In this document: positions 1-64,000 of the stretch, piece after piece | Position numbering within the stretch: position 1 is the first letter of the stretch | Layout of the letters: each line of letters opens with the position of its first letter | Position numbers and translations under genes: made by a program | NCBI RefSeq assembly: GCF_000332815.1 | Contig: NZ_AOFD01000014.1 | Span: 22,404 to 86,403, forward strand | Source of the DNA: Arthrobacter nitrophenolicus | GTDB lineage: Bacteria > Actinomycetota > Actinomycetes > Actinomycetales > Micrococcaceae | Reading direction: 5' to 3' | Length of the DNA: 64,000 nucleotides | The notes under the pieces: model-generated | Database searches by the model: none | What the model was told of the DNA's origin: nothing | What the model saw: the letters and a program-made list of their open reading frames with translations, nothing else

Positions 1-1216
1 GGGCCACGGCGGCGGCGCCGTGTTCGTCGATGAGGGCGCCGGTTTCGAAGCGCTCCAGGGAGAACGGCTGGTTCAGCTTGTGCGGGGCGCCCGTGGCGAT
101 GGTGTGGGCGAAGGTCATTCCGGCGGCCGGAGTTCCCTTGAACCCGCCGGTGCCCCAGCCGCAGTTCACGAACATGTTGTCCACCGGCGTGGTGCCCACG
201 ATCGGGGAGGCGTCCAGCGTGGTGTCCACGATCCCGCCCCAGGTCCGGAGCACGTGGGCCCGGGCAAAGATGGGGAAGAGTTCGACGGCGGCGGCCATCT
301 GCTGCTCGATCACGTGGAAGGAGCCGCGCTGGCCGTAGCCGTTGTAGGAGTCGATGCCGGCGCCCATGACCAGTTCGCCCTTGTGCGCCTGGGAGACGTA
401 GACGTGGACGTGGTTGGACATGACCACGGTGGGGTGGACCGGCTCGTGGAGTTCGGACACCAGGGCCTGCAGCGGGTGGGACTGGATGGGCAGCTGGAAG
501 CCGGCCATTTCGGCCAGGACCGAGCTGTGCCCGGCGGCGCAGAGGCCCACCTTTTCGGTGTTGATGGTGCCGCGGGTGGTCTTGACGCCCACCACCTTGT
601 TGCCGTCCTTCAGGAAGCCGGTGACTTCGCAGTTCTGGATGATGTCGACGCCCATTTCGTCGCACTTGCGGGCGAAGGCCCAGGCCACGTGGTCGTGCTT
701 GGCGATGCCTGCTCGCGGCTGGTAGGTGGCGCCCATGACGGGGTAGCGGATGTCGTCGCTGATGTTCAGGATGGGGCAGAGTTCCTTGACCTGCTTCGGG
801 TCCAGCCACTCCGCGTCCACGCCGTTGAGCTTGTTGGCGCCCACGCGGCGCATGCTTTCGCGCACGTCACCCAGGGTGTGGGCCAGGTTCATCACGCCGC
901 GCTGGCTGAAGAGGAAGTCGTACTCCAGCTCCTCCGGCAGGATTTCCCACAGCTTGAGGGCGTGCTCGTAGATGGCTGCGCTCTCGTCCCAGAGGTAGTT
1001 GGACCGGATGATGGTGGTGTTCCGGGCCATGTTGCCGCCGGCCAGCCAGCCCTTTTCGAGGACGGCGATGTTGGTCATGCCGTGGTTCTTCGCCAGGAAG
1101 TATGCGGTGGCCAGGCCATGCCCGCCGCCGCCCACTACCACTGCGTCATAGGAGGACTTGGGCTCCGGGTTCCGCCAGAGGAAGTCCGGGTGCTCCGGAA
1201 GCTGGTGCGTGCTCAC
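1..1216 (-). CDS. soxB: Sarcosine oxidase beta subunit (cut by left edge)
   Basis: This is the beta subunit of heterotetrameric sarcosine oxidase, which oxidatively demethylates sarcosine to glycine using FAD and tetrahydrofolate in the cytoplasm. The start is GTG at 1216, and its GTGA overlaps the glyA stop, a classic coupled junction. The protein opens [19 protein letters not shown], followed by a dinucleotide-binding stretch [17 protein letters not shown] at about residues 26-42 and then [11 protein letters not shown], as in the DAO-fold SoxB family. 405 codons fit in the window and the last ones read [11 protein letters not shown], which is close to the usual C-terminus, so only a few codons are missing. 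The other sox subunits presumably follow to the left. The long plus-strand reading frame across this gene is a shadow. Confidence 0.93.
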
Positions 1217-2553
1217 TGGGCGGCTCCAATCAGGTCTGCCTCGGCGGCGGCCAGGGCGGCGTCGTCGTTGAGGTGCGGGTAGAGGGGGAACTTGTCGGCA
1301 AGGGCGGTGACGCGGCTGCGGAGTTCGCTGGCGGTGTCGTCGGCCAGGGTGCCGGCGCCGGCGGCGGCGATGAGCGCCGTGGCGATGATGTCCGCGACTT
1401 CGGCGAACTCGGCGGCACCGAAGCCGCGGGCGGCAAGGGCCGGCGTGCCGATGCGCAGGCCGGAGGAAACCATCGGCGGGCGGGGGTCGAACGGGACGGC
1501 GTTGCGGTTGACCGTGATGCCGATCCGGTGCAGCGCGTCCTCGCCCTGCTGGCCGTCGAGTTCGGAGTTGCGCAGGTCCACGAGGACCAGGTGGACATCG
1601 GTACCGCCGTTGACCACGGAGATGCCGGCGGCCCCGACGTCGGACTGCAGCAGGCGCTCGGCGATCAGCTTGGCGCCGTGCAGGACGCGCTCCTGGCGTT
1701 CCTTGAATTCAGGGGCGGCGGCCAGCTTGAAGGCCACGGCCTTGGCGGCGATGACGTGCTCCAGGGGTCCGCCCTGCTGGCCGGGGAACACGGCGCTGTT
1801 GATCTTCTTGGCGTACTCCTCCTTGGCCATAATGACGCCGCCGCGGGGTCCGCCCAGGGTCTTGTGGGTAGTGGTGGTGACGACGTCCGCGAAGGGGACG
1901 GGGTTGGGGTGCAGTCCTGCAGCCACCAGGCCGGCGAAGTGGGCCATGTCCACCATCAGGTAGGCACCCACGAGGTCGGCGATGCGGCGGAACTCGGCGA
2001 AGTCCAGCTGGCGGGAGTAGGCGGACCAGCCGGCCACGATCAGTTTGGGCTTGTGTTCCAGGGCCAGGCGCTCCACTTCGGCCATGTCCACGCGGAGGTC
2101 GGATTCGCGGACGTGGTACGGGACCACGTTGTAGAGCTTGCCGGAGAAGTTGATCTTCATGCCGTGGGTCAGGTGGCCGCCGTGGGCCAGGGAGAGTCCC
2201 AGGATGGTGTCGCCCGGGTTCAGCAGGGCGAACATGGCGGCGGCGTTGGCCTGCGCGCCGGAGTGCGGCTGCACGTTGGCGAATTCGGCACCGAACAGGG
2301 CCTTGACGCGGTCGATGGCGAGCTGCTCGATGACGTCCACGTGCTCGCAGCCGCCGTAGTAGCGCTTTCCGGGGTAGCCCTCGGCGTACTTGTTGGTCAG
2401 GACAGAGCCCTGGGCTTCCATCACGGCGGACGGAGCGAAGTTCTCCGAGGCGATCATCTCGAGGGTGGACTGCTGCCGCTCCAGCTCCTTTGCTACGGCG
2501 GCAGCAACATCGGCGTCGACCTGGGCCAGTGAGGCGTTCAGTACGTTCTGCAT
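1213..2553 (-). CDS. glyA: Serine hydroxymethyltransferase
   Basis: A PLP enzyme interconverting serine and glycine with tetrahydrofolate/methylene-THF. The reconstructed protein is 446 aa, normal for the family. The start at 2553 ([16 protein letters not shown]) is preceded by AAGGAG; a longer reading from 2592 has no ribosome site. Visible family motifs are [19 protein letters not shown] near the N-terminus, YYGGCEHVD, and the PLP-lysine region [15 protein letters not shown]. It is the first gene of a minus-strand unit and is coupled to soxB by a 4-bp overlap. It therefore probably recycles the one-carbon units and glycine released by sarcosine oxidation, rather than being the only housekeeping copy. 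The divergent GntR gene and the shared 126-bp intergenic region suggest local control. Confidence 0.96.
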
Positions 2554-2580
2554 GGTTCTCCTTGAAAAAGCCCTTGGGTT

Positions 2581-2637
2581 ACTGATCCACAACTGATCTG
2601 TAACTGATATATTAGAACTAACGCAATAGTATGTTGC
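2581..2637. promoter_or_regulatory. Candidate operator repeats between glyA and gntR
   Basis: Three copies of ACTGAT start at 2581, 2592 and 2603, exactly 11 bp apart, so they lie on one face of the helix. A separate imperfect dyad with GCAA/TTGC arms spans 2623-2637. The region is the shared promoter space of the divergent glyA-soxB unit and the GntR regulator. Binding by that regulator is inference. Confidence 0.45.
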
Positions 2638-2679
2638 AGGTCACGAAGCAGTCAACAGCAACTTTTTGGAGAGTCCCTG

Positions 2680-3348
2680 ATGAGCCTGATGCTGGAGAAC
2701 CACCTGGAGATCGAAGGCGATCTCTCGTTGGCCGAGCGTGCCTACCGGCATCTCCGGGACCGGCTGATCATGCTGGACATCCGGCCCGGTGACGCCATCA
2801 ACGACGGCAAGCTGGCCGCGGAGATGGGCATCGGACGCACTCCCGTCCGGGAAGCGCTGAAGCGGCTTGAAAGCGACCACCTGGTGATCTCCTACCCGCG
2901 GCGCGGCACCTTCGCCACCATCGTGGACATCACCGAGCTGGCCGACGTCTCGGAACTGCGGGAGTCACTGGAGCCGCTGGCCGCACGGCGCGCCGCCAAG
3001 CTGGCCACGCCGGCGATTCGCACGGAACTGCGCAATACTGCGGCCTCGATTGCGAAAATGGCCACCGCGGAGGATCCCTACGACCTCATGCGGTATGACA
3101 TCACGGTGCACCGCCTCATCTACCGCGCGGCTGGAAACGCCCATCTTGAAGATGTCCTGATCCGCTACGACAACCTCGCCACCCGGATCTGGTGCATGGT
3201 TCTGGACAAGGGGCCGTCCGTGGCCGGTCACGTTTCCGAGCACGTGGAGCTGCTGGAGGCCATTGCCGACGGCGATGCGGAGCGGGCGGGCAAGCTCGCC
3301 CTGGAGCACGTGACCAGCTTCGAGCAGGCCATCCGCAGCGTGCTCTAG
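2680..3348 (+). CDS. GntR-family (FCD/FadR subgroup) transcriptional regulator
   Basis: A 222-aa DNA-binding regulator. The N-terminal winged helix (about residues 10-78) shows the GntR signature GDAINDGKLAAEMGIGRTPV followed by REALKRLESDHLV. The rest is a helical FCD effector domain with conserved R/H positions (LRESLEPLAARRA, YDITVHRLIYRAAGN, HVELLEAIADGD). The ATG at 2680 follows TTGGAGAG. It is transcribed away from glyA-soxB and is the obvious candidate repressor of that sarcosine/glycine unit. The FCD family typically binds small organic acids, and the actual effector cannot be read from sequence. Confidence 0.9.
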   Translation: MSLMLENHLEIEGDLSLAERAYRHLRDRLIMLDIRPGDAINDGKLAAEMGIGRTPVREALKRLESDHLVISYPRRGTFATIVDITELADVSELRESLEPLAARRAAKLATPAIRTELRNTAASIAKMATAEDPYDLMRYDITVHRLIYRAAGNAHLEDVLIRYDNLATRIWCMVLDKGPSVAGHVSEHVELLEAIADGDAERAGKLALEHVTSFEQAIRSVL

Positions 3349-3358
3349 GCCAGCAGGC

Positions 3359-3742
3359 TTAGGAATCCAGGGGGTCGAGCCGCTTCCGCAGGAGGCAGAA
3401 CTCGTTGCCCTCCGGGTCCTGCAGGACGTGCCACGGCTCGTCGCCGGCCTGCCCCACGTCGGCCGGCCGGGCGCCGAGGGCGAGCAGCCGCTCCAGCTCG
3501 GCGGCCTGGTCCCGGTCCACCGGGTTGACGTCGATGTGCAGCGGCAGCCTTCCGGTCCGCGGATTGCTGCTGGGGCTCAGGATGATGGTGGGCTGCAGGC
3601 CCCCGAACCCGGCGGCGGGACCGATTTCGATCGCCCCGTCCTCACGGTCGAGCTCCACGTAGCCCAGGACGTCGCACCAGAAGCGGGCGAGCACTTCGGG
3701 GTCGGCGCAGTTGAGGACCAGTTCGCTGATGCGGCATGACAT
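3359..3742 (-). CDS. VOC-family (glyoxalase-like) protein
   Basis: A 127-aa protein starting MSCRISELVLNCADPEVLARF at 3742. It is one vicinal-oxygen-chelate module: beta-alpha-beta start (VLNCADPEVLARFWCDVLGY), a middle LHIDVNP strand and the closing LQDPEGNEFCLLR motif, which usually supplies a metal-ligand Glu. Proteins of this size are glyoxalase/bleomycin-resistance-like and act as dimers. No substrate can be assigned. Longer upstream reading from 4528 overlaps the amylosucrase gene antisense and is not real. It sits tail to tail with the GntR gene (10-nt gap) and divergent from the amylosucrase. Confidence 0.85.
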   Translation of the reverse strand: MSCRISELVLNCADPEVLARFWCDVLGYVELDREDGAIEIGPAAGFGGLQPTIILSPSSNPRTGRLPLHIDVNPVDRDQAAELERLLALGARPADVGQAGDEPWHVLQDPEGNEFCLLRKRLDPLDS

Positions 3743-3826
3743 GGTGTCCAGTGTATTGGGTGTGACGTGGAATACTTCCGTAGAGGCAAGCCGGAACCGC
3801 CGGCGGACGCAGGAAGGGCCACACGA

Positions 3827-5745
3827 ATGCAGGAAACCGCCAGGGTGGACGGAACGCCGCTGGAGCACGTGCTGGCAGCACTGTCCCGTGAACGGGGCAA
3901 GGGGCTGCTGCCGGACACGGCCTTCGACCGCCGCCTGGAGCGGACCCTGCCCCTGCTGGCGGATCTCTTCGGCTCCCTGTACAGCTCGCGGCCGGACTGG
4001 CAGGACCAGCTCGCAGCCCTCATTGTCCAGGCCGCCCGGTCCTGGCAGGAGCGGCCGGCCGGGCTGAAGGACCTGGACGCAGAGCGCGAAGGCGACAGCG
4101 GCTGGTTCCAGTCCAACGCCATGCTGGGCGGTGTCTGCTACGTGGACCGCTATGCGGAAAGCCTGGAGGGCGTCCGCGCCCGGATCCCGTACTTCAAGGA
4201 GCTGGGCCTGACCTACCTGCACCTCATGCCGCTGTTCCTGGCCCCCGAGCCGCATTCCGACGGCGGCTACGCGGTGTCCAGCTACCGGGAGGTCAACCCG
4301 AAACTGGGAACCATGGAGCAGCTGCGGTCCCTGGCGGCAGACCTGCGGAGCAACGGGATCAGCCTGGTGGTGGACTTTATCTTTAACCACACCTCGGACG
4401 AGCACGAGTGGGCCCGCAAGGCGGCTGCCGGCGATCCCGAATACAGCGGCTACTACTGGATTTTCCCGGACCGGACCATGCCGGACGCCTTCGAGCAGAA
4501 CGTGCGTGAGATCTTCCCGGAAAACCATCCCGGGTCCTTCATCCAGATGGCGGACGGCCGGTGGGTCTGGGCCACCTTCACACCTACCAGTGGGACCTGA
4601 ACTACTCCAACCCGGACGTCTTCCGCGCCATGGCCGGGGAAATGCTGTTCCTGGCGAACCAGGGCGTGGACATCCTCCGGATGGATGCCGTGGCCTTCAT
4701 CTGGAAGGAGCTGGGAACCTCCTGCGAGAGCCGGCCCGAGGCGCACACCCTGCTCCGCGCCTTCAATGCGGTGTGCCGGCTGGCGGCGCCGTCGCTGCTG
4801 TTCAAGTCCGAGGCCATCGTGCATCCGGACGAGGTGGCGCTCTACATCGACCCCGCCGAATGCCAGATTTCCTACAACCCGCTGCAGATGGCGCTGATCT
4901 GGGAGTCCCTGGCCACGCGGGACGCCTCGCTGCTGGCCCAGGCCCTGGAGCGGCGGCACAACATCCCGGCAGGCACGTCCTGGGTCAACTACGTCCGCAG
5001 CCACGACGACATCGGCTGGACCTTCGCGGACGAGGACGCCGCGGAACTGGGCATCAACGGCTTCGACCACCGCCGTTTCCTGAATTCCTTCTACGTCAAC
5101 CGGTTCCCCGGCAGCTTCGCCCGCGGCGTCCCCTTCCAGGACAACCCGCGCACCGGCGACTGCCGCATTTCGGGCACGACGGCGTCGCTGTGCGGCATGG
5201 AGGTCAACCCCGCCGAGGCGGTGGAACGGATCCTCCTGGCCCACTCGGTTGCCTTCAGCACCGGCGGCATCCCGCTGCTGTACCTGGGCGACGAGGTGGC
5301 CCAGCTCAACGACTACGACTATGCGCAGGAGCCAGGCCACGGGGAGGACAGCCGCTGGGTGCACCGGCCGCACTACCCGGCCGCGCAGTATGCCCGCCGC
5401 AACGACCCCGCCACACCGGAAGGCGCTGTGTACGCGGGGCTGAAGCGGATGATCGAAGTCCGCGGCGCCGCCCCTGAACTGGCCGGAACCACGCTGCTCG
5501 ATTTCAATACCCACAACCGCAGCGTCCTGGCGTACCAGCGGCCGGCAAGCGCGGCCGACGGCGGCCAGACGCGGGTCCTTGCCCTCGCCAACTTCGGCGA
5601 CTCCACCCAGCAGCTGCCAGCGGAAACCTTCGGCGGATACCTGCCTGCCGCCGTCGATCTTCTCTCGGAAGCCACGCTGGACCTGGGCGAAGGCGTCACG
5701 CTGCTCCCCCGCCAGTATCTCTGGCTGCGCGTCACGCCCGGCTAG
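3827..5745 (+). CDS. Amylosucrase (GH13), frameshifted near 4577
   Basis: Amylosucrase builds alpha-1,4-glucan from sucrose and releases fructose. Both halves are clear. The first (start MQETARVDGTPLEHVL, ribosome site AGGAAG) carries DGGYAVSSYREVNP and VDFIFNHTSDEHEWA. The second carries the nucleophile motif DILRMDAVAFIWKE, the acid/base FKSEAIVHPDEV and the third acid VRSHDDIGWTF. They are in different frames. Reading ACCTTC-ACACC at about 4577-4582, one C is missing; restoring it gives WATFHTYQWDLNY, the expected family sequence, and a 639-aa enzyme of normal length. A GTG at 3767 is a less likely start. The lesion is either a real null mutation or a sequencing error, and I favour error because similar single-base losses recur in the window. 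Confidence 0.88.
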
Positions 5746-5796
5746 CACCGGCGCCCGTTTTCCCAACCGGGGGCGGGCCGTGAAACCATACGGATC

Positions 5797-6651
5797 ATGC
5801 CCCAGAAGATTGCGTACCAGGGTGAGCCCGGCGCCAACTCCAATATTGCCTGCCAGCAGATGTTCCCGGACATGGAAAGCGTGCCGTGCGCGAGCTTTGA
5901 GGACGCCTTCGAGCTGGTGGCCAGCGGCGAGGCCGACCTGGCCATGATCCCCATCGAGAACTCCATTGCCGGCCGGGTGGCGGACATCCACGTCCTGCTG
6001 CCGCAGTCCAACCTGCAGATCGTGGGCGAATACTTCCTGCCCATCCACTTCGACCTGCTGGGCATTCCGGGCAGCACCATCGAGGGGGCCACCGAGGTGC
6101 ACAGCCACATCCACGCCCTGGGCCAGTGCCGGCGCCTGATCCGCGAGGCCAGCCTGCGCCCGGTCATCGCCGGCGACACCGCAGGATCCGCCCGGGAAGT
6201 GGCCGAGTGGAACGATCCCCGCAAGCTGTCCCTGGCTCCCCCGCTGGCCGCACAGATCTATGGCCTCGAGGTGCTGGCGTCCCGGGTGGAGGACGATCCC
6301 TCCAACACCACCCGGTTCGTGGTCCTGGCACGGGAAAAGGAACTGCCGGCCCGGGACGAACTTCCCGGACCGGCAGTCACCAGCTTTGTGTTCCGCGTGC
6401 GCAACGTCCCGTCAGCGCTGTACAAAGCACTGGGCGGTTTCGCCACCAACGGCGTGAACATGACCCGGCTTGAGAGCTACATGGTGGGCAACGAGTTCGC
6501 CGCCACCATGTTCATGGCCGACGTCGAAGGCCACCCCGAGGACCTGCCACTGAAGCTGGCACTCGAGGAACTGGACTTCTTCACCACCGAGGTTCGGATC
6601 CTGGGCGTCTACGCCGCGGCCGACTACCGCGCGGCGGCCGCCACGGCCTGA
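5797..6651 (+). CDS. pheA: Prephenate dehydratase
   Basis: Converts prephenate to phenylpyruvate, the committed step of phenylalanine synthesis. The 284-aa protein has an N-terminal catalytic domain beginning IAYQGEPGANSNIACQQMFP, with IPIENSIAGRV and the substrate-handling SNTTRFVVLAR motif at about residues 168-178. A C-terminal ACT regulatory domain follows (VTSFVFRVRNVPSALYKAL, then GVNMTRLESYMV), where phenylalanine normally binds for feedback inhibition. It lacks a chorismate mutase domain, as usual in actinobacteria. Its last 28 bp overlap the 3-prime end of the convergent flavoprotein gene, so no intergenic terminator exists between them. Confidence 0.95.
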   Translation: MPQKIAYQGEPGANSNIACQQMFPDMESVPCASFEDAFELVASGEADLAMIPIENSIAGRVADIHVLLPQSNLQIVGEYFLPIHFDLLGIPGSTIEGATEVHSHIHALGQCRRLIREASLRPVIAGDTAGSAREVAEWNDPRKLSLAPPLAAQIYGLEVLASRVEDDPSNTTRFVVLAREKELPARDELPGPAVTSFVFRVRNVPSALYKALGGFATNGVNMTRLESYMVGNEFAATMFMADVEGHPEDLPLKLALEELDFFTTEVRILGVYAAADYRAAAATA

Positions 6652-8543
6652 CGCGGCTGCTGCCCGGGCTTGAGGAACCGGGCGAAGAACGCGCCCAGTT
6701 CCGCGGTGGCGGTCAGCGGCAGGACGTTGGCCACGTACTGGTCCGGGCGGACCACCACCACGGCACCGTTGCGGTCCAGGCCCCGGAGGTCGAAGATGTC
6801 CGCATTCGGGTCCGTGCCGTAGACCTTCTCGTAGTCGGTCAGCTTGAACGGGCCCACCTGCGGCTTGAATACCGCGGGAACCTTGTTGATGTCGACGGCG
6901 GTGTGCCCCTGCTGGTAGATGACCTTCAGGTCGAACCAGGCATCCGGGTCGCCGCCGGCCGGGGTGGCAGCCAAGGGTGATTCCGGCGAGCTGGCGAACC
7001 ATTCGGCCAGCAGGTCGGTGGCCGAACCGGTCCCCGGCTGTGCCGCGTCCGCAAACACGTAGATCCGCCAGCGGCCGTCCGCGGTGGCGTGGTGGCCCAG
7101 GTGGATCGGGTTGGTGTCCGCCACCCGGACCACGGGGGCGGACTTGAAGCGTTTACCCACGGGGAAACCGGTGGCCAGGTCCTGGTGGTCGTCGGTCCCG
7201 ACAATCAGGGACGGGGCGTACTGGGTCATGAACCCGGCGGGGAATTCGGCGGTGCGGACGTAGAAGTCTTCCAGGTCCGAGGGGTGTTCGAAGTCCTCGG
7301 GCTTCTTGGCCATCATGGATGACCATTCCTTATCGAAGTCGATGAGGTTCTTCGCCACCACCTGGCGCTCTTCGGAGTAGGTAGAGAGCAGGCTCTCCGG
7401 GCTGCGGCCCTCCAGGACATGGCCCAGCTTCCACGCGATGTTGAAGCCGTCCTGCATGGACACGTTCATCCCCTGGCCCGCCTTGGCGCTGTGGGTGTGG
7501 CAGGCGTCGCCGGTGATGAAGACGCGCGGGGTGCGGGTGCCGCGGTCCTCCGGCAGGACGTCGTCGAACCGGTCGGTGAGGCGGTGGCCCACCTCGTAGA
7601 CGCTGTGCCAGGCGACGTTGCGGACGTCCAGGGTGTAGGGGTGGAGAATCTCGTTCGCCTTGTGGATGATTTCGTCGATGCTGGTGTTCCGCACCGCATG
7701 GTGGGTGGCGGGGTCCACCTCCCCCAAATCCACGTACATGCGGAACAGGTGTCCGCCTTCGCGCGGGATCAGCAGGATGCTGCCCTTTTCGCCCTGGATG
7801 GCGCACTTGGTGCGGATATCCGGAAAATCGGTCACCGCGAGCGTGTCCATGACACCCCAGGCATGGTTGGCCTGGTCGCCGGCGAGGGTGCAGCCGATGG
7901 CCTGGCGGACCTTGCTGCGTGCGCCGTCGGCACCCACCACGTACTTGGCGCGGACAACGCGCTCCTGCCCCTCGTTGGGCCCGGATGTGTGGAGCAGGGT
8001 AACCGTGACCGGGTACTCGCCGCTGTCCGCGACCTCCAGGCCCTGGAACTCGTAGCCGAAGTCCGGCTTCAGGCGTGACGGCGAGTTGGCGGCAAATTCC
8101 GCGAAGTAGTCCAGGACGCGGGCCTGGTTGACGATGAGGTGCGGGAATTCGCTTATGCCCGTCTCGTCGTCGACGGCGCGGGCGGAGCGGACGATGTTCG
8201 CACGGTTGGCCGGGTCCGGCTTCCAGAAGGCCATCTCGGTAATCCGGTAGGCCTCGGCGGTGATCCGCTCGGCAAAACCGAAGGCCTGGAAGGTCTCCAC
8301 GCTGCGGGCCTGGATGCCGTCGGCCTGGCCGATGGCCAGCCGTCCGGGGCGGCGCTCGATGATGCGCGTGGTGACGTCCGGGAACATCGAGAGCTGCGCG
8401 GCGGCAAGCATGCCGGCAGGGCCCGTGCCAACGATCAGCACATCCACTTCGTCCGGAAGTTCTTCGGGGCGGTTGATGCCGACGCCGGCGGCCGGCTGGA
8501 CCCGCGGGTCACCGGATACGTAGCCGTGGTGGTGAAACTGCAC
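6624..8543 (-). CDS. FAD-dependent aromatic hydroxylase (MobA/phenol hydroxylase type)
   Basis: A 639-aa single-component flavoprotein monooxygenase, about the length of 3-hydroxybenzoate 4-monooxygenase MobA. The GTG start at 8543 follows GAGGAATACC. Domains in order are an FAD-binding Rossmann fold with VLIVGTGPAGMLAAAQLS (about residues 34-50), the DG-type fingerprint YVVGADGARSKVRQ, the second FAD motif RVFITGDACHTHSAKAGQGMN, and a C-terminal thioredoxin-like phenol-hydroxylase dimerisation domain. It is divergent from the homoprotocatechuate operon. I infer that it hydroxylates a monohydroxylated phenylacetate or benzoate to feed that pathway, taking the place of the absent two-component HpaBC. 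A 3-hydroxybenzoate role is the main alternative. Confidence 0.85.
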   Translation of the reverse strand: MQFHHHGYVSGDPRVQPAAGVGINRPEELPDEVDVLIVGTGPAGMLAAAQLSMFPDVTTRIIERRPGRLAIGQADGIQARSVETFQAFGFAERITAEAYRITEMAFWKPDPANRANIVRSARAVDDETGISEFPHLIVNQARVLDYFAEFAANSPSRLKPDFGYEFQGLEVADSGEYPVTVTLLHTSGPNEGQERVVRAKYVVGADGARSKVRQAIGCTLAGDQANHAWGVMDTLAVTDFPDIRTKCAIQGEKGSILLIPREGGHLFRMYVDLGEVDPATHHAVRNTSIDEIIHKANEILHPYTLDVRNVAWHSVYEVGHRLTDRFDDVLPEDRGTRTPRVFITGDACHTHSAKAGQGMNVSMQDGFNIAWKLGHVLEGRSPESLLSTYSEERQVVAKNLIDFDKEWSSMMAKKPEDFEHPSDLEDFYVRTAEFPAGFMTQYAPSLIVGTDDHQDLATGFPVGKRFKSAPVVRVADTNPIHLGHHATADGRWRIYVFADAAQPGTGSATDLLAEWFASSPESPLAATPAGGDPDAWFDLKVIYQQGHTAVDINKVPAVFKPQVGPFKLTDYEKVYGTDPNADIFDLRGLDRNGAVVVVRPDQYVANVLPLTATAELGAFFARFLKPGQQPRQAVAAAAR

Positions 8544-8728
8544 GGTATTCCTCACTTCTTTGTGGTGGCTGCTGTGTTCTATATCAGAACAAGTGATTCG
8601 ATAATGGAAACGATAGAACTTGGCATCCACTGTACGCCCGATGTGACGCGGGCGACAAGTGCCCCTCAATCACCGCGGAACCCCGCGGAAAAAGGGGGTT
8701 GACGAACGCCGGCTCAAGGTGAATAGTG

Positions 8729-8740
8729 ATCGTATACGAT
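8729..8740. promoter_or_regulatory. Candidate GntR operator ahead of homoprotocatechuate operon
   Basis: ATCGTATACGAT is a perfect 12-bp palindrome, 23 bp upstream of the first operon gene and within the divergent promoter region (8544-8763). A GTATAC core is typical of FCD-type GntR operators. The natural ligand protein is the GntR regulator encoded at 10241-10924; that link is inference. Confidence 0.55.
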
Positions 8741-8763
8741 TTCGTACCTGATGAGGAGAAGCT

Positions 8764-10248
8764 TTGGAGCAGGTCAACGAGGACACGCTGGCGTCAACGC
8801 GCAAGGTGATCGCGGTGCACATCAACTACCCCAGCCGGGCGGCCCAGCGCGGCCGCACCCCCGCCCAGCCTTCCTACTTCCTCAAGCCCTCCAGCTCCCT
8901 GGCACTGACCGGCGGCACCGTGGAGCGGCCGGCGGGCTGTGAACTGCTTGGCTACGAGGGCGAGATCGCCCTGGTGATCGGCAAGGCGGCCCGCCGCGTC
9001 AGCATCGAGGACGCGTGGAGCCACGTTGCCGGCGTCACCGCCAGCAACGACCTAGGGGTGTACGACCTGCGCTGGGCGGACAAGGGATCCAACCTCCGGT
9101 CCAAGGGCGGGGACGGCTTCACCCCGGTGGGCCCGGCACTGATCCCGGCAGACGCCGTCGACCCCGCGCAGCTGCGGATCCGCACCTGGCACAACGGCCA
9201 CCTGGTCCAGGACGACACCACGGAAGACCTCCTCTTCCCGTTCGCCCGGCTGGTAGCGGACCTGTCCCAGCTGCTCACCCTGGAGGAGGGGGACATCATC
9301 CTGACCGGCACCCCGGCCGGCGCGTCCGTGGCCAAGCCCGGCGATGTGCTTGAGGTGGAGGTCTCCGCCAGCAACCTCACCACCGGCAACCTCACCACGG
9401 GCCGGCTGGCCACCACCGTTGTGGAAGGCACGACGCCGTTCGCGGACTTTGGTGCCGGGCCCAAGGTCGATGAACTGCAGCGGGAGGAAGCGTACGGCTC
9501 GCGCGAAGCGGCCGGACTTCCCGCCGCTGACAGCGTGTTGACGCCGGAGCTGAAGGGCAAGCTGGAATCCGTGGCCACCGCCACTCTCTCCTCGCAGATG
9601 CGCAAGCGCGGCCTGAACAACGTCAGCATCGATGGCCTGCAGGCCACCCGCCCGGACCGCCGCGTGGTGGGACTGGCCAGGACCCTGCGCTACGTGCCCA
9701 ACCGCGAGGACCTCTTCAAGACCCACGGCGGTGGCTTCAATGCGCAGAAGAAGGCCATCGACTCGGTCAACGAGGGCGAAATCCTGGTGATGGAGGCCCG
9801 CGGCGAGAAGGGCACGGGCACTGTTGGTGACATCCTGGCCCTCCGCGCCCAGGTCCGCGGCGCCGCAGCCATCATCACCGACGGCGGCGTCCGCGACTTC
9901 ACCGCCGTGGCGGGCCTGGACATGCCCACGTGGTTCGCCAACCCGCACCCCGCGGTCCTCGGCCGCCGCCACATCCCCTGGGACACGGACATCACCATCG
10001 CCTGCGGCGGTGCCACGGTCCAGCCCGGCGACATCATCGTGGCCGACGCTGACGGCATCCTGGTCATCCCGCCGCCCATCGCCGAAGAACTGGTGGACGA
10101 CTGCATCCAACAGGAGAAGGAAGAAGCCTTCATCTTCGAAATGGTCAAACAGGGCAACAGCGTGGACGGCCTCTACCCGATGAACGCCGAATGGCAGAGC
10201 AAGTACGCGGAGTGGGAACGAATGGAAGCAGGAAAAGCTGATGCCTGA
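8764..10248 (+). CDS. FAH-domain / RraA-like-domain fusion, homoprotocatechuate pathway
   Basis: A 494-aa two-domain protein. Residues about 10-230 form a fumarylacetoacetate-hydrolase domain of the HpaG type (LGYEGEIALVIGK, ASNDLGVYDLRWADKGSN, DIILTGTPAG). Residues about 265-480 form an RraA/HMG-aldolase-like domain with GTVGDILALRAQVRGAAA and the metal/substrate loop DGGVRDF near residue 377. In enterobacteria HpaG is two FAH domains that decarboxylate and isomerise the ring-cleavage product; here the second is replaced by an RraA fold, known elsewhere for aldolase/oxaloacetate-decarboxylase chemistry. No separate hpaF isomerase is present in the cluster, so both steps probably reside here. 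The start is TTG, chosen because GAGGAGA lies just upstream and no ATG fits the frame. The 3-prime end overlaps the next gene by 8 bp. Confidence 0.88.
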   Translation: MEQVNEDTLASTRKVIAVHINYPSRAAQRGRTPAQPSYFLKPSSSLALTGGTVERPAGCELLGYEGEIALVIGKAARRVSIEDAWSHVAGVTASNDLGVYDLRWADKGSNLRSKGGDGFTPVGPALIPADAVDPAQLRIRTWHNGHLVQDDTTEDLLFPFARLVADLSQLLTLEEGDIILTGTPAGASVAKPGDVLEVEVSASNLTTGNLTTGRLATTVVEGTTPFADFGAGPKVDELQREEAYGSREAAGLPAADSVLTPELKGKLESVATATLSSQMRKRGLNNVSIDGLQATRPDRRVVGLARTLRYVPNREDLFKTHGGGFNAQKKAIDSVNEGEILVMEARGEKGTGTVGDILALRAQVRGAAAIITDGGVRDFTAVAGLDMPTWFANPHPAVLGRRHIPWDTDITIACGGATVQPGDIIVADADGILVIPPPIAEELVDDCIQQEKEEAFIFEMVKQGNSVDGLYPMNAEWQSKYAEWERMEAGKADA

Positions 10249-10924
10249 AACGGCCGTCACCGACCTCCCCGCTGCCGCTCCCGGCAGCAAATCCGAACAG
10301 GCGTACCAGGCCATTAAGGCGCGGATCGTCGAGGGCACCTACACCCCCGGGTACCGGCTGGTGCTGGGCACCATCGCCAAGGACCTCGGCTTCAGCGTGG
10401 TCCCGGTCCGCGAAGCCATCCGCCGGCTGGAGGCCGAAGGCCTGGTGAAGTTCGAACGCAATGTGGGCGCCACCGTAGCCGGCATCGACCCCACCGAATA
10501 CCTGTACACCATGCAGACGCTCAGCATCGTGGAAGGTGCGGCCACCGCACTGTCCGCCCCGCTGATCGATGCGGTAGCCATCGCACGCGCCCGCGCCGTG
10601 AACGAGGAAATGCGCGAATGCCTTGAACACTTCAACCCCGTCCGGTTCACCCAGCTGAACCAGGACTTCCACAGCGTCCTTTTCGAGCACTGCCCCAACC
10701 CGCACATCCTGGACCTGGTCCACCGCGGCTGGAACCGGCTGGCCGCACTGCGGTCCTCCACGTTCCGCTTCGTCCCCGGCCGGGCCCGCGAATCGGTGGC
10801 GGAGCACGAAGGGCTGCTGCAGCTCATCGAATCCGGCGCCGACCCGGACACCATCGAAAAAGCCGCCCGCCAGCACCGGGCGGCCACCCTGGACGCATAC
10901 CTCGCCCAAGCAAAGCACCAGTAA
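10241..10924 (+). CDS. GntR-family (FCD subgroup) regulator of the hpa operon
   Basis: A 227-aa regulator. The N-terminal winged helix includes QAYQAIKARIVEGTYTPGYR and VVPVREAIRRLEAEGLV. The C-terminal FCD ligand domain contains QTLSIVEGAATALSA and the histidine-bearing LNQDFHSVLFEHC and ESVAEHEGLLQLIE, which usually bind a metal and a carboxylate effector. Its start overlaps the end of the FAH-RraA gene and it precedes hpaE by 11 nt, so it is inside the operon it most likely controls, allowing autoregulation. The effector may be homoprotocatechuate or a hydroxyphenylacetate (inference). Confidence 0.9.
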   Translation: MPETAVTDLPAAAPGSKSEQAYQAIKARIVEGTYTPGYRLVLGTIAKDLGFSVVPVREAIRRLEAEGLVKFERNVGATVAGIDPTEYLYTMQTLSIVEGAATALSAPLIDAVAIARARAVNEEMRECLEHFNPVRFTQLNQDFHSVLFEHCPNPHILDLVHRGWNRLAALRSSTFRFVPGRARESVAEHEGLLQLIESGADPDTIEKAARQHRAATLDAYLAQAKHQ

Positions 10925-10935
10925 GGACATCAACG

Positions 10936-12447
10936 ATGACGACCTCAGTAGAAACCACCCAGCACTACGTCCCCAAGGACCTGCCCGCCCATATCCAGCA
11001 TTACATCAACGGCGAGTTCGTTGACTCCGTGGGCGGCAAGACCTTCGACGTCCTGGACCCGGTTTCCAACCGCAACTACGCCACCGCCGCGGCCGGCCAG
11101 AAAGAGGACATCGACCTGGCCGTTGCCGCCGCCCGCGAAGCGTTCGTGAACGGCCCGTGGCCGAAGATGAAGCCCCGCGAGCGGGCCCGCGTCCTGAACA
11201 AGATTGCCGACGCCGTCGAAGCCCAGGAAGCACGCCTGGCCGAGCTCGAAACCTTCGATACCGGCCTTCCGATCACCCAGGCCAAGGGCCAGGCGCTCCG
11301 CGCAGCCGAGAACTTCCGCTTCTTCGCGGACCTGATCGTGGCCCAGTTCGACGACGCCATGAAGGTCCCCGGCTCGCAGATCAACTACGTCAACCGCAAG
11401 CCGATCGGCGTCGCAGGCCTGATCACGCCGTGGAACACCCCGTTCATGCTGGAGTCCTGGAAGCTCGCCCCCGCGCTGGCCACCGGCAACACCGTGGTGC
11501 TGAAGCCGGCCGAGTTCACGCCGCTGTCCGCCTCGCTGTGGGCCACCATCTTCAAGGAAGCGGGCCTGCCCGACGGCGTCTTCAACCTGGTCAACGGACT
11601 GGGCGAGGAAGCAGGTGACGCCCTGGTCAAGCACCCGGACGTTCCGCTGATCTCCTTCACCGGCGAGACCACCACCGGCCAGACAATTTTCCGGAACGCG
11701 GCCGCCAACCTCAAGGGCCTGTCCATGGAACTCGGCGGCAAGTCCCCGTGCGTCGTGTTCGCCGACGCCGACCTGGACGCCGCGATCGATTCCGCCCTGT
11801 TCGGGGTCTTTTCCCTGAACGGCGAGCGCTGCACGGCCGGCTCCCGCATCCTGGTGGAGCGCGCGATCTACGACGAGTTCTGCGAGAAGTACGCCGCCCG
11901 GGCCAGGAACATCGTCGTCGGCGATCCCCACGACCCCAAAACCCAGGTGGGCGCCCTGGTCCACCCGGAGCACTACGAGAAAGTCGCATCCTACGTGGAG
12001 ATCGGCAAGTCCGAGGGCCGGCTCCTCGCCGGCGGCGGCCGCCCCGACCACTTGCCCGAAGGCAACTACATCGCACCCACCGTGTTCGCCGACGTCGCCC
12101 CCGACGCCCGGATCTTCCAGGAGGAAATCTTCGGACCGGTGGTGGCCATCACCCCGTTCGAGAACGACGACGAGGCCCTCGCCCTGGCCAACAACACCAA
12201 GTACGGCCTGGCCGCCTACATCTGGACCCAGAACCTCACCCGGGCCCACAACTTCTCGCAGAACGTGGAGGCCGGGATGGTGTGGCTGAACAGCCACAAC
12301 GTCCGCGACCTGCGCACCCCGTTCGGCGGCGTCAAGGCCTCCGGACTGGGCCACGAAGGCGGCTACCGCTCCATCGACTTCTACACCGACCAGCAGGCCG
12401 TGCACATCACCCTCGGCACCGTCCACACCCCCAAATTCGGCGCCTAA
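10936..12447 (+). CDS. hpaE: 5-carboxymethyl-2-hydroxymuconate semialdehyde dehydrogenase
   Basis: An NAD-dependent aldehyde dehydrogenase, 503 aa, oxidising the ring-cleavage semialdehyde from homoprotocatechuate to the dicarboxylate. Motifs visible are GLITPWNTPFMLESWKLAPA, the general-base glutamate in SMELGGKSPCVVFADADLD, and the catalytic cysteine in LNGERCTAGSRILVE, a form of the motif typical of HpaE rather than of generic aldehyde dehydrogenases. It lies in the expected order between the regulator and hpaD, with a 33-nt gap to hpaD. An alternative aldehyde specificity cannot be excluded, but the neighbours make the assignment strong. Confidence 0.93.
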   Translation: MTTSVETTQHYVPKDLPAHIQHYINGEFVDSVGGKTFDVLDPVSNRNYATAAAGQKEDIDLAVAAAREAFVNGPWPKMKPRERARVLNKIADAVEAQEARLAELETFDTGLPITQAKGQALRAAENFRFFADLIVAQFDDAMKVPGSQINYVNRKPIGVAGLITPWNTPFMLESWKLAPALATGNTVVLKPAEFTPLSASLWATIFKEAGLPDGVFNLVNGLGEEAGDALVKHPDVPLISFTGETTTGQTIFRNAAANLKGLSMELGGKSPCVVFADADLDAAIDSALFGVFSLNGERCTAGSRILVERAIYDEFCEKYAARARNIVVGDPHDPKTQVGALVHPEHYEKVASYVEIGKSEGRLLAGGGRPDHLPEGNYIAPTVFADVAPDARIFQEEIFGPVVAITPFENDDEALALANNTKYGLAAYIWTQNLTRAHNFSQNVEAGMVWLNSHNVRDLRTPFGGVKASGLGHEGGYRSIDFYTDQQAVHITLGTVHTPKFGA

Positions 12448-12480
12448 CCAGCAAGCCCCTTTCAAAGAAGAGAGACCATC

Positions 12481-13566
12481 ATGACCAACTTCGTTCCCAC
12501 CCCCACCGTCCCGGCACCGGACATCGTCCGCTGCGCCTACATGGAGATCGTGGTCACCGACCTCGCCAGGTCCCGCGAGTTCTACGTGGACGTCCTGGGC
12601 CTGCACGTCACCGAGGAAGACGGGAACGCGATCTACCTGCGGTCCCTGGAGGAGTTCATCCACCACAACCTGGTCCTCCGCAAGGGGCCGGTGGCCGCCG
12701 TCGCCGCCTTCGCCTACCGGGTGAAGTCCCCCGCCGAGGTGGACGCCGCCGAGGCCTACTACAGGGAACTCGGCTGCCGGGTGGAGCGCCGCAAGGAGGG
12801 CTTCACCAAGGGCGTGGGCGACTCCGTCCGCGTGGAGGACCCGCTGGGCTTCCCCTACGAGTTCTTCTACGACGTGGAGCACGTGGAGCGCCTCACCCAG
12901 CGCTACGACCTGTACTCCGCCGGTGAGCTGGTCCGCCTGGACCACTTCAACCAGGTCACCCCGGACGTCCCCCGCGGCCGCAAGTACCTGGAGGACCTGG
13001 GCTTCCGCGTCTCCGAGGACATCAAGGATTCCGACGGCGTCACGTACGCCGCGTGGATGCACCGCAAGCAGACCGTGCACGATACCGCCCTGACCGGCGG
13101 CAACGGCCCGCGCATGCACCACGTCGCGTTCGCCACGCACGAGAAGCACAACATCATCCAGATCTGCGACAAGATGGGCGCCCTGCGCATCAGCGACCGG
13201 ATCGAACGCGGGCCCGGCCGGCACGGCGTGTCCAACGCGTTCTACCTCTACATCCTGGACCCGGACGGCCACCGCATCGAGATCTACACCCAGGACTACT
13301 ACACCGGCGACCCGGACAACCCCACCATCACCTGGGACGTCCACGACAACCAGCGCCGTGACTGGTGGGGCAACCCCGTGGTCCCGTCCTGGTACACCGA
13401 GGCCTCCCTGGTCCTGGACCTGGACGGCAACCCGCAGCCGGTCATCGAGCGCGAGGAAAAGTCCGAGATGGCAGTGACAGTGGGCGCCGACGGCTTCTCC
13501 TACACCCGCAAGGACGGCTCACCGGAAGGTGACCGGACGGGGTTCAAGCTGGGAGTGCAGGTCTGA
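12481..13566 (+). CDS. hpaD: 3,4-dihydroxyphenylacetate 2,3-dioxygenase (type I extradiol)
   Basis: The ring-cleaving enzyme of the homoprotocatechuate route, 361 aa, in the vicinal-oxygen-chelate superfamily. Counting from the start, the metal ligands fall at H155, H214 and E267, and second-sphere residues at N157, W192, H200, R243 and Y257. These are the numbers described for Brevibacterium fuscum HPCD and the close Arthrobacter MndD, so the family alignment is essentially gapless there. Fe(II) and Mn(II) forms share these ligands, so the metal cannot be told from sequence. AAAGAAGAGAGA precedes the ATG, and the gene is followed after 3 nt by hpaH. This is the most secure functional assignment in the cluster. 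Confidence 0.96.
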   Translation: MTNFVPTPTVPAPDIVRCAYMEIVVTDLARSREFYVDVLGLHVTEEDGNAIYLRSLEEFIHHNLVLRKGPVAAVAAFAYRVKSPAEVDAAEAYYRELGCRVERRKEGFTKGVGDSVRVEDPLGFPYEFFYDVEHVERLTQRYDLYSAGELVRLDHFNQVTPDVPRGRKYLEDLGFRVSEDIKDSDGVTYAAWMHRKQTVHDTALTGGNGPRMHHVAFATHEKHNIIQICDKMGALRISDRIERGPGRHGVSNAFYLYILDPDGHRIEIYTQDYYTGDPDNPTITWDVHDNQRRDWWGNPVVPSWYTEASLVLDLDGNPQPVIEREEKSEMAVTVGADGFSYTRKDGSPEGDRTGFKLGVQV

Positions 13567-13569
13567 CCC

Positions 13570-14354
13570 ATGCTGGAGCCGACGACGATTGAGGCCATCG
13601 CGGACGAGCTGGTGGAAGCCGGCCGGACCCGCACCCCTGTTCCCCTCCTGACGGCCCGGTACCCGGGCATGACCGTGGAGGATTCCTACGCCGTGCAGCA
13701 GTTGTGGCGGCGCCGCAACGAGGAAGCCGGCAGGACCCTGGTGGGGCGCAAGATCGGCCTCACGTCCAAGGCCATGCAGGCCGCCACGGGCATCACCGAA
13801 CCGGACTACGGCGCCATCTTCGATGACATGGTCCTGGACACCGGCTGCTCGGTCCAATGGGACCGCTACACGCACCCGCGGGTGGAGGTGGAGCTGGCGT
13901 TCGTCCTCAAGGACGGGCTCAAGGCCCCGGCGTCACCATCTTCGATGTCCTGAAAGCCACCGACTACGTGGTCCCGGCCCTCGAGATCCTGGACTCCCGG
14001 ATCGAGATGGAGGGCCGGACCATCGTGGACACCATCTCGGACAACGCCGCGATGGGCGCCATGGTCATCGGCGGGAACCCGGTCAAGCCGGACGCGGTGG
14101 ACCTGCGCTGGGTCTCCGCCATCCTCTACAAGAACCAGACCGTGGAGGAAACCGGCGTGGCCGCCGGCGTCCTGGACCACCCGGCCAACGGCGTCCACTG
14201 GCTGGCCAACAAGATCGCAGCGCACGGCGACTCCTTGAAGGCCGGGGACATCATCCTGGCCGGCTCGTTCACCCGCCCCATGTGGGTCTACAAGGGCGAC
14301 ACCGTGCACGCCGACTACGGACCCCTGGGGAGTGTCACATGCCGCTTCGAATAG
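13570..14354 (+). CDS. hpaH: 2-oxo-hept-4-ene-1,7-dioate hydratase, frameshifted near 13923
   Basis: This FAH-family hydratase adds water to 2-oxohept-enedioate before aldol cleavage. The first 115 or so residues ([20 protein letters not shown], then [18 protein letters not shown]) are in one frame. The rest ([20 protein letters not shown], then [19 protein letters not shown], ending SVTCRFE) is in another. At AAGGCCCCGG, about 13921-13926, one G is missing; restoring it gives [14 protein letters not shown] and a normal 261-aa enzyme. All other genes of the operon are intact, so a sequencing error is likelier than a real knockout of the pathway. The 3-prime end overlaps hpaI by 16 bp. Confidence 0.9.
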
Positions 14355-15169
14355 AGGACACGTTCCGGTCCGCTTTAGCCGCACAAAAAGGTAAAGCAGG
14401 CCGGCCGCTGGCCGGGATGTGGGTGTGCTCCGGCAGCCCGCTCATCGCGGAACTCTGCGCCGGGTCGGGCCTGGACTGGCTGCTGGTGGACGCCGAACAC
14501 TCCCCCAACGGGCTGGAGTCCATCCTCGCCCAGCTCCAGGCGATCCACGGCTACCCGGTCCACACCCTGGTCCGGCCGCCGGTGAACGACACCGTGGTGA
14601 TCAAGCAGTACCTGGACCTCGGTGTACAGAACCTGCTCATCCCCATGGTTAACTCCGTGGCTGAAGCCGAGGCCGCCGTGGCCGCCACCCGCTACCCGCC
14701 CCACGGCGTCCGCGGTGTGGGGTCGGCCCTGGCCCGGGCCGCCCGCTGGAACCGGGTGCCGGACTACCTGGCCCGGGCCAGCGAGACCATCAGCGTCACG
14801 GTCCAGATCGAATCCACCGCCGCCGTGGACGCGGTCGAGGACATCCTGAAAGTGGACGGCGTGGACGCCGTCTTCATCGGCCCGTCCGACCTCGCCGCCT
14901 CCATGGGCCTGCTGGGCCAGCAGGAACACCCCGAGGTGCGCGCCGCCGTCGAACACTGCCTCACGGCCGCGAAGACGGCCGGCAAGCCCGCCGGCGCGAA
15001 CGCCTTCAACCCGGACACCGCGCGGCATTACCTGGACCACGGCGCGGATTTCATCCTGGTGGGCGCCGACGTCGCACTCCTCGCGCGCGGCTCCGAGGCC
15101 CTCGCCGCGCAGTACATCCCGCAGCCGGTGGTTGAGCCCGTCGAAACCAAGCCCCGCGCCAGCTACTAG
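14339..15169 (+). CDS. hpaI: 4-hydroxy-2-oxo-heptane-1,7-dioate aldolase
   Basis: A class II aldolase, 276 aa, cleaving the hydrated C7 dioate to pyruvate and succinate semialdehyde. Family motifs are AGMWVCSGSPLIAELCAGSG, DWLLVDAEHSPN (metal-binding Glu region), VQIESTAAVDAVEDI and DAVFIGPSDLAASMG. It begins inside the end of hpaH, giving translational coupling. The last residues, PVVEPVETKPRASY, are encoded by one copy of a genome-repeat palindrome (15125-15148), so the natural C-terminus has been replaced or extended by repeat DNA. The HpcH/HpaI core ends before this, so activity is probably unaffected. Confidence 0.94.
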   Translation: MPLRIEDTFRSALAAQKGKAGRPLAGMWVCSGSPLIAELCAGSGLDWLLVDAEHSPNGLESILAQLQAIHGYPVHTLVRPPVNDTVVIKQYLDLGVQNLLIPMVNSVAEAEAAVAATRYPPHGVRGVGSALARAARWNRVPDYLARASETISVTVQIESTAAVDAVEDILKVDGVDAVFIGPSDLAASMGLLGQQEHPEVRAAVEHCLTAAKTAGKPAGANAFNPDTARHYLDHGADFILVGADVALLARGSEALAAQYIPQPVVEPVETKPRASY

Positions 15170-15245
15170 CCCGGTGGTTGAGCCTGTCTACTCACTCCGG
15201 TGGTTGAGCCTGTCGAAACCAGGTTTCGACAGGCTCAACCACCGG
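15125..15245. repeat. Cluster of GGTTGAGCC(T/C)GTCGAAACC repeat elements
   Basis: Four copies are visible: 15125-15148 (inside the hpaI 3-prime end), a shortened one at 15171-15188, 15197-15220, and an inverted copy at 15222-15245. The last two form a perfect 24-bp-arm palindrome with a single-base centre. A related element lies at 36268-36321. The pattern resembles the dispersed REP-like palindromes of Arthrobacter-group genomes. Placed 30 bp before the next start codon, the hairpin could terminate transcription or protect mRNA ends. Confidence 0.85.
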
Positions 15246-15275
15246 TCCCCCCCACTTTCCTTCAAAGGAGCACCT

Positions 15276-16779
15276 ATGTCGCTTGCCCCTGCCTTGTCCC
15301 CTGCCGTCTCGCCGGAGCGCGAGGCCGCGCTGCTCACTTCCGTCCCGACCGGCCTGCTGATCAGCGGGGAGTGGGTGGACTCGTCCGATGGCGGCACGTT
15401 CGACGTGCACGACCCCGCCACCGGGCAGGTCCTTGCCTCCCTCGCCTCCGCCACCAGCGACGACGCCATCGCCGCGCTTGACGCTGCCGACGCCGTCCAG
15501 GCGTCCTGGGCACGCACCGCACCCCGGGTGCGGGCCGAGATCCTCCGCCGCGCCTTCGACCTGGTCACCGAACGCGCCGAAGACTTTGCCCTGCTGATGA
15601 CCCTGGAAATGGGCAAACCCCTGCCCGAGGCCCGCGGCGAAGTCACCTACGGAGCAGAGTTCCTGCGCTGGTTCTCCGAAGAGACCGTCCGCGACTACGG
15701 CCGCTACCTCACCACCCCCGAAGGCAAAAACAAAATCCTGGTCCACCACAAACCCGTCGGACCCTGCCTGCTCATCACCCCCTGGAACTTCCCCCTCGCG
15801 ATGGCCACCCGCAAAGTCGCCCCCGCCGTCGCCGCGGGGTGCACCATGGTGTTGAAGCCCGCCAAGCTGACTCCTTTGACGGCGCAGTATTTCGCGCAGA
15901 CCATGCTCGACGCCGGCCTGCCCGCCGGTGTGTTGAATGTTGTTTCCTCGTCGTCGGCGTCCGGGATTTCCGGGCCGCTCCTGAAAGACTCCCGGCTGCG
16001 GAAGGTCTCGTTCACCGGCTCCACGCCGGTCGGTAAACGGCTCATGGCCGATGCCGCCCAGAACGTCCTGCGCACCTCCATGGAACTCGGCGGCAACGCC
16101 CCCTTCATCGTCTTCGAGGACGCCGACCTCGACAAAGCCGTCGAAGGGGCCATGGCAGCGAAGATGCGGAACATGGGCGAAGCCTGCACCGCCGCCAACC
16201 GCTTCCTCGTCCACGAAACCGTCGCCCAGGAATTCACCCGCAAGTTCGCCGCGGCGATGGCCACCCTGGCCACCGGCCGCGGCACCGACCCCAACACCCA
16301 GGTCGGCCCGCTCATCGACGCCGGCGCCCGCGACGACGTGCACGCCCTCGTGAGTGCCGCCGTCGACGCCGGTGCCGTCGCCGTCACCGGCGGGGCACCC
16401 GTGGACGGGCCCGGCTACTTCTACCAGCACCGTCCTCGCCAACGTCCCCCACAACGCCGCCATCCTCAGCCAGGAAATCTTCGGCCCCGTCGCCCCCGTC
16501 ACCACCTTCACCACCGAAGCCGAAGCAATCCGCCTGGCCAACGCCAGTGAGTACGGGCTCGCGTCCTACCTCTACAGCCGCGACTTCAACCGCCTGCTGA
16601 GGGTGGCGGAGCAGATCGAATTCGGCATGGTCGGGTTCAACGCCGGCGTCATCTCCAACGCCGCCGCCCCCTTCGGCGGCGTCAAACAATCCGGCCTCGG
16701 CCGCGAAGGCGGCACCGAAGGCATCACCGAATACACCACCACCCAATACATCGGCATCGCCGACCCCTACGCCGGCTGA
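15276..16779 (+). CDS. Succinate-semialdehyde-type dehydrogenase, frameshifted near 16433
   Basis: An NAD(P)-dependent aldehyde dehydrogenase, about 501 aa when repaired. It starts MSLAPALSPAVSPEREAAL after AAAGGAG and shows LLITPWNFPLAMATRKVAPA, SMELGGNAPFIVFEDADLD and the catalytic Cys in NMGEACTAANRFLV. The N-terminal part ends GPGYFYQ and the C-terminal part (VLANVPHNAAILSQEIFGP, ending ADPYAG) is in a different frame. The family expects YxPTVLANV here, so the net change at about 16430-16436 is two missing bases (or one extra). As the terminal gene of the hpa operon it would oxidise the succinate semialdehyde made by HpaI to succinate, completing entry into the TCA cycle. Confidence 0.88.
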
Positions 16780-16841
16780 GTCCCCGTGGCGCGCGCCCCG
16801 GGGCTCTGGCGATCCCCGGGGTGTGCGGGCAGGATGGATGG

Positions 16842-17672
16842 ATGGCGCAGCACCTGGACATTCCGCCGTACTTTTACGGCGAGCTGATCAGGACCACGGC
16901 CCGCGTGGTCACCTGGAACGTGTGGGGGCTGTACGGCCCCTGGCAGGAGCGGGAAGCGGCGATAACTTCCACGCTGCTGGAGGCAAGGCCTGATCTTCTT
17001 GTGCTGGCGGAGTCCTGGTCAAAGGGTGACGACAGCCAGTCCGCGAGGCTGGCCGGCCCCCTGGGGCTGCCGTACCACGCCTTCACCGGGGTTCCGGCGC
17101 AGGAGGACGAGTCAGCACTCTCGGGGGTTGCGGTCCTGTCCAGGTGGCCCGTGGCCGATGCAGCGGGCTTAAGCTTTGGTGCGTTGCGGGTGCAGTACGT
17201 CCGTGTGGACGGCCCGCGTGGACCAATCCAGGTGTACGGAGTGGTGATGGACGCGTGGTGGCTTGACGAAAGCCAGGCACGGCAGGATGCGGTCCGCGGA
17301 CTGATCGCCCACCTGCATGCGGCACAGGATGAGCGGACTCCCCTGGTCGTGTGCGGGGACTTTAACGCCGATCCCGACAGCGATGAAATGCGCCTCATGA
17401 CGGGCCGTGCGGCAGCGCCGGTTCCCGGTTTGTCCTTCTACGATGCCTGGGACGTGGCGGCACCGGGCATGACGGGCAGCACGTGGTCCAATGCCAATCC
17501 AGGGGCAGCCCAGCTCTTGTGGCCGGACCGGCGGATCGACTATATCTTCACCGCCGCACCCCGGCGGGGCGGAGCCGGGCATCCGCGGGCAGCAGCCCTG
17601 CTCGGCACCACCCCGGTGGCCGGCATCTATCCGTCGGACCACTATGGGCTTCAGGCCGACATCCGGTACTAG
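16842..17672 (+). CDS. Endonuclease/exonuclease/phosphatase-family protein
   Basis: A 276-aa metal-dependent phosphoesterase of the DNase I-like fold. Motifs in order are VVTWNVWGLYGPW, the metal-binding Glu in LLVLAESWS, the CGDFNADPDSDEM loop and the closing SDHYGLQADI catalytic histidine. There is no signal peptide or membrane segment. Family members include nucleases and sugar/lipid phosphatases, so the substrate is not assignable. ATG at 16842 was preferred over the GTG at 16821 because the homologous region begins soon after it. It is not obviously linked to either flanking catabolic operon. Confidence 0.85.
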   Translation: MAQHLDIPPYFYGELIRTTARVVTWNVWGLYGPWQEREAAITSTLLEARPDLLVLAESWSKGDDSQSARLAGPLGLPYHAFTGVPAQEDESALSGVAVLSRWPVADAAGLSFGALRVQYVRVDGPRGPIQVYGVVMDAWWLDESQARQDAVRGLIAHLHAAQDERTPLVVCGDFNADPDSDEMRLMTGRAAAPVPGLSFYDAWDVAAPGMTGSTWSNANPGAAQLLWPDRRIDYIFTAAPRRGGAGHPRAAALLGTTPVAGIYPSDHYGLQADIRY

Positions 17673-17721
17673 ACGCTGAAATTTGTTCAGCATATTAGCC
17701 ATCAGCCAGTATAGTGAACGA

Positions 17722-18774
17722 ATGACTTCCTCTCTTACAGTCGCGATCGCTGTACCCCTCGAAGCCGAGCTGGTGGAGCAGATCCGCGCCGTCGACCCTT
17801 CCGTTACTGTCCGCTACGAGCCGGACCTCCTCCCACCGGAGCGGTTCCCCGCCGACCACTCCGGCGACCCCGCGTTCAAGCGAACCCCCAACCAGGAAGA
17901 ACGCTACTGGGCCATGCTCAACAGCGCGCAGGTGCTGTACGGCTTCCCCAACGAAAGTCCTGCCGGTCTTGCCCGCATCGCCCGCGAAAATCCCCACCTG
18001 CAGTGGATCCACGCGATGGCAGCAGGCGCGGGCGGGGCCGTCAAGGCGTCAGGCCTGGACCAGGAGACCTTGCAGAAGTTCAGGATCACCACATCGGCAG
18101 GCGTCCATGCCCTGCCGCTCGCCGAATTCGCAGCGCTGGGGATCCTCAACGGCTTCAAGCGGAGCGCGGAACTGGCCCGGGACCAGGCCGCCAAGATTTG
18201 GCCGGACCTCCGGATTCCCACCCGCCTCGTCAACGGCTCCACCCTGGTGGTCACGGGACTGGGCGAGATCGGACTGGAGACGGCACGGATTGCCAGGGCG
18301 CTGGGAATGAAGGTCAGCGGGACCAAACGCTCAGTGGAACCCATCGACGGCATCGACCATGTGGTGGACAACGCCGGCCTGCCGGGCCTCCTGGCCACGG
18401 CCGATGCGGTGGTCAATACGCTGCCCGGCACGGCATTCACCGAGAAGCTCTTCAACCGGGAAGTCTTCGCCGCCATGAAGCCCGGGACGGTCTTCGTCAA
18501 CGTGGGCCGCGGCACCGTCGTTGACGAGGAGGCACTGCTGGAAGCCCTGGACAACGGCCAGGTCAGTTACGCCTGCCTGGACGTTTTCGCCATCGAACCC
18601 CTCCCCCAGGACAGCCCCCTGTGGGAGCACCCCAAGGTGATGGTTTCCCCGCATACCTCCGCCCTCAGCGCCGCGGAGAACCGCCTCATTACCGAACGCT
18701 TCTGCAGCAACCTGCGGACCTTCCTCGACGGCGGCGACCTCCCCCACCTCGTGGACACGGTCCACTTCTACTAA
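17722..18774 (+). CDS. D-isomer-specific 2-hydroxyacid dehydrogenase
   Basis: A 350-aa NAD(P)-dependent oxidoreductase. The nucleotide-binding segment reads LVVTGLGEIGLETARIARALG (GxGxxG) at about residues 174-194. The catalytic Arg region is AVVNTLPGTAFTEKLFN to KPGTVFVNVGRGTVVDEEAL. The acid/His pair is in DVFAIEPLPQDSPLWEHP and VSPHTSALS. The start at 17722 (MTSSLTVAIAVPLEAELVE) is preferred over an earlier ATG at 17683, which lies in the putative promoter. It heads a plus-strand run with an FAH protein and an IclR regulator. This suggests reduction or oxidation of a sugar-acid or keto-acid intermediate; the exact substrate is unknown. Confidence 0.88.
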   Translation: MTSSLTVAIAVPLEAELVEQIRAVDPSVTVRYEPDLLPPERFPADHSGDPAFKRTPNQEERYWAMLNSAQVLYGFPNESPAGLARIARENPHLQWIHAMAAGAGGAVKASGLDQETLQKFRITTSAGVHALPLAEFAALGILNGFKRSAELARDQAAKIWPDLRIPTRLVNGSTLVVTGLGEIGLETARIARALGMKVSGTKRSVEPIDGIDHVVDNAGLPGLLATADAVVNTLPGTAFTEKLFNREVFAAMKPGTVFVNVGRGTVVDEEALLEALDNGQVSYACLDVFAIEPLPQDSPLWEHPKVMVSPHTSALSAAENRLITERFCSNLRTFLDGGDLPHLVDTVHFY

Positions 18775-18805
18775 ACCCGCCGGCCGAAGCACGATCAGGA
18801 GATCC

Positions 18806-19543
18806 ATGCGCATCGCACGCATCAAGACAGCAGAAGGCGCCCGGCATGCAGTGGAGCGGGACGGGACATGGCACCACATTGTTGACCCGTTCGCGGAGCC
18901 CCTCAGCTACACGGGGCACACCACCCCGCACGCCGACGCCGTATTCCTCGCCCCGGTCCGGCCCGCGGTGGTGCTTGGAATCGGGCACAACCGGACACTG
19001 AACGACCATCCGCTGCCCATCCAGGCCTGGCATAAGTCCGTGCACACCCTCGCGGATCCCAACGATCCGGTCGTCGCGGCCCGGGACCGCGGCACGGTCA
19101 ATGTGGAAGGCGAACTCGCGATGGTCATCGGGAAACAGGCGAAGGACCTGACGCCCGGCAACGCGCTGGAGCATGTCCTCGGCTATACCTGCGTCAATGA
19201 CGTGACCAACGCGGACCAGGGCCTGGTGGATGAACGGAATTTCCAGGGCAAGGCCGGCGTGAACTACACGCCCCTTGGCCCGTGGATAGAAACAGACATC
19301 CCGGATCCGGACAGCGTGGGCATCGATGTGATTGTCAACGGGACGGCACGGGCCAACTCCGGGACGCACAACCTGCCCTCCTCAGTGGTGGAGTGCCTTG
19401 TGTACGTCACGTCCTGGCTGACCCTGGAACCCGGCGACGTGCTCATGACAGGTGCTCCCGGGACGGCAGTGGCCGTTCAGCCGGGCGACCACGTGGAGAT
19501 TATGGTGGAGCGGATCGGGATCCTGTCCAACAGGATCTCCTGA
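18806..19543 (+). CDS. Fumarylacetoacetate hydrolase (FAH)-family protein
   Basis: A 245-aa FAH-fold enzyme. Visible are VVLGIGHNRTLNDHP at the domain start, the metal-binding acidic residues in NVEGELAMVIGKQAKDL and CVNDVTNADQGLVDE, and the closing PGDVLMTGAPGTAV motif. Relatives hydrolyse or decarboxylate 2,4-dioxo acids (acylpyruvases, 2,4-diketo-3-deoxy sugar-acid hydrolases). Coming 31 nt after a 2-hydroxyacid dehydrogenase and before an IclR gene, it probably acts late in a sugar-acid or aromatic-acid route. The specific reaction is not determinable here. Confidence 0.88.
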   Translation: MRIARIKTAEGARHAVERDGTWHHIVDPFAEPLSYTGHTTPHADAVFLAPVRPAVVLGIGHNRTLNDHPLPIQAWHKSVHTLADPNDPVVAARDRGTVNVEGELAMVIGKQAKDLTPGNALEHVLGYTCVNDVTNADQGLVDERNFQGKAGVNYTPLGPWIETDIPDPDSVGIDVIVNGTARANSGTHNLPSSVVECLVYVTSWLTLEPGDVLMTGAPGTAVAVQPGDHVEIMVERIGILSNRIS

Positions 19544-19609
19544 CCCTGCCTGCCGCCTTCGGGTTAATGCACGGCTTCGGCGCGATGAGAAGCGCCCTCT
19601 ATGATGGAT

Positions 19610-19631
19610 GGTGTTCAGTCACATGAACACC
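19610..19631. promoter_or_regulatory. Perfect dyad operator upstream of iclR-type gene
   Basis: GGTGTTCA and TGAACACC form perfect 8-bp arms around 6 bp, ending 33 bp before the IclR start codon. Closely related half-sites occur ahead of the MHS transporter (20533-20550) and the hydroxyacid dehydrogenase (TGTTCAGCATA at 17684-17694). This fits autoregulation by the IclR protein. Confidence 0.6.
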
Positions 19632-19664
19632 GCTCGTCCTGCCGCGGCAACCCGAAGGAGAATC

Positions 19665-20462
19665 ATGGCCGATTCCCGCAACCCAGGTTCATCAGACAAC
19701 CAGGGCACCGCTTCCCCAGCCCCCGCCGTGACCCGGGCGGCTGCCGTCCTGGATGCGCTGGCCTCCTCCGCCACCGGCCGCCTCACGCTCAGCGACCTTT
19801 CGCGTGAAGTAGGCATTCCCAAGTCGTCGACGTCCAACCTGCTGCTGGCGCTGGAGGAAGCCAGGCTCATCAGCCGCCAGGGCAGCGAGTTCACCCTGGG
19901 CCGCAAGCTGGTTGAGCTTGGCGCGGCCTACCTTGGCCGCCTGGATGAGGTGCAGGAGTTCTACCGCTACTGCGAGCAGGCCCCCGTCCTCTCCGGCGAA
20001 ACCGTTCGCATCGCCATGCTTGACGGTTTGAACGTCATCTACCTCGCCCGCTACGAGGGGCACCCCGCGGTGCGCCTGACGTCGAATATCGGCGACAAAA
20101 TGCCCGTCTCGCTCTGCGCGGTGGGCAAGGCACTGATCGCGCGGCTGCACGACCATGACATCGAGGAGCTCTTCCCCGACGACGCCGAGCTGCCCGTGCT
20201 GACGCCTAAGTCGCTGCGCACGGGTGCGGAATTCAAGGCCCAGCTGCGGACCATCCGCGAACAGGGCTACGCCTTCGAGGACGAGGAGTCCACCACGGGC
20301 GTGGTCTGCCTTGCCGTTGCCGTCCCCACCCGGGGAGCCCACGGCCCCAGCCTTGGCCTGTCCGTGACGGCCCTCAAGGCCACCTACACCCCGGAGCAGG
20401 GCGCCCAGATGGTCAAGGAACTCCAGGAACTGGCCCACTCGCTGGGCAATCCCATGGGCTGA
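19665..20462 (+). CDS. IclR-family transcriptional regulator
   Basis: A 265-aa regulator. The N-terminal winged helix (about residues 22-85) contains AVLDALASSATGRLTLSDLS and VGIPKSSTSNLLLALEEARL. The C-terminal IclR effector domain contains YLARYEGHPAVRLTSNIGDK, SLCAVGKALIARL and EQGYAFEDEESTTGVVCLAV. The ATG at 19665 follows GAAGGAG at ideal spacing; an in-frame GTG at 19608 would overlap the dyad operator. It lies between the FAH gene and the MHS transporter, and its likely operators occur before three local genes. Activator versus repressor cannot be told. Confidence 0.92.
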   Translation: MADSRNPGSSDNQGTASPAPAVTRAAAVLDALASSATGRLTLSDLSREVGIPKSSTSNLLLALEEARLISRQGSEFTLGRKLVELGAAYLGRLDEVQEFYRYCEQAPVLSGETVRIAMLDGLNVIYLARYEGHPAVRLTSNIGDKMPVSLCAVGKALIARLHDHDIEELFPDDAELPVLTPKSLRTGAEFKAQLRTIREQGYAFEDEESTTGVVCLAVAVPTRGAHGPSLGLSVTALKATYTPEQGAQMVKELQELAHSLGNPMG

Positions 20463-20532
20463 TCCCGCCCGCCGCGGGGATTTTCCCGTCACAAAGTCCA
20501 CACCCTTGCCGTTTGTTCAACTTGCTGTATTG

Positions 20533-20550
20533 TGTTCAGCATAGTGATCG
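20533..20550. promoter_or_regulatory. Second candidate IclR-type site before MHS transporter
   Basis: TGTTCA-N6-TGATCG at 20533-20550 matches the dyad at 19612-19629 in its left arm and spacing, with two differences in the right arm. A further TGTTCAA lies at 20514-20520. The site is 72 bp upstream of the transporter start. Confidence 0.45.
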
Positions 20551-20621
20551 ACGCAACAGGGTGTCGTTGCTATCCCACCACCAGGCCAACGTGGGCCTGG
20601 AGTGCGTTTAAGGGAGTTACT

Positions 20622-21971
20622 GTGACAACTCGTACTAAATCACCGCAGATTGAGGCGGGCGGCGCCGTCGTCGAACCGGAACAGCTGCGAAGGGCAACTC
20701 TTGCCAGCTCCGTGGGGTCAGCCCTCGAATACTACGATTTCTACATCTACGGCCTGGCGTCAGCGCTGATCTTCGGCCCCCTGTTCTTCTCCCCCCTGGG
20801 TGAGAGCGGCGCCGTCATCGCCTCCTTCGCAACCTACGGCGTCGGCTTTGCCGCAAGGCCGTTCGGCGGCGTGGTTTTTGGCTACATCGGAGACCGTTTC
20901 GGCCGCAAGATGGTGCTGATCCTCACCATCGGCCTGATGGGCATGGCGAGCTTCGCCATTGGCCTCCTGCCCACGTTTGAACAGGCGGGAATGCTCGGTG
21001 CCGTCCTACTGGTGGCCCTGCGCATCCTCCAGGGCCTGGGAGCCGGCGCCGAGCAGGCGGGCGCCACCACGCTGATCTCCGAGGTGGCCCCGCCCCGCCG
21101 TCGTGGTTTCTTCGCTTCGCTGCCTTTCGTGGGCATCCAGCTCGGCACCCTGCTCGGTGCCGGCACGTTCGCCCTGATGGCCCTCGCGGACAAGGAGGTC
21201 CTGCAGGGCTGGCTCTGGCGGGTGCCGTTCCTGGCCAGCGTCATCCTGATCGTCATCGCCGTCTTCATCCGGCTGCGGCTCAAGGAAACCCCGGTGTTCC
21301 AGGAGCTTGAAAAGCACAAGGCCGTGGTCAAGAACCCTGTGGGCCAGATCTGGAAGCACTCCAAGAAGAACGTGCTTGTCGGCATCGGCCTGCGGATGGG
21401 CGAGAACGGCAACTCATCGGTCTACTCGGCGTTGCTGGTCTCGTTCATCAGCCTTCCGGCAGGCGTCTTCCCGGGAGACAAGTTCATTGGTCCCACCGGC
21501 CTGCTGATCGCCGCCGGCTGCGCGGCCGTCATGGTGGTCGCTTTCGGTGCCCTGTCCGACCGGTTCGGCCGGGTGCCCGTCTACCGCTACGGCGCCCTCT
21601 TCCAGGCCCTCATTGCACTGCCGGCCTTCTACCTGGTCACGCTGGGCAACCCCGCCCTGGTATGGGCAGTCATGGTGGTGGGCATCGCCCTTGGCGTGCA
21701 GTCCATGCTCGGCCCGCAGTGCGCCATGCTGCCCGAGCTTTTCGGTTCCCAGCACCGGTTCACCGGCGTGGCCCTGAGCCGTGAACTTTCGGCGGTCCTG
21801 GCCGGCGGCTTCGCCCCGATGATCGGCGTTGCCCTGCTCGCCGCAACCAACCACTCCTGGTTGGTTCCCGCGCTGTACTCGCTGGTCCTGGCAACAATCT
21901 CCTTCATCACCACGTTCTTCACACCCGAAACGAACGGGCGCGACCTGGTGGTGGTGGAGGACGCCAGGTAG
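20622..21971 (+). CDS. MFS transporter, metabolite:H+ symporter (MHS) family
   Basis: A 449-aa inner-membrane protein with about 12 hydrophobic segments. MHS-family landmarks are VGSALEYYDFYIYGLASALIF in the first helix, ASFATYGVGFAARPFGG, the loop GYIGDRFGRKMVL between helices 2 and 3, LQGLGAGAEQAGATTLISEV, and a second-half loop GALSDRFGRVPVYRYG. This family imports small carboxylates, betaines and aromatic or sugar acids by proton symport. GTG at 20622 follows AGGGAG; earlier in-frame starts lie in the promoter. Position after the IclR gene and before three dehydrogenases suggests that it brings in the substrate they oxidise, plausibly a hexonate. Confidence 0.92.
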   Translation: MTTRTKSPQIEAGGAVVEPEQLRRATLASSVGSALEYYDFYIYGLASALIFGPLFFSPLGESGAVIASFATYGVGFAARPFGGVVFGYIGDRFGRKMVLILTIGLMGMASFAIGLLPTFEQAGMLGAVLLVALRILQGLGAGAEQAGATTLISEVAPPRRRGFFASLPFVGIQLGTLLGAGTFALMALADKEVLQGWLWRVPFLASVILIVIAVFIRLRLKETPVFQELEKHKAVVKNPVGQIWKHSKKNVLVGIGLRMGENGNSSVYSALLVSFISLPAGVFPGDKFIGPTGLLIAAGCAAVMVVAFGALSDRFGRVPVYRYGALFQALIALPAFYLVTLGNPALVWAVMVVGIALGVQSMLGPQCAMLPELFGSQHRFTGVALSRELSAVLAGGFAPMIGVALLAATNHSWLVPALYSLVLATISFITTFFTPETNGRDLVVVEDAR

Positions 21972-21982
21972 CAGTCCCTGAA

Positions 21983-22022
21983 ACCCCTGGGGGCGGCCTC
22001 TGCGGGGGCCGCCCCCAGGGGT
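21983..22022 (+). terminator. GC-rich hairpin after the MHS transporter
   Basis: A perfect 16-bp stem (21983-21998 with 22007-22022) and an 8-nt loop lie 11 bp past the stop codon. There is no T-run, so it may act as an intrinsic or Rho-assisted terminator or an mRNA stabiliser within the larger gene run. Confidence 0.6.
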
Positions 22023-22074
22023 CGTCAGCAGCCCAAGCACTCCCCACATCCCACAGGTCACCAAAAGGTTGAAC

Positions 22075-23052
22075 ATGAAGCACGCCAGCACCTCCCCCGC
22101 TCCCCCTGCTCCTTCCGATCCTCCGCAGCGCGCAGGCTTCGTCGGGCTGGGGCTGATGGGCGCCCCGATGGCCGCGAACCTGCTCACAGCGGGGTGGGGC
22201 GTTACCGGATGGAACCGCTCGCCGTCGGCAGTTGAGGACCTCGTCCGCCTGGGTGGGTCCGCCGCCACAACAGTGGAAGACCTTCGAAACGAACCCGTCA
22301 TCATCTTCATGCTCCCGGATCTTCCCCATATCGAAGAGGCTGCGGGCGGGCTCCTCGACGCGTGGCGGGCCTCACCGCCCGCACCGGGAACGCTTGTGGT
22401 GGTGATGAGCAGCGTTTCGCCCGTGGGCGTCCAGGCCTTCGGCCACGCCGTGCGCGAAGCAAGCGCCGGGAACGCCGCAGTGCTTGATGCCCCCGTCAGC
22501 GGCGGCACGCAGGGCGCGGAGCAGGGGACGCTGGCCATCATGGCCGGCGGTTCCGAGGAGGACTTTGCGCGGGCACTGCCCGCGCTGCAGGCCATGGGCA
22601 CAACAGTGCGCCGGCTCGGCGGGCTGGGCGCCGGGTCCCTGGCGAAGGCATGCAACCAGCTGATCGTGGGCACCACGACGGCGGCCCTCGCCGAAGCGGC
22701 CGGGCTTGCGGAACGCTCCGGACTCGACGTCGAAGCACTCTTCGACGTCTTGTCCGGCGGGCTCGCAGCCAGCCGGGTGCTGGAGGTGGTGGGCCCGCGG
22801 CTGGCAGCGGAGGATTACACGCCAACCGGACCGGCCAAGTTCATGCACAAGGACCTGTCCTTCGTGCTGGAAAGTGCCCGCAGCGTTGGTGCCGCGGTAC
22901 CGATGGCATCTGCCGGCGTCGAACTCTATGCCCACCTCATCAGGCAGGGCCTGGGAGACTTCGACCTGGCCGTAGTGCGGCAGGCCATTGCCAACCTCGG
23001 CACCGCTTCCCCGGGGAACGCTCCGGCGACTATCAAGGAGACTTTGTCATGA
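22075..23052 (+). CDS. 3-hydroxyisobutyrate dehydrogenase-family reductase
   Basis: A 325-aa beta-hydroxyacid dehydrogenase. The NAD(P) motif is GFVGLGLMGAPMAANLLTAG, the substrate motif is DAPVSGGTQGAEQGTLAIM, and the catalytic lysine is in GSLAKACNQLIVG. Relatives act on 3-hydroxyisobutyrate, tartronate semialdehyde (GarR/GlxR) or L-serine-type substrates. The ATG at 22075 follows AAAAGG. Its stop overlaps the next start (ATGA), so it is co-translated with the SDR and IdnD-like genes. A role in sugar-acid breakdown is inferred from that linkage; a second paralogue lies at 24918-25829. Confidence 0.9.
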   Translation: MKHASTSPAPPAPSDPPQRAGFVGLGLMGAPMAANLLTAGWGVTGWNRSPSAVEDLVRLGGSAATTVEDLRNEPVIIFMLPDLPHIEEAAGGLLDAWRASPPAPGTLVVVMSSVSPVGVQAFGHAVREASAGNAAVLDAPVSGGTQGAEQGTLAIMAGGSEEDFARALPALQAMGTTVRRLGGLGAGSLAKACNQLIVGTTTAALAEAAGLAERSGLDVEALFDVLSGGLAASRVLEVVGPRLAAEDYTPTGPAKFMHKDLSFVLESARSVGAAVPMASAGVELYAHLIRQGLGDFDLAVVRQAIANLGTASPGNAPATIKETLS

Positions 23053-23819
23053 CCGCCCTTTTCGACCTGACCGGACGTACAGCCCTGGTCACGGGATCAA
23101 GCCGTGGAATCGGCAATGCCCTTGCCCGGGCCCTGGCGGACGCCGGCGCCACGGTGGTGCTGAACGGCGTCAACCCGGAACGGCTCAAGGCCGCCGAAGC
23201 CGCAATGGCCGCCGATTTCGCGCCGGGCCGGATCCACAGCTGCGCCTTCGACGTCACCAATGACACTGAAGTTGCTGACGCTATGGCGTGGGTGGAAGAA
23301 AATGTGGGTCCGCTGGAGATCCTGGTCAACAACGCCGGCATCCAGCACCGCGTGGCCATGCTTGACCTGGACGTCAAGGACTGGGAGCGGGTCATCAGCA
23401 CCGACCTCACCAGCGCGTTCCTGGTGGGCAGGGCGGCGGCCCGCTTCATGATCCCCCGGGGCCGCGGCAAGATCATCAATATTTGTTCGGTCCAGACGGA
23501 CCTGGCCCGGCCCACCATCGCACCGTACATCGCCGCCAAGGGCGGGTTGCGGAACCTCACCCGCGCCATGACGGCGGAATGGGCGGCCGCCGGTTTGCAG
23601 ATCAACGCGCTGGCACCCGGCTACATCCACACCGAGATGACCCAGAACCTGGTGGATGACGAGCAGTTCAACTCCTGGATCCTCGGGCGGACCCCTGCGC
23701 ACCGCTGGGGCACGCCGGAGGACCTGGCCGGCCCGGCAGTCTGGCTGGCTTCCAGCGGTTCGGACTTCGTGAACGGCCAAACCATCTTCATCGACGGCGG
23801 AATGACGGTGGTGGTCTGA
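23049..23819 (+). CDS. SDR oxidoreductase, gluconate 5-dehydrogenase (IdnO)-like
   Basis: A 256-aa classical short-chain dehydrogenase. It has the cofactor motif TALVTGSSRGIGNALARALA, ILVNNAGIQHR, the catalytic Ser in IINICSVQTDLARP and the YxxxK pair in APYIAAKGGLRNLTRA. The body resembles gluconate 5-dehydrogenases, which reduce 5-keto-D-gluconate to D-gluconate. Overlap of 4 bp with the gene before and 1 bp with the IdnD-like gene after makes a tight IdnO-IdnD pair, the expected partners in L-idonate catabolism. Other keto-sugar-acid substrates remain possible. Confidence 0.87.
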   Translation: MTALFDLTGRTALVTGSSRGIGNALARALADAGATVVLNGVNPERLKAAEAAMAADFAPGRIHSCAFDVTNDTEVADAMAWVEENVGPLEILVNNAGIQHRVAMLDLDVKDWERVISTDLTSAFLVGRAAARFMIPRGRGKIINICSVQTDLARPTIAPYIAAKGGLRNLTRAMTAEWAAAGLQINALAPGYIHTEMTQNLVDDEQFNSWILGRTPAHRWGTPEDLAGPAVWLASSGSDFVNGQTIFIDGGMTVVV

Positions 23820-24889
23820 TGCGTACCGTGGCCGAACTTCCGGCGGCGGGTCCCGCCGTCGTCGCCCATGCTGCAGGCGACCTGCGCATTGAAAGCATCC
23901 CGCTGCCGGCGGCCCGTCCCGACCAGGCAGTGGTGGAGATCGCCTACGGCGGCATCTGCGGCTCCGATCTGCACTACTGGCTGCACGGCGCGGCCGGGGA
24001 ATCGGTCCTGAAGGCCCCGATGGTGCTGGGGCACGAGATCGTGGGGACGGTCATCCGTGCGGCAGCTGACGGATCCGGACCGGCGGAGGGCGCACCGGTC
24101 GCCGTGCACCCGGCCACGCCCGGGCCGGGAGACGGTCCTGCCTACGCCAGGTATCCGGACGACCGGCCCAACCTGTCCCCCGGCTGCACCTATCTTGGGA
24201 GTGCCGCGCGGTTCCCGCATACGGACGGGGCCTTCAGCAGGTACGCCACCTTGCCGTCGCGGATGCTGCGGGTCCTGCCGGCGGGACTGGACCTGAAGAC
24301 GGCGGCGCTGGTCGAGCCGGCCAGCGTGGCCTGGCATGCCGTGGCCCGCGCCGGTGACGTCAGGGGCAAGACTGCCCTGGTGGTGGGCTGCGGCCCGATC
24401 GGCACACTGACCGTTGCCGTCCTCAAGCGCGCGGGCGCGGCCCGGATCGTGGCGACGGACCTGCACCGGAAACCCCTGGAAATCGCCCGGGCAGTGGGTG
24501 CGGACGAGGTGCTGGAAGCAAGCGACGCTGAAGCACTGGCTGCGGTTGAGGCCGACGTCGTCATCGAGTCCTCCGGCTCCCACCACGGACTGGCGACGGC
24601 CATCAAGGCAGCGGTCCGCGGCGGAAAGGTGGTGATGGTCGGCCTGCTGCCGTCCGGACCGCAGCCTGTCCTGATTTCACTGGCCATCACGCGGGAACTG
24701 GAACTGCTGGGCTCGTTCAGGTTCAATGACGAGATCGACCAGGTCGTCACTGCGCTGGCCGACGGGTCCCTGTTCGTGGATCCGGTGGTCACCCACGTCT
24801 TCCCGCTGGAACGCGGCCTCGAAGCTTTCGAAACGGCCAGGAACTCGGCCGAGTCCGGGAAGGTCCTGCTCGACTTTGCCGGCGCGTAG
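23819..24889 (+). CDS. L-idonate 5-dehydrogenase-like zinc alcohol dehydrogenase
   Basis: A 356-aa medium-chain dehydrogenase. Catalytic zinc ligands appear as C47 (YGGICGSDLHYW), H72-E73 (LGHEIVGTV) and a Glu in LVEPASVAWHAVA. The nucleotide fold has TALVVGCGPIGTLTVAVLKR. The segment CTYLGSAARFPHTDGAFSRY is typical of the IdnD group. Unusually, the loop at residues 100-125, which in E. coli IdnD-type enzymes holds four structural-zinc cysteines, retains only C123 here. Structural zinc is therefore probably lost. The start codon overlaps the stop of the SDR. Together with that SDR and the gluconokinase at 32132 it could form the L-idonate route. Confidence 0.87.
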   Translation: MRTVAELPAAGPAVVAHAAGDLRIESIPLPAARPDQAVVEIAYGGICGSDLHYWLHGAAGESVLKAPMVLGHEIVGTVIRAAADGSGPAEGAPVAVHPATPGPGDGPAYARYPDDRPNLSPGCTYLGSAARFPHTDGAFSRYATLPSRMLRVLPAGLDLKTAALVEPASVAWHAVARAGDVRGKTALVVGCGPIGTLTVAVLKRAGAARIVATDLHRKPLEIARAVGADEVLEASDAEALAAVEADVVIESSGSHHGLATAIKAAVRGGKVVMVGLLPSGPQPVLISLAITRELELLGSFRFNDEIDQVVTALADGSLFVDPVVTHVFPLERGLEAFETARNSAESGKVLLDFAGA

Positions 24890-24917
24890 GGGTATCCCCT
24901 CGCTTGCGTGGAGGTTC

Positions 24918-25829
24918 TCAGGTCTCAGTGAAAGCGCCGTTGCGCTGAGCAAGGGTCCGGAAGATTCCTGTGTGGTCAAGGGCGCCGTCGCCCCGCTCGA
25001 CCATATCCTCGAAAAGATCCTGGATTACCGAGCTCAGCGGTAGCTCCAGGTGTGCTGTTCTGGCCGCTCCGAGCACGAAGTTGAGGTCCTTCAGCTGGTT
25101 TCGGGCGCTGCCGCCACCTGTGAAGTCGCCGTCAATCCATCTGTGCCCTTTTTGGCGCAGTACTTCGGAGTCGGCCAGCCCACCCCGAAGCAGTTCAAGC
25201 ATCACCGATGGATCCAGTCCCCCGCCGCGCGCGAGAAGCATAGCTTCGGAAACTGCCGTGACCGTGCCGGCGACCACGACCTGGTTGCAGGCCTTGGCCA
25301 GTGCGCCCGAACCCCCGGAACCCATGTGCCGGATGGTGCTGCCCACCAACTCGAACACCGGGACGACCGAGCTGAACGTGTCCGCGTCCCCGCCCACCAT
25401 GATGCTCAGGGTGCCGTTTTCGGCGCCCACGGTGCCGCCACTGACGGGGGCGTCAAGGACTCGGACCCCATGTTCGCGAAGCATCCGTTCGCCAAATGCC
25501 GCCACTGCCCCCGGCGAGACTGTCCCGTGCACGACGAGTATGGGCCGGGAAATGCCCCTTGCTGTCCATCCGGCTATCAGGCCCTCTTCTCCCGGAAGCA
25601 GCGATTCGACGTGGTTTAGGTCCGGCAGCACGGTGAGAACTATGTCGGCAGCCGCCTCACGAGGTGAGGCCGCAACGCGGACGCCCAGGCCAACCAAGGC
25701 CTCCGCCTTTGAAGCTGTCCGGTTCCAGACTGTCAACTCGCCGTAGCCCTTCAGCAGCCGCCGCGCCATGGGTTCGCCCATCGGCCCTAGTCCCATCAGG
25801 GCAAGTGCTGGGCGGTCAGGTTCAGGCAT
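24918..25829 (-). CDS. 3-hydroxyisobutyrate dehydrogenase / tartronate semialdehyde reductase-like
   Basis: A 303-aa reductase with LALMGLGPMGEPMARRLL, LDAPVSGGTVGAENGTLSIM and the catalytic-lysine motif SGALAKACNQVVVAG. The start ATG follows AAAGGATCCCA. It is the last gene of the minus-strand TRAP transporter unit (43 nt after dctM), so it should act on something derived from the imported acid, for example tartronate semialdehyde or a related beta-hydroxyacid. It is a distant paralogue of the reductase at 22075-23052, and the two belong to separately controlled units. Confidence 0.89.
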   Translation of the reverse strand: MPEPDRPALALMGLGPMGEPMARRLLKGYGELTVWNRTASKAEALVGLGVRVAASPREAAADIVLTVLPDLNHVESLLPGEEGLIAGWTARGISRPILVVHGTVSPGAVAAFGERMLREHGVRVLDAPVSGGTVGAENGTLSIMVGGDADTFSSVVPVFELVGSTIRHMGSGGSGALAKACNQVVVAGTVTAVSEAMLLARGGGLDPSVMLELLRGGLADSEVLRQKGHRWIDGDFTGGGSARNQLKDLNFVLGAARTAHLELPLSSVIQDLFEDMVERGDGALDHTGIFRTLAQRNGAFTET

Positions 25830-25872
25830 TGGGATCCTTTAGTGAATGGGGTTAGCGAACTGAGGGAAGGCG

Positions 25873-27150
25873 TTACTGGTTGGCCAGGAGATTGGATGGC
25901 CACAGGATAAGTTGCGGGAAGATGGCCAGCATGACGACGGCAACCACCATGACCACGTAGAGCGGCACCGCGGCCTTCACAATCTTTTCCATCGGCAGCC
26001 CGCTGACATAGGACGCCGCGAACAGGCAGACGCCGACAGGCGGCACGACCAGTCCGACGGCAAGGGCGGCAACGAGGAAGACGACGAAGTGGATGGGATC
26101 CACACCGGAAGACACAGCCGCGGGCATGAGCACCGGTGTGCACAGCAGGATGGCTGCGACTTTGTCCATCACAGTTCCGATGATGATCAGGATCATGCCG
26201 ATCAGCAGCATGACGATGGTGGGGTCAGTACTGACGCTCAACAGCCAGCTGCTGACCTTCGCCGGCAGCCCGTCAATGGTGAAGATGTAAGAGGCGACGC
26301 CGGCGATCATGGCGATGAGCAGGATAGTGCCGGTGGTGAGGCCGGCGTCCACGATCATCTTGGGCATCTGGCGCCACTTCATGTCCCGGTAGACGTAGAT
26401 GCCGACCAACAGGCTGTAGAAGACGGCGACGGCGGCCGCCTCCGTGGGGGTGACGAGCCCGCTGAACATGCCTACCAGGATGATCACTGGGCCGCCCATG
26501 GCAGGGATTCCCTCGAGGACGATCCTAAGGCCCTTCTTGAAAGGCGTCCTTGAGACCTCGCCGTAACCGTGACGTGCTGACAGGAAGAAGTTCACAAGCA
26601 TCAGGACGATGATCAGGACAACGGACGGGCCAAATCCTCCTGCCAGGGCGGCGCCTACCGAGACGTTCGCTGTGGAAGCGGCGATGATCATAAGGATGCT
26701 CGGCGGTATCAGTGAGGACAGGGTGGCCGTGACCATGGTCATCGCTGCCGCGTAAGGCCTCGGGTATTTATGGTCAGTCATGGCTTTGATCTCGATCTTG
26801 CCAAGGCTGACGATGTCGGCGACTGAGGAACCGGAGATGCCGCCGAAGACCGCGCTCGATGCGATGTTCACCTGGCCAAGGCCGCCACGGAAGCGGCCGA
26901 AGATGACTTCGGCGCCACGGAAGATGCGATCCGAAATACCCCCTCCGGACATGAGGTTGCCGGCCAGGACGAACAAGGGGACAGCAACCAGCAGGAAGCT
27001 GTTCATGGAGCTCATCATGGACTGCGGCAACAGTTCGAGGGGAATATCGAAGATCAGCAGCGTGGCGATGACGCCGATGCCGAGTGAGACTGAGAGCGGA
27101 ACGCCCAGCAGCAGCAGGAGGAGGAAAATCCCCAGCAGGGTCAGGCTCAT
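25873..27150 (-). CDS. dctM: TRAP transporter large permease (DctM)
   Basis: A 425-aa inner-membrane protein with about a dozen hydrophobic helices. It is the sodium-coupled permease subunit of a tripartite ATP-independent periplasmic transporter. Family landmarks are LFVLAGNLMSGGGISDRIF, FGGISGSSVADIVSLG, ALIPPS-like SLIPPSILMIIAA, GLVTPTEAAAVAVFYSLLVG and VGLVVPPVGVCLFAASYV. Its start overlaps the dctQ stop by 4 bp (ATGA). TRAP systems carry C4 to C6 carboxylates and sugar acids; the neighbouring oxidoreductases and LacI regulator point to a sugar acid. Confidence 0.94.
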   Translation of the reverse strand: MSLTLLGIFLLLLLLGVPLSVSLGIGVIATLLIFDIPLELLPQSMMSSMNSFLLVAVPLFVLAGNLMSGGGISDRIFRGAEVIFGRFRGGLGQVNIASSAVFGGISGSSVADIVSLGKIEIKAMTDHKYPRPYAAAMTMVTATLSSLIPPSILMIIAASTANVSVGAALAGGFGPSVVLIIVLMLVNFFLSARHGYGEVSRTPFKKGLRIVLEGIPAMGGPVIILVGMFSGLVTPTEAAAVAVFYSLLVGIYVYRDMKWRQMPKMIVDAGLTTGTILLIAMIAGVASYIFTIDGLPAKVSSWLLSVSTDPTIVMLLIGMILIIIGTVMDKVAAILLCTPVLMPAAVSSGVDPIHFVVFLVAALAVGLVVPPVGVCLFAASYVSGLPMEKIVKAAVPLYVVMVVAVVMLAIFPQLILWPSNLLANQ

Positions 27151-27761
27151 GATGCGATCATCTCTCCTTTGAGGATCCTCTTACGCATATACGGGGAGAA
27201 GTAGACGGTCGTGATGTGGGCGACGATGGCGAGTGCCGCGCTGATCACAAGGGGCAGGGTTACCAGGAACATCTTGAGTCCCAGGGCAGGACTGGACTCT
27301 CCAGCGGAGTATTGCTGCAGCATCAGTTCCCACGTCTTGTAGATCAGGACACTGAAGAAGACGGTCCCGCAGACGGCGTAGAGATGCATGCTGACCTTTT
27401 TAAGCCAGGCTGGTCCCCACGCCACAACGAAGTTCACCCGCGGGTGCACGGCAGCCCGGAAGCCTGCTGCCATCCCCAGGAAGGTGGTGTCCATGAACAG
27501 GAAACGGGTCAGTTCCTCGGTCCACGACAGCGAGGCTCCCATCTGCCGGCTGACCATTTGGGCAGCAAGGCTGAGCAGCATCGCGCAGATGCCGACGAAG
27601 AGGAGAGCATCCACGGCCTTCCAGATCAGACCATGAGGTTCCGAGACGTCGCTGACCGGAACCACCTGGATGCTATCTTCGGCCGCCTGGTGTTCGGCCC
27701 CCCGGACTGGGGTGGTCCCATCATCATGCACTGAACTTGTCTCCTGCACTGGACCCGTCAT
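27147..27761 (-). CDS. dctQ: TRAP transporter small permease (DctQ)
   Basis: A 204-aa small membrane subunit. After a hydrophilic N-terminal tail of about 50 residues there are four hydrophobic helices, with the conserved ELTRFLFMDTTFLGMAAGFR and HPRVNFVVAWGPAWLKK segments typical of DctQ. The start at 27761 (MTGPVQETSS) lies 1 nt after the dctP stop, and the ribosome site is weak, so translation probably depends on re-initiation from dctP. Longer upstream reading overlaps dctP and is unlikely. Confidence 0.9.
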   Translation of the reverse strand: MTGPVQETSSVHDDGTTPVRGAEHQAAEDSIQVVPVSDVSEPHGLIWKAVDALLFVGICAMLLSLAAQMVSRQMGASLSWTEELTRFLFMDTTFLGMAAGFRAAVHPRVNFVVAWGPAWLKKVSMHLYAVCGTVFFSVLIYKTWELMLQQYSAGESSPALGLKMFLVTLPLVISAALAIVAHITTVYFSPYMRKRILKGEMIAS

Positions 27762-27762
27762 C

Positions 27763-28785
27763 TTAACGTCCGAGGAATTCGAGGCTTGACTGGACGAATT
27801 CCTTGCCAACCTTGCCCTCAAGCTCGGGGTAAACCTTCTGTGCCGCCGCCTGGAACTCTTCCCGTGCTTCGGGCGTCAGCTCGTTGATCTTCACGCCTTC
27901 GCCCTTCAGCTTGTCGAGGGTCTTGGTGGCTTCGTCGTTGTCGTACTTTGTCTTGAAATCAGCGGTCTCGTCTGCAGCTTCCTGCAGGACCTTCCGGGTG
28001 TCCTCATCGAAGGAGTCCCACTTTTTCTTGCTGAACCCGAGGACGAGCCCGTCGGAGATGTGGCCCGTCAAGGAGAGGTAGTCCTGGACTTCGAAGAACT
28101 TGTTGTTGACTGGTACTTCCAGAGGGTTTTCCTGGCCGTCGATAGTGCCGAGCTGCAGGGCGGTGTAAACCTCTTTGAAGTCCATCGGCGTCGGGTTGGC
28201 GCCCAGTGAGCCAAAGAACTTAACCCAGAGGTCATTCTGCGGTACGCGGAGCTTCAGGTCCTTGAAGTCCTCGGGCTGGGTGATGGGGCGCATCGAGTTG
28301 GTGGTGTGCCGGGGGGTACGGGTCAGCATGGACACGCCCTTGATGCCCAGCTTGTCCAGTGAGCCCAGCAGTTCCTTGCCCGGCTCGCCTTCAAAGTACT
28401 TGGTGACCTCCTCCGAGTCCTTGAAGAGATAGGGAAGGCTGACGGCGTTCATCTTCGGCTCGAAGGACGCGTACACCGAGGTCGACATGATGGTGGAGTC
28501 CAGCGTGCCGTTTCCAAGCAGGTTGACGGCGGCGTTCTGGTCTCCGCCGAAGAGGGTGCCGTCGGGGAACGTCTCGACCTTGACCTTGCCGTCGCTCAGC
28601 TCGGCAACCTTGTCGGCGAAGTGCTTTGCGCTCACGCCCATGGAAGAGGTTGCTGGGTCGCCGATGCCGAGGCGGATCGTGGTGCTGGCCGCGCCGGCAC
28701 CCGGGGCCCCGCCGCAACCGGTGAGGGCAGTAGTAACGGTGAGTGCAACGGCCGCAGCTGCGGCGGCCAGGATGCGCTTTGGCAT
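27763..28785 (-). CDS. dctP: TRAP transporter solute-binding lipoprotein (DctP)
   Basis: A 340-aa extracytoplasmic substrate-binding protein. It has a lipoprotein signal peptide with lipobox LTGC (C24), fitting membrane anchoring in a Gram-positive cell. DctP-family signatures are FPDGTLFGGDQNAAVNLLGN and DLKLRVPQNDLWVKFFGSLG, the latter with the Arg that salt-bridges the ligand carboxylate. PTPMDFKEVYTALQLGTIDGQENP follows. AAGGAGAATCAG precedes the ATG. It is the first gene of the dctPQM-reductase unit, and a LacI-type operator lies about 210 bp upstream. The ligand is most likely a sugar acid. Confidence 0.94.
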   Translation of the reverse strand: MPKRILAAAAAAVALTVTTALTGCGGAPGAGAASTTIRLGIGDPATSSMGVSAKHFADKVAELSDGKVKVETFPDGTLFGGDQNAAVNLLGNGTLDSTIMSTSVYASFEPKMNAVSLPYLFKDSEEVTKYFEGEPGKELLGSLDKLGIKGVSMLTRTPRHTTNSMRPITQPEDFKDLKLRVPQNDLWVKFFGSLGANPTPMDFKEVYTALQLGTIDGQENPLEVPVNNKFFEVQDYLSLTGHISDGLVLGFSKKKWDSFDEDTRKVLQEAADETADFKTKYDNDEATKTLDKLKGEGVKINELTPEAREEFQAAAQKVYPELEGKVGKEFVQSSLEFLGR

Positions 28786-28994
28786 CTGATTCTCCTTTGA
28801 ATACTTGCTGGTTCCTGACCTAGGGGGACAGGGTACTGATGCTTTGACGGCGGTAATTGCGGCGTACTGGGCTGTGCAGATATGGCCGAGAACTGCTCTT
28901 GCTGCTCTCTCGTCCCGCGTGCCCAGCGCCTTCCAGATAGAAGTCAGGCGTGCAGGTGCACGCTTGCAGACCAGGATGGAAGATCGTGGTACCA

Positions 28995-29009
28995 GTGGAA
29001 CCGGTACAC
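28995..29009. promoter_or_regulatory. LacI-type operator upstream of TRAP operon
   Basis: GTGGAACCGGTACAC, with central palindrome ACCGGT, is the exact reverse complement of the 15-mer at 30181-30195, and four to five flanking bases also match. It lies in the 281-bp interval between dctP and the lacI stop, 210 bp before dctP. The shared sequence strongly suggests one regulator for both promoters. Confidence 0.75.
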
Positions 29010-29066
29010 TTTTTTACCATAGGCCCGGCGCTGCTGTAAACCATTCAGGAGCGGATGCCCGTTTGG

Positions 29067-30095
29067 TTACTTCGATAACTGCAGCCGGGCAACGCTGGAC
29101 CGCTCAACCAGTTCGGCGGCTACGCGGATGACGTTGCGTTTTTCCGACGTCTTGCCCTGCGTGTTGGACAACGCGAGCTGCACGGAATGACGGGCGAGCA
29201 GATCTATGGGCTGTTTGACGATCGTCAGGGCCGGGGTCATGAGTTCGGTCCAGGGTGAATCTTCGAAGACGATGACGGACAGCCTCCCGGGAATGTCGAT
29301 CCCGGCATGGGAAAGGCGCCGCAGAACTTCGGTTACCTGGGCAGTGTTTGCCACCACCAAAGCGGTGGGCGGCTCTTCGATATTGAGCAGCGCCGACGCG
29401 GCGTCTCCCCCGGCAGGGCCGCGGAACGCGGCATGCCGTATCAGGAGCTCATCCGGCTCCAAGCCGGCCGTCTCCAGGGCTTGCCGATAGCCGGCAATCC
29501 GGTCCCTTCCGGTAGTGGAGGAAGCCGGCCCGGAGATGATTCCGATGCGCCGGTGGCCGTGGGCTGCAAGAAGGGCCGTTGCAGCCCGGGCGGATTCGAA
29601 GTTATCGATGCTGACAACGTCAACCTCGGGAAGCGAAGGAATTGACCGGTCGACAAAGACCACCTCAGTTCCCAGATCCTGGAGCTGCTTCCAGGTGGCA
29701 AGGTTGTTGCCGGTCGGGGTCGCAATAATCCCACTGACCCTGCGTTCGATTAATGTCGCCAGACGTTCTGACTCCAGCTGGTCATCCTCCTGCGTGGTCA
29801 TCAGCAGCACCTGGATTCCGCGGGAGTGCGCCTCCTGCACCACCCGGTCGGCGAGCCGGGCAAAAAAGGGGTTGGAGACATCGGCGAGCAGCAGCCCCAG
29901 CGTTGTGGGCGGGCCGTACTTGAGCTCCCTGGCTGCCGTGCGGGGGTGATAACCAAGGTTCTTCATCACCTCGTTTACTCTCCCGCGCGTGGCCGCGGCG
30001 ACCGGGCCCGAACCCGGATTCAGCACCCGGGAGACGACCGCAACGGACACCCCGGCCGCCTGGGCAACATCGCGGATGGTCGGTTGTTTCTGCAC
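29067..30095 (-). CDS. LacI-family transcriptional regulator
   Basis: A 342-aa repressor-type regulator. The N-terminal helix-turn-helix reads PTIRDVAQAAGVSVAVVSRV with the hinge YHPRTAARELK. The periplasmic-binding-protein-like core follows (TTLGLLLADVSNPFFARLAD, RRVSGIIATPTGNN, FVDRSIPSL, GHRRIGIISGPASSTTGRDR). The GTG start follows AGGAG. It stands between the TRAP unit and the SAF-oxidoreductase unit, and identical LacI-type operators lie before each, so it probably coordinates import and catabolism of one sugar acid. The inducer is unknown. Confidence 0.93.
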   Translation of the reverse strand: MQKQPTIRDVAQAAGVSVAVVSRVLNPGSGPVAAATRGRVNEVMKNLGYHPRTAARELKYGPPTTLGLLLADVSNPFFARLADRVVQEAHSRGIQVLLMTTQEDDQLESERLATLIERRVSGIIATPTGNNLATWKQLQDLGTEVVFVDRSIPSLPEVDVVSIDNFESARAATALLAAHGHRRIGIISGPASSTTGRDRIAGYRQALETAGLEPDELLIRHAAFRGPAGGDAASALLNIEEPPTALVVANTAQVTEVLRRLSHAGIDIPGRLSVIVFEDSPWTELMTPALTIVKQPIDLLARHSVQLALSNTQGKTSEKRNVIRVAAELVERSSVARLQLSK

Positions 30096-30180
30096 GCCTA
30101 CTCCTTGCCTGGCACTTCCTGGACACCTGGAACCTTTTCAGCCTAGGGCTTGACGGTGAGCCCGCGCCTGTGACATAAAA

Positions 30181-30195
30181 GTGTACCGGTTCCAC
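30181..30195. promoter_or_regulatory. LacI-type operator between lacI and SAF-oxidoreductase
   Basis: GTGTACCGGTTCCAC, the inverted twin of the site at 28995-29009, sits 86 bp from the lacI start and 156 bp from the divergent oxidoreductase start. It could control both genes. Confidence 0.75.
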
Positions 30196-30350
30196 TTATT
30201 TTACCTTAGTTCGGTCCCGCTTAGTTCTGCAGCCCATTACCCAATGGCGGCGAGGCGCAAGGTGAAAAGCAGAGCCCCCACAGCTGCGGTTGATCACAGA
30301 CCAGCCCGCATCCCTTCCGGAACAGCGCCGTATCCCTTGAAAGGCAACCC

Positions 30351-31706
30351 ATGAACCTGCACCACCTCCTGACCCAGCGCGAAGCCGACGGAGAGCCCAT
30401 CCGGGTCGGCCTGATCGGCGCCGGACGCTACGGGACGATGTACCTGGCCCAGGCAAACAACATTCCGGGTATCCACGTCGTCGCCATCGCCGACATCAAC
30501 GTCAAGCGCGCCGAAGGTGCTTTCGAACTCGTTGGATGGCCCAAAGACCAGATCGCCCCGGACATCGCAACCGCCCTCAGGGACCGCTCAACCGCGATTG
30601 TGGCCAACGCCGACGAGCTTTTCGACGTCGACATCGACATCATCGTCGAAGCCACCGGTAACCCCATCGTTGGCGTCAAGCACGCGCTGCGCGCCATCGA
30701 CACGAAAAAGCACATCATCATGGTCACCGTCGAAGCCGACGCCCTGGCAGGGCCCGCACTTGCCAAGCGGGCAGAAGCAGCCGGCGTTGTCTACTCAATG
30801 GCATACGGCGACCAGCCGGCGCTCATCATGGAACTCGTCGACTGGGCCCGCACCAGCGGATTCGACGTCGTCTGCGCCGGCAAGGGCGCCAAATTCCTCG
30901 AGCACTACCACGAGATGAACCCCGACAACGTCTGGGAAAACTGGGAATTCTCCAAGGAACTCACCGACTCCGGGCAGCTGAACCCCAACATGCACACCTC
31001 CTTCCGCGACGGCACCAAGGCCGCCATCGAAATGGCCGCCGTCGCCAACGCGGCAGGACTGGTGCCCTCTGACACCGGCCTGACGTTCACACCAGGAGAC
31101 GTTGAGGAAATTGCCACAATCTGCCGCCCCGCCGACGTCGGAGGAGCCCTCGCGCACGAAGGGACCGTCGACGTCATGTCCAGCGTCAACCGCGACGGCA
31201 CCTGGATCCCCCACAACACCCAGGAAGGCGTCTTCGTCGTCGTGAAGGCAACGAACGCCTACGTCTCCGGCTGCTTCAACGAATACCCCTGGCACCCGGA
31301 CCCCACCGGCCAGTACGCCGCCCTGTACCGCCCCTACCACTATGTCGGCCTGGAACTGAACGTATCAATAGCCAACGCCGTCCTCCGCGGGATCCCCACG
31401 GGTTCGCCCACCGGCTTCTTCGGCGACGTTGTCGCCACCGCCAAGAAAGACCTCAAAGCCGGTGAATTCCTTGACGGCGAAGGCGGATACACCGTCTGGG
31501 GCCAACTCGTTTCCGCGAAGCACTCCGTCACCACCGGCGCCCTGCCGGTTGCGCTGGCCCACCACGTGGAACTTCGCAATGACGTACCCAAGGGCGGCAT
31601 CGTCCGCTGGGAAGACGTCATCATGGACGACTCGCTCGCCCAGGCCCTCGAACTGCGTCGCGAAACCGAGGCCCTTGCCCTCGAGGAAAACCTCGCCCGC
31701 AGCTAA
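30351..31706 (+). CDS. NAD(P)-binding oxidoreductase with SAF domain
   Basis: A 451-aa protein. The N-terminal Rossmann domain has IRVGLIGAGRYGTMYLAQ (about residues 17-35), resembling homoserine dehydrogenase/Gfo-Idh folds, with DIIVEATGNPIVGVKHALRA and the central AYGDQPALIMELVDWARTSG. A C-terminal SAF-type region (AKKDLKAGEFLDGEGGYTVW) is the kind found in sugar-acid dehydratases and FlgA-like proteins. Such proteins are often mislabelled as flagellar. It is the first gene of an operon with an ABM protein and gluconokinase, behind a LacI operator shared with the TRAP genes. It probably acts on the imported acid; the reaction is unassigned. Confidence 0.82.
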   Translation: MNLHHLLTQREADGEPIRVGLIGAGRYGTMYLAQANNIPGIHVVAIADINVKRAEGAFELVGWPKDQIAPDIATALRDRSTAIVANADELFDVDIDIIVEATGNPIVGVKHALRAIDTKKHIIMVTVEADALAGPALAKRAEAAGVVYSMAYGDQPALIMELVDWARTSGFDVVCAGKGAKFLEHYHEMNPDNVWENWEFSKELTDSGQLNPNMHTSFRDGTKAAIEMAAVANAAGLVPSDTGLTFTPGDVEEIATICRPADVGGALAHEGTVDVMSSVNRDGTWIPHNTQEGVFVVVKATNAYVSGCFNEYPWHPDPTGQYAALYRPYHYVGLELNVSIANAVLRGIPTGSPTGFFGDVVATAKKDLKAGEFLDGEGGYTVWGQLVSAKHSVTTGALPVALAHHVELRNDVPKGGIVRWEDVIMDDSLAQALELRRETEALALEENLARS

Positions 31707-31820
31707 GTCCGAAACACTCTGCAGACGTTCGGCGCGGACCCACGGACTTCAGCCGCCGGTCCGCGCCGCGTCCGCAAGCACCCTCCCGCGCCCACACCCT
31801 CCTACTAGGAGACACCTCAT

Positions 31821-32132
31821 ATGACCATCGTCGTCACCGCTGCTTTCAGCCCGAAGGAAGGCGCCTTCGACCAGGTCGTCGCCGCCCTCTCTCCAGCAAT
31901 CAGTGAAGTGCACCAGGAACCCGGCTGCCTGCTCTATGCGATACACGAAGCCCCAAACAACCAGATATTCATGATCGAAAAATGGGAATCAGCTGAGCTG
32001 CTCGACGCCCACGGCCAAGGTGAACCGGTCAAACGCCTGAACGCCTCCCTCGAAGGCCTGCTGGAAAAACCCGTCGTCGTGACCAGGCTCGTGCCAATCC
32101 CCGCAGGAACAGCACAACAAGGAGCGCTGTAG
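31821..32132 (+). CDS. ABM/YgiN-type putative monooxygenase
   Basis: A 103-aa ferredoxin-like alpha-beta-barrel protein. It starts MTIVVTAAFSPKEGAFDQV and contains EVHQEPGCLLYAIHEAPNN and FMIEKWESAELLDAHGQGEP, the standard layout of antibiotic-biosynthesis-monooxygenase domains, which are dimeric and often quinol or small-molecule oxygenases or isomerases. The stop codon overlaps the gluconokinase start by one base, so it is co-translated. In sugar-acid operons such proteins can be mutarotase- or isomerase-like; no function can be assigned here. Confidence 0.82.
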   Translation: MTIVVTAAFSPKEGAFDQVVAALSPAISEVHQEPGCLLYAIHEAPNNQIFMIEKWESAELLDAHGQGEPVKRLNASLEGLLEKPVVVTRLVPIPAGTAQQGAL

Positions 32133-32668
32133 TGAATAGCCCTATTGTTGTCATGGGCGTGTCGGGCGCGGGCAAGACTGAGGTAGGCACTGCCCTGGCA
32201 GCCCGGCTCGGGGCAACCTTCAAGGACGCTGACGACCTGCACCCCTTGCCGAACGTTCAAAAGATGGCAGCCGGCGTACCGCTCACCGATGAAGACAGAT
32301 GGCCGTGGCTTCGCCTGGTCGGCGCAGAACTCGCGGGCGAACACGCTAACGGGATCGTGGTTGCCTGTTCGGCCCTCAAACGCGCCTACCGTGACGCTAT
32401 CCGCGCAGCCGCCCCTTCCACCAGGTTCATCCTGTTAAAGGTCGAGCCTTCGGTATTGCAGCAGCGGTTGGTCCAGCGTCCAGGACACTTCATGCCTGCA
32501 TCCCTTCTCACCTCACAGCTGGAGACACTTGAGGCCCTGGAAACGGCCGAAGCCGGAATGACCTTGATATCCGAAGGCGGCATTGAAGCGGTCACCGATC
32601 AGATTCTCGCAAATCTCCGCCGAGGACATCTCGCAGTAAAGGCCGGTATCAATCAGAACGGAACATAA
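32132..32668 (+). CDS. gntK: Gluconokinase
   Basis: Phosphorylates D-gluconate to 6-phosphogluconate with ATP. The 178-aa protein has the Walker A motif MGVSGAGKTEVGTALAARLG at residues 8-27, the family DADDLHPLPNVQKMAAGVPL and DEDRWPWLRLV substrate motifs, and CSALKRAYRDAIR. The GTG start overlaps the previous stop (TAGTG) and follows AAGGAG. Length is normal. It would complete an L-idonate to 6-phosphogluconate route with the IdnO- and IdnD-like genes near 23-25 kb, and may also phosphorylate the product of its own operon. Confidence 0.93.
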   Translation: MNSPIVVMGVSGAGKTEVGTALAARLGATFKDADDLHPLPNVQKMAAGVPLTDEDRWPWLRLVGAELAGEHANGIVVACSALKRAYRDAIRAAAPSTRFILLKVEPSVLQQRLVQRPGHFMPASLLTSQLETLEALETAEAGMTLISEGGIEAVTDQILANLRRGHLAVKAGINQNGT

Positions 32669-32797
32669 GACCGTTCCTTCCACGCCAAGGGCCTTGCGCC
32701 AAAAGACAAGAGCGGAGCCGGGCCGCTACACCACACTGAGGGGTAACCCGCTACGCCGCCCGGCTGGCGTCCTTGCCTACTCGAAGTGGAGTAACCC

Positions 32798-34207
32798 TTG
32801 GAAACCTACGATGCGCTCCTCGAATCCATCACGCCCACGTCCGGACAAACCCGGACCATCCTGAACCCTGCCACGGGCGAAGCCGTGGGCGAGGCCCCCA
32901 TCCATGACCTCGAATTCCTGGAGCACGCCGTCGCCACCGCCGTCGAAACCCAGCCCGCCTGGGCGGCGCTGGGCCACGAGGCAAGGTCCGCCGCGCTCCT
33001 GAAAGCCGCCGACGCCGTCGAACGCTCCGCCGAGGAACTCGCCCAGCTGCTCTCCCGCGAACAGGGCAAACCCCTCAACGGACCCAACGCCCGCTTTGAA
33101 GTGGGCGCCTGCGTGGCCTGGCTCCGCGCCACCGCCGGCCTGCCGCTGGAACCGGAAACGATCGTGGACGACGGCCAGACCCGCGCCGAACTGCACTACA
33201 AGCCCATCGGCGTCGTCGCCGCCATCGGCCCCTGGAACTGGCCCATGATGATCGCCATCTGGCAGATCGCCCCTGCCCTGCGCATGGGCAACACCGTCGT
33301 CGTCAAACCCTCCGGCAACACCCCGCTCTCCGTCCTGGCCCTGGTCAAGGTCCTCAACGAGGAACTACCCGAAGGCATCCTCACCACAGTCTCCTGCGGC
33401 CGCGACGTCGGAGCCCGCCTCACCGACCACCCCGCGATCGGCAAAATCATGTTCACCGGCTCCACCGCCGCCGGCCGCGCCATCATCAAATCCTCCGCCG
33501 ACACCGTCAAACGCCTCACCCTCGAACTCGGCGGCAACGACGCCGGCATCGTCCTGCCCGACGCCGACCCCAAAACCATCGCCGAAGACATCTTCTGGGG
33601 CGCCTTCCTCAACACCGGCCAGACCTGCGCCGCCCTCAAACGCCTCTACGTCCACGACGACATCTACGACGCCGTCTGCGACGAACTCACCACCGTCGCC
33701 AAAGCCATGCCCATGGGCAACGGCCTGGACGAAACCAACGTCCTGGGCCCACTGCAGAACAAAGCCCAATACGACGTCGTCGCCAACCTCGTCCAGGCAG
33801 CCAAAGACTCCGGCGCCCGCATCCTCCTCGGCGGCAACCCGGACCCCGACCAGCCCGGCTACTTCTACCCCACCACCCTGGTCGCCGACATCGACAACAA
33901 CAACCCGCTCGTCGCCGAAGAACAGTTCGGGCCGGCCCTGCCGATCATCCGCTACAGCACCATCGACGAAGCAGTGGAAAAAGCCAACGCCCTCGACGTC
34001 GGCCTCGGCGCCTCCGTCTGGTCCTCCAACCCCGCCGCCGCCCGCGACGTCGCCACCCGCATCCAGGCCGGCACCGTCTGGATAAACCGGCACGGCGCCG
34101 TGGACCCCCGCATCCCGTTCGGCGGAGCCAAACAATCCGGCTACGGCCTCGAATTCGGCGTCGAAGGCCTCAAGCACCTCGGCGTCCCCCAGGTGATCAA
34201 CGGCTAG
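32798..34207 (+). CDS. Aldehyde dehydrogenase family protein
   Basis: A 469-aa NAD(P)-dependent aldehyde dehydrogenase with GVVAAIGPWNWPMMIAIWQI, LELGGNDAGIVLPDADP (general-base Glu) and NTGQTCAALKRLYV (catalytic Cys), ending with the usual IPFGGAKQSGYGLEFG. The start is TTG: an in-frame stop (TAA 32792-32794) immediately precedes it and GGAG lies upstream, leaving no alternative. It follows gluconokinase by 129 nt and is closed by a strong terminator, so it may be a separate transcript. Codon use is extremely C-ending, like hpaE and the dehydrogenase at 15276. Substrate not determined. Confidence 0.9.
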   Translation: METYDALLESITPTSGQTRTILNPATGEAVGEAPIHDLEFLEHAVATAVETQPAWAALGHEARSAALLKAADAVERSAEELAQLLSREQGKPLNGPNARFEVGACVAWLRATAGLPLEPETIVDDGQTRAELHYKPIGVVAAIGPWNWPMMIAIWQIAPALRMGNTVVVKPSGNTPLSVLALVKVLNEELPEGILTTVSCGRDVGARLTDHPAIGKIMFTGSTAAGRAIIKSSADTVKRLTLELGGNDAGIVLPDADPKTIAEDIFWGAFLNTGQTCAALKRLYVHDDIYDAVCDELTTVAKAMPMGNGLDETNVLGPLQNKAQYDVVANLVQAAKDSGARILLGGNPDPDQPGYFYPTTLVADIDNNNPLVAEEQFGPALPIIRYSTIDEAVEKANALDVGLGASVWSSNPAAARDVATRIQAGTVWINRHGAVDPRIPFGGAKQSGYGLEFGVEGLKHLGVPQVING

Positions 34208-34222
34208 GAAAGCGTTGGAGAC

Positions 34223-34266
34223 GGGAGCCCCGCATGCCGGCCGGTGTGCGGGGCTCCCGGGCTTTT
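34223..34266 (+). terminator. Intrinsic terminator after aldehyde dehydrogenase
   Basis: A perfect 12-bp stem (34223-34234 with 34247-34258), a 12-nt loop, then GGGCTTTT. It starts 15 bp past the stop codon and is a well-formed Rho-independent terminator. Confidence 0.85.
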
Positions 34267-34277
34267 GGGGGCTGCCG

Positions 34278-34676
34278 CTACCCCATGGCCGGGGCGGTGG
34301 AGGTGCGGCCGGCCAACTGCCGGCGGGCCCAGCGGGCCAGCTTCTTGCCCTTGCCCTTCCACCAGTTGTCCTCGTCCTTGTCATGGTGCAGCCGGAAGAT
34401 GATGGCAACCAGGACGAACATGCCCATGACCACGTCAACCCAGGACGCCACCACCAGGGCGATCAGCACAGTGAGTCCGTTGGCGATGATGGACGGGACG
34501 GCCAGTGTCCGGAACACGGTGCTGGCCACGTACCTCCGGTGCGACCGCGGAACGGACAAGGCACGCACCATGTCGAAGCACACGCAGACCACCACGATGG
34601 TCTGCCCGATGGCCAGCAGGATCTGGCCGGGAACCGAGCCGCTGAACGCGGCCACGGACTCCATCCCCGGGCTCAT
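34278..34676 (-). CDS. Small membrane protein of unknown function
   Basis: A 132-aa protein with three hydrophobic stretches: QILLAIGQTIVVVCVCFDMV (about residues 18-37), VFRTLAVPSIIANGLTVLIA, and VVASWVDVVMGMFVLVAIIF. A strongly basic C-terminal tail follows, with DNWWKGKGKKLARWARRQL. This predicts an inner-membrane protein with the tail in the cytoplasm. No family is recognised. It is tail to tail with the aldehyde dehydrogenase, and the terminator hairpin near 34707-34772 separates it from hspR, so it has its own promoter. Confidence 0.7.
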   Translation of the reverse strand: MSPGMESVAAFSGSVPGQILLAIGQTIVVVCVCFDMVRALSVPRSHRRYVASTVFRTLAVPSIIANGLTVLIALVVASWVDVVMGMFVLVAIIFRLHHDKDEDNWWKGKGKKLARWARRQLAGRTSTAPAMG

Positions 34677-34706
34677 GGCCGGGCCTTATGCTGAGAACCA
34701 CACATC

Positions 34707-34772
34707 AAAAACCCCCAGAAACTGATGGAACCACCGCTGATCCAGCGGTGGTTCCATTGAAGTTTCCGGGGG
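34707..34772 (-). terminator. Strong terminator of the dnaK-grpE-dnaJ-hspR operon
   Basis: On the minus strand a perfect 15-bp inner stem (34725-34739 with 34743-34757, 3-nt loop) is extended by an outer 12-bp arm (34712-34723 with 34761-34772, one mismatch). It is followed by five T residues. It lies 58 bp after the hspR stop and is the strongest terminator in the window. Confidence 0.9.
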
Positions 34773-34829
34773 CGGACGGGGCACGAGTAGTGGGTACTCG
34801 AATTTCCCGGGCCGCCTGAAGCCAGGTAC

Positions 34830-35255
34830 CTATTGCCCGATGGCCCTGGGCCGCCACAGCACCACGGCCTGCGATCGGGGCCGGGGGCGCTGGCCGCGGG
34901 CCAGGCTCACCACGTCGCCCGCCGCGCCGGCGGCGAAAATGCGGGAATCGAACGGCTGCGGTCGGCGGCCGAGTTCCTCGGTGAGTTCAGAGACGCGCCG
35001 CTGCAGGGCGGCCACCTGGTTTTCGAGCTCCAGGATGCGCTTGATCCCCTCCAGCGAAACGCCTTCCTGGGACAACCGCTGCACCTCCCGCAGCATGTTG
35101 ACGTCCCGCTGCGAGTACCGGCGGGACTTCCCCGGCGCGCGGCTGGGCTTGACGATGCCCAGCCGGTCGTACTGCCGCAGGGTCTGCGGGTGCATGTCCG
35201 CCAGCTCGGCCGCCACCGAAATCACGAAGATGGGCTGGTCAGCGTTGATGTCCAC
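34830..35255 (-). CDS. hspR: Heat-shock repressor HspR (MerR family)
   Basis: A 141-aa MerR-type DNA-binding protein that represses the dnaK operon, usually with DnaK as co-repressor. It shows FVISVAAELADMHPQTLRQY (helix-turn-helix), DRLGIVKPSRAPGKSRRYSQ and the coiled-coil-like GIKRILELENQVAALQRRVSEL. The GTG start follows GGAGGTG, 15 nt after the dnaJ stop. It is the last gene of dnaK-grpE-dnaJ-hspR, the standard actinobacterial order. The HAIR operator dyads upstream of dnaK are its binding sites. Confidence 0.95.
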   Translation of the reverse strand: MDINADQPIFVISVAAELADMHPQTLRQYDRLGIVKPSRAPGKSRRYSQRDVNMLREVQRLSQEGVSLEGIKRILELENQVAALQRRVSELTEELGRRPQPFDSRIFAAGAAGDVVSLARGQRPRPRSQAVVLWRPRAIGQ

Positions 35256-35270
35256 CGAACACCTCCGCTG

Positions 35271-36240
35271 CTAGAGCCGGGCCTTGGCGGCCAGGCCCTC
35301 ACGGACGTCCGCACCGGCTGTGGCGTCGGCAAAGGCCTTGACCGCGGCTTCGGCTTCCTTGTTCAGATTCTTCGGAACCGCGACGTCGATGGTCACCAGC
35401 AGGTCGCCGGTCACCTTCGAGGTCTTCACGCCCTTGCCCTTCACCCGCAGGGTACGGCCCGACGGCGTCCCCGCCGGAACACGGACCGCACCTTGTCGCC
35501 GTCGATGGTGGGCACCTCGATGTCGGCACCCAGCGCAGCTTCCGGGAAGGTGACGGGGACATGGATCCGCAGGTTGTCGCCGTCGCGCGTGTAAAACGGA
35601 TGGGGCTGGACGGAGACGGACACCACCAGGTCGCCGTTGCCGGCGGGGCTTGGCTGGCCCTTGCCGCGGACGCGCACTTTCTGGCCGTCCTTGATGCCGG
35701 CCGGAACCCGGACGTCGATCACTTCACCGCTGGGTTCCCGCAGGCCGATGGTGGTGCCGCGGATGGAACCGGCAAAGGAAATGCTGGTGGAGGCGGTACG
35801 GTCCGCGCCCTTCTGCGGGGCCCGCTGGAAGCCGGTCTGGCCGAAGCCGCCGCCGAACAGGTCGGCGAACTCGGGCGGGATCCCGCCCGCGGCTGGGTTG
35901 AACCCGCCCGCATGCCGGCCCGTATTGCCGGTGAAGAGGCCGCCGAACAGGTCCTCGAACCCGCCGTTGCCGGCGCGGCGCTGCCGGGGGCGAACCGGGC
36001 ACCGCCACCCATGGCACGGATGGCGTCGTACTGCTGGCGTTCCTCGGGATCGGACAGCACCGAGTAGGCCTCGGAGATGTCCTTGAACTTCTTCTCGGAG
36101 GCAGTGTTTCCCGCGTTGGTATCAGGGTGGTGCTCGCGGGCCAGCTTCCGGTAAGCCTTCTTGATATCGGCGTCGGAAGCGTCCTTGGCAACACCAAGGA
36201 TCTTATAAAAGTCCTTGTCCACCCAATCCTGGCTAGCCAA
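35271..36240 (-). CDS. dnaJ: Chaperone DnaJ, two frameshifts near 35980 and 35487
   Basis: The co-chaperone that stimulates DnaK. The J domain is intact ([20 protein letters not shown], then [10 protein letters not shown] with the HPD triad). After GGGARFAPG the frame changes near 35971-35990, and the expected Gly/Phe-rich linker ([16 protein letters not shown]) and CTD-I ([20 protein letters not shown]) lie in the next frame. Another change occurs near 35485-35488 (GTGCGG followed by TCC, one G missing) into [20 protein letters not shown], ending AKARL. Two restored bases give a 323-aa protein of the zinc-finger-less CbpA/DnaJ1 type. TTG start with AAAGGAAACGCCA upstream. An essential-class operon gene with two lesions strongly suggests sequencing errors. 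Confidence 0.9.
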
Positions 36241-36267
36241 TGGCGTTTCCTTTCAAAAGTTATGGGT

Positions 36268-36321
36268 CGGTGGTTGAGCCTCAGGGTTTCGACAGGCTCA
36301 ACCACCGAGACTCAACCACCG
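36268..36321. repeat. REP-like palindrome between grpE and dnaJ
   Basis: Arms CGGTGGTTGAGCCT (36268-36281) and AGGCTCAACCACCG (36294-36307) flank a 12-nt centre, and a partial third copy runs 36309-36321. It is the same repeat family as at 15125-15245. Located inside the chaperone operon, it could modulate the downstream dnaJ-hspR message. Confidence 0.8.
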
Positions 36322-36330
36322 AATGTAATG

Positions 36331-39006
<2,676 letters not shown>

Positions 39007-39076
39007 CTCTTTGCTAGGCATCTCTCCGGCCTGAGGCTGCCTTCCCCGTGTTGGCGCGGATTCCGGGACACGGGAA

Positions 39077-39126
39077 AGCCCGACGGCGGCTCACCCTTTC
39101 GCTAGGGGTGAACCTGCCGCCGGGCT
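39077..39126 (-). terminator. Hairpin terminator after the 39143 gene
   Basis: A long imperfect stem with AGCCCG...CGGGCT outer arms, a GGTTCACCCC/GGGGTGA-type middle and a short loop follows the minus-strand stop at 39143 by 16 bp. A short TTT follows. It separates the exporter unit from the dnaK promoter. Confidence 0.7.
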
Positions 39127-39142
39127 AATTCCGCCGTGGCGC

Positions 39143-39367
39143 CTACCGCTCAGCGTCCGGATCGCCGTGCAGCGGACCGCGCTCTTCGGAGGTGGTCATG
39201 ACCTGTCCGTCAGTCAGGCCTTCACGGACGGCATCCTCGTTCCGGAAGTCCTCGGCCGGGTTCTCAAGGTCGCCCTCGCCGTACTGGCCGCCTTCCCCTT
39301 CCAGCCCCGGCTCAGTGCTGCCCCGGCGGGCGTGCTCATCAAAGGCTGCTTCGTGGCTTTCGGTCAT
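39143..39367 (-). CDS. Small acidic hypothetical protein
   Basis: A 74-aa protein, MTESHEAAFDEHARRGSTEP and onward, rich in Glu, Asp and Gly and without cysteines, hydrophobic core or known domain, so probably disordered. A near-perfect ribosome site (AAGGAGGTGCCGCC) immediately precedes its ATG, which is why I treat it as a separate gene although the MMPL reading frame runs into it without a stop. It is followed by a hairpin terminator. Function unknown. Confidence 0.65.
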   Translation of the reverse strand: MTESHEAAFDEHARRGSTEPGLEGEGGQYGEGDLENPAEDFRNEDAVREGLTDGQVMTTSEERGPLHGDPDAER

Positions 39368-39429
39368 GGCGGCACCTCCTTCGAGTCCGCGTCCGTGCGG
39401 GCACAGTGGAAGTCTACCCAGCAGGCGTT

Positions 39430-41607
39430 TTAGCCAACAGGGCTTCATCCGGTCCGGCCGTTCTTCAGCCTCCGGCCGGGAGAGCTTGCCGGGCCACCAG
39501 ATTTTCGGGCCGATGTCGTAAGCCAGCGCAGGCACCAGCAGCGAGCGCACCAGCACCGTGTCCAGCAGGACGCCGAACGCCACGATGAAGGCCAGCTGCA
39601 CCAGGAACATGATGGGAATGACGCCCAGCGCCGCGAACGTGGCCGCGAGCACCACGCCCGCGGACGTGATCACCCCGCCGGTCACGCCCAGGCCGCGGAG
39701 GATGCCCGGGCGGGTGCCGTGCTTCAGGGACTCCTCCCGGACCCGGCTCATCAGGAAGATGTTGTAGTCCACGCCCAGGGCCACCAAGAACACGAAGCCG
39801 AACAGCGGCACGGTGGCGTCGGCACCCGGGAAGCCAAGGATGTTGTTGAACACCAGCGCGGACACACCCATGGCTGCAGCGTAGGAGAGCACCACGGAGA
39901 GCACCAGCAGGACCGGTGCCAGCACGGACCTCAGCAGCAGCATCAGGATAAAGAGGATCACCACCAAAACCACCGGGATGATGATCACCAGGTCACGCTG
40001 GGCCGTGGTGTTGGTGTCCAGCGCGGTGGCGGTGACGCCGCCCACCAGGCACCCGGGTCCACGGCCTTGACGTCCACGCGCAGGGCCTTGACAGCTTCTT
40101 CGGCCTCGAGGGAGTCCGCCGCGGAGTTCAGCGTGGCATTGATCAGGACCTTGCCCTCGCGGACGTCGGGCTCGCTGGGGGTCCCGGGGGCGCCGGTGAT
40201 GGGCACGCTGCCTTCAGCCAGCAGGTACGCCTCGCCCACGCCGTCGGCCGCTTTCACGGCGTCCAGCACTTCCTGCGCCTTGCCTTCGTCCGCAACCACG
40301 ACGGCGGGACTGCCGCTGCCGGCGTCGAAGTGGCGGGCCAGCGCGTCCTGGCCGTCCACCGCATTGGACGCGGTGAGGATGACGTCGGTCTGCGGGACAC
40401 CGTTGGCCTTGAGTTGGAGGACGCCGGCGGAGGCCGCCACCAGCAGGAGGACGGAAGCGATCCAGATAGTCCGCGGACGCCGCCGCACCAGTTCACCGGT
40501 TGCCCGCCACAGCCCCTTTTGGCCCTCCAGCCCCGTGACCAGCTCGGGCTCGCGCTCGTCAGCGGGGGCCAGCTTTGGCCGGAACGGCCAGAAAGCGGTA
40601 CGGCCCAGGAGGGCCATCAGGGCGGGCAGCAGTGTGAGTGCGGCGAACAGCGAGCAGATGATGCCTGCGGCCGCCACCGGCCCCAGCGCCTTGTTGGAGT
40701 TGAGGTCCGAGAAGAGCAGGCAGAGCAGGGCGATGATGACCGTGGCGCCAGACGCCAGGATGGGCTCGAACGAGGTCCGCCAGGCCGTCAGCGCCGCGGC
40801 CGTCCGGTTGGTGGTGTGGGTCAGCGCCTCACGGAAACGCGCCACGTAGAGCAGGGCGTAGTCGGTGGCCGCGCCGATCACCAGGATGGAGAGGATCCCC
40901 TGGCTCTGGCCATTCAACTGGATCCAGCCCGCCTGCGCCATGCCGAAGACCAGCAGGATGGCGGCACACAGGGCGAACACCGAGGTCAGGAGCACCATGA
41001 AAGGCAGGAGCAGCGAGCGGTACACCACCAGCAGGATGACGAACACAGCGGCGAGCGCCACGAGCAGGAGGATGCCGTCAATCCCGGCGAAAGCGGCCAC
41101 CAGGTCGGCCGCGAGGCCGGCGGGCCCGGTCACGAAGGTCCGCATCCCCTCAGGGGCAGCTTCAGCTACGAGGTCGCGGAGTTCCTTCACCGCCTCCTGC
41201 ACTTCCACCTCGGACTCGCTGATGGGTGCGATGAACTGGACCGCCTTGCCGTCCTCCGACGGAATGGGCCCAATCACCGCGCTGCCCAGCTTCAGCTCTT
41301 CCAGGTCAGTCCGAAGGGCAGCCACTTCACCCAGCTGGGCGGGAGTGAACGGCTCATCGCTTTCGATGACGATGACGCCCGGCACCTCGTCGGAGTCCCG
41401 GAACTTGGCCTGCCAGTCCTGCGCGGCAGTGGCCTCGGCACTTGCCGGAAGGAAGGAGGCCTGGTCGTTGGAGGAAACCTCCTCCAGGCGCCCGAAGGTG
41501 GGGCCGCCCACGCCGGCGAGCGCCAGCCACGTGAGCACCAGGATGACGGGGACCAGCCAGCGCAGCCAGAACGGAACGCGCTCTCTGCTTACGGTTTTGT
41601 GTTTCAT
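39430..41607 (-). CDS. MMPL-family exporter, frameshift near 40050
   Basis: An RND/MMPL-type membrane transporter with two six-helix halves separated by extracellular loops. The first half begins VPFWLRWLVPVILVLTWLAL and has GAATDYALLYVARFREAL. The second half has LMLLLRSVLAPVLLVLSVVL and VALGVDYNIFLMSRVREESL. The frame breaks near 40046-40052, where VDPGA should continue LVGGVTATALDTNTTAQ; one base is missing. At the 3-prime end the frame runs on into the small acidic gene. One extra base near 39440 (AAGCCC-TGT) would restore an RMKPVG ending at 39430 and a 725-aa protein. Divergent from a MarR gene with a dyad between, so probably a MarR-controlled drug or lipid exporter. Confidence 0.88.
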
Positions 41608-41654
41608 GATGCCTTCCGGACGTACCTCACACGAACATTAGTTCCAGAGTAGAC

Positions 41655-41673
41655 TATCTCCATAGTAGAGATA
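41655..41673. promoter_or_regulatory. Candidate MarR operator between exporter and regulator
   Basis: TATCTC at 41655-41660 and GAGATA at 41668-41673 are perfect inverted arms 7 bp apart, the size expected for MarR dimers. The site is 48 bp from the exporter start and 127 bp from the marR start. Confidence 0.6.
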
Positions 41674-41799
41674 AGTGTCCATCAAGGTTTTTCTTAGAGC
41701 TCGCCATCAAGGCACGCACGGCGGGGCTGAAGTAGTATCCGTCAGTACGGCTGGGCAAACCCGGCGGTGATGCCCACCAGAAGGAAAGAGGAGGCGGCC

Positions 41800-42312
41800 A
41801 TGGCAGCAAGCGGCCCCGCGGACACGCCGCGCCCTCCGGCAGTCCCTGGGCAGAATGGCGGCCCCCATCCCCTCGTCCGGCTCCTGCAGGAATTCACGCT
41901 GGAGGCCAACCGGTACGTGGACACGGCCGGCGGCAGGAAGGACATGCACCGCACGGACCTGAATGCTCTGGCCGTGATCATGCGGCACACGGCCAAGGGA
42001 AATCCGGTCACGCCGGGACTCCTCCGCAAGGAGTTGCACCTTAGCTCCCCCGCTACCACGGCGCTGATTGACCGGCTGGACAGCTCCGGCCACGTGGTCC
42101 GTGAGCGCGGCAGTTCCGACCGGCGGCAGGTGCAGCTGAAGATGACGCCCAAGGCCTTCCAGGAGGGAGGGGCCATTTTCGAGCCCCTCTCGCGCCGCAT
42201 GGGTACTGCCATGGCGGACTTCTCCGAGGAGGAGCTGGAAACCGTCTCGCGGTTCATGACCGCGATGGTGGAAGCCACGGTGGCGGCGCGCGAAGAATCC
42301 GCGGCGGATTAG
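41800..42312 (+). CDS. MarR-family transcriptional regulator
   Basis: A 170-aa winged-helix regulator. The core reads MHRTDLNALAVIMRHTAKGN, VTPGLLRKELHLSSPATTAL, IDRLDSSGHVVRERGSSDRR, RQVQLKMTPKAF, the canonical recognition helix and wing with the DRR motif. The ATG at 41800 follows AAGAGGAGGCGGCC; an in-frame GTG at 41767 is less likely. Divergent arrangement with the MMPL exporter and the dyad between them suggest that it represses the exporter until a ligand binds. Confidence 0.92.
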   Translation: MAASGPADTPRPPAVPGQNGGPHPLVRLLQEFTLEANRYVDTAGGRKDMHRTDLNALAVIMRHTAKGNPVTPGLLRKELHLSSPATTALIDRLDSSGHVVRERGSSDRRQVQLKMTPKAFQEGGAIFEPLSRRMGTAMADFSEEELETVSRFMTAMVEATVAAREESAAD

Positions 42313-42359
42313 GCTGGCGAAATCCTTCCGCGCCGCGGCGTGAGGGGTAGCGTTTGGTT

Positions 42360-43178
42360 ATGAGTGCCCAGCAGCCCGAAGAAGACGTCTACACGCACGG
42401 CCACCACGAGTCAGTGGTCCGCGCCCATGCCGCCAGGACCGCCGAGAATTCCGCCGCCTTTGTCCTGCCCCACCTGACCCCCGGCTCGGACCTGCTCGAC
42501 GTCGGCTGCGGACCGGGCACCATCACCTGCGACTTCGCCGCCCTCGTCTCGCCCGGCAAGGTCACCGGCCTGGACCGCTCACCGGACATCATCGTCCAGG
42601 CCCAGGCGCTCGCCGTCGAACGCCAGGTGCCGAACGTGGAATTCGTGGCCGGCAACATCTACGACCTCGAGTTCGAGGACGAGACGTTCGACGTCGTCCA
42701 CGCCCACCAGGTGCTGCAGCACCTCACCGACCCGGTGGAGGCCCTCCGCGAAATGCGCCGCGTGGCCAAGCCGGGCGGCATCGTTGCCGTGCGCGACGCC
42801 GATTTCCACGGCATGAGCTGGTACCCGGCCATCCCGGAACTCGACGAATGGATGGACCTGTACCAGCGCATTGCGCGCCGCAACGGGGCAGAGCCCGACG
42901 CCGGACGGCGGCTGGTCAGCTGGGCGCAGTCGGCGGGGTTCACGGACGTTGCCCCCTCCAGCAGCAACTGGCTGTACGCCACAGGACAGCAGCGCCGGTG
43001 GCAGGCCCGCGTCTGGGGCGAGCGGGTGCTGCACTCAGCATTCGCGGAGCAGGCGCTGGAGTACGGCTTCGCCAACCCCGCGGACCTGGCACGGATCTCC
43101 GCCGGATGGCACCGATGGGGTTCAACCGACGACGGCTGGTTCCTCATCCCCAATGGGGAGGTCATCGCCCGGGCTTAG
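42360..43178 (+). CDS. Class I SAM-dependent methyltransferase
   Basis: A 272-aa methyltransferase. Motif I is SDLLDVGCGPGTITCDFAAL, motif II region VTGLDRSPDIIVQAQALA, acidic loop FVAGNIYDLEFEDETFDVVH, then HAHQVLQHLTDPVEALREMR and KPGGIVAVRDADF. This is the UbiE/Methyltransf_11 pattern. The C-terminal third is a cap of unknown specificity. The ATG at 42360 follows GAGGGG. There is no linked biosynthetic gene, so the substrate remains open. The gene ends directly at the decayed antitoxin. Confidence 0.9.
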   Translation: MSAQQPEEDVYTHGHHESVVRAHAARTAENSAAFVLPHLTPGSDLLDVGCGPGTITCDFAALVSPGKVTGLDRSPDIIVQAQALAVERQVPNVEFVAGNIYDLEFEDETFDVVHAHQVLQHLTDPVEALREMRRVAKPGGIVAVRDADFHGMSWYPAIPELDEWMDLYQRIARRNGAEPDAGRRLVSWAQSAGFTDVAPSSSNWLYATGQQRRWQARVWGERVLHSAFAEQALEYGFANPADLARISAGWHRWGSTDDGWFLIPNGEVIARA

Positions 43179-43378
43179 GCCTGCGGGGACAACGAATTCT
43201 GGGCCGAAGCTTATGCCGTGCGCGGCGAGGACGTTGTCATTGCCAAGGCCGGAAGGCCGGTTGCACGGCTGGTCAAGATCGAACGGCCCCACAAGCGCGA
43301 ACTGGGCTTCCTCGGCCCCCTCCACATCCCCGATGACTTCTATGAGCCGTGGACGGATGACGAGATGGGAATTGACGG
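43179..43378 (+). pseudogene. Remnant Phd/YefM-type antitoxin, N-terminus missing
   Basis: Translation in the frame following the methyltransferase stop gives VRGEDVVIAKAGRPVARLVK and then LGFLGPLHIPDDFYEPW, the C-terminal half of a Phd/YefM or VapB-like antitoxin that precedes PIN toxins. The N-terminal DNA-binding half is absent, replaced by about 13 unrelated residues after the methyltransferase stop. There is no stop before the toxin in this frame; losing one G at ATGGGAATTGA (about 43366-43375) would put the natural TGA at 43373. So it is either truncated by recombination or a short antitoxin starting at GTG 43218. Confidence 0.65.
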
Positions 43379-43798
43379 GTGCTGCAGCTGCTGCTGGACA
43401 CCCATGTGTTCCTCTGGGCACTCGCCGAGCCCAAGAGGCTCTCAATCAAAGCCAAAAATGCGATCACCAAACTTGAAAACCAGGTCTTCGTTTCGCCGGT
43501 CACCGCCTATGAGCTCTCCTACAAGCACCGGCAGGGAAGACTGCCGGCCGGAGCGGCGATCGTCTCCAGTTTTGGCCGGCAGCTTTCACACCTCTACGCC
43601 GCTGAAATCGGCATCAGCGCCGACCATGCCCTTGCCGCCGGCCAGCTCGACTGGGACCACAAAGACCCCTTTGACCGGATGCTGGCTGCACAAGCCATGG
43701 TGGAAGGCTTCACCCTCGTCACAGCAGACGAAAACATCCAGGCGTACGGCCCCGTAGCACCCTGTGGTGACCCCCGCCACCGGCCCCCTGCCGCGTAG
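43379..43798 (+). CDS. PIN-domain toxin (VapC-like)
   Basis: A 139-aa PIN-domain ribonuclease-type toxin. The acidic catalytic set is visible: D7 in LLLDTHVFLWAL, E45 in TAYELSYKH, D96/D99 in HKDPFDRMLAAQA and D117 in LVTADENIQAYG. The start is GTG at 43379, immediately after the antitoxin remnant. The last 12 residues are a proline-rich extension beyond the usual end. All active-site residues are kept, although the partner antitoxin looks damaged, so either the antitoxin fragment still neutralises it or expression is low. Confidence 0.87.
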   Translation: MLQLLLDTHVFLWALAEPKRLSIKAKNAITKLENQVFVSPVTAYELSYKHRQGRLPAGAAIVSSFGRQLSHLYAAEIGISADHALAAGQLDWDHKDPFDRMLAAQAMVEGFTLVTADENIQAYGPVAPCGDPRHRPPAA

Positions 43799-43807
43799 GA
43801 TTGACAG

Positions 43808-44431
43808 GTGCAATTTTCCCTTTGGCTGGCCCTGGCCGGCGCCGGTGCCCTGATCAGCTTCACCCCGGGCGCCGGAGCCATCAACACCATGAGCAACTCG
43901 TTGAATGCCGGCTTCCGGCGGTCCATCTGGGGAATCCTCGGGCAGCAGGCCGCACTGGTGGTGCACGTGGTGATCGTGGCACTCGGCGTCGGCGTGCTGG
44001 TTGCCAGCTCGCCGGTGGCCTTCAACGTAATCCGCTACGCGGGCGCCGCCTACCTCATCTATCTGGGCGTCCGGCAGTTCCTTAGCAAGCCGAGCCTTGA
44101 AGAGGAGCAGGCAGCGGCACTGCGGAACGAGTCCGCCTGGTCGATCTTCCGGCGCGGGTTCTGGGTCAACCTGCTGAATCCGAAGGCCATCGTCTTCTTC
44201 CTCGCCTTCACTCCCCAGTTCATCCGGCCTGAACAGCCACTGCTGACGCAGTACGCTGTGCTGACCGCAACCATCGTGGCGATCGACATCCTGGTGATGT
44301 GGTTCTTCTTCGCCGCAGCGGCCAGGTCTTTCCAGCGCTTCACCCAGACGCCACGGGGACAGCTGGTCCTGAGCAAGGTGTTCGGCGTGCTGTTTGTCGC
44401 CGTCGGGATCCTCCTCGCCCTGATTCACTGA
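43808..44431 (+). CDS. LysE/RhtB-family amino-acid exporter
   Basis: A 207-aa integral membrane protein with about six hydrophobic helices. It opens FSLWLALAGAGALISFTPGA, the LysE-family start, with SNSLNAGFRRSIWGILGQQ and FWVNLLNPKAIVFFLAFTP as further family marks. Such proteins export amino acids such as homoserine, threonine or leucine. The GTG start lies 10 nt after the toxin stop with AGGA upstream. Substrate not assignable. Confidence 0.9.
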   Translation: MQFSLWLALAGAGALISFTPGAGAINTMSNSLNAGFRRSIWGILGQQAALVVHVVIVALGVGVLVASSPVAFNVIRYAGAAYLIYLGVRQFLSKPSLEEEQAAALRNESAWSIFRRGFWVNLLNPKAIVFFLAFTPQFIRPEQPLLTQYAVLTATIVAIDILVMWFFFAAAARSFQRFTQTPRGQLVLSKVFGVLFVAVGILLALIH

Positions 44432-44564
44432 TCCCGGGCCCACCAATCCCCGGCATCGCAGCACCCAACCTCACTACATACCCCTTCGGCGGGTTCGTCA
44501 TGCATCTTTACAAACCGGTCAATTTTTATGAACCACCCGCTAGCCATAGGGCCGGAAAGCGCGC

Positions 44565-45116
44565 ATGCTTAGCATCATGAACTCAGCGTCGAGCCCATAC
44601 CGCGTCATCGCCGTCTGCACCGGCAACATCTGCCGCTCCCCCATGGCGGAACTTATGCTGAAGGCCGCGCTGGAACGCGAAGGGCTGGACGGACTGGTGG
44701 CGGTGGACTCGGCCGGCACCACGGGCTACGAGGCAGGGCGCCCCATCGACCCCCGTGCCGCCCGCCGGCTCGCGGCCACGCAACTCGCGTCCGAGCTTCA
44801 CATCGCACGGGAATGGCTCCCGGAATGGTTCCGCGAGCGGGATCTCATCCTGGCGCTCGATATCGACCACTACGCCTGGCTGAGCGAGGCGGCGCCGGAC
44901 CAGGAGTCGCTGGGCAAGATCCGCATGCTCCGAAGCTTCGATCCAGCAATGGCCGGCAAGGACCTGCTGGACCAGGGCATCGAGGACCCGTGGTACGGGG
45001 GGCATGCTGACTTCGACGCCGTCTGGCACCAGATCCACGCGGCGCTCCCGGGGATCGTGGAGCACGTCAAGGCGGCCGTTTCCTCGGACGCGGAGCTGCA
45101 GCGGCAGGGCAGTTGA
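44565..45116 (+). CDS. Low-molecular-weight protein-tyrosine phosphatase
   Basis: A 183-aa phosphatase. The P-loop CTGNICRS gives nucleophile C18 and R24 (CX5R) near the N-terminus, followed by SPMAELMLKAALE. The general-acid Asp lies in the DPWYGGHADFDAVW segment, the usual DP motif of the family. The ATG at 44565 has GGAAAG 7 bp upstream; a second ATG at 44577 is also possible. It acts in the cytoplasm on phosphotyrosine proteins or arsenate-like substrates. It is followed by the Zur-like palindrome, so it is a separate transcript from the genes after it. Confidence 0.92.
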   Translation: MLSIMNSASSPYRVIAVCTGNICRSPMAELMLKAALEREGLDGLVAVDSAGTTGYEAGRPIDPRAARRLAATQLASELHIAREWLPEWFRERDLILALDIDHYAWLSEAAPDQESLGKIRMLRSFDPAMAGKDLLDQGIEDPWYGGHADFDAVWHQIHAALPGIVEHVKAAVSSDAELQRQGS

Positions 45117-45139
45117 GGACCCACCCGGCTTTATCTTGC

Positions 45140-45160
45140 AATTGAGAACGGTTCTCAATT
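45140..45160. promoter_or_regulatory. Perfect 21-bp palindrome, probable Zur box
   Basis: AATTGAGAAC-G-GTTCTCAATT, with 10-bp perfect arms, lies 13 bp before the CobW-like start, over the likely promoter. Fur-superfamily sites are AT-rich dyads of this size, and the two genes behind it are classic zinc-limitation genes. Zur is the best candidate; another Fur-family regulator is possible. Confidence 0.75.
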
Positions 45161-45172
45161 AGGCTCTTCGCC

Positions 45173-46192
45173 ATGCACCTCATCGTTGTGAGTTCCCTTG
45201 ATGCCCTCTGCCGCCGCGAAGCCTGCGGGGACCTGGCAGCTGAACATCCCGGGAGCCTCGTGGTCTTCCATGACCTGCTGGAGAACGGGCTGGTCATCCG
45301 GCGGGTCTTTGACGCCGCAGGTCCCGTCGAATACGAGGAAACCATCCTCGAACACGGCGGCCTCAGCTGCGCGGTACGCCTGGACCTGGTGCCGGCGATC
45401 GACCGCCTGGCTGCATCAGCACAAGGCCCGATCATCATCGGCCTTCCGCCTGCGGTTCCAGCATCAGTGGCAGTCACGGCACTCAACCGCGGGCTCAGCC
45501 GGCCGGCAACGGTTTCCTCGGCCATCATTGCCCTCGCGCCGGACGCCCTGGAGGACCACATCTGGGACCCGCACACCCTGTTCGAGTCCGGCTTCACCCC
45601 CGTGGCAGACGACGAGAGGACACCGGGCGAGTTCCTGCTGGGCGAACTGGCCTTCGCGGATACCGTCCTCGTGGCGGAGCCCGACATCGTTCCGGCCGAT
45701 CCCGCAGGCCGCGAGCGCGGCCTGCACCTGCTGCGGGAACTCGCACCGCATGCCCACCGTGCAGCAGGAACGATCCAGGTCCGCCGCTCGGCAGCAAATG
45801 CCGCGGCCTCACCCTTTGTCACTGTGGTCCAGCGCATGGACCGGCCCCTGCATCCGGGACGGTTCCGCCAGGTCCTGGGCACGCTCGCCGAGGGCTGCTG
45901 CGTCCTGCAAGGCCACTTGTGGGTTGCGTCCGCGCCCGAGTGCCGCATCGCCATCCAGGGCATCGGCCCCCGCGTCTGGCTCGAAAACACCGGGAAGTGG
46001 CCGGAAGAACCTGCCGCGACGGAGCAGGCGGGACGTGCGCCGGGTCCCGCCGCCACGGTCCTGGCAGCGACCGGGGAGGGCCTGGACCCGGCGGAGTTCG
46101 AGCGGCTGCTGCGGGACTGCGAGCTCACCGACGACGAACTGGCGGCCGGCGCGGTCCTGTCCGACCCCTTCGCCCTGCGGCCCGCGAGCTGA
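45173..46192 (+). CDS. Degenerate CobW/COG0523-family protein
   Basis: A 339-aa protein with the layout of the actinobacterial CobW-like (COG0523) zinc-associated group: N-terminal MHLIVVSSLDALCRREACGD, the strand-loop LEHGGLSCAVRLDLVPAIDR, and a C-terminal CobW_C domain (MDRPLHPGRFRQVLGTLAEG, then CCVLQGHLWVASAP). The Walker A motif GxxxxGK[ST] of active CobW GTPases is absent, and the metal motif GCxCC is reduced to GGLSC. It is therefore unlikely to hydrolyse GTP as a classical metallochaperone does. Placement after a Zur-like box and before a cysteine-free L36 supports a zinc-starvation role. Confidence 0.75.
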   Translation: MHLIVVSSLDALCRREACGDLAAEHPGSLVVFHDLLENGLVIRRVFDAAGPVEYEETILEHGGLSCAVRLDLVPAIDRLAASAQGPIIIGLPPAVPASVAVTALNRGLSRPATVSSAIIALAPDALEDHIWDPHTLFESGFTPVADDERTPGEFLLGELAFADTVLVAEPDIVPADPAGRERGLHLLRELAPHAHRAAGTIQVRRSAANAAASPFVTVVQRMDRPLHPGRFRQVLGTLAEGCCVLQGHLWVASAPECRIAIQGIGPRVWLENTGKWPEEPAATEQAGRAPGPAATVLAATGEGLDPAEFERLLRDCELTDDELAAGAVLSDPFALRPAS

Positions 46193-46234
46193 CCTGCCGA
46201 CCACCACCCAACCCCACCAACCAAGGAGGACACC

Positions 46235-46357
46235 ATGAAAGTACGGAATTCACTGCGGGCACTGAAGAAGATCCCCGGCGCACAAATCGTCAGGCGCCGC
46301 GGCAGGACGTTCGTGATTAACAAGAAGGACCCGCGGATGAAAGCCCGGCAGGGATAA
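46235..46357 (+). CDS. rpmJ: Ribosomal protein L36, zinc-independent paralogue
   Basis: A 40-aa protein, [20 protein letters not shown] and then [20 protein letters not shown], ending at TAA. AAGGAGGACACC precedes the ATG. It is the L36 fold without the C-C-C-H zinc ligands, the so-called C-minus form. Such copies replace the zinc-containing ribosomal L36 when zinc is scarce, releasing metal. It is 42 nt downstream of the CobW-like gene and shares its putative Zur control. Confidence 0.93.
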
Positions 46358-46373
46358 AGGTACGCTCTACTCC

Positions 46374-48446
46374 ATGAGCCCAGCCCCCGTCATCATCGCC
46401 ATCGACGGGCGCTCGGGCGCTGGGAAGACCACCCTCGCCGTCGAACTGGCTGCCCGGCTGCGCGCCCACCACAAGGTCTCGCTGTTCCATCTTGAGGACA
46501 TCTACCCCGGCTGGAACGGCCTGGCCGCCGGCGTGGAACGCTACGTCGCCACCGTCCTCACCCCGCTGCACAGGGGCGAAGCGGCGACGTGGGTGGGCTG
46601 GGACTGGGAAAACCATGACGACGGCGGCCCCCGGGTCACGCTTCCCGCCGAGATCGTCATCGTCGAAGGCGTGGGTGCCGCCGCGGCAGAAGCCCGGCCG
46701 CTCCTGGACGCCGTGATCTGGGCCGAATCCCCTGACGACGTCCGCCGGACCAGGGCCCTGGACCGCGACGGCGCAACCTACGAACCCTACTGGGACCAGT
46801 GGGCCGCGCAGGAAGACGCATGGCTGGCCCGGGATGACGTGCCGGCGCTTGCCGACGTCCGCGTGCAGAACCTGGCCGACGGCTCCGCCGTCGTCGACCT
46901 CCTGCGGCTCCTCCCCTACCTTCCGGCGCTGGCCCCGGTCCTGGCCCCGGAGCTCTCCGCCCGCCGCGGGCTCCGCCTTCGCGCCGAGCGGCTGGACGAG
47001 CGCCCTGATTCCGCGGCGCTCTTCCATTCCCTCTACGGCGGCTCAGCCAATGCGGTCTGGCTGGACTCCTCCAACGCCGGAACGGCAGCAGCGGGTGTGG
47101 CACACACGGACGATGCTTCCGCACGAACCGCAGCGGAGCGCAGCCGGTTCAGCATCATGGCGGACGACGGCGGCACGTTCGGGCAATCGGTAACCCACCG
47201 GTCCGGCGAAAGCCTGATCAGCGCCGGTTCCGCAACCGTCAGGGTCACCGGGCAGTTCTTCCGCTGGCTGGACACGGTGTGGGGCCGCCGCGCGGTCCGC
47301 GCGCCGGAAGGCTACCCGGGACAGTTCACCCTGGGCTGGCTGGGCTGCCTGGGCTACGAACTCAAGCGTGAAACGGGCGGCACCGACCTGCCCGCCGCTA
47401 CACCGGACGCCGCCCTGATCTTTGCCGGCCGTGCCGTGGTCCTGGACCACGCCGAAGGCACCGCCTGGCTCCTGGCCCTTGACGCACCTGACGCGGAGGA
47501 CTGGCTGGGGACTGCGGCCGCCGCGGTTCACCAGGCTGCCGCGCCGGACCACGGCGGCAGCACCGCCGTCGTACTTCCCCAGGCCCCCGCCTTCCGCAGC
47601 CGTGACACCGGCGAGGCCTACCGGAAGAAGATCGCCGCCGCGCAGCACGAGATCGCCGAGGGCAACACCTACGAGGTGTGCCTGACCACCACGCTTGAGG
47701 CCCGCGTTCCCGCCGCTGCCGTGGACCCGTGGCGCATTTACCTTGCCCTCCGCGGCCGGAACCCTGCACCCTTCGCAAGTTTCCTCCGGCTGGACGGGGT
47801 GACGGTGGCAAGCACCTCGCCGGAGCGGTTCCTGAAGATCGCGTCCGACGGCAGCATGCGCGCCGAACCCATCAAGGGGACCCGCCGCCGGGCTGCCGAT
47901 GCGCAGGAGGACGCGCGGCTGCGGACGGACCTCGCCACCTCACTGAAGGACCGTGCCGAGAACATCATGATCGTGGACCTGCTGCGGAACGACCTCAGCC
48001 ACTTCGCGGTCCCCGGCTCGGTCACGGTCAGCAGGCTGTGCGCTATCGAAAGCTATGCCACCGTGCACCAGATGGTCAGCACCATAGACGCCCGCCTGCT
48101 GCCCGGCTCCTCGCGGGCGGAGGCAGTGGCCGCCTGCTTCCCCGCCGGCTCCATGACCGGGGCGCCCAAGATCAGCACCATGGCCATCCTCGACCGGCTG
48201 GAGGAAGGCCCGCGGGGGCTGTATTCCGGCGCCATTGGCTACTTCTCGCTGAACGGCGCCACCGATCTCGCCGTCGCCATCCGCACCCTGGTGGTCAATG
48301 CCCCGGGTGACGGAACGGCGGAACTCACGCTCGGCGTCGGCGGTGCCATCACCGCGGATTCCGTGCCGGACGAGGAGTACGAGGAGATCCGGACCAAGGC
48401 CTACGGGGTCCTGTCCACGCTGGGCGCGGAGTTCCCCGGGGATTGA
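46374..48446 (+). CDS. pabB: P-loop kinase / aminodeoxychorismate synthase I (PabB) fusion
   Basis: A 690-aa fusion. Residues 1 to about 200 are a uridine-kinase-like P-loop domain with VIIAIDGRSGAGKTTLAVEL and EIVIVEGVGAAAAEARPL. Residues about 225-690 are a chorismate-binding enzyme: YRKKIAAAQHEIAEGNTYEV, LTTTLEARVPAAAVDPWRIY, RAEPIKGTRRRAADAQEDA, DLLRNDLSHF, FPAGSMTGAPKISTM. The lysine in PIKGT (K501) is the ADC-synthase signature; anthranilate synthases have Ala there, so it makes aminodeoxychorismate for folate. It starts 16 nt after rpmJ. The PabC lyase lies at 50020, beyond the convergent cardiolipin synthase. The kinase's substrate and reason for fusion are unknown. Confidence 0.9.
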   Translation: MSPAPVIIAIDGRSGAGKTTLAVELAARLRAHHKVSLFHLEDIYPGWNGLAAGVERYVATVLTPLHRGEAATWVGWDWENHDDGGPRVTLPAEIVIVEGVGAAAAEARPLLDAVIWAESPDDVRRTRALDRDGATYEPYWDQWAAQEDAWLARDDVPALADVRVQNLADGSAVVDLLRLLPYLPALAPVLAPELSARRGLRLRAERLDERPDSAALFHSLYGGSANAVWLDSSNAGTAAAGVAHTDDASARTAAERSRFSIMADDGGTFGQSVTHRSGESLISAGSATVRVTGQFFRWLDTVWGRRAVRAPEGYPGQFTLGWLGCLGYELKRETGGTDLPAATPDAALIFAGRAVVLDHAEGTAWLLALDAPDAEDWLGTAAAAVHQAAAPDHGGSTAVVLPQAPAFRSRDTGEAYRKKIAAAQHEIAEGNTYEVCLTTTLEARVPAAAVDPWRIYLALRGRNPAPFASFLRLDGVTVASTSPERFLKIASDGSMRAEPIKGTRRRAADAQEDARLRTDLATSLKDRAENIMIVDLLRNDLSHFAVPGSVTVSRLCAIESYATVHQMVSTIDARLLPGSSRAEAVAACFPAGSMTGAPKISTMAILDRLEEGPRGLYSGAIGYFSLNGATDLAVAIRTLVVNAPGDGTAELTLGVGGAITADSVPDEEYEEIRTKAYGVLSTLGAEFPGD

Positions 48447-48449
48447 GTG

Positions 48450-49924
48450 CTACTGAACCGTCGCGGTCAGCCGGGCCACGTTATCCACGTAACGGGCCGC
48501 GAACGGACGGTTGCGCCAGACGGGAAGCTTAAGCTCGTGCGAGATGTCCCGGTAGGTGTCCTCCACCGCGCGCATCTTGGTGACGATGTCCTCGCCCAGC
48601 AGCATCACGGACACCTCGAGGTTCAGCGAGAAGGAGCGCATGTCCATGTTGCTGGAACCCAGAACGGCCACCTCGTCGTCGATGGTGAAGTGCTTGGCAT
48701 GGAGGACGAACGGGGCCTTGTAGAGGTAGATCCGGACGCCCGCCTCCAGCAGTGCCTCGTAGTAGGACTGCTGGGCGTGGTGGACCAGGAACTGGTCGCC
48801 CTTCTCGGAGACGAAGAGTTCCACGTCCACGCCGCGCTGGGCGGCAGTGGTGATGGCGTACAGCAGCGAATCGTCCGGCACGAAGTACGGGCTGCAGATG
48901 GAGATGCGGTGCTGCGCGGAATAGATGAGCGTGTTGAAGAGGCGCAGGTTGTTCTCGGTGATGAAGCCCGGGCCGCTGGGCACCACCTGCGCGGTGACGT
49001 TGCCCGGGTGCGGGTTCGCCGGCAGCTGCAGCTGGTGCTCCAGCGACTCGTCGGTTTCGCTCAGCCAGTCGGTGGCGAAAACGACATTCAGGGTGGTGAC
49101 GATCGGTCCACGCAGGCACGCCATCAACTCCACCCACTCCCGTCCGGCCTTGCGGTGGCGGGGGTTGTTGTAGGAGGGCTCGATCAGGTTCTGGGAACCG
49201 GTGAAGGCGATTTCGCCGTCGACCACCATGATCTTGCGGTGGTTCCGGAGGTCCGGCCGGCGCCACTGGCCATGGATGGGCATGAGCGGCAGCATCCGCT
49301 TCCACTGGATCTTGCCCGCCCTGAGGCGCTTGAGGAGCTTCCTGTAGCCCTGGACCGGAGGGTGCCGATGTGGTCGAACAGCACGCGCACTTCCACGCCG
49401 CGTTCGGCCGCCTCCTCCAGCGCGGTGAGCAGGTCGTCCGTGATGTGGTCGGTGCTCATGATGTAGAACTCCGCGTTGACGAACTTCTTCGCCTTCCGCA
49501 CGGCTTCGGTCATGGCGAGGATGGAGTCCGGGTACCCGGGGATGAGGTCAACCGAGTTGCCGTCCACCATGGGCAGGGATCCCAGCCGGCGGTTCAGCTC
49601 CGCTGCGGAGGTCACCCATTCGGGCCCCGGATAGTGGCTTTCGACGTCGGCGAGCGAGGAGATGCCGGCCCGGACCCTCTCGTTGACCTGCTGCTGCTGC
49701 TCGCGGCGCCGGCTGGAAAGCCTGAAGTTTCCGAACAGCAGGAACAGGACAATTCCCACGAAAGGCACAAAGAAGATACCCAGAAGCCACGCCATCGCCG
49801 TGGTGGGGCGGCGGTTTCCGGGAATGATGCCCACGGCGAGCACCCTGATCACCAGGTCGGCGACGCCGAGCAGCACCACCACCCACATCGGTGCGGTGCC
49901 GGCAAGCGAAAATGGCCACAACAA
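48450..49924 (-). CDS. cls: Cardiolipin synthase, frameshift near 49355
   Basis: A phospholipase-D-family membrane enzyme. N-terminal membrane segments are MWVVVLLGVADLVIRVLAVG and TAMAWLLGIFFVPFVGIVLF, then FVNAEFYIMSTDHITDDLL. Both HKD motifs are visible, NHRKIMVVDGEIAFTGSQN and LHAKHFTIDDEVAVLGSSN. The frame breaks after VLFDHIGTLR at 49354-49358, where one G is missing; restored, it continues VQGYRKLLKRLRAGKIQWKR and gives about 491 aa. The start is probably TTG at 49924; an ATG at 49888 is the alternative. It overlaps nothing but is convergent with the PabB fusion (3-nt gap). Confidence 0.9.
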
Positions 49925-50019
49925 CTGACAAACCCCCGGCTCATCGGCTCCCGGCGGACGGTTTCCTGCCGGGGCACTCAGCCCAGCTTATCGGCGCGGC
50001 GCCGCACTAAGCTGGAGCC

Positions 50020-50949
50020 ATGACGTCACCTGCTTCCGTGGTTCTTGTTTTCCTTGACTCTGCCTTCCCGGACGGCCGTCTGGCCGATGCGTCCCAGCCG
50101 CAACTGCTGGTCACGGACCAGGGAGCCACCCGCGGTGACGGGGCGTTCGAAACCATGCTCGCCGTCGGGGGCAACGTCCGGAAGATCCAGGCGCACCTGG
50201 ACCGCCTGGACGGTTCCGGGAAAGCGCTGGACCTCGCCATCCCCGGCCAGGACCAGTGGCGCCGGGCCATTGCCGCCGCCATTGCAGAACACCGGTCCCA
50301 GCACCCTCCTGTTTCGGATGCCGACGATGAACTGGTGGTCAAGCTGGTGGTGACCCGCGGGGCTGAGGGCGCCGCCGCCCCCACCGCATGGGTCCAGGTA
50401 TCCCCGGTGGGAGCGGGCGCCCGCCGCCAGCGTGAGACCGGCATCGACGTCATCCTCCTCGACCGCGGCTATGACAGTGATGCGGCAGAGCGGGCCCCGT
50501 GGCTGCTGCTCGGCGCCAAGACCCTCTCCTACGCCGTCAATATGGCCGCGCTCCGGCACGCCCATAAGCAGGGCGCGGATGACGTCATTTTCTTCTCCTC
50601 CGACGGCCGGGTCCTCGAGGGCCCCACGTCCACGGTGCTTTTGGCCCACGTGGACAAGTCCGACGACGGCACGCCGGTCAAGCGCCTCATCACACCGCAG
50701 CTGGACAGCGGAATCCTGGCCGGCACTTCCCAGGGAGCGCTCTTCAAGGCCGCCAAGGAGGCAGGCTGGGAACTGGGGTACGGGCCGCTGGTGCCGCAGG
50801 ACCTGCTGGACGCCGACGCCGTCTGGCTGATCTCGAGCGTGCGCCTGCTCGCCCCCGTCAACCGGATTGACGGGCAGGAGATCGGGACGCCGTCGCTGCA
50901 GAAGGAGCTGACCGCGGAGCTGAATGAACTTTTCGCCGGCATTCAGTAA
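50020..50949 (+). CDS. pabC: Aminodeoxychorismate lyase / class IV aminotransferase
   Basis: A 309-aa PLP enzyme of fold type IV. Marks are LLVTDQGATRGDGAFETMLA at the N-terminus, the PLP lysine in LLGAKTLSYAVNMAALRHAH, the E-containing DDVIFFSSDGRVLEGPTST and DSGILAGTSQGALF. Specificity between 4-amino-4-deoxychorismate lyase and a branched-chain or D-amino-acid transaminase cannot be fixed from motifs alone. The nearby PabB fusion supports folate p-aminobenzoate formation (ADC to PABA plus pyruvate). Longer than E. coli PabC but typical for actinobacterial copies. Confidence 0.88.
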   Translation: MTSPASVVLVFLDSAFPDGRLADASQPQLLVTDQGATRGDGAFETMLAVGGNVRKIQAHLDRLDGSGKALDLAIPGQDQWRRAIAAAIAEHRSQHPPVSDADDELVVKLVVTRGAEGAAAPTAWVQVSPVGAGARRQRETGIDVILLDRGYDSDAAERAPWLLLGAKTLSYAVNMAALRHAHKQGADDVIFFSSDGRVLEGPTSTVLLAHVDKSDDGTPVKRLITPQLDSGILAGTSQGALFKAAKEAGWELGYGPLVPQDLLDADAVWLISSVRLLAPVNRIDGQEIGTPSLQKELTAELNELFAGIQ

Positions 50950-50990
50950 AGTCCTGTTCCCCCGGCCGGCTGGCCCGTAGGGTGTGGTTC

Positions 50991-51458
50991 ATGGATTCAC
51001 GCGCGCCGCAGCCAGCTGACAACCTGACCTTCGACGAGTGCTGGGAGCTCCTGGCCGACGACACTCTGGGCCGCCTGGCCCTGGTGGTGGACGGGCATCC
51101 GGAGATCTTCCCCATCAATTACGTGGTGTACCGCCGCAGCATTGCCTTCCGCACGTCCGGGGTGACCAAGCTGTGGGGCGCCGCCCAGGAGCGCCCGGCC
51201 GCCCTGGAAATCGACGGCTACGACCCGCGCACGGAGGAGGCCTGGAGCGTGGTGCTGCGCGGGGACACCGAGATCATGGAGGACCAGGACGAAAAGGACG
51301 CCGTGGACGCGCTGGGGCTGGAGCCCTGGCAGCCCGGAGAGAAGAGCCACTACATCCGAATTTCCCCGCGCGCCCTGACCGGCCGCCGCTTCAGGGTGGC
51401 CCGTCCGGATATCTGGAACACCCGTCTGCAGGACCGGCGGCGGGCCTCGTTCGAGTAG
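50991..51458 (+). CDS. Pyridoxamine 5-phosphate oxidase-fold (NimA-like) flavoprotein
   Basis: A 155-aa split-barrel protein. It contains LTFDECWELLADDTLGRLAL, GHPEIFPINYVVYRRSIAFR and TSGVTKLWGAAQERPAALEI, the PPOX/nitroimidazole-reductase-like pattern that usually binds FMN, F420 or heme. Actinobacteria encode many of these as reductases of unknown substrate. ATG at 50991 is preferred to GTG at 50982. No operon partner is evident, lying 41 nt after pabC. Confidence 0.85.
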   Translation: MDSRAPQPADNLTFDECWELLADDTLGRLALVVDGHPEIFPINYVVYRRSIAFRTSGVTKLWGAAQERPAALEIDGYDPRTEEAWSVVLRGDTEIMEDQDEKDAVDALGLEPWQPGEKSHYIRISPRALTGRRFRVARPDIWNTRLQDRRRASFE

Positions 51459-51489
51459 CCTGTTTCGCTAGCCCCCAGGCTTGGGGACC

Positions 51490-52203
51490 CTAGCCTGCAT
51501 GCACCGACAGCTGGGATTCGAGCCCCGACAGCAGGATGCTCAGTCCCTGGTCAAGTTCCGCAGACCCGTCATAGGTCGCCAGGTCCGGTCCGAGGGACCG
51601 AAGGCGGGGAAATTCCCTCGGCGGCAGGCGGTGCAGCCCCAGCCGCAGAAGGGCCTCGTTCTCTTCCGGGTCCACCACGAATTCCTGAAGCTCGTTGAGG
51701 ATGTGGCCGTAGAGGAAGCCGTAGTAGGCGCGGTACACATGCAGCGCGTCCGGCGGCGCGAATCCTGCCTCGATCAGCAATGAGAGGATCTGTTCCAGCG
51801 GGCGGAGCGTCCCCAGTGGCCGCATGCCCAAGGGGGTGGACAGCGGCCTGGTCACCAGCAGCGGCACCACATTGGGGTGCTGGAGCGCCAGGCTCCGAAG
51901 GCTGTGGGCGATGTGCCGGAGCTGGGCCTTCCAGTCAGGATCCTTGGGCTGGATGGAGAGCTGGTTGAGCACAAGCTCGGTTACTCCGTCCAGGAGGGCC
52001 GCGCGGTTTTCCGCGTAGCGGTAGAGGCTCATGGGGTCCCGGCCGAGTTCCTGGCCCAGGCGGCGCATGGTCAGGGCGTCCAGCCCCTCGGCGTCCACCA
52101 GTTCCAGGGCTTTGGCCAGGACCAGTTCCCTGCTGAGCCTGCCCTTGCGCGCGGCCGTACTGCCGGGCGTTCTCGCGGGGGCCATCTTTTCCATCCTGGG
52201 CAT
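51490..52203 (-). CDS. TetR-family transcriptional regulator
   Basis: A 237-aa regulator. The DNA-binding segment is LSRELVLAKALELVDAEGLD followed by LTMRRLGQELGRDPMSLYRY. The long C-terminal domain (LRSLALQHPNVVPLLVTRPL, YRAYYGFLYGHILNELQEF) is like the TetR_C group of tetracycline-repressor type. The start at 52203 lacks a clear ribosome site; ATGs at 52194 or 52185 (the latter with AGGA upstream) are possible. The likely operator is the dyad at 52266-52278. No divergent exporter exists beside it, so its target besides itself is uncertain. Confidence 0.87.
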   Translation of the reverse strand: MPRMEKMAPARTPGSTAARKGRLSRELVLAKALELVDAEGLDALTMRRLGQELGRDPMSLYRYAENRAALLDGVTELVLNQLSIQPKDPDWKAQLRHIAHSLRSLALQHPNVVPLLVTRPLSTPLGMRPLGTLRPLEQILSLLIEAGFAPPDALHVYRAYYGFLYGHILNELQEFVVDPEENEALLRLGLHRLPPREFPRLRSLGPDLATYDGSAELDQGLSILLSGLESQLSVHAG

Positions 52204-52265
52204 TGAAAGCGGTGTTCCGGCGAGTTAATCAAGACGCTTGCCGGATGTGTAGTCTACGCGTACAG

Positions 52266-52278
52266 TCTACACTGTAGA
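52266..52278. promoter_or_regulatory. Candidate TetR operator
   Basis: TCTACACTGTAGA is a perfect 6-1-6 dyad 62 bp upstream of the tetR start, with an additional GTCTAC half-site at 52252-52257. It probably allows autorepression. Confidence 0.55.
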
Positions 52279-52412
52279 TAGGCGTCAATCCCGCTTGGGG
52301 TCCTCCTTTCTTGAAGGATCCTCGTTACACTCCATTGCCGCGTGCACGGCATGTGAGGTCTGCTGCTGTAGCCGAACGGCGGCGCCACCGCACTTAGCGA
52401 AGGGAAGCCGTC

Positions 52413-52666
52413 ATGGCACATTCGCAGTTCGATATTTTTCTCCAAGAAGCCACCTACCTGGACCAAACCTCCGAACACGTCCTCGATCGCGACCGCCTGT
52501 ACGGGCTCTACACCAGCTGGTGCTTCATCAACCAGCAGCCGCTCAGTCCGGAGGACAGCTTCTGGGCCGCCATGCGCGACAGGATCAGTCCGGATCGCAG
52601 CGGCCTTCACATGAAGGGCCCCGCAGCCACCGACTACATCATGGCCAGCTACCCCGGCTGGTCTGA
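52413..52666 (+). CDS. Small conserved-looking hypothetical protein, frameshift near 52658
   Basis: An 84-aa acidic/aromatic protein if repaired: MAHSQFDIFLQEATYLDQTS, RDRLYGLYTSWCFINQQPL, MKGPAATDYIMASYPG. As read it continues to 52787 with a proline-rich, compositionally foreign tail that runs straight through a terminator hairpin (52694-52736). One missing C at CCCGGC-TGGTCTGA would end the protein LV at a TGA at 52664-52666, just before that hairpin, which is what I prefer. No family recognised; AAGGGAAGC-type ribosome site upstream. Confidence 0.7.
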
Positions 52667-52693
52667 GCAGGACCAGCCCCAGGGACATCAAGG

Positions 52694-52736
52694 GCGGCGT
52701 GAACCAAGGGCTGCGGCCCCGGTTCACGCCGCTTTT
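52694..52736 (+). terminator. Intrinsic terminator after the 52413 gene
   Basis: A perfect 12-bp stem GCGGCGTGAACC / GGTTCACGCCGC (52694-52705 with 52721-52732), a 15-nt loop, then TTTT. It is well formed on the plus strand. Confidence 0.85.
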
Positions 52737-52773
52737 CCATGCCTCGAAAAGCCTTCGACGCCGGGCCCGTCTC

Positions 52774-55227
52774 CTAGGTGGGAATGATCCGGAAGAGGAA
52801 CTTCGTCCGGACCATGACCCACAGCAGCCCCAGCACCGCCGCATAGGCTGCCGTGTTCAGCAGGACGTTCTCCTGCTGCAGGGCCGGGATGTTCGCCACC
52901 ACGGCAATCAGCACCACGTGCATGATGAACACGTAGAGCGTGGCGCGGCCCAGCGGAATCAGGAACCAGCCCAGGGCCCGCTGCACGGGCTTCCAGTACG
53001 CGGTGAGGAAGGCATAGGCCGCGACCACCAGGACCAGGACGTTGAGCAGCCGGCCGGGCGCCAGGTACGTCCTCGCAAAGAGCGCGTCGTAGACCGTCCG
53101 GTACACGGTGTCCGCGACGAGCGCCAGCCGGACGTCGAAGCCGTTGGCCAGGTAGGGATTTCCCCAGGACAGGAAGGCCAACAGGAAAGCGAGCGCCGTG
53201 CAGGCGGCCACCACCCAGGTCCGCGCCGAGAGCCAGGCGACGATGCTGCGCCGGTGGAATCCGGCAACCAGGCCGAGCACGAACAATACCTGCCACACGA
53301 GCAGCGGGAACGAGTCCTCGAACTGCGACGGCAGGAGCCGGAAGCGCGTAGTGGCGCCGACGGCGTAGACCGCCAGGGTGCCGGCCAGCACCCACACGGC
53401 CTTGCCCCGGTTGAGGGCAGCAAGAATGAAGGGGCTGGCCAGCAGCAGCACCACGTACAACCCCATCACATTGAACTGCCACGGGCCGAACTGCAGCAGC
53501 AGGATGGCGGGAAGCACCTGGGGCGGCACCGGGAACTGGAAGAGCGACTCCATTCCTGCATAGAGGTCGTAGGTGCGTCCGGCGCCGTCGTGCCCTGCCC
53601 CGCCGGTCCCTTGGTCCACGAAGGTGGTGAGCGCGTCGGTACGGAACACCGGCAGCAGGGAAGCCAGGAAGACACCCACCAGGACGATCAGCGCCGTCAG
53701 GTAGAGCTTGCCGGCGCGCCGTGACGTCAGGTCCACGACCGTTCCAAAATCGTCCTTCACCCGTGGCCCGTACACCATGCCCACCACCAGGCCGGAGAAG
53801 AGGACAAACAGCTCGGCACCCGAAACGAAGCCCACCGCCTCCTGGGTGAGCAGCTGGAACAGGGACGTCATGCCCAGATGGTTGACCACCACGAACACAA
53901 TGGCCAGTCCGCGCAGCAGGTCCACGCGGGAATCCCTGCCGGACGGGTCCGTATAGCTCCAGGCCGTTGCGGCGTTGACGCGGCGCGGAATCTGCCACAG
54001 AGCCACAAGGAGGATGACGAGCGCGGCCCCCACGGTCCAGGCTGCAGGCCCGGCCAGCGTGTTGGCCCGGACATAACCGCTGCCGCCGGCGGACACTTCC
54101 GTGACGGGACCGGTCACCAGGGGCGAGGCCTCCAGCCGTTCCAGCGCCGCCCGGGCAACCTCCGGGCTGCCGGTCAGCAGCCAGTCGATGCTGGCCACGC
54201 CGGTGTCCCTGGTGCTGGTGCGCTCGTCCCAGACCACCGCGGCCGTCCTGCCAAACTCCGCCGAGGTGGCTGTGCCTACCACCTGGTCCCACCAGCCGGT
54301 CTTGATCTCAGCTTCGGATGCGCCGCCGGAGGCCGGGCTGTAGAAAGCGGCGGTCTGCAGCAGGAACGGTTTGTTCCGCCCTTGGGCATAGGTGGCGTAG
54401 AAGTTCTCGCCTCCTGAAGCCGTCAGCATCTCCGCCAGCTCGCCGGCGCGCGGAAGGGTATTGACGGCCGCGCCGCCGGCAGTGTCGTCGTGGAAGGCCG
54501 TCAGGCCAACCCAGTCCACGGCGTCATCACCGGGATAGTACGGTTCGTAGGCGCTGTCGGACCCGTCCCAGGCGCCGTCGCCGTTTGTATCCAGCAGTTC
54601 GAACCCGTCGCTGCCGGGAGCCGGGGCGTTCCGGTTCCGGTCAAAGGGGTAATCCTTGCCCAGGAACGGCTCCCAGACCATGACTGTCCGGCCGTCGCCG
54701 GAATCCTTGAACGCCGCGGACACTGTCCGGAACGCCTCCCGGTACGCGGCCGGCTGCTGGCCCCACTCCACCCAGCCGGCGTTCATGTCCGGGGCAAACC
54801 GCACCAGCACCTGGCCCTGGAACTGTGCGGTCAACCGGCGGATTTCCCGAGCGAATGATCCGGCAGCCGCGGCGTCGATCTGGTCCAGCGGCACGGTGGG
54901 CTTGACCGTGAGCATGGCGTGGGACCCCTGAAGCGATGACTGTTCAAGGAAGCCCTTGATGTCGTTCTGCTCGGAGGACCGGTACGGAAAGGCGATGTCG
55001 TGTCCAAAGACAGCCGGCGACGCTCCCAGCCGCTCGGCAAACCCCGCGGCAGTGTCCTCGCCCCATTCCAGGACGACGCCGAGCATCGGCTCCCCTGCAT
55101 CCGGGGCGGGTTCGGCCGCCCGGGCCGGCCCCGCCGACAGGACCGCTGCCACACATGCAACAACAAGTGCGGCAAGGAACGCCCAGGCCAGGCGGAGGCG
55201 GCAGGGCGCGGCTGTTCGCATGTTCAA
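52774..55227 (-). CDS. GH26-like / OpgC acyltransferase fusion membrane protein
   Basis: An 817-aa protein with a signal peptide (LAWAFLAALVVACVAAVLSA) and an extracytoplasmic domain of about 350 residues resembling family-26 glycoside hydrolases: DMNAGWVEWGQQPAAYREAF and TVMVWEPFLGKDYPFDRN, including a likely catalytic Glu. The C-terminal half has about ten membrane helices with OpgC/acyltransferase-3-type features: SRVDLLRGLAIVFVVVNHLG, LFVLFSGLVVGMVYGPRV, RATLYVFIMHVVLIAVVANI. It may modify a surface polysaccharide, trimming or binding with one half and acylating with the other. The active residues need alignment to confirm. Confidence 0.8.
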   Translation of the reverse strand: MNMRTAAPCRLRLAWAFLAALVVACVAAVLSAGPARAAEPAPDAGEPMLGVVLEWGEDTAAGFAERLGASPAVFGHDIAFPYRSSEQNDIKGFLEQSSLQGSHAMLTVKPTVPLDQIDAAAAGSFAREIRRLTAQFQGQVLVRFAPDMNAGWVEWGQQPAAYREAFRTVSAAFKDSGDGRTVMVWEPFLGKDYPFDRNRNAPAPGSDGFELLDTNGDGAWDGSDSAYEPYYPGDDAVDWVGLTAFHDDTAGGAAVNTLPRAGELAEMLTASGGENFYATYAQGRNKPFLLQTAAFYSPASGGASEAEIKTGWWDQVVGTATSAEFGRTAAVVWDERTSTRDTGVASIDWLLTGSPEVARAALERLEASPLVTGPVTEVSAGGSGYVRANTLAGPAAWTVGAALVILLVALWQIPRRVNAATAWSYTDPSGRDSRVDLLRGLAIVFVVVNHLGMTSLFQLLTQEAVGFVSGAELFVLFSGLVVGMVYGPRVKDDFGTVVDLTSRRAGKLYLTALIVLVGVFLASLLPVFRTDALTTFVDQGTGGAGHDGAGRTYDLYAGMESLFQFPVPPQVLPAILLLQFGPWQFNVMGLYVVLLLASPFILAALNRGKAVWVLAGTLAVYAVGATTRFRLLPSQFEDSFPLLVWQVLFVLGLVAGFHRRSIVAWLSARTWVVAACTALAFLLAFLSWGNPYLANGFDVRLALVADTVYRTVYDALFARTYLAPGRLLNVLVLVVAAYAFLTAYWKPVQRALGWFLIPLGRATLYVFIMHVVLIAVVANIPALQQENVLLNTAAYAAVLGLLWVMVRTKFLFRIIPT

Positions 55228-55454
55228 AGGGACCCCCAGTGCTGATCTTCGACGGCGGGGCGCTGCCCCCTAAGAACTGTATCGGGCCGCCCCTCCCGCG
55301 ATGGGATAGAAAAAGCCCTCCCACCTGCTGTAATGCCGCCGTCGGCCGTCCCCCGGGAAGGGCACCGCGACCGCATCCCCGGCAGCGTTTCCGCTTCAGT
55401 TACGCAACATGACGACAACGGCGATGCGGCCGCCGGTGCCAGATGTTACGTTTT

Positions 55455-55550
55455 TGGGGAGTAATGAGTACCGGCGCCAAGCCCTGACTGGCCGGTCGGC
55501 AACCCTCCTTCCGCGGCGGGGTGCCTCAGGTGAATACTCGGCATATCGAC
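55455..55550 (+). ncRNA. SAM riboswitch, SAM-IV-like, leader of methionine unit
   Basis: The leader has the arrangement of actinobacterial SAM-IV aptamers: closing stem GAGTA (55466-55470) with TACTC (55535-55539), then GCCAAGCCCTGACTGGCCGG arm, the GGTCGGCAACCCTCC core, a CCGCGG-GGGGTGCC arm and a CAGGTGAA segment before the closing strand. It lies about 40 nt before the first gene of a run ending in metZ, so SAM binding would shut off sulfur assimilation into homocysteine. The part of the interval before it (55228-55454) shows no other clear feature. Confidence 0.75.
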
Positions 55551-55587
55551 CGATTCGAGCTGCAAGCGTGAGAGAAGGAGATCCGTC

Positions 55588-55860
55588 GTGTCCGACGCCC
55601 CCGAAGAAAAGCTGTCCTACCGCCTCATCAGCGGCCCGGACAACCGTGAATTCTGTGAGCGGATCTCCACCGCGCTCGCCGAAGGCTACGTCCTGCACGG
55701 AAGCCCGGCGGCAGCCTTCAACGGCACCAGCGTCATCGTGGCCCAGGCCGTCGTCCTGCCCGCCGCCATCGCCTCGGCGGACGCCGCCGTCGCCACCGCT
55801 GTTGACGACCTGGAAGCAGCCAACGAGGACCTCGAGTTCGACGGCGAGGGCCACGCATGA
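55588..55860 (+). CDS. DUF1737-domain protein
   Basis: A 90-aa protein. The N-terminal half, KLSYRLISGPDNREFCERIS and ALAEGYVLHGSPAAAFNG, is a DUF1737 domain, a small fold of unknown role. The C-terminal half is a short helical, acidic stretch ending DLEFDGEGHA. GTG start after GAAGGAGATCC. It is directly downstream of the SAM-IV-like leader and overlaps the rhodanese gene by 4 bp, so it is part of the methionine unit by position; how it contributes is not known. Confidence 0.85.
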   Translation: MSDAPEEKLSYRLISGPDNREFCERISTALAEGYVLHGSPAAAFNGTSVIVAQAVVLPAAIASADAAVATAVDDLEAANEDLEFDGEGHA

Positions 55861-56267
55861 GCTACGCAGGAGACCTGACGCCGGAGGAAGCCTGGGCCAA
55901 GCTTGAGCAGGGTGCCATCCTGGTGGACGTGCGCACCGAAGGCGAATGGGCCCACATCGGCATCCCGGACACCAAGGCCACGGACAACGATCCGCTGTTC
56001 ATCCAGTGGACCTTCCCCGGCGGCATTCCCAACCCGGATTTCCTCAAGGACCTGAGCCAGCAGGCGCCGGAAGACTCCAGTACCGAATTGGTGTTCATCT
56101 GCCGCTCCGGCCAGCGTTCCATCTCCGCCGCCATCGCCGCGACGCAGGCCGGTTTCACCTCCTACAACGTCCTGGAGGGCTTCGAAGGCGATCCGGACCG
56201 CTACGGCGAACGGACCGTCAATGGCTGGAAGAACCGCGGCCTGCCGACCAACCTCGGAAAGAACTAA
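55857..56267 (+). CDS. Rhodanese-like sulfurtransferase-domain protein
   Basis: A 136-aa single rhodanese domain. It contains LTPEEAWAKLEQGAILVDVR at the start and the active-site Cys in LVFICRSGQRSISAAIAATQ, followed by GFTSYNVLEGFEGDPDRYGE. The CRSGQRS loop is an intact P-loop-like active site for sulfur transfer. Start overlaps the previous stop (ATGA), and it abuts metZ. It may deliver or sense sulfane sulfur for homocysteine synthesis by direct sulfhydrylation (inference from context). Confidence 0.9.
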   Translation: MSYAGDLTPEEAWAKLEQGAILVDVRTEGEWAHIGIPDTKATDNDPLFIQWTFPGGIPNPDFLKDLSQQAPEDSSTELVFICRSGQRSISAAIAATQAGFTSYNVLEGFEGDPDRYGERTVNGWKNRGLPTNLGKN

Positions 56268-57475
56268 GTGACCTTCAATAACGACGCCGCCGGCTGGAAC
56301 CCCGACACCCAGGCCGTCCGCGGCGGGCTGGATCGCACCAACTTCCAGGAAACCTCCGAAGCGGTCTTCCTGAACTCGGGCTTCGTGTACGAATCCGCCG
56401 CCGCTGCGGAACGCGCCTTCACCGGCGAGGACGAGCGCTTCGTCTACTCCCGGTACGGCAACCCCTCCGTGGCAACCTTCCAGGAGCGGCTCCGGCTGCT
56501 CGAGGGCACGGAGGCATGCTTCGCCACTGCGTCCGGCATGTCCGCCGTCTTCACCGCCCTGGGCGCCTGCTGGCTGCCGGGGACCGCGTGGTGGCCGCCC
56601 GTTCGCTCTTCGGTTCCTGCTTCGTCATCCTGAATGAGATCCTGCCGCGGTGGGGCGTGGAGACGGTGTTCGTGGACGGCCCGGACCTGGAGCAGTGGCG
56701 CGCCGCCCTGTCCCAGCCCACCACCGCCGTCTTCTTCGAGTCCCCGTCCAACCCGATGCAGGAGATCGTGGACATCGCCGCGGTCAGCGAACTCGCGCAC
56801 GCCGCCGGGGCCACCGTCGTCGTCGACAACGTCTTTGCCACTCCCCTGCTCCAGCGCTGCGGCCAGCTGGGCGCGGACGTCATTGTCTACTCGGGCACCA
56901 AGCACATCGACGGCCAGGGCCGGGTGATGGGCGGTGCCATCCTGGGCACCAAGGAGTACATCGAGGGCCCGGTCAAGCAGCTGATGCGCCACACCGGCCC
57001 GTCGCTGTCGCCGTTCAACGCGTGGGTGCTGACCAAGGGCCTGGAGACCATGGCGCTGCGTGTCAACCACTCTTCCGCCACCGCCCTCCGGCTCGCTGAA
57101 TGGCTGGAGCAGCAGCCTGCCGTGAGCTGGGTGAAGTACCCGCTGCTGAAGTCCCACCCGCAGTACGACCTCGCAGCGAAGCAGATGCGTGCCGGCGGCA
57201 CGGTGCTCACCCTGGAACTTGCCCCCTCCGGCGGCCGCTCGGGCAAGGAAGCCGCCTTCGCGCTGCTGGACGGGCTGCGGATCATCGACATCTCCAACAA
57301 CCTGGGCGACTCGAAGTCCCTGATCACGCACCCGGCCACCACCACGCACCGCGCGATGGGGCCGGAGGGGCGGGCTGCCATCGGGCTCAGCGACGGCGTG
57401 GTGCGCCTGTCCGTCGGGCTCGAGGATGCCGACGACCTGATCCGCGACCTCGAACAGGCCCTGAAGCAGATCTAG
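56268..57475 (+). CDS. metZ: O-succinylhomoserine sulfhydrylase, frameshift near 56566
   Basis: A PLP enzyme of the Cys/Met gamma family that makes homocysteine from O-succinylhomoserine and sulfide. The N-terminal part has DTQAVRGGLDRTNFQETSEA and ERFVYSRYGNPSVATFQERL, the latter the substrate-binding YxRYGNP. Then the frame breaks at GGCGCC-TGC (56563-56568), where one C is missing. The repaired sequence continues LLAAGDRVVAARSLFGSCFV, with the PLP lysine in VIVYSGTKHIDGQGRVMGGA, 402 aa in all. GTG start directly at the rhodanese stop. Succinyl versus acetyl substrate is inferred from MetZ-like motifs. Confidence 0.92.
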
Positions 57476-57794
57476 CTTTTATCCCGCGGTACATCGTCCG
57501 GCTGGAGCTCCAGCCGGACGTCCACGGCGTCGCCCGCCCTGATCCGCGCTTTGTCCCGGACAGCCTTCTTGACGGGCAGCAGGTATGAGCCATCTTGTTG
57601 TCCGGGAAGATGGACGTCTCCCAGCGGTGGCCGCCGATCTCCACCGCGACCTTGACCGAGCCGAAGGCCTTGTTCCCGGCTTCGCTTTGCTCCGCAATGT
57701 CGTCCGCCACGTCCGGCGGCAGCGTGAGGAAGTGCCATCCCGCTTCGCCGGGATAGAGCCAAAGCTCGGCATGGAAAGAGTACGACGGCGCCAC
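57472..57794 (-). CDS. DUF1905-domain protein, frameshift near 57593
   Basis: A 107-aa protein when repaired. It begins APSYSFHAELWLYPGEAGWH after a GTG, has FLTLPPDVADDIAEQSEAGN and KVAVEIGGHRWETSIFPDNK. Then it needs one more base to continue DGSYLLPVKKAVRDKARIRA, ending DDVPRDKS. This is the DUF1905 pattern (beta-barrel, HKD-less, unknown function). One missing base near 57593 is the same kind of lesion seen elsewhere. Its 3-prime end overlaps the metZ stop by 4 bp, convergent. Confidence 0.82.
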
Positions 57795-57843
57795 GCGCCG
57801 AGTATGGCACGTGGCCTTCCCTAACGCCACGGCTGCCGTCCGG

Positions 57844-59073
57844 CTAGGCCTGCCGCACCCGCAGCAGGTCGGGAACGGCATCGACTTCGGAGAGGTCAAG
57901 GTTGCCGCGCATGGTGACGTTCACGGCGTGCCTCACTACGGCACCGAACCCCATGTCCTCAGGCGGCGGTCCCGCCAGCTCCTGGTCATGGACCCGGCGT
58001 TGTTCCGCTGCCCCTGTGCCGCGCGCGATGATCGCCTCTACGCCCTGCCGCGCCAGGTCGAGCTCACCCTGCTCCTCGAGCACCGGCGCGAGGTAGTCCA
58101 CCAGGGCGCGCGCCACGTCAGGCGCGGGCGCGGGCCGGAAGCTTCCGAAGTCCAGCAGTTCCCCGCCGAGCCCTCCACTGCTCGCCTGCCAGGACGCCAT
58201 CCTCAGCAGCGCGGTCGGAACCGGTGCAGGGTCGACGCCTTCGCGCCACTCCCGGCCGGCGGTCTCCACGAGGGCACGGACCAGGACGGCAAGGAGGGCG
58301 GCGTCGTCGGCGCGCAGGCAGACGTCCGCAACCCGCACCTCCACGGTGGGATGGTTGCGGGACAGCCGGGCATCAAAATAGATCATCCCTTCGTCCAGCA
58401 TCACGCCCGTGTCCAGCAGCCTCGTGACCAGCCGGCGGTAGGCGGGGTAGGTGCCGTAGATGCCGGCCGGCCCCGCGGTTGGCCAGCGGTTCCAGGCCTG
58501 GGTCCGGTAGCTTTCAAAACCTGTCTCCAGCCCGTTCCAGAACGGCGAGTTGGCGCTCAGCGCCGTGAGCACGGCGAGTTTGTCGCGGATGCGGTCCAGG
58601 ACCGCCACGCCTTCGTCGGGTGACTCCACGAAGGTGTGGACGTGGAAGCCGCAGGTCAGCTGCTCCTGGGCGGTCAGCCCGAAGCGTTCCAGCATCCTGG
58701 CGTAGCGCGGATCAGGAGTGGTGTGGCTGTTCAGGCCCAGCGGCGACGTGGCAAGCGCGGCAACGCGGGCGTTGTGTTTCTTCGCGGCCTCGTCCGCGAG
58801 CATCCTTCCGGCCCTGATCTGCTCCAGCAGGCTGCCGTACTCCAGGCAGGGCCGGGTCTGGGTCTCAATCTGCTCAAGCTTCAGCTCGGCACTCAGGCCC
58901 ATCTCGTCGTCGTCGTAAACCGTCTTGTCCTCGGTCTCGAGCAGGCGCGGATCCTGGGCGGAATCGTCGGCAGCCACCCGGCGGCCGGACAGCAGGGCGT
59001 CAGCCAGCGCCAGCGGCTCCCCGGTCTCCGGATCAACAATCAGGAGCTCTTCCTCCACGCCGAATGTACGCAT
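57844..59073 (-). CDS. Carboxylate-amine ligase, YbdK/GCS2 type
   Basis: A 409-aa ATP-dependent ligase-fold protein. It opens [20 protein letters not shown], has [37 protein letters not shown] and [20 protein letters not shown]. This is the glutamate-cysteine-ligase 2 (YbdK) family, whose E. coli member makes gamma-glutamylcysteine weakly. In mycothiol-making actinobacteria the physiological role is unclear. Start set at ATG 59073; a TTG at 59091 would add six residues. It is followed on its left by the DUF1905 gene on the same strand, without coupling. Confidence 0.9.
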
Positions 59074-59139
59074 AGTGACATTCTGCGGCAATGGGATCGT
59101 ATTTGGAGGGGCCCGCCGTTCATGACGAAGCGTTAATGC

Positions 59140-60663
59140 TCAGTCCTGGAAGTACTCCACCTTGGCGCCGATGGTATTCAGCCTCTCCGCCAGGTCCTCG
59201 TACCCGCGCTCGATAACGTAGATGTTCCGCAGTTCGGACACCCCGCGGGCCGCCAGCATGGCCAGCAGCAGGCACGCCGCCGGCCGCAGCGCGGGCGGGC
59301 AGCCCACTTCCGCGGCGCGCCACTTGGTGGGGCCGTTGACGTAGATGCGGTGCGGATCCAGCAGCTGCACCTGGGCACCCAGCCGGTTCAGTTCGGTCAG
59401 GTAGATGGCACGGTTTTCGTAGACCCAGTCGTGGATCATGGTCTGGCCCGAGGCGTTGGCTGCTATGACGGCGAAGAACGGCAGGTTGTCGATGTTGAGG
59501 CCGGGGAACGGCATGGGGTGGATTTTGTCCTCGGGTGCACGCAGCTCCGACGGCTTGGTGGTGACATCCACCAGGCGGGTGCGGCCGTTGCGCGCCATGT
59601 ACTCGCCGGAAATTTCCAGCTGCTGCCCCATCTGGCCAAGGGTGGCGAGCTCGATCTCCATGAACTCGATGGGCACGCGGCGGACCGTGACCTCGGAATT
59701 TGTGACGATCCCGGCGGTGATGAGGCTCATGGCCTCAATCGGGTCCTCCGACGGGTAGTACTCAATGTCCGCGTTGATGACTGGCCGGCCCGTAATGCTG
59801 AGGGTGGTGGTACCCACGCCGTCGATAACCACACCCAGCATCTGCAGGTAGAAGCAAAGGTCCTGGACCATGTAGTTGGGGCTGGCATTGCGGATGACAG
59901 TGGTGCCCTCACGGTGGGCGGCGGCCATGATGGCATTTTCGGTGACGGTATCGCCGCGCTCGGTGAGGACGAAGGAACGGTCCTGCGTGTCAGCCGGCGG
60001 TGCCTGGATGGTGTAGAAGCCCGCCGTGGCCTCCACCGAAAGACCGAACTGGCGCAGGGCCTGCATGTGCGGCTCAACAGTGCGGGTGCCCAGATCGCAC
60101 CCTCCGGCATAGGGAAGCCGGTACTCCTCCGTCTCGTCCAGCAACGGTCCCAGCAGCATGATCACGCTGCGGGTGCGGCGGGCGGCATCCACATCCATCG
60201 CGTCAAGGTCCAGGACGGCCGGCCGGCGGAGCCTCAGGTCAGTGTCATTCAGCCAGGTGCACTCCACGCCAATGCTGGTCAGGACCTCAACGATCCGGTT
60301 GACTTCCTCAATCCTGGCCAGGCGGCGGAGCACGGTAGTGCCGCGGTTGATCAGGCTGGCACAGAGCAGGGCGACGCCGGCGTTCTTGCTGCTGTTCACG
60401 TCGACGGCGCCGGACAGGGTCCGTCCGCCCTCCACGCGCAGGTGCGTCATCTGCGGCTTGCCAACGTTGACGATGCTCCGGTCGAAGATGCTTTCCAGGC
60501 GCTGGATCATTTTCAGGCTCAGGTTTTGCTTTCCCTGCTCCATCCGGGCCACCGCGCTCTGGCTGGTTCCCAGTTCGGCGGCCAACTGGCCCTGGGTCCA
60601 GCCCTTCTCATTCCGGGCGTCCCTCAGCATGGCGGCAACGTGCTCAGCGGTTTCCTGCGTCAT
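59140..60663 (-). CDS. HTH-XRE / MurA (EPSP-synthase-fold) fusion protein
   Basis: A 507-aa fusion. Residues about 8-62 are a Cro/C1-type helix-turn-helix: LRDARNEKGWTQGQLAAELG then TSQSAVARMEQGKQNLSLKM. Residues about 72-507 are a UDP-GlcNAc 1-carboxyvinyltransferase fold: VDVNSSKNAGVALLCASLIN gives K93 (MurA K22), GGCDLGTRTVEPHM gives C189 (MurA C115) and R194 (R120), then IHPMPFPGLNIDNL. So the enzyme's key residues are kept. It could act in peptidoglycan precursor supply, regulate genes in response to UDP-sugars or PEP, or both. A housekeeping murA is presumably elsewhere. GTG/ATG start at 60663 after a clear gap to the divergent secreted-protein gene. Confidence 0.88.
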   Translation of the reverse strand: MTQETAEHVAAMLRDARNEKGWTQGQLAAELGTSQSAVARMEQGKQNLSLKMIQRLESIFDRSIVNVGKPQMTHLRVEGGRTLSGAVDVNSSKNAGVALLCASLINRGTTVLRRLARIEEVNRIVEVLTSIGVECTWLNDTDLRLRRPAVLDLDAMDVDAARRTRSVIMLLGPLLDETEEYRLPYAGGCDLGTRTVEPHMQALRQFGLSVEATAGFYTIQAPPADTQDRSFVLTERGDTVTENAIMAAAHREGTTVIRNASPNYMVQDLCFYLQMLGVVIDGVGTTTLSITGRPVINADIEYYPSEDPIEAMSLITAGIVTNSEVTVRRVPIEFMEIELATLGQMGQQLEISGEYMARNGRTRLVDVTTKPSELRAPEDKIHPMPFPGLNIDNLPFFAVIAANASGQTMIHDWVYENRAIYLTELNRLGAQVQLLDPHRIYVNGPTKWRAAEVGCPPALRPAACLLLAMLAARGVSELRNIYVIERGYEDLAERLNTIGAKVEYFQD

Positions 60664-60863
60664 GGCAAAAATATATCATAAATGAGTTATTCCCCCTCAT
60701 TACAGGCACGTAACGGCCCTCACAAGCGCTTTAGTACCCGATATATGCGATAGAGATCTTGATGGATCAGCCTTCATTCTTGAGCATCCGATGCTTGTTC
60801 CGCCGCCGCCACGGCGGGAGACTTGGAGGGAACATTCCTTCTCTGGCAATAACGAAAGGCGCA

Positions 60864-61697
60864 ATGTTCCGGCCCCATGCCCGTCCGTTCCCGCTCAGGC
60901 TTGCCTGGCTGCTGGCGGCAGCCGTGCTGCTGGCTGTAGCGGGTCCTGTTTCTGCGGCGCCCTCGCCGGGCGAGGGCGGCCAGGCGCTGCTCGGCAATGA
61001 TGTGTCCTGGCCGCAATGCGACAGGGAGCTGCCGAAGGGGCAGGCGTTCGGCATCGTCGGCGTCAACAACGGCCTCGCGAACAACACCAACCCCTGCCTG
61101 GCGGAACAGCTTGAGTGGGCAGCCTCCTCCCCCGGTTTGCCCGGCCAGCCGGCTGTGTCGCTGTACGTCAATACCGCGAACCCGGGCAGCTCCGGGTCCT
61201 GGTGGCCGGACAGCGACGAATACCCCATCGGCCGGCAGGTCCACAACCCCTACGGCCCCTGCAGGGAGGGCAACTACGGCAAGGCCTGCGCCTACATGTA
61301 CGGCTGGGCCAAGGCCTACGACGACGCCTACATCCGCGGCATCAGCAACCCCGCCGACTATGTGTGGTGGCTGGATGTGGAGACCGAAAACAGCTGGTCC
61401 GGCGACAAGGACGCCAACCGCGCGGTCCTGGAGGGCATGACGGACTTCTTCCACAGCATCAATGTCAAGGGAGTAGGCATCTACTCCACGTCCCTGCAGT
61501 GGGGCCGGATCGTGGGCAGCGTCAGCAGCACCAGTAACCTGTACCCGTTGCCGAGCTGGCTGGCTGGCGCCCGCAACGCGTACCGGGCCGCCGGCGCATG
61601 CCTCAAGGAACCGCTAACGGGCGGCGGCAAGGTGGTCCTCACCCAGTTCGTGGCGCGGGGCTTCGACTACAACCACTCGTGCACCCAGGAACCCTAG
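60864..61697 (+). CDS. Secreted GH25-like domain protein
   Basis: A 277-aa exported protein. It has a signal peptide (FRPHARPFPLRLAWLLAAAV, then LAVAGPVSAAP with a likely cleavage after SAA) and a mature TIM-barrel-like domain: GNDVSWPQCDRELPKGQAFG, VWWLDVETENSWSGDKDANR and GVGIYSTSLQWGRIVGS, resembling GH25/DUF1906-type peptidoglycan-directed enzymes. The DVE motif could supply the acid pair. ATG at 60864 has AAAGG upstream; an in-frame longer start at 60759 adds a basic tail before the signal peptide and is less likely. Four cysteines suggest disulfides. Confidence 0.8.
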   Translation: MFRPHARPFPLRLAWLLAAAVLLAVAGPVSAAPSPGEGGQALLGNDVSWPQCDRELPKGQAFGIVGVNNGLANNTNPCLAEQLEWAASSPGLPGQPAVSLYVNTANPGSSGSWWPDSDEYPIGRQVHNPYGPCREGNYGKACAYMYGWAKAYDDAYIRGISNPADYVWWLDVETENSWSGDKDANRAVLEGMTDFFHSINVKGVGIYSTSLQWGRIVGSVSSTSNLYPLPSWLAGARNAYRAAGACLKEPLTGGGKVVLTQFVARGFDYNHSCTQEP

Positions 61698-62494
61698 CCT
61701 CCCAGCCACACCATGTTCCAGGTGCCGGCAGACACGGCGGCCACCACGGCGAGTCCTGCCATGAGCAGCCCGCCCGCCAGCACCCACGCATCCAGCACGC
61801 TGTACGTTGAGGCGCGGGCCCAGGTGCGGGTCCCGCCGCCGAATCCGCGCGCCTCCATGGTGACTGCCAGCCTCGACGCCCGCCGGATGGCCTGCACCAG
61901 GAGGCCGAAGCTTTGCCCCAGCGTGGCTTTCACCCGTTGCAGGACGCTGCCCCGTGACCCCACGCCCCGTGCGCGCCGCGCCATGCCAATGGTCTGCCAC
62001 TCCTCAGCCAGCAGGCCCACCAGGCGCATGGCGGCCAGCGTGCCGAGCACGAACCGGTGCGGCAGGCGCGCCTTCTGGGCCAGCGCGTCTGCCAGGTCCG
62101 TCGGATCGGTGCAGCTCATCAGCAGCACCGCCGGCAGCGCGATGGCCAGGCCGCGGAGCATGAACCCGAGTCCCGTCTCCAGGGACCCTTGGCTCATGGT
62201 CCAGATGCCGACGTCGATCAGCGTCCGTCCGCTGTCCGGCGCCAGGATAGAGGTGCTCCAGCCGCCCACGGCGGCGGCAAGGATCAGCGGCCAGCCGCGC
62301 TGCCAGAGCAGCGTGAGCGTGAGCCCTGCAAGCGGGAACAGCAGGACTTCGAAGGCCAGCGCCACCGTGGCGGACACCCAGTCGATGGAGAGTGCCAGGA
62401 CCACAGTGATCAGGACGACGGCGGCCAGCTTGCTGAGCGGGTTGGCGCGGGTCAGCAGGGCGTTGTTGCCGCGCACGTGCAGTTCCTGCCTCAC
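61694..62494 (-). CDS. ecfT: Energy-coupling factor transporter transmembrane protein EcfT
   Basis: A 266-aa membrane subunit that couples ATPases to a vitamin-binding S protein. It has about five hydrophobic helices (SKLAAVVLITVVLALSIDWV, LRGLAIALPAVLLMSCTDPT) and both EcfT coupling motifs, MARRARGVGSRGS and VTMEARGFGGGTRTW. Its end overlaps the convergent secreted-protein gene by 4 bp, and it starts 13 nt after the fused ATPase stop. No S-component gene is in the window, so the vitamin or metal is not known. Confidence 0.92.
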   Translation of the reverse strand: MRQELHVRGNNALLTRANPLSKLAAVVLITVVLALSIDWVSATVALAFEVLLFPLAGLTLTLLWQRGWPLILAAAVGGWSTSILAPDSGRTLIDVGIWTMSQGSLETGLGFMLRGLAIALPAVLLMSCTDPTDLADALAQKARLPHRFVLGTLAAMRLVGLLAEEWQTIGMARRARGVGSRGSVLQRVKATLGQSFGLLVQAIRRASRLAVTMEARGFGGGTRTWARASTYSVLDAWVLAGGLLMAGLAVVAAVSAGTWNMVWLGG

Positions 62495-62507
62495 AGGTCA
62501 GCCTTTC

Positions 62508-64000
62508 TCACAGGGCCACCTTCTCCGCCGCCGCCAGCTTCAGTTCGGTTCCGCCCAGGGCGGCGGTGAACTCGGCATCGTGGGTCACTGAAACCACGGC
62601 CGTTCCCGAGTCCAGGAGCTCCGAGAGAAAGGACGCCAGCTCGGCCCAGGTGTTGGCGTCCTGGCCGAACGTGGGCTCGTCCAGGACCAGGACCTGCGGG
62701 CTGGCCGCCAGGACGGTGGCCACCGAGAGCCGCCGCTTTTCCCCGCCGGAAAGGGTGTAGGGATTGGCGTCCACCAGCGGCGTGAGCCTCAGCCGTTCCA
62801 GCAGCTCGTCAACGCGGTCCTCGCCATGTCCCAGGTGGCGCGGGCCAAACAGCAGTTCATCGCGCACCCTGCCGGTGACGAACTGGTGCTCCGGTTCCTG
62901 GAACACCGTACCGATCCGCTCGATCAGCTGCTCGGCCTTCCAGCGGAAGGGGTCGATTCCGGCGCCCCGGCTGAGGTTTGTTGTTGCGGAGATTTTGCCC
63001 GTGACCGGCTCCAGCAGGCCCGCGAGGGTCAGGGCAAAGGTGGACTTTCCGGCGCCGTTGGGCCCGGTGATGGCAAGCGCCTGCCCGGCCCGCACCTGCG
63101 CGGTGATGTCCTCCTGCACCGGAACCGGCGGGATTTTCCGGAACCCGCTGCGGCGCGGGCGTTCCCGGGACACAGCCGTTTTTTCCGCTGCCAGCAGCAG
63201 GTCTCCGGCGCCCGGCCGGGCGTCGCCCGCGCGGGGACGGGTGGCCGGAACGTAGCCGGGCACCCATACGCCGGCGGCCGCCAGCATGGTGCGGGCCTCG
63301 TCCAGGACACGGTCCGGCGGACCGTCGAGGAGGACAGCGGGGTCGGCGGCAGAGCCCGGCTGCAGGACTACGATCCGGTCCACCAGGTCCTTCCATACCG
63401 ACACCCGGTGCTCCACCACCACCAGCGTGGCCCCGGTTTTGTCCAGGCAGCGTGCCACGGCGTCCCGGACCTCCAGCACACCTGCCGGGTCAAGGTTGGC
63501 CGTGGGTTCGTCCAGCAGGATCAGCCCGGGCCGCATCGCCAGGATGCCTGCCAGCGCAAGCCGCTGTTTCTGCCCGCCGGACAGCGCCGACGTCGGATGG
63601 TCCAGCGGCAGGTGGGACAGCCCGACGTCGGCAAGCGCCTCGTGCACGCGGGTCCAGATGGCGTCGCGGGGCACGGCGAGGTTCTCGGCGCCGAAGGCGA
63701 CGTCGTCCCCGACCCTGGAGAGGACCACCTGGGTTTCGGGGTCCTGCTGCATCAGGCCGGCACGGCCGCGCTGGCCGCGGGGGGACCCGCCGTCGACCAA
63801 GAGCGAACCGGACTCGTCGGAATCGCCGGCCTCGCCGTCGTCGTTCACGTCGCCCAGGACCCCCGCGAGGGCATGCAGGAGCGTGGACTTGCCCGCGCCC
63901 GAGGGTCCGAGCAGCAGGACGCGCTCCCCCGGCAGAATGTCCAGGTCAAGGGCGTGGACGGCGGGCTTGGCGCGCCCTGCGTGCCGCCAGCCCCAGCCAC
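62508..64000 (-). CDS. Fused ECF ATPase with two ABC domains (cut by right edge)
   Basis: One chain with two nucleotide-binding domains (an EcfA1-EcfA2 fusion). Domain 1 begins beyond the edge and shows Walker A LLLGPSGAGKSTLLHALAGV, signature SALSGGQKQRLALAG and Walker B LILLDEPTANLD. Domain 2 has Walker A TGPNGAGKSTFALTLAGLL, signature YTLSGGEKRRLSVATVLA and Walker B VLVLDEPTFGQD. It feeds ecfT immediately downstream. At least 497 codons are present; the start lies at or past the edge. Interdomain linker (about 63190-63300) is Ala/Pro-rich. The S component may be encoded further right. Confidence 0.93.
   Translation of the reverse strand, partial: GWGWRHAGRAKPAVHALDLDILPGERVLLLGPSGAGKSTLLHALAGVLGDVNDDGEAGDSDESGSLLVDGGSPRGQRGRAGLMQQDPETQVVLSRVGDDVAFGAENLAVPRDAIWTRVHEALADVGLSHLPLDHPTSALSGGQKQRLALAGILAMRPGLILLDEPTANLDPAGVLEVRDAVARCLDKTGATLVVVEHRVSVWKDLVDRIVVLQPGSAADPAVLLDGPPDRVLDEARTMLAAAGVWVPGYVPATRPRAGDARPGAGDLLLAAEKTAVSRERPRRSGFRKIPPVPVQEDITAQVRAGQALAITGPNGAGKSTFALTLAGLLEPVTGKISATTNLSRGAGIDPFRWKAEQLIERIGTVFQEPEHQFVTGRVRDELLFGPRHLGHGEDRVDELLERLRLTPLVDANPYTLSGGEKRRLSVATVLAASPQVLVLDEPTFGQDANTWAELASFLSELLDSGTAVVSVTHDAEFTAALGGTELKLAAAEKVAL

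What the first reader, a model, noticed from the sequence alone, without database searches (positions are those of the whole stretch)
4577..57600. Recurrent single-base losses break at least nine genes in this window
Amylosucrase (4577), hpaH (13923), dnaJ (35980 and 35487), dnaK (37055), MMPL exporter (40050), cls (49355), metZ (56566), the small 84-aa gene (52658) and DUF1905 (57593) each need one added base, and the 15276 dehydrogenase needs two; nearly all are in G/C runs. Restoring the base recovers the family sequence and normal length each time. Two hits in dnaJ and one in dnaK are implausible for a living cell. I conclude that the reference has systematic indel errors, so many apparent pseudogenes are artefacts.
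Basis: partly seen in the sequence, partly recalled or inferred. Interest (0 to 1): 0.7.

Follow-up and report, generated by a model that had tools for sequence, protein, structure and literature searches.

The report
Sequencing errors, not broken genes
Eleven genes in this stretch of a soil Arthrobacter genome are one or two bases shorter than in its relatives, as are the only copies of vital genes such as RNA polymerase elsewhere in the same assembly, so the losses are very likely Ion Torrent sequencing errors and the genes are likely intact in the living cell.

Summary
Eight sites are one base short (mod 3) against 5 of 5 relatives; 16427 is two short against 3 of 3 that cover it. The losses are genome-wide: strict single-base coding losses number 37 in 140,008 nt over three regions here, against 8 in 727,781 nt of five relatives counted the same way. 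They hit the only copies found of rpoB (twice), rpoC and rpsG, and also rplC and rpsH. Codon constraint downstream of breaks equals that upstream. A near-identical intact DnaJ is in the protein database. The assembly matches, to the base and contig count, Arthrobacter sp. SJCon, sequenced by Ion Torrent alone and assembled with Newbler. Shortened G/C runs are doublets and triplets, the published signature of Ion Torrent strand-asymmetric high-frequency indels. A rough extrapolation gives about 1,100 such errors genome-wide. An ordinary artefact, useful mainly as a warning about this type-strain draft.

The parts
3767..5745 (+). alpha-amylase family gene (reader: amylosucrase), read in two frames; one base short at 4579
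   Evidence: 5 of 5 relatives; PF00128 profile 18-131 then 154-272 in the two pieces
13570..14354 (+). hpaH (2-oxo-hept-4-ene-1,7-dioate hydratase), one base short at 13923
   Evidence: 5 of 5 relatives; intact protein of relative G169 passes TIGR02312
15132..16779 (+). aldehyde dehydrogenase family gene, two bases short at 16427
   Evidence: 3 of 3 covering relatives; PF00171 profile 1-351 then 351-460
35270..36240 (-). dnaJ-like gene, short at 35487 and at about 35976, read in three frames
   Evidence: 5 of 5 relatives at both sites; three frames seen; near-identical intact protein P0001
36915..38951 (-). dnaK, one base short at 37054, altering about the last ten residues and extending the frame into grpE
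   Evidence: 5 of 5 relatives; one search shows the extra C-terminal residues match relatives in another frame or past their stop; NF001413
39143..41607 (-). MMPL exporter gene, one base short at about 40050
   Evidence: 5 of 5 relatives; PF03176 in both pieces
   Evidence: 2 of 2 relatives that align across
48450..49924 (-). cls (cardiolipin synthase), one base short at 49354
   Evidence: 5 of 5 relatives; TIGR04265 profile 11-186 and 217-479 in the two pieces
52413..52787 (+). small gene (reader: 84 aa), one base short at about 52657, near its 3' end
   Evidence: 3 of 5 relatives; alignments of the other two stop at 52658
56268..57475 (+). metZ-like gene (O-succinylhomoserine sulfhydrylase family), one base short at 56566
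   Evidence: 5 of 5 relatives; PF01053 profile 1-91 then 86-381; NF005870
57472..57810 (-). DUF1905 gene, one base short at about 57592
   Evidence: the one relative that aligns across, G169; PF08922 profile 53-81 of 81 in one frame only

Best explanation
The genes in this window read as frameshifted because the assembly is one or two bases short at each site, and these missing bases are very likely Ion Torrent deletion errors carried into the Newbler consensus rather than mutations in the cell. Shown: site-specific losses relative to relatives, their genome-wide excess, their concentration in G/C doublets and triplets among conserved runs, hits in the only copies found of essential genes, and undiminished codon constraint downstream. 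Established by exact match of size and contig count: the assembly is the Ion Torrent-only, Newbler 2.5.3 draft of Arthrobacter sp. SJCon. Inferred: at these sites most reads undercall a short G/C run (the published strand-asymmetric high-frequency indel class), so the consensus loses a base despite 73x coverage. Inferred: the cell's genes are intact.
For: Private indels: -1 (mod 3) class 39 in 140,008 coding nt here against 16 in 727,781 nt in five relatives (odds ratio 12.7, p 2e-19); strictly one base lost against every covering relative: 37 against 8. Frame model: 59 events in 309,137 nt on 19 contigs here, 12 in 57,162 in the window, 9 in 357,574 in relatives, at one uniform rate over the stretches (p 0.23). 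rpoB in three frames, rpoC and rpsG in two, no other copies found; rplC and rpsH in two. Third codon positions hold 1,258 of 1,593 mismatches downstream and 1,216 of 1,550 upstream (31 of 39 rows). Conserved G/C runs shortened: doublets 8 of 8,174, triplets 8 of 1,198, against 3 of 30,315 and 2 of 4,542 in relatives (p 1e-7). Intact DnaJ P0001: 319 of 320 known residues identical. Platform: PMC3593328, whole text. Error class: PMC3623719, abstract and passages.
Against: The reads were not seen. Runs of four and five G/C are not shortened (0 of 201), though only 1.3 would be expected at the triplet rate (P of none 0.26), so rising error with run length is not shown beyond triplets. The 23S gene shows no loss against all five relatives and the authors' Sanger 16S matched the draft; both are short, multi-copy and expected to hold at most about one error. 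Relatives have a background of private frameshifts (28 rows of both classes in 727,781 nt), so a single site in a dispensable gene could be real. The frame model's -1 direction (52 of 59) is not evidence by itself: 8 of 9 events in relatives are also -1. Of the 39 rows, 8 rest on two relatives only, one (C33:42097) is an 8-base gain and one (~35976) is -7 against two relatives. The sources of P0001 were not shown by the tool.
Confidence: 0.97

Rival explanations
1. Genuine recent frameshift mutations: the strain is a mutator or a decaying lineage and these are true pseudogenes.
For: Very recent mutations would also leave downstream constraint intact; several window genes (hpaH, alpha-amylase, MMPL, cls) are plausibly dispensable.
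Against: The only copies found of rpoB, rpoC and rpsG are broken at like density: C33 has 11 rows in 36,401 nt against 17 in 58,916 and 11 in 44,691 elsewhere. Among conserved G/C runs 16 are shortened and 1 lengthened. Relatives do not show it.
Confidence: 0.02
2. Classical long-homopolymer undercalling by the flow sequencer, rather than the high-frequency-indel class, made the errors.
For: Same platform; the rate rises from doublets (8 of 8,174) to triplets (8 of 1,198).
Against: 0 of 201 conserved G/C runs of four and five are shortened, but the sample is too small to exclude it (P 0.26). If true, the artefact verdict is unchanged.
Confidence: 0.2
3. The bases are truly missing and the cell restores the frame by slippage of polymerase or ribosome at each site.
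For: Downstream codon constraint would be kept in that case too.
Against: No shared slippery motif was seen by eye beyond a G/C doublet or triplet, and nearly all such runs are unaffected; relatives have the longer run at the same places; a near-identical DnaJ is encoded intact; the known platform explains the data.
Confidence: 0.003

Closest known systems
Ion Torrent PGM high-frequency indel (HFI) errors, strand-asymmetric subclass (Bragg et al. 2013, PMC3623719; abstract and passages seen)
   Same: Single-base deletions, dominated by C and G, mostly in homopolymers of length two to three; expected by those authors to give frameshifts in assemblies.
   Different: There measured in reads at about 1 per 1-2 kb of reference; here seen in a consensus at about 1 per 3.8 kb of covered coding sequence (37 in 140,008). 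Strand asymmetry could not be tested.
Frameshift artefacts of long-read-only or 454 assemblies (recalled, not from a call)
   Same: Many apparent pseudogenes caused by indel errors, including in essential genes.
   Different: Recalled as concentrating in longer homopolymers; here doublets and triplets, and a different platform.

Membership tests
Ion Torrent strand-asymmetric HFI errors | Data come from an Ion Torrent instrument | tested here: met
   Size 4,389,620 bp, 142 contigs, largest 143.0 kb match PMC3593328
Ion Torrent strand-asymmetric HFI errors | Deletions dominate, of C and G | tested here: met
   Of 27 conserved runs that differ in length, 22 shorter runs are listed, 16 of them G/C; 5 are longer or otherwise (4 longer: 3 A/T, 1 G/C)
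Ion Torrent strand-asymmetric HFI errors | Located in homopolymers of length two to three | tested here: met
   16 of 16 shortened G/C runs are doublets or triplets; none of 18,608 singles and none of 201 of length four or five
Ion Torrent strand-asymmetric HFI errors | Indel seen mainly in reads of one strand | not testable with these tools
   No reads held
Ion Torrent strand-asymmetric HFI errors | Mostly not replicated between runs | not testable with these tools
   No second run held
Genuine pseudogenes | Essential sole-copy genes are spared | tested here: not met
   rpoB, rpoC, rpsG broken, no other copy found
Genuine pseudogenes | Relaxed constraint downstream of the break | tested here: not met
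   Third-position share of mismatches 1,258 of 1,593 downstream, 1,216 of 1,550 upstream (31 of 39 rows); very recent mutations would look the same
Long-homopolymer undercalling | Error rate rises with run length beyond triplets | tested here: inconclusive
   0 of 201 runs of four and five, 1.3 expected at the triplet rate

The most novel reading that the evidence does not exclude
The bases are truly missing at around a thousand G/C doublets and triplets, essential genes included, and the cell makes full-length proteins by genome-wide slippage at those sites.
Probability: 0.003. Interest if true: 0.95.

Novelty: not a real feature. Interest (0 to 1): 0.12.

Why it matters
SJCon is the type strain of Arthrobacter nitrophenolicus (PMC3563742, abstract), and this draft stands for its species in the genome set used here. 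At the measured excess about 1,100 single-base losses are expected genome-wide (37 in 140,008 against 8 in 727,781, scaled to 4,389,620 bases; a rough figure that assumes one rate everywhere). Roughly one gene in five would then look broken. Gene-loss, pseudogene and pathway-completeness statements drawn from this draft (for example on the hpa aromatic pathway or the chaperones) should not be trusted without resequencing. No paper in the held library contains both 'SJCon' and 'frameshift' (open-licence PubMed Central papers only).

Tried and rejected
Strict frame-model settings found only 5 window sites. Loosened settings found 12, of which 10216 and 43376 are not supported by relatives; 43376 is the overlap of a gene pair. 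A shared motif around the losses was looked for by eye in the contexts; nothing beyond a G/C doublet or triplet stood out, and it was not tested statistically. The 23S gene was uninformative: no base missing against all five relatives (four of five at 1786-1788), with about 0.8 expected. Indels outside coding sequence were listed but left out of the counts because relatives differ too much there. Position 55508 was dropped: three of five relatives have one more base and two do not, so it is not private. The apparent +1 near window 61700 (C14:84098) is in the '+1/-2' count, not among the 39; the differences near 8545 and 8760 lie by the 5' ends of genes and were not counted. Of the 39 rows, 8 were left out of the constraint test because the automatic ORF was not clearly coding or a flank had 60 or fewer compared positions; these include the dnaK and 43757 rows, and the filter itself favours third-position change summed over both sides. 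In one search relative G169 was the reference and so was never itself tested. In the relatives' counts this genome was among the comparators. Whether rplC and rpsH have second copies was not checked. One search gave no paper used; one search listed Bragg et al. first.
Full report
WHAT WAS CLAIMED.

THE OBSERVATION. The window is bases 22404-86403 of contig C14 of a 4,389,620-base assembly in 142 contigs. By GrpE the 80 kept relatives are Arthrobacter, Pseudarthrobacter and Paenarthrobacter. Of the 205 other species genomes of the genus searched, the best match over grpE-dnaK is 92% identical in nucleotides (ranked list, capped). Five close genomes are collinear with most of the window apart from about 16.8-32.7 kb. 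Against them 8 of the 11 listed sites are short by one base (mod 3) in 5 of 5 relatives, and 16427 by two bases in 3 of 3 that cover it. 52658 is supported by 3 of 5 relatives, 57592 by the single relative that aligns across. Family scans place the flanking pieces consecutively in one family for the aldehyde dehydrogenase, alpha-amylase, cardiolipin synthase and Cys/Met enzyme.

IS IT MORE THAN CHANCE? Each genome was taken in turn as query, and frame-changing indels private to it against all covering genomes (at least two) were counted in coding sequence. For the contig of the window (A), contig C8 (B) and the rpoB-ribosomal contig C33 (C), this genome has 17, 11 and 11 rows of the -1 (mod 3) class in 58,916, 44,691 and 36,401 covered coding bases; the five relatives together have 4, 7 and 5 in 351,904, 126,594 and 249,283. 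Together: 39 in 140,008 against 16 in 727,781 (odds ratio 12.7, p 2e-19). Strictly one base lost against every relative: 37 against 8; the two rows that fall away here are an 8-base gain (C33:42097) and the ~35976 dnaJ site, which is -7 against two relatives. The +1/-2 class is 5 here against 12 in the relatives; two of the five (window 16427 and C33:44019) are two-base losses. An alignment-free frame model over 19 stretches from 19 contigs gives 59 events in 309,137 coding bases, 12 in 57,162 in the window and 9 in 357,574 in relatives; counts per stretch fit one rate (p 0.23). Its -1 direction (52 of 59) is shared by the few events in relatives (8 of 9), so direction there is no evidence. 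The window is not special: the sampled assembly is affected throughout.

IS IT THE CELL OR THE SEQUENCE? On contig C33 rpoB is split into three frames and rpoC, rpsG, rplC and rpsH into two each, the pieces 95.8-99.7% identical in protein to the intact relative G169 (S8, L3 and S7 named). For rpoB, rpoC and rpsG the family searches found no other copy in the assembly; rpoB is open in 5 of 5 relatives. RNA polymerase and ribosomal protein S7 are indispensable (general knowledge), so the broken forms can hardly be what the cell carries. Downstream of breaks third codon positions take 1,258 of 1,593 mismatches, upstream 1,216 of 1,550 (31 of 39 rows). A search with the DnaJ pieces, X at the breaks, returned first an intact 323-residue protein, P0001, at 99% identity over 100% of the query; the next hit is at 95%. 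It agrees with 319 of the 320 known residues; its one difference and its own contig of 1,308 bases suggest an independent copy from the same or a very near species, but the tool showed no source for it.

WHERE IT COMES FROM. A paper search for Arthrobacter, 'draft genome' and '142 contigs' returned one paper. Its whole text (PMC3593328) describes Arthrobacter sp. SJCon: 4,389,620 bp, 142 contigs, largest 143.0 kb (C1 here has 142,953 bases), Ion Torrent only, 2,234,522 reads averaging 147.6 nt, 73.3x, Newbler 2.5.3 at default settings. SJCon is the type strain of A. nitrophenolicus (PMC3563742, abstract and opening).

MECHANISM. In conserved homopolymer runs (same length in G169 and at least two other relatives, with none differing), G/C runs are shortened in this genome in 0 of 18,608 singles, 8 of 8,174 doublets, 8 of 1,198 triplets (one by two bases), 0 of 167 of length four and 0 of 34 of length five; one doublet is lengthened. 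Relatives pooled: 7 of 70,416 singles, 3 of 30,315 doublets, 2 of 4,542 triplets, 1 of 575 of length four, 0 of 107 of length five (doublets and triplets together p 1e-7). A/T runs here: 2 of 15,215 singles, 3 of 2,794 doublets and 1 of 208 triplets are short, and 3 singles are lengthened. This does not look like the familiar failure of long homopolymers, though the 201 long runs are too few to exclude it. Bragg et al. 2013 (PMC3623719; abstract and passages) describe Ion Torrent high-frequency indels at about 1 per 1-2 kb of reference; 82% of the strand-asymmetric ones fall in homopolymers of length two to three, deletions of C and G dominate them, and the authors warn of frameshifts in assembly. 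I infer that such sites, where most reads undercall, passed into the consensus. Strand asymmetry cannot be tested without reads.

RESULTS AGAINST. The reads were not seen. The 23S gene has no base missing against all five relatives and the authors' Sanger 16S matched the draft, but both are short and multi-copy. Relatives show a background of private frameshifts (16 + 12 rows), so any one site in a dispensable gene might be real. Eight of this genome's 39 rows rest on two relatives. The dnaK break changes only about the last ten residues.

VERDICT. As biology the broken genes are very likely not real. Interest is low apart from the practical warning about this type-strain assembly.

Noticed in passing
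window 16800-32700: About 16 kb absent at this place from all five relatives compared, between the hpa-like region and the dnaJ-dnaK region; no supported frameshift was found in it, but relatives could not be aligned there.
   Followed up: partly
window 43200-43800: Toxin-antitoxin-like overlapping gene pair (by eye); two relatives have the same pair with an ATGA overlap, while here the upstream frame runs on past that point by substitution, not by an indel.
   Followed up: partly
window 55506-55508: One-base length difference shared by this genome with G052 and G055 but not with G026, G136 and G169, so natural variation rather than a private error.
   Followed up: yes
L196 (23S rRNA, contig C103), about 681-697: This genome has several extra bases in one stretch of 23S rRNA against all five relatives; probably a variable helix.
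   Followed up: no
   Followed up: no
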